Assembly: GCA_032358255.1 (NCBI GenBank)
Contig: JAULBX010027518.1
Location: 1 to 36,455 of the forward strand
Length of the DNA: 36,455 nt
Direction: 5' to 3'
From: Heterotrichella gracilis
Lineage: Eukaryota > Sar > Xanthophyceae > Tribonematales > Xanthonemataceae
Numbering within the stretch: the first letter of the stretch is position 1; each line of letters opens with the position of its first letter. This document shows positions 1 to 36,455 of this stretch, in pieces. Position numbers and translations under genes: made by a program. Under the pieces are notes generated by a model. That model made no database searches, had not been told where the DNA came from, and worked only from the letters and a program-made list of their open reading frames with translations.

Positions 1-446
1 GGTTTAAGGTTGCACGCCCTGCCGCGCCGCCCCCACTCATGCCGCCCAGCATCTGCTGCATGGCTGGCATCATCTGCAGGAAGGGCGGTAACGGTTTAGG
101 GTTTGTTTAGGGTTTGGGGTTTAAGGTTGCACGCCCTGCCGCGCCGCCCCCACTCATGCCGCCCAGCATCTGCTGCATGGCTGGCATCATCTGCAGGAAG
201 GGCGGTAACGGTTTAGGGTTTGTTTAGGGTTTGGGGTTTAAGGTTGCACGCCCTGCCGCGCCGCCCCCACTCATGCCGCCCAGCATCTGCTGCATGGCTG
301 GCATCATCTGCGGGGAGTGTGTTCAGGGTTTAGGCTTTCTTTAGGGTTTAGGGTTTACGGTTGCACGCCCTGATGCGCCGCCCCCCCCAACCATGCCGCC
401 CAGCATTTGCTGCATGGGGGCATCATCTGCGGAGAGTGTCGTAAGG
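1..446 (-). repeat. 117-bp tandem repeat, four copies, carrying the terminal BAG6-like exon
   Basis: Units begin at 1, 118, 235 and 352 on the plus strand. The first three are nearly identical and the fourth is diverged. On the minus strand each unit has a pyrimidine tract, an AG acceptor and about 50 coding bases (MMPAMQQMLGGMSGGG), then a CCCTAAA-type stretch. The coding piece matches the STI1-like exon at 1276-1118 in style. In the fourth copy a single-base loss breaks the frame. The period is a multiple of three, but the coding frame meets a TAA in the telomere-like part, so each copy needs splicing. Confidence -1.
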
Positions 447-3400
447 GTTTAGGGTCTGCTCAGGGTTGCAGGTTGGCTGACATTTTCTGCAGGCGGTGTG
501 GGACCCTGATGAACCCCCAACCCTAAACCCCGATCAAAAGTGGATAGAAAGAGCTGCTTGGCGCCGCATGTGCAAGACTGATTGCTAATCTGGCTGTATG
601 GCTGGAATATGCATGTGACTAAGTATATCGAATAGCCCAGCGAAGGTGATATTTGATGGTAGAGCAACCGCCATGATGGGTGGGCAATGCCTTCCAGGTG
701 TAATTCCCCGCCAAAGTTCAATACTCTCAATTTCTACAGGCTGCTGCTTTTTGACCCAACCCCATCCCCCCATCGCATGGGAGGCACTGGAACCCCCGCC
801 TCCCCCTCTTAACGGCCGGGAGGGGAGAGGCAGGGGAGTGATGTGATGGGCACTGCCCGTCATACGCACATGTGGCATACAGCTGCCCAGATCAGGCATG
901 GGTGGTTTAGGTTTAGGTTCAGGGTTTAGGGTTTAGGGCATGGGTGGACCCTAAACCCTAACCGCTAAACGTCGTACTGACCTGTGACATAAGGCTGCCC
1001 AGATCAGGCATGGGTGGTTTAGATTTAGTTTTAGGTTCAGGGTATAGGTTTAGGTTCAGGGTATAGGTTTAGGGCATGGGTGGACCCTAAACCCTAACCG
1101 CTACACGTCGTACTGACCTGTGACACGAGGCTGCCCAGGTCCGGCATGGGCGAGCGCTCCCCAGTACCAGCACCCCTTGCCGACCCACCAGATGCGCCCC
1201 CGCCAAACAGCGACTCTGCCATCTGCTGCATGGCGGGTGAGTTGGCCATCTGCATCATCGCCGGCGACTGCGCCAACTGCGGAAAAAATCCCAGCAAATG
1301 TAAATAAAACGTGAATTGTTTTCAAATGACATACAAAACGCTCGATGGGAAGCAAGCATACGTAAAGCCGCTGACTTGTCAAGTGCAGAATGCGGGTGAA
1401 TCAGCAGCACAGCAGATGATGCATGGGTGGAAGCAAAGAGGTGTATTCCTAGACACAAGCCAGGCCCATGCACACCCACCTGTGACACGACAGACATGAG
1501 GTTGCTCCCCCCGCCAGACCCCCCTGGGTTGCCCCCGCCCATCAGGGATGCCATCATGTCCCCCAGGGAATTGGCACCACCCCCAGCCTGGCCCTGGGAT
1601 CCCAGGGATGCCATCATGTCCCCGAGGGGGTTGGCCCCACCCCCAGGTGTGCGCTGGGATCCCAGGCGAGTCAAGGGGCCCGGGCTGGGGGTGGCTCGAT
1701 CTGTGGTGGTAGGGGGTACCGGGGAGGGGGTGGTGGCTGCGGCCTGAGCAAGGGAGGGCCCAGCAACATCTGCAGGGGGGAACACCACTGCGAGATTAGC
1801 AATAAACCCAGCGCATGTGACAGATGGTGGTCCCCCCATTGGGGGCCAGGGCACACATTCCAGGATGCATCCCTCTGGGGGCACGCATGAAACTGTAACT
1901 AACTGGGCCCAAGCACAGTTATGAAGGTAGCCACCTGCAGGGCTTCCCACTTCTGCAAATCTATAATCCATATCCAGGTGCCATAAAGCACCCCAACCGA
2001 TGGAACAGTCACAAATGCACTCCGCAGCAGCAAGCCTGGTTAGGGTTTAGGGTGTAAGGCGGTTCACAGAGTGGTAGGCTACGTACCAGACTGTGCTGTG
2101 CAGCTGCTTTTCTTGCCCTTGGGCTTCGGAAGGCCCGCCCCACCCAGACCCTTACCCAGCCCCGCGCCAGGGCCAGCTTGCGCAGGGGTGCTCGTTCCCT
2201 CCGCGGTCTTAGGTGCGGGTGGGGATGCGGATGTGGATGGGGATGCCTGCGCCTGCCTGTTAGTGCTGCTTCCCTGACGTGGTGCCGGGCGCAGACCCAG
2301 GCCCAGTCCCTGTGGCGCTGCACCACTGGAGGGGGCTGGGGTGGGTGCGGGCTGTGCAGCTGCGGGTGTGGCTGTGGGTGCGGGTGCGGCGGGTGGCGCA
2401 GCGGTGGCTGCGGGTGGTGGTGCGGTGGTGGTGGCTGGGGCCGCTGTGGTGGCTGGTGTGGTGGGGGTGGTGGCTGGTTGTGGCTGTGGCTGTGCGGGCT
2501 GCTGCTGCTGTGGAGGCTGCCCCAGGGCTCCAAGCAGCGACTGCAGGATTGCCTGCAGCATGTGCGGTTGCTTGGTAAACCTTGGCTTCTCAGCTACACG
2601 TGATGCTTAACTACATCGAGTACCCATGAAGTGATTAACATTGCAGCTGCCATGGAGAGCATGTGGAATTGGGTGAGACCCAGTGACGCATTGCAGATTA
2701 AACAGCTAAGGTGAAGTTGCAGCCAAGTTATTTGTCAGGCGATAACCATTAAGAACATCACTTAATTGCAATAATCAGTGGGGTGCGCATGCTGTGAGAT
2801 GTGCACGTACTGCTCCGCCATTCTGGTGGCTTGGTCAACAATTACTGCTCAGCCTTGACATGCTTACTGCCATCAGGCATGTGTGAAGTTATACTTTGGT
2901 TAATGAAGCGGTGCAGGAACCATGGAGAGCATGTGTAAGTTGTGTGAGATCCAGTGATGCAGTGCAGATATTAGTTGAAGTGTGGCGTGTGCATGGCGTG
3001 GAGGTGCCAGCGTACCGCTCCGCCATCGTTGACCATGCTGCTCACATCAAAGTCGATCTAACCAATTAAAAAACATCAAATAGCTGCAATAATGAGTGTA
3101 TTGTGCACGTACCGCTCCGCCATCTTGGACCATGTTGCCCACATCGAAGTCGATCATGAATGCGGTGCCGTTTGCATCCTGGGTGCGCGTGATGCGCACG
3201 GGGCTGGATCCTGCATCGCCTGCAAGGACGAGTCCATGGTTGTTTAGGGTTTTACGGCTTAGAGTTCAAGGTTTGCAAGGACGATTCCATGGCTTTGTCA
3301 GAACAGGTGCAAGTGTGGGTAGTGGATCCCGTCCTAATGCATCATCAACTGCCCTGCGGTATGATCCTGCCGATCTTACAGAACAGATTGTGGTTCTGTT

Positions 3401-6400
3401 CCATCTGGTAAAGATAAATCCAGGTATTGACATCACTACATGAATTGATACAACAGCACTGCAATACCTGCGCCATTGGTCGGGTAACAAGCAGACATGT
3501 ATGTTCAACTTGCACATGGCAAGCCAAACAGCACTGCAATACCTGCGCCATTGGTCGGGTAACAAGCAGACATGTATGTTCAACTTGCACATGGCAAGCC
3601 AATTTGCAAGCAATCAAAACTTATTTGCTTGTATTTATACCTTCCCGATTGTCCATCGTTCCCCAATAAGAGTATACTGAAATGGTACAAGCAATGTCAG
3701 GACAGGGCTGCGGTGGCGCAAGTTTGTGCGCGGCCGATTGCCGACCTGTCTTATTTGCCAGAATTGCAAGTGATATAAATAATAATAAGCATACCTTGCG
3801 CACCAGCCGGCCCTCCCTGCTCCGCCCCCGGCTGCTGCTGAGGCCGCGGTGATGCAGGTGGGGGTGGACCCTCACCCCCAGGCGCGGCCGGAGGCTCCTG
3901 TGGTGCAGGCGCAGGCGCCGCAGCGGCTTCTGACAAGGGGATGCCATCCAGAACCTGCTGCACGTGGTCCGCCACCTGCTGCACCAGGGGGCGCAGCGCC
4001 TCGCCCATGGTGGGCGCGGGCTCGCCTGGCGGGGGCGGGGAGGGCAGGCGCGCAGACAGCATGTCTGCACAGCATGCGGGAAACATTTGTATGTGTGCGC
4101 ATTTAAAACAGCGGTGTCAGTGCGATGCAGTGATGGCAACACTTCTGCTGTGAACGTGGGGAGGGCAGGCGCGCGGACAGCATGTCTGCACAGCACGCGG
4201 CGAACGTTTGTAAGTAGGTATGTGGAAGTCCAACCAGGGGTGCCTGGATGATGCAGTGATGGCAACACTCATACTGTGAACTGCGCTTCAAGAGCCTTGC
4301 GTACACAAAATGATGCACAGCTGCAACCAAGCATCAGTGGACCTCAGCACCCCACCCCACCTTGTATGCCCTGGATGATGATGGGCGCACAGCGACAGTT
4401 TTGTATGCAAGGGTTATATTTTCTTCTTGTGTTCAGGGAAAACGGGAAAAGGAAAATTGAAATTCCCACCTTGAATGCCCTGTATGATGATGGGCGCGAT
4501 CTGGGACAGCGCCAAATTCACCAGTCCCACGATATGGGCCCCAGCCCCCGCGCCCGGCTGGCCCCCGCCACTGTCGCCCGCCTGGCCGGGACCCTGCGGC
4601 CCCATTTGCATCCCCATCATGGGCCCCATCATCCCCGCGAGCAGCGACTCCAGGCTGACCCCCTGCTCAGGCCCCGCCTGGCCCTCCGTCATCACCATCG
4701 GTATGGTTATCGACCTGCCGCCGTTAGGCAAGGCACCTACGGTTATGCCTCCCGGGAGGAGCCCAGGGGTAGGCAGCGTGCTGGGCTGCCCCCCTTGGCC
4801 CGCCGCCTGCCCCTGTGCGGCGCTCGCTAGCATGGTCCCCAGTTGCTGCTGGAGCTGCTCCACGTTCAGGGGGCCCAGGACTGTGGTTTGGATGCTGCCC
4901 TGCACGGGCATGCCGGCGCCACCGACGCCCGGCATGACAAACCCGCCTGGAGAGCACAGAGTAGGAAGTCGAGGATTTACTACAAGCAGCTGGCAAGTAT
5001 TTGCGCTGTAGAGGCATGCCCCTGTGCACAGTTGGAGATGCAATGCAGCGCCGCCCCGGTATGGGCATAGCAATGCCCCTGTCCTGACTATGGGAAAGTG
5101 ACCCAGTATGGATTGTGGTAATGAAAATGGTCTTGAATGTCAACATTTAGTTGCGAAGCTAAAATGCAATGCAGCACTGTTCCCCAATTCAAGACGAATT
5201 GACGCTCCATTGCAGAATGAATGCACATGTGTGCAAGACCTTTATGACAATGCAGTCCGCATGATTCTGACAGCAGCAGTCCTGTCATGGAAAGGACGCA
5301 TACGGGCTTTGCGGTGAGGCCGCACCTTGCATACCGGGCACATTGCCGCCGCCGACTCCAGGCATGCCGGGACCGATGCCTGTCCCAAAGGCAACACCGT
5401 TTGGCATTGCTCCCTGTGGCGCGTTGGGTCCCTCCTGCGGCTGCCCACCCCCCGCCTGCTGCGCCTCCCGTGCCGCTTGCACAGCACGCGCAAAGTCCAG
5501 GTGCTCTGCAGTAGGGTAGTACCATTGATACAGTCATGCTTCTTTGTTTATACAAAAGAGAGAAAGCCCAGATGCTCTGTGTTCGCAGTGAATATAGAAA
5601 ATCAGGAAGATACAGAGAATATAAAGTAAAACAATGACTAGGAGAACATAATAGGGAAGGGCGGGTGATGAGCATGGTGGTGACATGAACACTTGCTGAC
5701 TCACATACAGTACACAGTACACAGTAACCATTTTTGCTGACAACAAGCAGTACATAAATCTACGTGCCAGATCAGCCCTGATGGTGGTCCCGGTAATTGA
5801 TCTGGGAAGAAATAAACATAATTTCTGCTTCTATAGTGCATGTCCTGCGATTGGGGGGCAAATGAGTTGCAAGTGCCTATCATACACACCTTGGGTGGGC
5901 ATGTACCCAGGCTGTGCAATGGCCAGGGGTCGGGGCCGCCCCATCAACGCCATCCCCAACATGGTGGCTGCACGCGACAGCTCCAGGCTCATCAGGCCCA
6001 GCGCATGCAGGCTGTTGGCCACGCCATGCAAGCCAGCCTGCATGGCGCAAACAGATGTACCATGTCAATAACACTCTCGCCTGCAGGGTTTTGTTTAACC
6101 TCTGTGAAAGTTGCTGTGCGTATGCCACCCTTCTTTACCACAACGTGGGCACTGAGCCCTACACTTTGAACCCTCCTGGTGCCAAGCTCAGCGGCATGCA
6201 AGCACGTTGAGCAGACAGGCAAGAGGCATGTGGTGTCCGAGACTGCATCTGCAATGATAAATGATCCTTAAGCAGAATGAAATCATGTTTTGGCATCATT
6301 TGTAAATGTAGGTTTACTATACATACATTACTGTAGCTGAACTTTACGTACACTTACGCATTATAATCCACGTACCATGATCACCGTCCTGGTAGCCGCG

Positions 6401-8526
6401 TCCGGCATGGTGGTGCGCTGCAGCAGCGGCAGCTGCTGGTTCACCTGGGGCGCAAAGCTGTCCTGCACCCACTCCAGCATGGCGCGCATCAGCTGCGCAA
6501 CGGCCATGCCCGCCACGTGCACCGCCACCTCGGTGGGCGGAGCCTGTGCGCCGCTTGCAGCGCCGGATGGAGGCGGTGCGCCACTTGCGGTTGCGCCTGC
6601 GGCTGGTTGTTCTGGTTCGGGCTGTGCGGGTGCCACTTGGTTCAGGTAGGTACGCAGGGCGCTGGGCAGCTGCGCCTGGTCGAGCACCAGGCGGGCGGCG
6701 CCTGCCAGGCGGCTGCGCTGCTGCTCGGTCAGCTCTGCAGCGCATGTCAGGGGCGCGAGGTTCTGTCAGTTCTGCAGCGCATTTCAGTGGCATGGGATGG
6801 GATGCGGGTGTGTTTCGATTCTGCAGAGGCATGGCAGCGGCATGAGATGAGATGAGATGAGATACAGTGTCTTCTCATTCTGCAGAGCATGCCAGTGGCA
6901 TGAGATGGGGCGCCTGCTGGTCCCTTACCCAATCTCAGCACAGTGCCAAAAGCAAAGTAGGGAATGGCTACAGGTGAGATGACTTGCACAGGTTGGCGGC
7001 GTTGTAATATGGGGCAGGATGGCATACCTGCTGGACGGATTTATTGCAGAACTATTTTAACGTGGGTGGGAAAGCACCTACCTTGGGTTGGTTGCCCTGG
7101 CTGGAGCCCTGGCAGTGGGTTTGTGGGCAACTCGCCACGCGACAGCTGCTGCAAGAAGATGGACGCAGCGGGCAGGGAGTGCCTTGACACTGGCAGCCTC
7201 TGAGCCTGCTGCTGTTGCCCCTGCTGTCCCTGCTGGTCGAACTGAAACCCGCCCTGTGGCTGACCTCCTGGACCACGCATTGCACTCTGCAGGATGGTTT
7301 GCGCAATCTGCTGACCCAGCTGCTGGCCCGCCTGTGCTCCAGCAGGGTTCTGCTGCGTGTTGTTGGCAGACGCGGGATCTGCGCAAGGCCATGGGGGAAC
7401 ATGGGTCGAGATGGGATGAGCGAAATGCCCACAGGATGCATACTGGGTCCTGTCATTGGCGTTTGCGGATGGTTCTGACAGCTTACCTGTTGTTGTCCTC
7501 ACTTGGACGGAGATGGGAGCCCCGCCCCCAGTCCCCAAGCCTCCAAGCATGCTTGATACAGCCTGCAGTAAGCAGCGGTATAGGGCTCAATTTGTGTACC
7601 GTATTCTGACGTTTCTACACTACATGTCTCATAAGCACATGGTTTGTGTACTTGCTCAAGGTTTTGAACCATGCATCCCCTGATCACAGAAGGTGGTGCT
7701 GCCAAGCAGGTGTTCGAGTGGCACACAGCCCCACCTGTTGCAAGTCTTGCATGTTGCTGCCGTCAAGTTGTATAGGTATGGTGAAAGACTGGACAGTAGC
7801 TTGCACGTTGGCCCCAATTGTTGCGCCATGCATCCCACCAGCACCCATACCCGCTGCCCCTTGGGACGCTGCAAAAACAGGCACTGTGGTCACATGCCAC
7901 CCAATGTCATGCCCACTCATCAAGCGTGCATGCGACCAGGCTTGTGTATGTGATGCGTCAGGTGCATATGCAAAGGCAGACTTGGGTGGACTGGTGATAG
8001 GACATGATGCAGCAACACAGGTGCATCCGTGCAGGAAAATCTCACAACCATGTCTGCCCTCTGTCTCGCAATCCAGGTGCAGATCCTTACCAGTGGGCTG
8101 AGGAGGCGGTGGCCCTCCGGTCATCTTTTCTATCAAGTGGATGACGCTTCCCTCTTTCACCCCTGCAGCACAGATTCTAGTGACCACATGGCATGGCATG
8201 GGTGGAGGTGCAAGATGATGTACCAACACCGTGATGTGCTCACCATAGCTGGACAACGTTTCTTCGTCTGAAAGGACTCTGCCCTTGTGAACGAGCCGCT
8301 GTCTTACACTTGGAACGGCAGCTGCACTCTCCAGCATGCGCTTCAGCTCCCCCACAGTGAACTGCACACAGCAACGTTCAGCCAACCCAACAAAACGTAA
8401 CATGCATGCTTTACAAAGACCCAGCAACCGTACCTGGGACTCTACCGAGAGGTCGTATATGCTGTTGGACAGTGTTTTCACTTTGATGCTTATTCTGGAA
8501 TCTTCGTTGGTACTTGGCCCCTCCAT
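1..8526 (-). CDS. BAG6: BAG6/Scythe-like protein with N-terminal ubiquitin-like domain (3' end beyond the window)
   Basis: Start ATG is at 8526. Exons, all phase-compatible: 8526-8434, 8361-8244, 8162-8091, 7868-7735, 7562-7487, 7378-7082, 6734-6376, 6037-5890, 5505-5326, 4946-4470, 4064-3795, 3219-3113, 2552-2087, 1769-1480, 1276-1118, then a repeated terminal exon below 446. They give about 1082 residues before that repeat, close to animal BAG6. Exons 1-3 make a full ubiquitin-like domain (about residues 12-90, with ISIKVKTLSN, QRLVHKGRVL and SVIHLIEK), the hallmark of BAG6. The rest is Q/P/G/A-rich with helical blocks (ELTEQQRSRLAGAARLVLD). Near the end lie STI1/ubiquilin-like segments (SPAMMQMANSPAMQQM). 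BAG6 holds hydrophobic clients in cytosol and nucleus for tail-anchored insertion or degradation. The animal BAG domain is not recognisable. Exon 5 uses donor GTAAGC, not the earlier GTGAGG, because only that keeps frame. The family call is solid; exact internal exon ends are inferred. Confidence -1.
875..1150 (-). repeat. Three graded copies of the BAG6-like exon 15 3' end with donor
   Basis: The end of the exon at 1276-1118 (PMPDLGSLVSQ then GTCAGTACG) recurs at about 989-1015 (PMPDLGSLMSQ then GTCAGTACG) and, more decayed, at about 875-905 (PMPDLGSCMPH then GTGCGTATG). The copies are separated by CCCTAAACCCTAACCGC and TTTAGGTTCAGGG stretches. All lie on the intron side of the exon. Confidence -1.
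2803..3158 (-). repeat. Graded copies of the BAG6-like exon 12 3' end with donor
   Basis: The exon at 3219-3113 ends with IDFDVGNMVQDGGA and GTACGTGC. A second copy at 3057-3016 encodes IDFDVSSMVNDGGA and is followed by GTACGCTG. A third, shorter remnant near 2820-2803 keeps GGCGGAGCA plus GTACGTGC. The middle copy has an AG preceded by a T-run at its 5' side and could be spliced as its own exon. Confidence -1.
3454..3603. repeat. Perfect 75-bp tandem duplication in a BAG6-like intron
   Basis: Two units, 3454-3528 and 3529-3603, appear identical by eye, so this duplication is recent. It lies between exons 4064-3795 and 3219-3113. It contains no recognisable exon piece or telomere-like motif, unlike the other duplications in the window. 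Confidence -1.
4037..4281 (-). repeat. 121-bp duplication spanning the acceptor of BAG6-like exon 11
   Basis: The acceptor and first codons (DMLSARLPS) of the exon starting at 4064 are repeated 121 bases upstream in the intron, at about 4157-4200. The following intron sequence is repeated too: GATGCAGTGATGGCAACAC occurs in both units. The AG acceptor is retained in the copy. Confidence -1.
4355..4499 (-). repeat. 109-bp duplication spanning the donor of BAG6-like exon 10
   Basis: The exon 4946-4470 ends in GCATTCAAG followed by GTGGGAAT. A copy at about 4390-4356 carries the same 30 or so bases with GCATACAAG then GTGGGGTG. It lies on the intron side, and the donor GT is kept. Confidence -1.
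6729..6910 (-). repeat. Repeated acceptor unit upstream of BAG6-like exon 7
   Basis: Four copies of a CTGCAG-centred unit occur at about 6735, 6772, 6821 and 6880 on the plus strand. The nearest two duplicate the acceptor plus the first codons (ELTE) of the exon starting at 6734. The outer two share only the acceptor and a GCATGAGATG-type tail. Several alternative 3' splice sites are therefore available. Confidence -1.
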
Positions 8527-9139
8527 GGTGGCTTCTCTCACACACGGCAAGCACAAAGTACAAAAGTGGAGATAGACAAAGTATTCTTTGGAAAGCAACA
8601 ACAGACAAACGTATTCAAAACGCTAACTGGGTCGGCAACAAACGAGGACTGGGTACCCAGGTGGCAAGGATCTTTGCTGTCTTACGAAAGGGTCGTGGTT
8701 CAGTTCACAAACATGTCAGCGCATTGACGAGGTGCCACCGGGCTCTCTTCTGCAACGAGGGCTATTTGGGCCGTGCGAAGTCACTTGACTCTTGAAGATC
8801 GAAGTCACTCGTGAGCCTCCGAGGCTCACTGAGTGCCCGGCAACGTTTGTTACTCGTGTACCCTAGTAGGGTCTAGTCACCATGTGCACACTCAGTGCAT
8901 GCATCATATGCGGCATAAAGTTGGTGCCAGTTATTAATACTGTGGAGTGTGGAGTCGCTGATCAGTCTGTCCGTAACCCAAACAGCGTGAAGACAACACC
9001 ACAATTGGATTGGCTTACGCCTTTTCAAACGGTGATAGTGTGCCCACTAGATTTCTGCTTTTTTCGAGCTTTCCCAACATTGTTGCAGAGGCCGAGGAAC
9101 GCCAGCAAGAACCTCTCCACTTTTTGCTCAAGTGCAACG
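8527..9139. promoter_or_regulatory. Divergent intergenic region between the BAG6-like gene and the small plus-strand gene
   Basis: These 613 bases separate two start codons facing away from each other and should hold both promoters. I see no clear TATA box. The region contains a perfect 9-bp inverted repeat at 8811-8829 and a short direct repeat (CGAAGTCACT near 8776 and 8799). The frame of the plus-strand gene is open back to 8882, so part of this may be coding or 5' UTR. Confidence -1.
8811..8829. promoter_or_regulatory. Perfect inverted repeat in a divergent promoter region
   Basis: GTGAGCCTC and GAGGCTCAC flank a single C. The symmetry and the position between two divergent starts suggest a possible binding site for a dimeric regulator. 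There is no further support from this sequence alone. Confidence -1.
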
Positions 9140-10665
9140 ATGGCAGGCGCAAGGTACGTTTCTTGGTCTTTTGTTACGGGTCGGGTACGGACGACACGGT
9201 CTGGATGATGTATGTCAGGTATAGTTGCATGCATGCATAGTGTCCAAGTCGAGCTTGCTTGCGGTGGGTCAAGGCTCCAACTACTTGGTTGCGGGATAAA
9301 GAGGCTTTGCGAAAGTTTGTGTGGCGTGAGTGTCGATGCTCAGGGGCATCCCGTGTGTTGTTTGCAGGGGGTGTTTGAGTGCCAGGAAGAGTGCTCTGGG
9401 TGCCCAGCCCAGCAGCTTGACCAAGTCCAGGTGCTGCCGTGGCACGTTGTCTCCAGTCCAGTGCGGTGTGAGTGACTACCTTTTTTAACGAGGAGCGGTA
9501 CAAGGGAAAATCTGACAAAATGTTGTATACCAATAGTCACTCAGCTGAGGGGGCCAGGAAGGGCAAAATAGAATTCGCTTTTTTGCCCAAAAAAAAGCGC
9601 CAGGGGATACTTCGCGCCGGCGCATACACTGAGGAGATGCTCGCCGAAGCGTACGTTGGTTTGCATATGCAACTTGAAGTCTGCATGGGGCACAGTGTGA
9701 GTGGCACACGTAGTGAAAGCTCAAGCCAGGTTTAGAGGCAAGCTGGTGGCCATCTGAACCATGAGCAAGCTCGTGTACGTTTGCCTGCTGCTGTTCAAAC
9801 CTGCCTGCATCTGCTTGGTTACAGGTTTTCGAACTGTGGAGGGGTGATGGACAGTGGTGGTTGTGGCTGTGGTTGTGGCTGTAAATTGCAGTGTAATCTT
9901 GCACCAACATATCCCTGCTGTAATTCTGTTGAGTGCGTTGTTTCTCTGTATCCAGGGAGGAACGCTACAGCAAACTGCGTGCCGAGTGGCTTGCTGAGAA
10001 GTCTGCGCAAAGCCAGGTGCATGCCCACCCTGAGCGCGGGGACACCGCAGCGATCACCGAGCATTCTGGCACAGACGGTGTTTAGGGTGGGGCGGGCACA
10101 GTCTGAGATGGCTGACAAGGCTAGTGTGTAGCTTGCGTGCGGGGAGGTGGAGGCTTACAGTGGGGTAAGTCGGTGCATACGGGGCCACAATTGCTTTGGG
10201 CTATGCCACTGAGTCATGCTTTTGGGTGCTTGGCCATGTATTGTTTGGTGTACCTGACTTTTGCACTACGGGGCAATGCTATGAGTGGACAGGTTGGTGT
10301 GCATGGGTAACAGGTGATGATAGCTTGAGCATTTCAATGGTTATTTTGTGTCACATGGACCATGCCAGTGCTAGTGTTGGACTTGCTTTATTTGTAGCGT
10401 GATTGCAATGAACATATGCCCTAGGCCCTGCACCATGGCCTCCAGCTGCAGTCCTCATGACCTTGTGTATTTGTGCCAATTAGCTCTGCCTCGAACTTGT
10501 GACTGACGTTCCTCAAAATCTAGCAGAGTATGATGCACCGTTTGCCTTGCCGCTCAGGAAAAGCAGAAGGGGCGAGGTTTCACATTTGGGCGACACTTGT
10601 CAGCAGATGAACTCCATCATAAGCGGCACAATATGATTGTAAGAGCGCTGACAGCAGTTGCGTGA
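9140..10665 (+). CDS. Unrecognised small basic protein, possibly organelle-targeted, with a frame break
   Basis: Proposed exons: 9140-9153, 9368-9650, 9956-10016 and 10558-10665 (stop TGA at 10663). Phases agree if one T is removed from the T6 run at 9481-9486; the protein would then be about 154 residues. The N-terminus (MAGAR, then S/R/A-rich) looks like a transit peptide. The middle is rich in K, R and E (KSDKMLYTNS, FAFLPKKKRQGILRAG) and then helical (EERYSKLRAEWLAEK). As written, the frame is broken between 9468 and 9492. This is either a homopolymer error, a true frameshift or a 25-nt GT-AG intron. The frame is open upstream to 8882, so the start is uncertain. The last exon could instead splice at ATT|GTAAGA. 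I do not recognise the family. Confidence -1.
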
Positions 10666-11663
10666 TATTTTGAAAACTGGCTCATGCAACCTACACCAGA
10701 ATTGGAGGAACTTCAATTGTTGGGTCTGTATTCCTACACGAGCAGCATCAGCATGTATTTCATGCCGGGCATATGTGTATTATAAATTCAGCCCCGGGTG
10801 AATTGAAGGCAGGACTGTACAAACACTTGTTAGAATTGCGACATCATTGGATATTGTTTGCGCACGCACTGAATTGTGTTTTGTTTTGCCTTTGTAATAT
10901 TAAATTCTGTTGGTTTGATGAAAAGAAAAGGAAAGAAACGCTAAATTTTAAGGCTAGAATAATGAGGCATAGCAATTAAGAGAAAAACACTTTTAAAAAA
11001 CATCACGCGGAGGGGGGAAAACAATGGAGGAGGGGGTAAGAAACAAAGGAAGAAAGGGGACGCAAAAGGTATATTGGCACCAACTTTATTGCAGGATCTT
11101 ACATCGATGTAAATCACGAGTATTGGTTTTGCAATGTCCCTTTCCTCCTTGGAAAGTCCTGGTCCAGTATGTCCTAGTCAGGGCACTGCCACAGTGAGGG
11201 CAGCTGCAATGTCATTGGGTCAGAAAAGAGATCCACGTAATCCACCTCAATCCAATTGCCATGGCCCGGGCGTTGCCCACGTCAGTCACATAGACTCTCG
11301 TTGAACAGTGCCTGACCCATACAGGTCATTATAACATGGTGGGAAAGACACCTCCCATGGCCAGGTGGCGCCTCATTTAAATGGATTCAATTCTATGATA
11401 GTCAGGACCCAAGGGAGCTAAGCCCTCAAAACAATTCAAGGCTGGCGCCTAAGCAGCTGCAACAGAGTTCAGCTCCTACAACCCAATATTATTATAATCC
11501 CTGGCAACACACGGGGTGAACTCTGCAATAGACGCACCCAGCATCACAACACGTCAAATATTGGGCGGGTAGCATGGGCCCCATATTTTGAAGATTCTGG
11601 TTGACTTAAATTCTGCTATTTTAATGTGTATGGCACACCAGGCCCGGGCACACACAAAAATGG
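10666..11663. other. Convergent intergenic region, no gene seen
   Basis: This lies between the ends of a plus-strand and a minus-strand gene and presumably contains both 3' UTRs. It is partly A/T-rich around 10860-11040. I found no convincing coding exon, RNA gene or repeat array here. Confidence -1.
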
Positions 11664-14119
11664 TCACATGCTACCAGCTGTATGATAGCACGCCTGCAGC
11701 GCTTTCCGCAGCGCCTCCAGCTCGCTGAACACGTTGTCAGTGGCCATGCCCTGCGGGTCAATGAGCACAATCCCGCTCCCCGCTGACCCGCTGTACGCGT
11801 TCTTACTGCACAGAAGCTGCACCTCCAGCACCCGCCACACCAGCGGGGAGTCCTCGTCAATACTTGTGTCGGCAGCAGGTGCCTGTGAGGAGTGCAGAGT
11901 CAGCTACTTAAATGTTGTTTCATATGTACATTATTACTTTTGATTTATTAAATATTTGAGGGGGAATGCATGCAATCACGAAAACGTGTTATATAGCTGA
12001 CTCTGCACTCTGCCCAGGCGCCCGCTATTCTTGCTAGCAGAGTGTAGTGTCAGCTACTCAGTACATTCTTTTCCATGATTCCATGCATTCCCGCTCAAAA
12101 GCAAAAATGGCAGTAAACCCCTGTACTTACTGCGCCAGGCAGGCAACGGGATACCTTTGTCGAGAGGTTGACCTTGATTTAAGCTTCAGGGTTTAAGAAT
12201 TAGGGTCTAGGCAGGGCATACCTTTGTCGAGAGGTAGTCCGCCTGCAGCACGGACCGCCGCCTGCCCAGGTTGATCTTGGTAGCCAGCACCATGGGCGCA
12301 TGGTGCAGGCAGGACACCACCAGGCTGCTGTTGTTCTCAACCATGGCCTTGAGGTGCCTGGACCTGGGGCGCTCATACAGCGTGGCAAGGAGCTTTGCAT
12401 CGGGGAGCTGCCCCGGTACCCGCTCGTGCTTGAGCCGGTAGATCTCCCACAGGGAAAGCTTGTCGAGGCGGGGCCGGGCGCTGTGCATGCGTGCCGCGGT
12501 GTTGAACTCGCTGTTGGTGAAAAGGAAGGCTATCTCCTCCTCAACCATTGGCCGCTTCCTCTCCCACTGTGCACCAAAGAAGTGATTTTAACAAATGTTG
12601 CAGTTGCCATTTTCACACTTTCCAATTGTACATTTAACAAATATACACCTTCAACAAAATTTGCACTTCTGATTTTACACTTCACAATGTACTGTTTCAA
12701 TGAATTTCGTGCTTTTTGCCGCGGTGTTGAACTCGCTGTTGGTGAACAGGAAGGCCACCTCCTCCTCAACCATTGGCCGCTTCCGCTCCCACTGTGCACA
12801 GGTGACAGTGATATATACATGCGTGTCCCCGGAGGGATGCATCCACAAATCCCCAAAACATGCCATCAAATTGTGCTATGCATGTACTAGTACTGCCCTC
12901 AAAAAATGAAAGTCCCATATGCAAATGTCCATGCAGATCATCATTTGACACTTCCACCCCAATTCCTGCCATTATGCGACCTGATAGCATGTCCAATGAT
13001 GCGAGTGACCACCAGCTCCCCAAAGCATGCACCAACACCTCACCTTGGCTGCGTACAACGCCTCGTGCACCACCTCAATCAGGAACTCATTGAAGCGCTG
13101 GAACAGCTGGCAGTCATGCACCGGCCGCTTGTGGTCGGTGTACTTGAGAAGGAGCGTGGCGTAGCTGGGCCCCAGCTTGCGCCGGTGCACCATTGCTGCC
13201 GCGCGCAGCACATCGAGCTTTTCCTGGATCACCTCTGGCTGCATGCCCTCCAACCGTTCCTGTTGCGTAAGAGTTACAATCACCACCCGTGTGACATCCG
13301 CACCATGTGGCCCGCATGAGTTCGTGTGAGGCATAGTGAATTGTGAGGCATGCTGGTGATGCATAAAAGCGGACATTTAACAAAAACAAAACACCCAGTA
13401 GTATAAAATGTAAATGCATCAATGCGTTAAAAGTAATGTATCTTGCCAACGCATTTTGATGCAAGACACAGTCAATGAATACGCAATCCCTCAGTACTTC
13501 AAATTTCAATCAGGCAAAAAAGTCGGCATACCCTTCCCAATTCAGACTTACATGTTTTGCTCGCTCCACAGCCAGCAGGATGGCTTCGTACTGGAACCAG
13601 GAAATAAAATAGGCCGTGAGGTTGTACACCATATCGTGCGCTTCTTTGGATGCAATGATCGCACTGAATGCTGGCATGGCAGTGAGGTTGCAAAACTTGT
13701 TGCTGGCCTTGGCTTTCGCGGCATCTAGCAAAAAGCGTGCACCCGAGAAGGTTGCCGTCTCAAGCTTGGTTGCCAGCCTGTCCATGCATGGGTGCAAAGG
13801 CAGCGTCAGACGCACGCCGGCCAAAACAAGATGTGAAACGGTGTGGCATGAACCTGCCATCTGGATGCATATAATAGATTACTGTGGCCATCCAATGGAT
13901 TCCTACTGCTCATCCAATGGATTAATATGACCGGGATGGATGTGCCTGGCTTACTATGACCGGGAATGGAATGCACTGCACTCACTTGCCGTCTAATAGT
14001 GTGGACTTCCTTGCCACAGACGCCTTGCGCAACCTATTTGCCTGCTGCCGTTGTGTGAGCACTGCATCTTCATGGATGTTCTCCAGCAAAGGAGTGGCAA
14101 ACTCCACCTTGTTCTGCAT
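11664..14119 (-). CDS. PPP1R36-like protein (candidate protein phosphatase 1 regulatory subunit 36)
   Basis: Exons: 14119-13986, 13777-13552, 13259-13044, 12566-12222 and 11882-11664 (stop TGA), all phase-compatible, giving 379 residues. There are no membrane segments; it is mostly helical and moderately basic. The order of features resembles PPP1R36 as I remember it: a helical block with SWFQYEAILLAVERAKH, then LGPSYATLLLKY, a FQRFNEFLIEVV block, then IAFLFTNSEFNTAARMH, followed by a tail. PPP1R36 is known mainly from ciliated lineages, which would suit a flagellate alga. The gene model is good; the family name is a memory-based match and should be treated as a hypothesis. The start is the first ATG after an in-frame TAG. 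The open frame reaches eight codons further upstream, so an extra 5' exon is possible. Both ends of exon 4 are partly duplicated in the neighbouring introns. Confidence -1.
12142..12240 (-). repeat. Duplicated 3' end and donor of PPP1R36-like exon 4
   Basis: The exon end (LSTK then GTATGCCC) at 12240-12213 recurs 67 bases downstream at 12170-12142 as LSTK then GTATCCCG. A TTTAAG..TAGGGTCTAGG telomere-like remnant lies between the copies. Confidence -1.
12493..12800 (-). repeat. 225-bp-spaced duplication of the 5' part of PPP1R36-like exon 4
   Basis: Bases 12718-12800 repeat 12493-12575 with few changes. They include the acceptor (GTGCACAG) and about 25 codons, from WERKRPMVEEE to FTNSEFNTAA, with one conservative change (I to V). 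The copy then runs into unrelated sequence with no obvious donor. It could act as an alternative acceptor or be a decaying exon copy. Confidence -1.
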
Positions 14120-15068
14120 CTTGTTGTGTTCTTTTAACCGGAAGGGAGGCTACAGCAGCTGCCCACGCTTGCTGCCTCGGCGTGTGAACAGCTGCTTCAA
14201 GCTGTAGTCTTGTCTGAGCAGTAGGCTGGATAAGGAGAGCTGACAAGGATATTGCTGCTGCCTACAACAAAAAGTGCAAAGTGTGCCTATGCTGGAAGCT
14301 TGATAGGTGGCAAGCTGGAGATGGCCGTGTTTTTGCTGCCTAAATAGCGTCACGGGATACCCTATTCACACCAGTAGCTGCTTGTACTGACGGCAAGGCA
14401 TTCCTTGGTGGTACTATTGTCTCAACTTAGACTGGGCTGCTGTTCGAGGCTGAAGGCTTCCCTGGCCAGTCTGCACTGCCCACCTCTTACAGTAAAGTCA
14501 CAAGCCCAGTGGAAAGTTGCAAGTAGTTGACGACATAGACTAAAGTATTAAACTAGAAGGACTGCAGTAGAAGGTTTACAAAATCACACCAGCGCTGAGT
14601 ACAAACATTGTTTGCAATGCATGCATGCGTGTCTAACATTGACGATTATAGCCCCTAGTTTGTAGCAGATCAGCGTTCTATGACAACCAATAGCCCTATA
14701 TATGTTATGTATCCTCACACCCTAGTGATCCACGGCAGAATCGCCACACTTTGTATCCCCTTGGAAGCTCAAACCTTGTCACCAACTCATTGATCATATT
14801 ATGCTCACCATTTAAAGCCTGGCCTTTTTTGGTGGGCGGAAAACACACCTTTATCCAGCCTTTATCTTTGCCACAGCAAGCAAGCTGACGTTAAGGCTAG
14901 CTGTATCGTTGCTTGCTCTTCTCGTTGCCCACTACTGGAATAGCTATTGCAACCCAAGTCGCCAACCTGCGCCCGTTCCACTACAGCAGCCTTCCCTTGC
15001 GCTCTACTCGCCTCAGTACCTGAACACACAGTGCATGCAGAGTGCTTGAGGACGTGCATACAGCTGCA
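14120..15068. promoter_or_regulatory. Divergent intergenic region between the PPP1R36-like gene and the IGPS gene
   Basis: Two genes start at either end and point outward, so promoters for both should lie here. An open stretch on the minus strand at 14353-14150 has no fitting donor and I do not call it an exon. No repeat array or clear core promoter element was found. Confidence -1.
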
Positions 15069-18000
15069 ATGGCAAGCTTCGGTGTCCTACCGAACGCTCT
15101 CTCCAGCACCTTGCACCCAAGGAGCAGGATACAGAGTGCTGCTAGCTGCAGCGTCAGCAGTAGGAGCTCCACTGGTAGGCGTGCGATGGCCAACGTGAGG
15201 TGCCAAGCAGCGGGTGCACCGCCACAGGTAAGGGAGGGATATGTTTCCTGCTGGTTGGCGGTTGGGTTCTGACCTCTTCAGCCATGGCCTTGTTGCACAC
15301 ACTTTGTAGACGAACCCAGGGGCACACTGGCTGTGGGTGAGGTTGCACCCACTAGGTGCACCGCCAAAGGTATGGGATTATACACCGTGCTTCTGTATTC
15401 TGCGTGGAAACCAATCAAAGCCTTTCAGACAGTCCAGCAGATGCAATTTGCCTGACACAAGCAGCCAGTGTTGTGCATAAACCTCAGGACTGCTGGTGAC
15501 TTTTCCATCCCTTGCAGGAGCAGGAGCCAGAGGTGTTGATCCGCAGGAGGCCACCACAGGGTGTCGCCACGCATGCGTAAGTGCATACGGTGAAGGAATA
15601 CACATATGGTTGTGTGGGATACTGTCTTTGCTACATTGCATTGTTTGCCGCCTGTCATGGTGGCGCGCTGCGGGCTGTTGGTTGTGCACCCTGTGTCCTT
15701 TTTTGTTGTGTGATAGCGCTGGACTGTCAAGCCGCAAGCCACACCCAGATAACCTGGGGCACAGACCTTTAGATGTGTGAGCACTCCAGCAGTACAGCCA
15801 GACACCTTGCCCGCTGGGTTCCGTGGCCTAAGGAGTCTCTATATGTGCAGCTGTGGGACAGAGTTCTCGTTTGTGGTCAAGCAAAAGGAGGGCTGCGAGC
15901 TGCGGAATATTCCTAAACCTTGAACCTAAACCCTAAACTGCTTGCTGTGACTCTGAAGAGTCCCTATATGCGCAGTTGCGAGACAGAGTTTTCGTTTGTG
16001 GTCAAGCAAGAGGAGGGCAGCGAGCCGCGGAATATTCCTAAACCCTAAAGTGTTCATCATGACGCTGAAGAGTCCCTATATGCGCAGTTGTGGGACAGAG
16101 TTCTCGTTTGTGGTCAAGCAAGAGGAGGGCTCCGAGCCACGGAATATTCTGGAGGAGATTGTGTGGCACAAGGGCGTCGAGATTGAGGAGATGCGGGCCC
16201 GGCACCCCTTGAGAACGCTCACCATCGCGATGGCACGGGCACCCCCACCAAGGTGCGCACTAGGCTTGCCCGTGGTGTAGACCAAGCTGGGCAACTTCCA
16301 CATAGTATGCATGCCTCGAGCGGCATTGCCTGGCTTCGCCACGGCTTGCTATGGTGCCAGTGGCATTTTTTGGGGCTGTTAATCTGACACCCTGATTGGA
16401 TGGTTGCCATGTCTTTACTCGGCACCCATTGAGAACGCTCACCATCGCCCTGGCACAAGCACCCCCACCCAGGTGCGCACTGAGTTCACCCATGGCGCAA
16501 GGCATTTTTATCAGGAGTTGTTGAAAAACTGTTGAGGACATTTTTCTTCAGTGTGCCTCATACCAACTTGCTGAGTTTACACAAGTTCACGTTCACGCTG
16601 TCTATTTTGTCATCCATGGCATCTTTTGGGCTGCCAAATTGATATCCTGCTGACGATGCACATAATTTATTATCTCAACACTAGTTTGGCATCCCAGGGA
16701 TTTCATTGGTGCGCTGCGGGCGGCCACAGAGCGCAACGGCAAGCCTGGCCTGATCGCCGAGGTCAAGAAGGCGTCTCCCAGCCGGGGGGTAATACAGCCC
16801 GACTTTGACCCAGTGCGGGTGAGTGGGCACTGCTGGGCCTTGCAAATGCACACTGCACATGCTCATGCCATGACATGCAGTTGCATCCTTTTGATCATGG
16901 CAAAAAAAGAAGAATTTTGCATGCGTTGATCCACTTGTCCCTTGACTATGGAATGAAGAAGCTGTCTCCCGGTCGGGGGGTAATACAGCCCGACTTTGAC
17001 CCAGTGCGAGTGATTGGGCTGCTGAAATTGGCCCTAAACTGCACGCATTATGTGTAGTTCCCTAAACTTCACTGCATTTTATGCGGTAATGCATTCACAA
17101 GTGCATGGTATTCACACGCACCCACATAATCACACGCGGCGCACTCGACCAACTCATTTCAAGGAAGTTCCAAGCTGGCACCCTTGGTGCGTTTGCAGGC
17201 AGTTGCACAGGAACAAACTGGGAATGTGGCGTTGCAAGCTGATGCATGCCGCTGATCCAACTGCATACCTGCACTGGCATACCCTCAACACCTGCACCAT
17301 GCTAATATACTGTATGGGCATCAAGGCACTACGTTCATTCGAATCACAGTACCTCGCTGCAAAAAGAGAATTGTTCCAGGGTTTAGGGTTTACTTCTTTC
17401 ATTATTGTTGTCAAGCTCAAACCGCTTCATGCTTATTACCAGATAGCCAAGGCGTACGAGGCAGGTGGCGCCGCGTGCTTGAGCGTTCTCACCGACGCAA
17501 AGTTCTTCCAGGGCAGCTTTGACTACATCCAACAGATCCGATCGGCAGGGGTCACGTGCCCGCTGCTCTGCAAGGAGTTTGTGGTGAGTGCCTGCGGCGG
17601 CAGGCATGGGGTGGAATTTGTGAGAGCTGTAGATTTGTGGGGGAATGCGGGATGGGGAATGTGACAACTCAGAAAATAACTTGATGCACCAAGCGAGGGG
17701 AGTTCTGCCTCTTTTTTTTTTAGTTTACACACTCTTTGGCGTGTATGACATGCTTATTGTGACCCAATCCTTGCATTGTACAAGGACTTAACACACGTGC
17801 TGCGTTGACGCCTGCTTTGTTGTGGTGGCAGGCAGGGGATGCACTTTTGCCTCATTGTTCATGCCTGTTCCCTTGCAATCCTGCTACCATACATGGTGGA
17901 TCGGTGTTTTGGGGCAAGGATGCAACCACAGGCTTTTGGGCATCACATCATTGCACGTGCTCCCCTCACCCCAAGGCTGAGGCGTACCAGCTGTTCATCT

Positions 18001-19993
18001 TGCAACCACTCCTAATGGATCAGTTGTACATCATCTCATCGCACATCGAGGCATTGAAACGCTAAGCCCCCCAACCCAACTTGAAATAGAACTCTAAACC
18101 CTAATCCCTCTCCCCCCAGGTTGAGGCGTACCAGCTGTTCAAGGCGCGTGCAGTGGGGGCCGATGCAGTGCTACTCATCGCCGCAGTGCTGCCCAACAGC
18201 GACCTGTCCTACCTCATGAAGGCTGCGCGCGCAATCAAGATGCAGGTGCTCATCGAGGTGAGCCCTAGGGTTTAGGGTGTTGGTTTTGGGGGTCAGGGTT
18301 TAGGGTTTATGTGCTGCCCAACAGCGACCTGTCCTACCCCACGAAGGCAGCGCGTGCAATCAAGATGCAGGTGCTCATTGAGGTGCGGCTGTTTGCATGC
18401 AATGGTGGCGGTGTGGGGCACGCGCTGGGCTGTCTTATAAAGGGAGCATTGACGCGACCACAGTTGGATTATGAACATGCGGTTTAAATGGTTTAAATCC
18501 AGCAGCGGCCTGTTCTACCTCATGGAGGCTACATGCGCAATCAAAGCTGCAGGTGCTCATTTAAGGTGCGCCTTGGGGTTCCAAGCCTTATGATGATAGG
18601 CTATACATCATCCTAGCTTAAGTGATCTAGGGTCTCTGAATGACCCTAGATTCTAGGGTCTAGGGTTCAGGGCAACAGCGACCTGTCCTACTTCGTAAAG
18701 CTGCACGCGCGATTTAAGCTGCAGGTGCTCATCGAGGTGCGCTGTAGGGTGTAGGTTCTAGGTGTACAACACCAGCGACCTGTCTTGCCTCAGGAGAGCA
18801 CAGCAATCAAGCTGCAGGGGCCTCGTCGAGGTCCCATCCTAATGCATGCAATGATGATGGTCCATGGGGTGCACATGCATGTGTGATTGCTCAATGGTCC
18901 ATCCCCCCACCCCAGATGCACAGCGTGGCCGAGCTGGAGCGCGTGCTGCAGCTGGACCTGGAGGGCGCCGTACTGGGGATCTTGATTCTATCGTGGACAA
19001 AATCTCATATTGACTAGTTAAAGGAGTTAATCTCGGCATCTGCTTGGGGTGTTGAGAAACAACAGTGGCTGTGTGGCATGATCGAACCCCTCTCACACCC
19101 GCCCTCTCCCCAGGTGCACAGCGTGGCTGAGCTGGAGCGCGTGCTGCAGCTGGACCTGGAGGGCGCCATGCTGGGGATCAACAACCGGGATTTGACCACT
19201 TTCAAGGTTTCGCTGGACAACACGCGGGTGATCATGGAGAGCGAGGCGGGGCAGGAGGTGGGTGGGGGTGCAAAAGCGTGTACGCCTACTGGAACTCCCT
19301 TCACTGTTGGCAAATACATATTTTCCACGAAATAAAAGCATCATGAGTATTTGTTTACGCCCTTGAGGGCCACCTGCTAATGTAGTAAAGTAAATAAAGC
19401 GTGGCCAGTTTCAAGGTGTTCCTGGACAATATGCGGGTGATCATGGAGAGTTGGGTGGGGCAGGAGGTTAGTTGGGTGGCTGGCTGGAGGGGGTGGGGTG
19501 GATTTGTGGGTGGTTGCGTGCTGCAACCTATGGGATCGGGACCTTGTGGCATTTAGATGTTGCAGTGTATGGGTAATGTCAGGGGTTTGTGTCGCTGGAC
19601 AACATGCGGGTACTTATGGAAAGCGAGGCGGGGCAGGAGGTGTGTGTGTTTGATGGGGAGGTTGTGACAGGTGCACAAACTTGCAACGCCTACTGACCAT
19701 CCTTCACTCCCATAACCATCAAAAAATGGTTCACTTTGGACATATCACATAGTAATTAAAGTCTCCCTGAAACAGGAGTTACCACACAGTAAGTTATTAG
19801 AATCCTGTTTATTTCCCTTTATTTGCAGGTGGCTCGGCGTGGCCTTCTCATGGCTGGCGAGTCGGGCATCTTCACCCCCGATGACGTGGCGCTGGTCCAA
19901 TCAGCGGGGTGCGGCGCAATCCTGGTGGGCGAATCCCTGGTCAAGCAAGGGGACCCCACCACAGGAGTGCGCAAGCTGCTGTCACTGGAGTAA
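15069..19993 (+). CDS. IGPS: Indole-3-glycerol-phosphate synthase, plastid-targeted
   Basis: Eight exons: 15069-15227, 15518-15576, 16088-16252, 16698-16818, 17443-17583, 18120-18257, 19114-19257 and 19829-19993 (TAA). They give 363 residues in unbroken phase. The enzyme converts carboxyphenylaminodeoxyribulose phosphate to indole-3-glycerol phosphate in tryptophan synthesis. The first 45 or so residues are S/R/A-rich with almost no acid, as in a chloroplast transit peptide. The plant-type linker RRRPPQG follows at residue 62 or so, then the TIM barrel. Residues matching the known active site are present: E149 and K151 (AEVKKASPS), K188 (LTDAKFF), E261 (LIE, last codon of exon 6), N284 (GINNRD), E320 and S321 (GESG). 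It is slightly shorter than the Arabidopsis enzyme. Almost every exon has a decayed partial copy beside it in the adjoining intron or 3' flank; the full-length copies chosen here are the only set giving an intact barrel. Confidence -1.
15833..16140 (+). repeat. Three copies of the IGPS exon 3 acceptor and 5' end
   Basis: Units begin at 15833, 15958 and 16070, each with CTATATG(T/C)GCAG and about 65 coding bases ([10 protein letters not shown]). Only the third continues into the complete exon. The first two stop at the same point (CGGAATATTC) and run directly into CTAAACC-type telomere-like sequence. They are therefore truncated copies with intact acceptors. Confidence -1.
15912..16049. repeat. 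Telomere-like stretches at exon-copy junctions in the IGPS gene
   Basis: CCTAAACC..CCTAAACCCTAAACTG at 15912-15940 and CCTAAACCCTAAAG at 16037-16050 directly follow the breakpoints of the two truncated exon 3 copies. Green-plant telomeres are CCCTAAA/TTTAGGG; these are short interstitial tracts, not a chromosome end. Confidence -1.
16205..16500 (+). repeat. Duplicated 3' end and donor of IGPS exon 3
   Basis: The segment from GGCACCCCTTGAGAACGCTC to the donor GTGCGCAC at 16201-16260 recurs at about 16420-16480. The copy keeps a GTGCGCAC donor after CCCACCCAG, so it could serve as a second 5' splice site only if spliced as a new exon. Confidence -1.
16764..17015 (+). repeat. Duplicated 3' half of IGPS exon 4
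   Basis: Bases 16957-17015 repeat the end of exon 4 (16764-16822), encoding [18 protein letters not shown] against [18 protein letters not shown]. The donor changed from GTGAGT to GTGATT. The copy retains the substrate-binding lysine motif but is cut off at its 5' side. Confidence -1.
17961..18157 (+). repeat. Duplicated 5' end and acceptor of IGPS exon 6
   Basis: CACCCCAAG followed by AEAYQLF at about 17961-17997 copies the acceptor and the first seven codons of exon 6 at 18110-18145. It lies on the upstream, intron side. CTCTAAACCCTAATCCC lies between the two. Confidence -1.
18170..18835 (+). repeat. Exon 6 3' end of IGPS plus four progressively decayed downstream copies
   Basis: The exon end ([17 protein letters not shown], then LIE and GTGAGC) is followed by copies at 18311-18386, 18500-18570, 18673-18741 and 18767-18832. 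The first copy differs at only two codons. Later ones gain indels and substitutions, so they look like an age series. Most keep the GAGGTGCG donor. GGGTTTAGGGT and related tracts sit between copies. Confidence -1.
18908..19190 (+). repeat. Duplicated 5' end and acceptor of IGPS exon 7
   Basis: Bases 18908-18983 copy 19108-19183: a C-rich tract, CAG, then [17 protein letters not shown]. The copy leaves the homology after CTGGGGATC and soon meets a stop. First codon differs (M for V). Confidence -1.
19196..19650 (+). repeat. Exon 7 3' end of IGPS and two downstream copies
   Basis: The end of exon 7 ([24 protein letters not shown]) is repeated at about 19405-19470 and 19588-19642. Both copies keep CAGGAGGT at the donor. 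The second shows [12 protein letters not shown], the first [12 protein letters not shown]. Confidence -1.
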
Positions 19994-21095
19994 CCCCCCT
20001 CCGTCGCCACTGCATGGCGCCTGGATGCTTGCGAAGTGGTGAGGATCTTCTATTTTGGCAGCCTAGAGTTGATGCCATCCCGTCCCAAAACTGGAATTCT
20101 GGTGGGCGGGTCGCTGGTGAAGCAAGGGAACCCCAGCACAGGAGTGTGCAAATGCTGTCCTGGAGTGATCATCATGGAGCTTGCTGCCCTGGTACCTGTT
20201 GGGCCCCTCAATTTGTACTGTCATATTTACTGTTATATTACTGCTCTGTATTGGTAATGATAACAGCACATTTCCGGCTGAATGCTGGGGTTCTCTGTTG
20301 CACACTGTCAACAGTCTGGGCTTTCACTTTTTGAGCCTGTTTGTAACTTCCAATACTCTGCGAGACAAACAATAATAAGGATGCCGTTTAATCCACTTGA
20401 AGAGCATCTCTCTGTTGGCCATATTCTATTGTGAAGATACTTGGCATGCAGCCGCAGGAGTCAGTGCCGCGCTCCACAATGGTCGCCTTGCGGCTTGTGG
20501 AGCGAATTTAACTTTGTTTCTTAGCAATTCAAGGGCCGTTGGGATTTCAAGCAGTCGCACACTGCATCTGTTGCATGTCTAATCTGGAACCTACAGGTTA
20601 GATCGGATCGGATGGGTGTGTCTCACTCCGAGACTTTTTTCGCTGGCCTTGAGGCACTCGTTGCTTAGGGTTAAAGGTTTCACGTACGTTCTGCTGGGCG
20701 TAAGCTGTGCAGTATGGCCGTGTAACAGCTGGTGTCATATCTGTGGACCTCGCCGTGAGGTAAAACTTCACTTTACCATGTTGGCAATACACAGTTGTGG
20801 CCCTCTACAGTTCAGGGTACGCTATTACTTGTCAGTCAGGGTCAAGAGCGATGCATGCATGCATAAACATGTGCGAATGTGGCATTCGAGCTGGTTTCAG
20901 CTGCTACCGTCCGGCTTTAACGTAGCATCAAATAGTATATGAACAGGCTTACGTTGACTTGTAACCCACGACCTCGTTTGGAACCTGACGGTGTTTTGGA
21001 AGGGTGGTGGGCAATGGTGAGGGTAGCAGAATGGCACGAGCTGAACGTTTAATGAGACGTTGGAAATACCACTTGCGGAGCGCAGCGAGTTAGGA
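19994..21095. other. Intergenic region holding a decayed copy of the IGPS last exon
   Basis: This is IGPS 3' flank and the promoter side of the next gene. At 20097-20165 a diverged copy of the end of IGPS exon 8 (ILVGGSLVKQGNPSTGV) lies after the true stop codon, so the duplication process also reached the 3' end. No separate gene is convincing here. Confidence -1.
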
Positions 21096-24000
21096 ATGTC
21101 ACGGTCACCTGGCAACCTTCCACCTCAAGGATGCTGCCACCTCCCTATTTTACTGGCTGCCATGGTCTCCCTCCTCACTTGCCAAGCCATTGAGCTCAAC
21201 GAAGGCAACCTGGGGGATGTTGTCCTGGCAGTGGCTGGCAACACGGCCCAGGTCGTTTTCTCAGTGGTAGAGTTTGAACAGGGGACCAATGGGACCAGCC
21301 CTCCACACTCGTATGGCTCCCATGCAGCGATGCTGCGAAACCTGATGGCCAGCCTGCATGGGGTAGGCAGGCTGCGCAACTTCATGCTCATCAGTAGCCC
21401 AGAGAGCTGCCACCAGCTGCGCCAACTGCACGATGTGACACCTTGCTTTGATGACAAGGTGGCCCCAAGGCATACAGCAGCCTACACAAGGTAGGCAACG
21501 GCTTGGGCTGGAACAGGTGTGCCATCAACTGGCGCACGCTATGGGCTTGCCGTGTTTTTGGGTGGTGTCTTTATGGCGCAGCATAGATTTGCACTGCCGT
21601 GGCTGTAGTGTGACACCTCTTGGGGAGGGTTCCGAGCTGGGTGTGCCAAAGTGTTGCTAAGCTCGGCGTAGTCGCTGTAGTGCCAAGATTGCAATGCATA
21701 CAAGAACAATGCATACAAGAACAATATACACTGTTGCTTGAATGCAAGTACTAGTATCTTATTGTGAACCTAGCGCTTCTCCTCAAGGGCCATACAAGCT
21801 TCTCGTTGATGTGCACACACCCCTGTGTAGCGCCGCATAAAGTTGGCTGTCTGTAAGTGCCCCCTCAATAGTACTGCTTCCTAAACCCTAAGCCCTAAAC
21901 CCTTAGCCCTAAACGCTAAACCCTGGCATATACCACATCCAGCTGGCTGATACAGAATCCAACTCCACATTGCCCCATCCCCCCTCAGGGGATTATGCAT
22001 AATATAACAAAAATATAATAATAACATTGTCCCATTCCCCCTTCAGGCCGGTGGTCCGGGACACCACGCTGTTCCACAAGCACTGGTGGGCCCGCAAGCT
22101 GCTGGACTTCAATGTCAGTGTGATGTATGTGGACATGGACCTGGTATTCCTGAAGGATCCCTGGGAGCACCTGGATCCCTGGTATGATGCGGAGGGGATG
22201 AGCGACTACATGTCGCCGGAAATACCCTCGAGAAGGGTATGTAGTGCAGCCCCGGATTGGGGGTATAGGGTTAGGGGTTAGGGTTTGGCAAGTACGGCAC
22301 GTGGTCACGCTCTGTCGGGATAGCCCAATAGGATTGGGCCCACTGGGTGATGCCACGAGCTATTGTCACTCAGCTTCATGTTACCAGGGTTCAGGGTGCA
22401 GGGTGTGGTCATTTGGGACACCGCGGTGTCAGCCTGTTCCGCGGAATACATGTTGATGCATGGTGGAAAATCGATTGACCACCTTCTGTGAGGAATCCCT
22501 TGTGTGATTGATCATAGTAACATCTTTTTATGAGGACGGAGATGGGTGGCGTGAACACATTCTGGCTGTTTGTGCTTGTTAACCGCTGACCTTCTAGCGC
22601 TTTTACCTAGTGTAACATATCGGTGCATGTGTTACAAGAATTCTCAACCCAGTACGCCCTTTTTGCTGACTGTTAGTTAGTTAGTTAGTTGCTGACTGTT
22701 ACACCTACTGAACATGCGGTGCTCGACACTCCTTGCCCCTCCTCACAGGACATCACTCTCTGGAACTTTACCAACCCCATGCAGGGTATGTACTACAACG
22801 GTCTGCGTAACGGCAGCGCTGGAGGTAAGGCAAACCTTGGCACATGAAATTTCAACTGTGTGCTGGCTGTGCGCATCCTCCTTGTGCCACTTGCTTGCTA
22901 GTCTGGCTACTTGTGGGTGGATTCACTTCATCTAACTTGATCTTCTTTGAGCACTTGATCTACTTTGATCCACTTGATCTACCAGAGGCAAGCCAGATGC
23001 CATGGGCCATCTCAGGCTTTATTGCGTCACCACTGCAGCACATGGACATTGAAATCATACTTAAATTATAATATGCAAACCACTACAAATTTTGCTAGAG
23101 TATGTTACTGTTGTGTATGTTGATGAAAACTCTACATCAGATTTCAGTGCACAAAGCATACCCTTAGCCACACAGCATTCAGTATTGCACACGCGGGACC
23201 AAACAGCGTGTTCCTGGGCACCCCTCAACGAGATACCACTTGACTAAATGCTCTATGTTTCAGTGCAAGTCACAATACCCCGCGGGTACGTGTATCATTC
23301 ACAAACATGCATTGCGCACAGCTTACGCAAAGAGCCCTGAGGTACCTGATCAATCATGCCGACAATAAATACTTTGTGCAGGCTGGACATTGTACAATTC
23401 AAGGCCCTCTCCGACTAATGTGCGGGGGATTGCCTACCGCCACAGCACTGGACTGGTAGCCCTAAGGTGACTGGGTTTGGGTTTAGGGTATAGGATTTAG
23501 GGTACTGGACTGGTAGCCCTAAGGTGACTGGGTTTAGGGTTTACGGTTTAGGGTTCAGGGTACTGGACTGGTAGCCCTAAGGTCACTGCGTTTAGGGTTT
23601 AGGGTTTAGGGTTTAGGGTACTAGACTGGTAGCCCTAAGGTGACTGGGTTTAGGGTTTAGGGTACTGGACTGGTAGCCCTGAGGTGACGGGGGTCTTCGC
23701 ATGTCATCTCTGTTACAGTTGTCGTACGGAAAAATGAAGCAGTGTGTATGGTATACCATGGCAATGCCGTTCATTTTTGTTTTCCCTGCCCTTAAATATG
23801 CCTATGGACATAAAATCAGATGGCATTAAAGACCAGTCAAAAGCAGTCAAAAGCGGCAGGCAAAACGAATCAAAACAACGTCCAAAAGCCTCCAAATACC
23901 CCAAAGATGCACATATGCGATTCTGTGCAGCATTCTTTGCTGCTGTGTTTAATTGCATGGTTGGAATTATGGTCCTCGGCTGCAGAACGGAATATCACAT

Positions 24001-25701
24001 AATGCCAGCATTAGGTGTACAGACAGTACAGTATATTGCACACATCTGCACAAATGTGCCGCAGCAGGTGGTGTCACTGAAATAGCCATTTAGCCACCGC
24101 CTCCAGCACCGCTTTTGGCATTGTGGTTTGCAGACCGATTACTGATGCAACTGGCTTGTGGCGCATGCAGACCCACGCCTGCAGCAAAATCTTTTGCCGA
24201 TGACGTGCTTTGGCACATTCTGGAGGTGTCCATGGGGATATGGGAGCAACTGATTGTAAATAGGGTGAGCTTTGTGCCGATCATCGTTGTGCCGATCATG
24301 CAAACAGGCTGTGTGTTGGAATGAAGCTGAGCGGTTATTCTTTGCTCAACATGGTAGTGTGGATGTTGACGAGTGTTGCACAGCAATGTCAGAAACCTAC
24401 CTTTTTTACAGTTTTGTGGCTGCAACTGACCAGGGGAGGGTGCACCTTATCAAAAATATGTTACCCGATCGCAACCTCATGAGGCATACGAAAGACGCAC
24501 AACTATTTGATAATGGTGACCACTTTCTGATGGGGAGGAAATGCAGTTTAAAAATCTCCTAGCTGCCACAAGAAGAGAGATATCAAGGACAGAATAAACT
24601 GGATCCGGAGTATGGTTTTTACCATACTAGTCCTTGGATGTCACTGTCAATTGAATCCTGTAAACTAGTTGCGGTATGGTTGTAAGTCAGTGTGGTATTG
24701 TGCTCTACTTCGTCTCCACCATTGGTTTCTTCTACTTTTACCCATGTAAAAGTTGTACAACGCAATTCAAATATTTCCGTGTATTCCTCCCCTTCAGGCT
24801 CTCCTGGAGCACACCTTTGGGATTGGTGAGGAGCGGCAACTGCTGTACCGCCTGTTGCCCCACACAGCGTTCTGCAATATAGGTGAGCGTGCGCATTCAC
24901 AATAACAGTGGAGCATTTAACTGCACAGGATTGCAGAGCGCTTCCCCAAAAAACGGCTGTTGGATGCTTATGTAAAGGTGGCACCCTATGGCACTCTGTA
25001 ATGTCCCACGTTGGGGCCGAGGACTATGGACCAACGAAATCTCTAACTGCAGCTAGCCTGAGGTAACTTGGCTATCTAGAAATATTCAAGATAAGTTCTC
25101 TGTTCTTTGGACGTCGTTTCGCCCGCTGACTCTGGGACGATTTTGACTGGTTTTGCTCCTGAATGATTCTGTGATGAAAATATGGCCATTTTCCACGTTG
25201 TAGACGCATTTTTTGGAACATCATACAAATCACTTGCAATGTGCTGGTTCCAAATATGTTTTTAATGCTTTTTAAAAGTGTGCCGGACACTGGAAGGGGC
25301 CCAAGTCGCATGGCCCTTAACCCCCTCCCAAAAAACAATTTGGCCCAGAGTGCCAAACTGTATGTAAATATGGCACCCCGCTAAAATGAGCGTGAAGCAT
25401 TTTCAGTCCCCAATGCCAGTATGTGTAATATAGCACATTTCTGCCAGCTGTCTACAGCTTTAATGAAGCATTGCCTTGCCCCATGTCTTTGGCAGGCGTG
25501 TACAGAGATCGCAAGAATGCTGGATTGGACGTTGGGGATACTGCTGTGGTGCACTGCGGACACGAGCATGGCACAGCCGATAAGATTCTCAAGATGAAGG
25601 AGCAGGGTGTGTGGGTGGAACACAAGTGGAGGTTGGAACTTGGCTTGGAGGCGTTGAGGGCTGTGGAGGGTTGTATGACCAACCCAGGCTGCGTGCGCTA
25701 A
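21096..25701 (+). CDS. GT77-like nucleotide-diphospho-sugar transferase (PF03407 type), type II membrane protein
   Basis: Seven exons: 21096-21490, 22047-22236, 22749-22824, 23382-23466, 24171-24264, 24798-24882 and 25496-25701 (TAA), all phase-compatible, giving 376 residues. A hydrophobic segment at residues 16-29 (LPILLAAMVSLLT) suggests a signal anchor, placing the catalytic domain in the Golgi lumen. The GT-A core shows VMYVDMDLVFLKDPW with the DxD metal/nucleotide-sugar site at D161-D163. Then come GLVALRPTPAA, the WEQLIVNR block and a late VVHCGHEHG segment, all typical of the family that includes plant arabinosyl- and xylosyltransferases. Sugar donor and acceptor cannot be told. The N-terminal 90 residues (ELNEGNLGDVVLAVAGN) are the usual nucleotide-binding half. 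The ATG at 21096 is the first in frame; an extra 5' exon is not excluded. Introns are long and carry telomere-like and tandem repeats. Confidence -1.
21878..21925. repeat. Interstitial telomere-like tract in intron 1 of the GT77-like gene
   Basis: About six degenerate CCCTAAA units (CCTAAACCCTAAGCCC and so on) lie mid-intron. Unlike the IGPS examples I see no exon copy attached. Confidence -1.
22667..22712. repeat. Short TTAG microsatellite flanked by a direct repeat
   Basis: About four to five TTAG units lie between two copies of GCTGACTGTTA. It is just upstream of exon 3 of the GT77-like gene. Confidence -1.
23447..23690 (+). repeat. Five copies of the GT77-like exon 4 3' end, joined by TTTAGGG tracts
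   Basis: The end of exon 4 (ACTGGACTGGTAGCCCTAAG then GTGACTGGG) occurs at 23447 and again at about 23504, 23562, 23620 and 23664. Spacings are 57, 58, 58 and 44 bases. The linker is GGGTTTAGGGTTTAGGG-like. All copies keep the GT donor. Only the first is attached to a complete exon. Confidence -1.
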
Positions 25702-27791
25702 TTACTGTAGTAAGGTTGCATGCTACAATGCTATCTTTCTACCATTATATGCTTGTATGTGCAGCAGGCAAAGCCTGCAGCGCCAATCAACAATTAGCTA
25801 TCTAGATCTGCCCTGTGGCAATGTTCAACTCAGCGAGTTTTTTCGCGTTGCAACAGAGGCTACAGTCAAGTGAGGCGCCTAGCACTATGAAAGCAATGCA
25901 AATGTGTGACACCATAGTTTGCGAGTGGTCATTATCATTACAAATGGAAAACAATGGTGAAGGCATATCATTCCTCTGTATGATACTCATCACAGTGTGT
26001 GTTTAAGATATCATCAACCTAAATATTTGTATCTGATTACAGCGTATGAAGACCGTGGTGTGGGTGCATGCATGCTTCCAAGATACGTTCATTTATTAGC
26101 ATCTGGTCGTCAAACCTCACCCACGTCAACTGCATGGACCACTATAAATCACATTCTGGGTAGCTGCTACTCTAGTGGGATTCTTAAACAGTACTAATCA
26201 GTGTCATTGTCATTGTCTCAATTGTAGGAACACAGTTGCGAACACCCCAGCGCTGAAGCTAGAGTCATACATGATACAGCGTGAATTCTTTGTTGCAGTT
26301 TGCAAGATCACATGTATGTTGAGATTGTGCATCTGAGTCCTGCACACAGCTACCTCCTGGCAGCATCTACAGCATTATATGTGGTACATGACAGCGATTG
26401 GTCAGGATTTCTCACTGGGTGAATAACGGATATATTAGGCACCGTCCGCTTCTCCCGCAAATAAATATTTGTGTCAGCTTTTAGGACCGTCAGCTTTTGG
26501 AACCAAGGCGTTCCCATTGTGCCATTGGTCACCCAGCAGCTCGCATCCATACACGGTCTGACTCAGCAGTCCTTGCACGCACACATTCAGGGTTGCCCTT
26601 GCACGCAATCAGGGTTCCAGACATGTGAGAGGACAAAACCTTTTCAAGGGTGTATTGTCGTACCAGCATGAGCGGGTACATTCGCACCGGCGTAGCAGTG
26701 GGAACTATTTGCTTGGAACAACATCAACAAGCTTCAATGTCCCAGCATCAGGCATGATGTCTGACTCAGCATATTCTGGAAATTCAATGCAATGTATACA
26801 TGGCAATGAATGTCGCAAGCTTGAGCGATGGAAAGTAGGGGAACAGCTTCAGGCTCAGGCTAAGTAGCCAGCTGTGTCAAAAAAAGCATCGATGATCAAC
26901 CGAATCATCTGTTAACACCCGCTATGGCCCAATGTGGACAACCAAGCTGCAGCACAGAGCTGACAGTACAGTTGCTCCCCAATCAGCTAGTCCCTGCTCC
27001 CCTGGGGAAGTTGCCCTTCATGTCATCTTCAACCGTTGAAGATGTGACATGGGCTATGACTGCAAGTACCCCTTGCTTTAAATTTTGTCCAACAAATGGT
27101 GGGAATTCTTGCGGGCCCCCGGGGATTTACTAAGTTGAACTTCACTAAATATTTAGATAGCATTGCCCACTGAAGAGTGCAAACACCCTCATGAGCTCCC
27201 CTCTCTCGTCTTGCAATGGCATGATGCTATTCCATACCATCTGGCGGGGTATGGTACGGTTCCTCACCGACGGTACGGCATCCATACGGCGTACCATAAG
27301 CTGACTTGGTACGGTGTATGGAACCCTTTTCAACAATACTTACAAACAAACAAACAAAAGGTAACAATACGTACTGTACCATGGCGTGACATGCCATTGC
27401 ACACATGCGCTGGCAGTGTTATCCAGGTGCAGGTGACTTTGAGCACATTTAGCACAACTGCCAGCCCCACAGCAAGAAAGAAAGAAAGAAAGAAAGGGAA
27501 CGCACAGAGGCGTAGTTGGGGGGCCACAGCCACTGAAAAAAAATCAAAAGCATCGATTCCTTGCTGTGAAGGTGGGTGGTCGACAATGATACCTGCCTCC
27601 CGCACAACATCTACCCATGAATAGCCGCTGCTTTTTGCACGCCTACTTGTAAAGTTAAGTTCAACAGAACAGCAAATGCAATGACCTCATGGGTGGCATC
27701 CCCACCGAACCTCCGTCACAGAAACGAAATTAGAAGCAACATGCAACTTTGAACCCTCGCTTCCCAATGACCCACTTGCCAACCAATTGGG
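25702..27791. other. Convergent intergenic region, no gene seen
   Basis: This lies between the 3' ends of the GT77-like and DUF604-like genes. It contains a CAAA-type run near 27341-27358, a GAAA microsatellite at about 27473-27496, and degenerate GGTACGG/CCATAC repeats around 27240-27310. An open stretch of about 150 codons at 27163-27624 crosses these simple repeats and shows no domain, so I do not call it a gene. Confidence -1.
27473..27497. repeat. GAAA microsatellite
   Basis: Five to six uninterrupted GAAA units (AAGAAAGAAAGAAAGAAAG) lie in the intergenic region. Confidence -1.
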
Positions 27792-29731
27792 TCAAGACCA
27801 CCCACTCACACGCCTATCCAGCACAAGCACCGCTTCAGCTGCTTGCCGGTCTACAGGGCCAGAACCCGGTTCCAGAGATTTTAGAGTCTTTACTACGGTC
27901 TCCACCAGCTGTGCCGACGCGCGCATACCGCTGCCATCGGATCTCCCCGTAGTATTTACCTCTGGCGCCGTGTCAACACGCCCAAACTGCTTCTGACCCT
28001 CCCCAAGGGTCTCCCCATGGCCGGTTTCGCTTTTTGACATGACACCTTGCTCCTTCCCTTGCCACGTCTCATCTGTGGCGATCCCTGCCGATGGAAACCC
28101 GGCTGCATGCAGTGGGGATTCCGAGTCCCCAATGCACAGCTGCGCGTCCCCGGGGCAGCTGCCTCGCGCGACCACGAGGGTAATGTTGGGGTTTCGGGAG
28201 TATGAATAAACGTGCACCAACCCGCCCCCCTCCGCCCGCTGCCAATAGAAGGAGTGTTTCCGCTCCTGCCGGGGGCGCCCCCGGAACATGTAGCCTTCGA
28301 ACCGCTGGTTGGGCAGGTGGGCGGGGACCAGTTGCGACATGGTGGCCTCCGTGGCATCCAGGTTCAATGCGGCTTGGTGTGGCATCAGGACTTGGATGAT
28401 GTAGCCCGCCGTGAGCACCAGTGTGAAGTTATGGGCTGGGTCGTGGAGCACAAACCTGGTCAGGAGCAAAACGAGGAGTAGAAAGAGTAGAAATGGAACG
28501 AAAATAGTGAAATGACTGAAGCCAATGTCAGAATCATTGACATTAAATCATTACGAGAAATTGCCAATTTGCTTTTGGCGACATTAAATTATCTACTATT
28601 ATTGAACACAACATTACTATAGCATTCATTTTGGGCGGAGTTTGAAGCAGCCCATCAGAATGCTAAAGGAAAGGAAACACTGTGCAATTCTCCATGTTCC
28701 CAGCACTGAATGCAGTGGGAAGCCGCGCTAGCTCTAGGGTTTAAATCCCACCCCTTACACCCTAAACACAGAAAGCGGGGGGGAGCTGCGCTAGCTCTAG
28801 GGTTTACATCCCAACCCTTGCACCGTAAACATAGAAAGCGGGGGGGAGCTGCCCTAGCTCTAGCCTTTAAACCCTGAACCCTACACCCTAAACACAGAAA
28901 GCATGGAGGAGCTGCTCTAGACTCTATTTCCAATTGCACCGCATATTCCTCAGCAAGCAATGGGAACAAAAGAAAGGGATGCGCCACCAGCTAATGCCCC
29001 ACCTCTCATGAAGAGGTGTGGTGCGGCGGCGTACGCTGGATGCATGGCATGGATTGCATCCCTGTTGGCCCTCCCCGGCATGATCTGCAGGTAACCAGAA
29101 TGACGTGTAAACAGGATATACAAATGAGATACACAGCACAGCATGGTAGTTAACCAACACATAATAAATGTTTATACCTGAAGAACTTTTTAGGAAAAGA
29201 CCAAGAAACAAAGAACAGTAAAATGAGCCAATGTCGGCTTGGAACGCTTTTCTTTGCAATAAAAATTGGGAAAACATCGATACAATCTGGATGCATCCAA
29301 GGTCACAATTGTAATTGTGCAAAATCATCAATGCATCTACCTGTAGGCGCGTGTGGGTGACGTGGTGGAGGGAGCACAGGGGCCCGTGGGAGGCCACATA
29401 CCCTTCTATTAACCCACTCAAATCCCCGCTCAAGCCCACCGCATGCATGCACCTGGTGTGCTCAAACACCGCCCCAGTGGCATGTATGCAGTCCTGAAAA
29501 TACAGGTCGCTGGGTTGCCGGCCAGGCATATCTGTTCTGCATTTCCCAGCGGCTATGAGGGAAGCTAGGCCTGCTCCGATTACCATGCCGGCGCCACCAG
29601 CTATCCCTCGGTGCAGACGCCGTATCTGGGCCGATTCCTCGGGAATGAGCCCAAAACCAGGTAGTCCCAGAGGTTGTCCCGCTCCAGCACGGCAATCATG
29701 TTTTTGGGCCACCACAGCGTATCGTCATCTC
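27792..29731 (-). CDS. Fringe/DUF604-like (GT31-type) glycosyltransferase, 5'-incomplete and frame-broken; possible pseudogene
   Basis: Three exons are recognised: 29731-29341, 29084-29003 and 28455-27792 (stop). The first carries the metal-binding GDDDTLWWPKNM, then DYLVLG, IAGGAGMVIGAGL and the SLHHVTHTR end of the fringe fold. The second has PGRANRDAIHAMHPAY. The third has LHDPAHNFTLVL and GYIIQVLMP, the C-terminal beta part of DUF604 proteins, followed by a 100-residue polar tail. Enzymes of this fold add galactose or a related sugar in the Golgi. Problems: between 29641 and 29665 the frame shifts as if one base were missing (next to TTTT and GGG runs). Exon 29084-29003 ends in phase 1 while the next acceptor needs phase 2. 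The N-terminal Rossmann half and any signal anchor were not found upstream. It may be a decaying gene, or assembly errors plus missed exons. Confidence -1.
28721..28922. repeat. 64-bp tandem repeat, about three copies, in a DUF604-like intron
   Basis: Units begin near 28721, 28785 and 28849, with a partial start near 28908. Each has GCTGCGCTAGCTCTAGGG, a TTTAAATCCC/CCCTAAACAC telomere-like part and GAAAGCGGGGGGGAGCT. No exon copy was recognised in it. Confidence -1.
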
Positions 29732-31600
29732 CTGCATAGTGGGCCACACATTACAAAATTTTGCTTTTTCGTCATTTTTTCTGTGGTCGAAATAACTGCA
29801 TATTTACTTGTTTTTGGTGTTGTTGTGCATCGGGGCTGTGCGCACCCTGTAAACACACCCAGGTACTACATTGAGGGAAACAAAAGGCAAAACAAATACT
29901 GCATTGAAAAGCCGCGTGACGTCAGCATTGCAGCACAAAACTAGCCAATTTAAAGTGTCCAACATTGTGTCCCACCGTCAGACCATGTTCTGACGTCGCC
30001 CAAAGCGAGTTGATGGCGGTGCCTGGAGGGATGTGGGAGGAGGGTGGGGGGGTGGAGGGGCCCACGTGAGCTGGATCCCTGTTTGGAGTTTATGGTTTGG
30101 GGTTTGGCTGGTTTGTACGAGGTGGGCAGCGGAGGTAAGGTGTGTAGCCCGACGTTTGGAATATCGGCTGCCGTCACCGAGTAGTGGGTGTTTAGGGTTT
30201 GGGGTTGGGGTTTTGGTCGGTGATGAGATTGGCGCCACAGGCGCCTGGCTGTGATGGCTAGGGTTTAGGGTTCTGGACCAATCAGCTCAAAAGAGGAATC
30301 CCTGAGTTCCACAATTTGTGGGATGCAGTGGAAAATGTATTATGTATGCCTCAGACGTGTACCATGCCAGTAGAACCTCTATCAACCCACACATACATTT
30401 CACAGGTGCATGCATCGAAATTAAAGTGCAGCTACCATGTATGCATGCATTGAAACACCCACCACCCATGCATACGAAATGACAGCCCGCTGCAATTTTC
30501 AAGTGGCTGGCTGCAAACAGGAATAACAAATATCATCGATAGTTAACGTCTTGCAGCGGTTGCTACTTCATCTTGATAGTGTGAGGGGCCTCGCTTTCTG
30601 GTCCCGGGTCAGCTTCGAGACAGGCCTGCGACTGCGCACTTTGCTGCACCCCTCCCACTTCTCTTTTCGTCTGCAGGCTCAGGTTGGTAAGCTCACCTCG
30701 CTCACGCTGCAGATGTTGCCACACCACCCCCATGCACCCTGCGCCTGATACCACACAGCTTATCTTTGGGCTGCAGCACTGCCTACAGTGTCGATTGGAA
30801 AAAAATGCCAGGCAGCCTAGCTGCCACACCCAAACGGATGTGCTCCAACCGCAGACGATGAAACGGGGATTTCCCGCCATGATTCTGAGCAACAAGGACC
30901 AGTGGTCTGCTGAATTCAAACTTCAACAGTGACATTTTGTTAGCACACTGTTCAAATTGTTCTGAACATGTTAGGGCATTCACCGTCGTTGCCGCCGCTG
31001 CAACTCCAGTTGGCCACCCCTTTGATGCAACATTGGGGTGGCCCCGATTATGCAATGACTGTTGCTGGCTGTGGCAGGGTCACATGAGATACATGAGGGA
31101 ATGACCAGCCTCCAAGATGCTGGCTCTCTCTCATTCTGACTCTTCCTCAACCAACGCCCTCAGTCTTTAGATGAGGAGCGTAGTTATTTATTTATTTATT
31201 TCTTTATTTATTCGTTGGTTGTGTCTGTTTAAGCTTCAGTGCACGCTCTCAGAGGCTTGCTATTTCTGTTTCATGTAAATCATCATAATAAGTATCATAT
31301 ATTAAAACAATTGCCTTATTCAAGGCTTAGCCCAAAGCAGCGACGCCGCAATTTGGACTGTGCACATGGCACAGCAGCCAACACCAATATAAATTCCCAA
31401 TTTACATCTTACTATTGCCAGGTCGACTAGATTTCTCTAGACAAATAAATAGCCTGTATAATAGGCTAGGCTAGTCTCCCTGTCAACGCACACATACCCT
31501 CAATATAGTACACTTGTATTACACCGCCCATAAACTCCAAGCCACTTCGTAAGCAATGAAAACAAAGTGAATGCAGCACACCCTAGATGTTGTTATATGT
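29732..31600. other. Region without a confident gene, possibly 5' part of the DUF604-like gene
   Basis: The missing N-terminal exons of the DUF604-like gene should lie here if it is intact, but I could not identify them. Visible features are short TTTAGGG-type tracts (about 30188-30210 and 30259-30275), a repeated TGCATGCA motif near 30430 and an ATTT-rich simple repeat at about 31183-31215. The 3' flank of the lectin-glycosyltransferase gene occupies the right end. Confidence -1.
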
Positions 31601-34032
31601 TCATGTGGCTTTTATTGCTGCGCATTGCCTCTGGCGCCACCATGCCGCGAAAAATGCACCCTGGGATGGCTGCGCCATCTTTATAGGATGGATAACAAAA
31701 ACCCCATCAATGAGCCCCTCCCCTTGCGGCAGCATATACTTTTCTGGGTTGTCCACCGCATCCTCCCGGGCCCTCGCGCCCTTGAAGATGGGATCGCTGG
31801 GTGAGTATGGTTTCCTTGACACATGCACCTTCCATAGATACGCTGCTTTAAAAAACTGCTGGTCACTGTCTGAGTCCAGGAGCAGGTGGAGGATCTGTGG
31901 GATCGCCGCCTCATGGAAAACACGGTGGCTGGCAAAGTGGAGTGCCAAGGTGGCAAACTGCGCCGCAAAGCGCCGGGGGACGTAGAAAGCATCAGTCCAG
32001 GCCGCGGAGGCAAACCCTGCGTGCTTGGTATGGGATCCCGTAGTCCCCAGCAGCTTCTGCGCATGCGCCTTCCTGCCGGCATCACCGGGGAGCGATTGCA
32101 TGACCCGGACCAACGTGTGCGCTAGCGTGGCGTCCATGTCGGCCGTGGCCAGCTTTACTTTTTTCCAGTCCCAGGTGCTAATGGTGGTGGGATCGGTGCC
32201 TTGATTTGCAGAGATGTCGCTCACGTTGGCATGGAACCACACCTTGTCAATATCCGCCTGCTGCAGCCAGCAAGGGTCGAACACTGCGTCGTCTCCGACC
32301 ATAAAGTAGCCGCCTGCCCCGCGTTCAGTGACCTCCATGCCTGCCTCCGTGTCCAACTTCACCACCTCGCCGAAGCATTTGTGCATTAACTCACCGCCCA
32401 CCGCATGGCACTGGTACCACTGTATCCCCACAAGCTCCTTGATGGCCGCATTGGGCAGCAAGAGGCCTGTGCAATGCATAGAAATAGGGGTGAAAATGTC
32501 GCAGTGATATAGGGGCATATTTCTAGAAAACGAAAGAATAAATATACTCGGAAATATCCCCCCGAGCTCCTTGGTGGCCGCAAGGAGTAGGAGGCCTGCG
32601 CAATGTGACATGGTCAACTGAAGTGCACTCTCATTCTAGAACTGAAACCACCTAAATAATCTGACCCGGCTCGCACAGCGCAGAATATAATGGGATGCAC
32701 AAAGTAAAATGCTTTTGTATGTCTAACAATTGGCAAAATGCATAGAAACAGGGGTAGAAATATAGCAGGATTATTAGGCCATTTTTCAGGCAAAAACGTG
32801 TGCAGCACACAACGTGATAACATCAATGAGGATGTTCACTTGCAAAGTGCATTTGCATTTGTCAATTGGAACCATCTCAACAGGCCCCCAAAGCACAAGT
32901 TTGAGTGGAAAATCATTTTTACTGAATTCATAGTTACGCAATCACGCATATTACACGCTTTTTACCAAAGGAAACTAGCAGTTCTTCACAGGAGATATGT
33001 TGCGACCTTTGTACTTCACTATAACTTAACTCTTTATTAACTGCAATCAAGGCAGCATATACATATATGGAATATTCTCGGCAAGTGAGTCACGCAGCTC
33101 ATGGCTTTGCCATGTAATTCACAGGCTAGTCACATTTCCACCAACTGAAATGGTCAACTGGCGCATTCCAATTGACATGATTGGAATTATGGATGATTGG
33201 AATGATCGGAATTATGCCAGCTGTGTAGCTGGTTATTGGATATATACCCAGCTGTGTACCTGGTTTTTGAATACATGTAGATATATGTACATATGTATCG
33301 TGCGATGAGCACACCGCATCCCACCTGTGAAGATGACACTCTGAAACAGGTCTCCGTAGCATTCATACAACTGGCGCACAACAAGCTCCATGCCCACAAA
33401 GCCCTTGTTGATCATCACAATCAGAGTGATTGGCAAGGCATGTCCGCATTGAGCGTTGCCTCCGCAGGCACTGGAGGCACCGGAGTTACCGCCACCTGCT
33501 GCCAATTAACGGTGAGTACCCCCCAGTCACGCCACTACCGTGCGTGTCACAGATATTTCAGATGGCTTGGTGCACACTCTTTGAAAGCATGCATGGGTGC
33601 TTGGAGCAAGAACAGGAATTGACAATAATGCCCTACATGTAATACAGCGCAGCAAGTTTTACAAACATCTGTTTCAACTATATCGATTGTCCACATTGTG
33701 AAATGACCACACGCATGGTCGGTAGCTGGAATATGCAGGGTAAATTATCCTTGCCTAGGGTGTGTACAGTGGCTTACGCTTACATTCTGGACTTTCTACA
33801 GCATGCCTTTGCTTCCGTGGCCCATCACCTGCGCCCCAGCCACCTGTAGGAATAAGTTCTTGTTAATGTCTTGTTTGCAATCATCTGCCTGCACTACTGA
33901 TTGCATCTATTGCAGGGATTCCAAATATGTGACACGTAACACACAATACGCGGAGATGTGCGAATACGTATGTTTTATTCTCAGATACTCTCATATACCC
34001 GTATATATTGGTTAGTAAACATATATTTAAGC

Positions 34033-34068
<36 letters not shown>

Positions 34069-35914
34069 AATTTGAAGACAACACATTTGAAGCGGCACAA
34101 AACACGCGATGGCGTGTCACTTTTCTACAATAAATGCTATTATATTCAACTGATTACTGACGCAAAAAGACAACAGCCACACTCATTTACATGAGAAAGC
34201 CCAAATTATAGCTTGTAAGGTAAACCCTACTTCCTTCACCACTAAGAAATAAACTTTGAGGTTTCAATTGGACAGATAATAATCAAATTTACAAGATTTA
34301 CAAGATTTTATTTGACTGTCACATTCGGGGAGCCACCCCGTGCTCGCGAGACTGTTGGAGGCGCTTAAAGAAGTCACCCTGCTCACTAAAAAGTCTGTGA
34401 ATTAGTTATAGATTATCTATGTAACCTGATGTAACATGAATATTGTACTAAATATCATTGATTGTAGTTTGCACCTACGCACTCCAGAAAAGGGGGGGTA
34501 ATTGTGTATTTACGTGATTTATTTGTGGCGCACCCGTCCTGACACCCAGCCCGGAGATCCCTACATCATTCTAACGTTTGATGAACGCAACATCCCACCC
34601 TACAATTCTAGATTTACCGGCCTTGTTGGATGAACAGGGTAACCAAGGGTCACTATGTGCACACCACAAATACCAGAAGTACCCTAGGGCTTCAATCTAG
34701 GGCCTCTAAACCAAGTGCCGCTATGAACCGACCATTAACCCACCCAAGACTACTGAGACTTTCTCAACCCACCTTGCCACCCCTGCTCGCTGAACGCTCG
34801 ATGGTTCCAATTGCACCCGTCCAAAAGCAGTAAACGTGTACCATCCACTGGGTACGGCTTGGCTCCTTGCGGATGCAGGCACTTGCCACTGGCAATGTGC
34901 TGTATGCCCCCGCTCTCCAACAGCCTGAACTTGGAATGCTCTGGCAGAGGGGTGCAATCGGAGGATAGGACCAGCACTGGTTCAATGGCAGGGTCCTCGG
35001 GAGCGGCCGCGGCTGGCCTGGCGCACTTGCCGCTGGACACGTGCTGCAGGGCACCTGCGCTGGTAGCAGAGATTTAGATTTGAATTTCTATTGCACAGGT
35101 GGAAATAAAGTTAAATATAGTAAATTTAGTGGAATTACAGGAATTTGAAACAGAAATTCCAGTGATTAATCTGACAGTAAAAGACGGCTTTTTTGAAAGT
35201 GTATCTTTATAATGTGTTATGCTAGATCGGGGGTTGTGTGTTGCTGTGTTGCGTTTATACACTTGACCGGGTGACAGTGGTACTTGTGGGTGGGATATGT
35301 CACAAACACAGCTGTAGGGTGCAGGGTTTTGGAGTTGAGACGCTGTCCGGGCTACGGTACCTGCTGCAGTCAGGACCACCACCTTCTCGGAGTCGTTGCA
35401 GTTGTGGTGTAGGACCAGGGCAGTGTTGTCCAGCGGGGCGGAGGTCCCTAGAGGTCCCTCCCTGCCAGGTTGTATGCACTTGCCGCTGCTGTGCTGCAGC
35501 ACTGAACCTGCACCACTTGATTCATGAACCACCCCTGGTGAAAAAAGGACTATTGTGGGATGCACACTGTGAAGGCAAGCATGTTGGCATACCCTGCAGA
35601 CTGTACGTGTCTAGGTAAAGATATCACTGTCAACAAGTGTCTCAGCACAATTATGGTGGTAATCTCGTTTGGGATGCACGGCACGATGGTTAAATATTAC
35701 CGTTGAAATACAGGTCTTGGACTCTATTTGAGACCTCAAGTGCATATGTTGAGGTCATGAACAGACTCAAGCTGTTCACGCTTATCAGGCGGGGCTTGCA
35801 AACTACGTCAGCCGTTCATTGCACCGTCGAGGAACACCGCCACCCAGCATACGTACCTGTGGATGCGGTGGTGGAGATCGCCAGTGACCAAAAAAGATAG
35901 TGCAACAGAGTCAT
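31601..35914 (-). CDS. Secreted/Golgi protein with three-repeat lectin-like domain fused to a DUF288-like glycosyltransferase domain
   Basis: Exons: 35914-35857, 35507-35361, 35054-34773, 33495-33325 and 32466-31601 (TGA), giving 507 residues. All four introns are phase 1. Exon 1 encodes a signal sequence (MTLLHYLFWSLAISTTAS). Residues 20-162 hold three repeats, each with an L/I-QH-(S)SGKC core, then a G/P-rich turn and a later conserved Cys; three such repeats are what one beta-trefoil lectin (ricin-B fold) needs. Residues 183-507 resemble the DUF288/STELLO-type glycosyltransferase fold: PITLIVMINKGF, GGYFMVGDDAVFDP with DD at 278-279, FYVPRRFAAQF and a late HPIK. I infer a carbohydrate-binding module that positions a Golgi or secreted transferase on glycans. 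The DUF288 name rests on memory of motifs; the exon model itself is well supported by phase. Confidence -1.
32428..32600 (-). repeat. Duplicated acceptor and 5' end of the lectin-glycosyltransferase exon 5
   Basis: The exon start (CACAG, then GLLLPNAAIKELVGI) at 32466 is echoed about 130 bases upstream, at 32596-32556, as CGCAG, then GLLLLAATKELGGIF. The acceptor is retained. Flanking intron sequence (GCATAGAAA.AGGGGT) is also repeated near 32475 and 32738. Confidence -1.
34033..34066. repeat. TA dinucleotide microsatellite
   Basis: About 16 TA units lie in an A/T-rich part of the long intron between exons 3 and 4 of the lectin-glycosyltransferase gene. No exon was seen in this 1.3-kb intron. 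Confidence -1.
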
Positions 35915-36455
35915 GGCAGGACTTCTTGGTCATTCAAACTGCCAAAGGACTTTCGCATGCATGCGTGCACACACATATGTGCGGCACGCATGCGCACAGA
36001 GTAGGCTAGGGTTGGGTCTACTATATGCCCAATACGCCTAGCGCAGTGCGTTTTCCTGTTGACCAGTGCCACAACTAGGCACAAAGTGTGTGCATCTTTT
36101 TGTGTGACCGCTTAGTGACTGGTCACGAAGTGGTGGCGGTGACAACCAGCCAAGTTTATGATAAAATAAAGTTTGTCACCATACCTTGAGCACAAGTCAT
36201 CAAAACACTCTGAACACAACCACTAACAATATAGCATCGATCATAACCAGCCACAGCCCATCATAACTTGGTCTGGTTGTGGCCAGCCCAGATTTACCAT
36301 TTGGACTTTGAGTCTGATTTTATATTTTATTTACTTTTATGTACAATATCTGACAATCAGTGTGTGAGGTACTTGAACAAGTGCACAAGTTGTTTTTGCG
36401 CAAATTATTAGGGGTCAGGAATTCAACCGCAAAGTTTATGATGTACAGTGAAGTG
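35915..36455. promoter_or_regulatory. 5' flank of the lectin-glycosyltransferase gene
   Basis: This is upstream of the minus-strand start codon and should contain its promoter and 5' UTR. It includes GCATGCATGCGTGCACACAC near 35957 and repeated AACCAGCC motifs (about 36144 and 36247). I see no further gene. Confidence -1.

What the first reader, a model, noticed from the sequence alone, without database searches (positions are those of the whole stretch)
1..36455. Widespread tandem duplication across exon-intron boundaries
In at least five genes, both strands, pieces of exon ends together with their splice site recur in the adjoining intron. 3'-end copies lie downstream and 5'-end copies upstream. 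Cases: BAG6-like boundaries at 1118, 3113, 4064, 4470 and 6734; PPP1R36-like exon 4 at both ends; most IGPS exons; GT77-like exon 4; lectin-transferase exon 5. Copy number is one to four, divergence is graded, and GT or AG is usually kept. Coding duplications are normally rare and whole-exon; this density of partial, splice-site-spanning copies looks like an active local process that enlarges introns and creates competing splice sites.
Basis: seen in the sequence. Interest (0 to 1): 0.87.

Follow-up and report, generated by a model that had tools for sequence, protein, structure and literature searches.

The report
Exon-end copies around telomere-like inserts
In parts of a green alga's genome, short stretches have been copied next to themselves, often around a scrap of chromosome-end repeat; inside genes the copies that remain are mostly pieces of exon ends sitting in the neighbouring intron, probably a by-product of DNA repair.

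Summary
The copies are real. In 29 loci (316 kb) of this 68.5 Mb, probably green-algal, genome, 37 of 542 tested splice boundaries have a copy of their exon end in the adjoining intron, against 0 of 542 in unrelated introns, 0 of 356 wrong-side, 1 of 166 exon interiors and 15 of 615 random intron 60-mers. They are patchy: 0 of 141 boundaries in 80 kb fetched later.

Much of the splice-site link is survivorship. A neutral model (uniform local tandem duplication, decay, conserved exon) predicts about 1.5-1.85-fold boundary excess; 2.8-fold is seen. Duplications elsewhere co-vary with those at boundaries. A real residue remains: young copies often have unduplicated spacers, and donor-end copies stop at the splice site more often than modelled.

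New: spacers are enriched in telomere motif TTTAGGG (10.4% against 2.2%), and 47 of 164 interstitial TTTAGGG runs are flanked by direct duplications, against 31 of 656 control points; like for like, 67 of 363 runs against 4-11% for ten control motifs. Best reading: break repair that duplicates the broken stretch and often inserts telomere-like DNA; genes keep copies that are spliced out.

The parts
1..467 (-). BAG6-like gene 3' region: 117-bp array of four copies including a predicted exon (107-190), with TTTAGGG runs between copies
   Evidence: TRF (period 117, 4.0 copies); self-BLAST; exon; telomere runs inside
858..1150 (-). Copies of the exon end at 1118; 982-1014 copies 1118-1150, with TTTAGGG-like runs between copies
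3011..3155 (-). Exon end at 3113 (3108-3155) and intronic copy 3011-3058, 90%
4037..4281 (-). Acceptor end at 4064 and upstream copy; a whole ~121-bp unit is alignable, intron part included
4356..4497 (-). Donor end at 4470 (4465-4497) and copy 4356-4388, 94%
6731..6909 (-). Acceptor region at 6734 with a short copy at 6768-6791 and a further repeat at 6878-6909
   Evidence: 24 nt, 88%
12148..12235 (-). Donor end of exon 12222-12566 (12215-12235) and copy 12148-12168 around a telomere-like run
12492..12799 (-). Upstream end of exon 12222-12566 and copy 12717-12799, 95%
15069..19993 (+). IGPS gene, 8 exons: 15069-15227, 15518-15576, 16088-16252, 16698-16818, 17443-17583, 18120-18257, 19114-19257, 19829-19993
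   Evidence: translation; Pfam PF00218 E=2.7e-76; alignment with 9 relatives, gap-free at the five junctions from exon 3 on
15833..16149 (+). Two upstream copies of the 5' end of IGPS exon 3 (acceptor at 16088), CCCTAAA runs between
16200..16481 (+). IGPS exon 3 donor end and downstream copy, 90%; weak homology continues into the intron
16765..17024 (+). IGPS exon 4 donor end and downstream copy
17969..18141 (+). IGPS exon 6 acceptor end (18120) and upstream copy
18186..18832 (+). IGPS exon 6 donor end (18257) and four downstream copies; the first spacer (18261-18310) is telomere-like: exact motif over 56% of bases, within one mismatch 96%
18904..19179 (+). IGPS exon 7 acceptor end (19114) and upstream copy, 92%
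19193..19646 (+). IGPS exon 7 donor end (19257) and two downstream copies
19918..20166 (+). End of the IGPS coding region and a copy beyond the stop codon (no splice site involved)
23447..23692 (+). 58-bp array with TTTAGGG runs, downstream of the predicted GT77-like exons, outside predicted exons
28704..28926 (-). 63-bp array with CCCTAAA-like sequence in a predicted intron of the lectin-like gene
32423..32605 (-). Exon end near 32466 and intronic copy 32555-32605, 80%

Best explanation
The copies are scars of a local duplicating repair process that is active, or was recently, in parts of this genome. A stretch of roughly 30-160 bp is duplicated in direct orientation, usually at an offset of 60-240 bp, either head to tail or around a new spacer. 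The simplest route is a staggered break whose two ends are both filled in and then joined, with telomere-like TTTAGGG DNA (added by telomerase or captured) often placed between them. In genes such a duplication is tolerated when spacer and extra copy lie in what is spliced out, so the copied exon pieces that survive include an exon edge: the 3' exon end is copied downstream, the 5' end upstream. The copy then decays neutrally while the exon is held by selection, so the exon part stays recognisable after the intron part has faded. Shown: the copies, their direct orientation and side, the telomere association, the patchiness. Inferred: break repair, fill-in, and telomerase or fragment capture.
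For: Boundary copies 37/542 against 0/542 chance, wrong side 0/356, exon interior 1/166, random intron 15/615. Differences between exon and copy by codon position 31/631, 40/622, 94/621: near the 1:1:2 expected if the exon is constrained and the copy neutral. Uniform tandem duplication with decay gives an exon-end/random-intron ratio of 1.47-1.85. In 15 of 32 pairs the sequence beside exon and beside copy is still more alike than in any unrelated comparison; whole units align in several. Edge and non-edge clusters co-vary. 49 of 85 duplication clusters hold or adjoin a telomere run, 32.2 expected (p=0.001). Spacers hold the telomere motif over 10.4% of bases against 2.2% in same-locus noncoding sequence, p=0.0005, n=78; 6.6% against 2.1% in the 59 pairs whose copies lack the motif, 6.9% against 2.1% in 43 of these outside the window. 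47/164 interstitial TTTAGGG runs of 10 bp or more have direct flanking duplications against 31/656 control points; inverted 0/164. Like for like (runs of 7 bp or more): 67/363 (18.5%) against 3.8-10.6% for ten control heptamers; other microsatellites 5/89. 32 independent places: 12 with the motif only between two copies, 10 arrays, 10 with motif also outside. The last IGPS exon has a copy past the stop codon, where no splice site is involved.
Against: The neutral model does not cover everything. Edge to intron-only clusters are 55:6, model 2.9-3.65. Alignments stop within 12 nt of the splice site in 23 of 38 (15 of 18 donors, 8 of 20 acceptors, my count's rows); the donor-type model gives 48-59% at indel settings 0.2-0.3 but only 19-37% at 0.1, and 0.1 fits the scarcity of gaps in copies better (5 of 38 copies gapped; model 0.13-0.21 gaps per copy at 0.1, 0.31-0.43 at 0.2-0.3). 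Of 12 pairs with identity of 92.5% or more, 1 has a spacer of 20 nt or less (model 25-44%) and 8 stop within 12 nt (model 32-50%). Spacer homology is seen in 16 of 32 pairs at score 13 and in 25 of 78 by a stricter test, model 70-85%. The telomere link is significant in pairs with a coding copy (8.9% against 2.4%, p=0.0005, n=35) but not in the 24 without (3.2% against 1.6%, p=0.08). Across loci, telomere-run density outside duplications does not follow duplication density significantly (rho 0.31, p=0.10). The exon annotation comes from my own gene finder; only IGPS is checked by homology. No empty ancestral site was available, so the order of events and telomerase are inferred. The patchiness is unexplained.
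Confidence: 0.55

Rival explanations
1. A process aimed at splice sites: DNA or nascent RNA ending just outside the splice signals is copied back into the adjoining intron, for example by RNA-templated repair or by breaks set at exon edges.
For: 55 edge clusters to 6 intron-only; donor alignments stop within 12 nt in 15 of 18, above every model setting; donor-type identity falls from 86% at +1..6 to 53% at +7..12 and 40% at +13..20, while the exon part is 90%; young pairs with unduplicated spacers.
Against: No copy on the wrong side (0/356), which a free RNA template would allow; uniform breakpoints with decay reproduce much of the pattern; non-edge duplications co-vary; the IGPS coding end is copied without a splice site; residual homology beside the copies in 15 of 32 pairs, and donor-side intron identity stays at 44-48% out to +45, above the 21-25% of the outer exon flank.
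Confidence: 0.2
2. Ordinary minisatellite growth by replication slippage or unequal exchange; telomere-like words are merely part of some units.
For: 10 of 32 telomere-linked places are arrays and 10 more have the motif outside too; several window arrays; several pairs are whole tandem units.
Against: 22 of 32 places are two-copy, 12 of them with the motif only between the copies; other microsatellites and control motifs rarely have the flanking duplications.
Confidence: 0.16
3. The intronic copies are kept by selection as decoy splice sites or alternative exon ends.
For: GT/AG kept in 29 of 33 alignable copies; third-position excess of differences 2.65-fold, somewhat above the neutral 2.
Against: 29 of 33 is the neutral expectation at the observed divergence; 5 of 38 copies have gaps and one an apparent in-frame stop (L001 8250); offsets are multiples of three in 12 of 38, about one third (my count); IGPS copies change conserved residues (compare).
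Confidence: 0.05
4. Assembly artefact: two alleles or overlapping contigs placed in tandem.
For: One pair in L018 flanks a 100-N gap with 98.7% identical copies.
Against: No N in the window or in 27 of the 28 fetched loci counted; graded divergence with neutral-copy changes; four extra copies of one exon end; a DNA search with 18120-19257 finds no second IGPS locus in the assembly.
Confidence: 0.04

Closest known systems
Interstitial telomeric sequences inserted at double-strand breaks in mammals (PMC2246262; passages read)
   Same: Short telomere runs within unrelated sequence; some insertions come with target-site duplication (Table 1: 6 of 130 rodent, 4 of 25 primate loci).
   Different: Here direct flanking duplications accompany 47 of 164 runs, and copies often span exon edges; the empty site has not been seen.
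[quoted passage not shown] potato RdRp case, PMC4974935; passages read)
   Same: Tandem duplication across or near splice sites that can leave the protein intact because the extra part is spliced out.
   Different: No new intron is seen: existing introns gain a partial exon copy. In IGPS the copies lie inside the intron, not as its new ends.
Tandem duplications from paired nicks in plants (recalled, not read; one search found no paper in the library)
   Same: Fill-in of staggered ends gives direct duplications of tens of bp.
   Different: Experimental system; no telomere-like filler recalled.
Introner elements of algae (recalled)
   Same: Enlarge or create introns.
   Different: Introners are dispersed near-identical elements; these spacers and copies are local.

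Membership tests
Interstitial telomeric insertions at breaks | Motif equals the organism's telomere repeat | tested here: met
   Contig C70 begins with a CCCTAAA array, taken as a chromosome end; rotations of TTTAGGG occur 165-301 times in 236 kb against 22-47 for nine other heptamers
Interstitial telomeric insertions at breaks | Flank modification at the insertion, including target-site duplication | tested here: met
   47/164 runs with direct flanking duplication against 31/656 control points; 12 of 32 places with motif only between two copies
Interstitial telomeric insertions at breaks | Empty site in an ancestor or relative | not testable with these tools
   The own-genome tool states that G000 has no relatives here
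Interstitial telomeric insertions at breaks | Break end in register with the telomere repeat | not tested
   Too few clean cases here
Intron gain by tandem duplication | New intron lies between the two copies, using GT of one and AG of the other | tested here: not met
   IGPS copies lie inside introns, for example 18311-18385 in intron 18258-19113; looked at for this gene only
Introner elements | Near-identical copies dispersed in many introns | tested here: not met
   Cross-locus BLAST of 236 kb: 56 hits, 19 with telomere motif; most of the 25 best of the other 37 belong to one short repeat family. A sample only, not the genome
Whole-exon tandem duplication | Complete exon copied | tested here: not met
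   Copies reach 22-96 nt into one exon end in 37 of 38 alignments. Exceptions: L018 5187, where a whole predicted 57-nt exon is copied, and the window array at 1-467

The most novel reading that the evidence does not exclude
In this alga telomerase-linked repair of staggered breaks is a regular source of intron sequence. Each event duplicates tens of bp and lays telomere repeat between the copies, so introns grow by accumulating copies of their own exon edges, in some chromosomal regions far more than in others.
Probability: 0.3. Interest if true: 0.72.

Novelty: new variant of a known kind. Interest (0 to 1): 0.5.

Why it matters
It ties together two things usually studied apart: local duplications in genes and interstitial telomere repeats. 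If the link holds genome-wide, the source of much intron growth in this lineage becomes testable, and the dated copies give a natural record of how breaks were repaired. It also shows how survival and decay can make a general mutational background look as if it were aimed at splice sites.

Tried and rejected
Rejected: a dispersed introner or transposon as source of the spacers (sample of 236 kb). A second copy of IGPS as source (DNA search with 18120-19257 only; the copies change conserved residues). Frame-preserving copies (offsets a multiple of three in 12 of 38, my count). A strict 'copies end at the splice site' rule: residual homology and the decay simulations weaken it but do not remove it. 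The first gene-finder run collapsed into tiny exons and was discarded; one search used stronger penalties. One search's open-reading-frame lengths were not used. The random-intron control was redrawn between calls (11/312, 15/615, 16/534 without the window). Boundaries of introns under 150 nt and queries under 30 nt were left out. Hits within one array are not independent; the 47 telomere-run hits are 31-32 places by two ways of merging. The eight later loci were fetched after the first result and are not a designed hold-out. L025 and L026 (window neighbourhood) were left out of all counts. Simulation parameters were chosen by hand, not fitted.

Literature: ten searches, seen as listings, some capped (20 of 344, 12 of 237). 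None of the listed papers is, by title and abstract start, about exon-end copies around telomere repeats; the library holds open-licence papers only. PMC4974935 and PMC2246262: passages only.
Full report
WHAT THE WINDOW IS. The window is contig C501 of an unnamed 68.5 Mb assembly in 903 contigs. The telomere repeat appears to be TTTAGGG (contig C70 starts with a CCCTAAA array). The best-scoring relative of its IGPS protein is a two-domain Brassica protein; the named ones that follow are green algae such as Trebouxia, Coccomyxa, Chlorella, Apatococcus and Myrmecia (57-72% identity among the 30 best). So it is very likely a chlorophyte; the species was not identified. The IGPS gene gives a check of splice sites: eight exons join into 363 residues with a full Pfam IGPS domain, and the alignment with nine relatives is gap-free at the five junctions from exon 3 on. 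The start of exon 3 (16088) was chosen as the AG that gives the right frame.

THE OBSERVATION. Self-BLAST of the window finds 36 near pairs, all but two direct. Individual tests confirm the BAG6-like, PPP1R36-like and lectin-like cases and 8 of 14 IGPS splice boundaries, but not GT77 exon 4. I fetched 28 further 10-kb stretches and built a small gene finder. In all 29 loci, 18 of 269 donor ends and 19 of 273 acceptor ends match their own adjoining intron at score 40 or more. Chance (introns of other loci) is 0 of 542, the wrong-side intron 0 of 356, exon interiors 1 of 166, random intron 60-mers 15 of 615. Without the window it is 24 of 481. The last eight loci gave 0 of 141 boundaries and 0 of 147 random intron points. 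Their base composition is within the same range, so the process is patchy along the genome; a mixture of organisms is not indicated.

IS IT ABOUT SPLICE SITES? But a copy of coding sequence survives only if it includes an exon edge, and such copies stay detectable longer because the exon is conserved. The codon-position pattern (31/631, 40/622, 94/621 differences) fits a constrained exon and a neutral copy. Simulations with uniform breakpoints, 65-237 bp units, and indels in the intron only give ratios of 1.47-1.85 for exon ends to random intron points and 2.9-3.65 for edge to intron-only clusters. Observed are 2.8 and 55:6 (9.2), so an excess of about 1.5-1.9-fold and 2.5-3.2-fold is left. 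Alignments stop near the splice site partly because the intron part decays: in 15 of 32 pairs the sequence beside exon and copy is still more alike than any unrelated comparison, in some over the entire unit; by a stricter test in a wider set it is 25 of 78. The model expects more (70-85%). Young pairs have unduplicated spacers more often than modelled (1 of 12 with a spacer of 20 nt or less, model 25-44%). Donor copies stop within 12 nt in 15 of 18 (model 19-59% by indel setting), acceptor copies in 8 of 20. So part of the events are not plain head-to-tail duplications, and a preference for exon edges is not excluded. Against it: copies not touching exons are present too, 22 clusters outside predicted genes and 6 in introns, and their density follows that of edge copies across loci (rho 0.50, p=0.0095, n=26). 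The IGPS coding end is copied past its stop codon, with no splice site involved.

WHAT LIES BETWEEN THE COPIES. Spacers of 78 adjacent pairs carry TTTAGGG-type words over 10.4% of bases against 2.2% in noncoding windows of the same loci (p=0.0005). Restricting to 59 pairs whose copies lack the motif leaves 6.6% against 2.1% (p=0.0005), and 6.9% against 2.1% in the 43 of these outside the window. With a coding copy it is 8.9% against 2.4% (p=0.0005, n=35), without one 3.2% against 1.6% (p=0.08, n=24). Conversely, 47 of 164 noncoding telomere runs of 10 bp or more have direct duplications on both sides within 150 bp, against 31 of 656 control points; inverted ones 0 of 164 and 0 of 656. With runs of 7 bp counted, as for the controls, it is 67 of 363 (18.5%; inverted 1), against 3.8-10.6% for ten control heptamers; other microsatellites 5 of 89. 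The 47 reduce to 32 independent places: 12 with the motif only between two copies, 10 arrays, 10 with motif also outside. IGPS exon 6 shows it clearly: 72 nt of exon end plus GTG, a 50-bp telomere-like spacer, then the same 75 nt at 93%.

MECHANISM. Direct orientation, lengths of tens of bp, frequent unduplicated spacers and telomere motif in them fit a staggered break whose ends are both filled in and joined with filler. Mammalian interstitial telomere repeats arose at breaks, with target-site duplication in 6 of 130 rodent and 4 of 25 primate loci (PMC2246262, passages read). Telomerase itself is an inference here; capture of telomere fragments is equally possible. Tandem duplication without filler, or minisatellite growth, explains part of the cases.

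CONSEQUENCES. Introns with a copy are longer (median 464 against 337 nt), and introns in duplication-rich loci are longer than in poor ones (342 against 283 nt, p=0.0008); cause and effect are not separated. GT/AG in the copies is kept about as often as neutral decay predicts (29 of 33). Whether copies are ever spliced needs RNA.

VERDICT. A real, patchy class of local duplications seen in 24 of 29 loci (together); the splice-site link is in good part survivorship, with an unexplained residue; the link to interstitial telomere repeats is the new element and the most useful lead.

Noticed in passing
L021-L024, L027-L030 (contigs C46, C57, C35, C21, C13) against L001-L020: Local duplications are strongly patchy: 0 of 141 boundaries in the later loci; cluster counts overdispersed over 29 loci (p=0.0003). 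Base composition is within the same range.
   Followed up: partly
window 27472-27527; L001 2953-3047; L003 1329-1412; L005 9177-9287; L013 8791-8860; L014 939-1034; L016 9185-9240: A short dispersed repeat family (about 50-110 bp, up to 98% identical between loci over its longer matches), either orientation, unrelated to the exon-end copies.
   Followed up: no
L018 4476-5255: A 100-N assembly gap flanked by copies about 98-99% identical; probably an unresolved tandem repeat in the assembly.
   Followed up: partly
window 11955-12099: Imperfect palindrome (about 70% identity to its own reverse complement) in a predicted intron of the PPP1R36-like gene.
   Followed up: no
window 3452-3602: A perfect 75-bp tandem duplication in a predicted intron of the BAG6-like gene, evidently recent.
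   Followed up: no
offsets of near pairs, 29 loci: Copy offsets pile up at 60-139 and 160-239 bp, with a dip at 140-159 and a sharp fall beyond 240; arrays contribute multiples; cause unknown.
   Followed up: partly
29 loci: Telomere-motif runs avoid predicted coding sequence (31 of 453 runs start in it, against 21% coding).
   Followed up: partly
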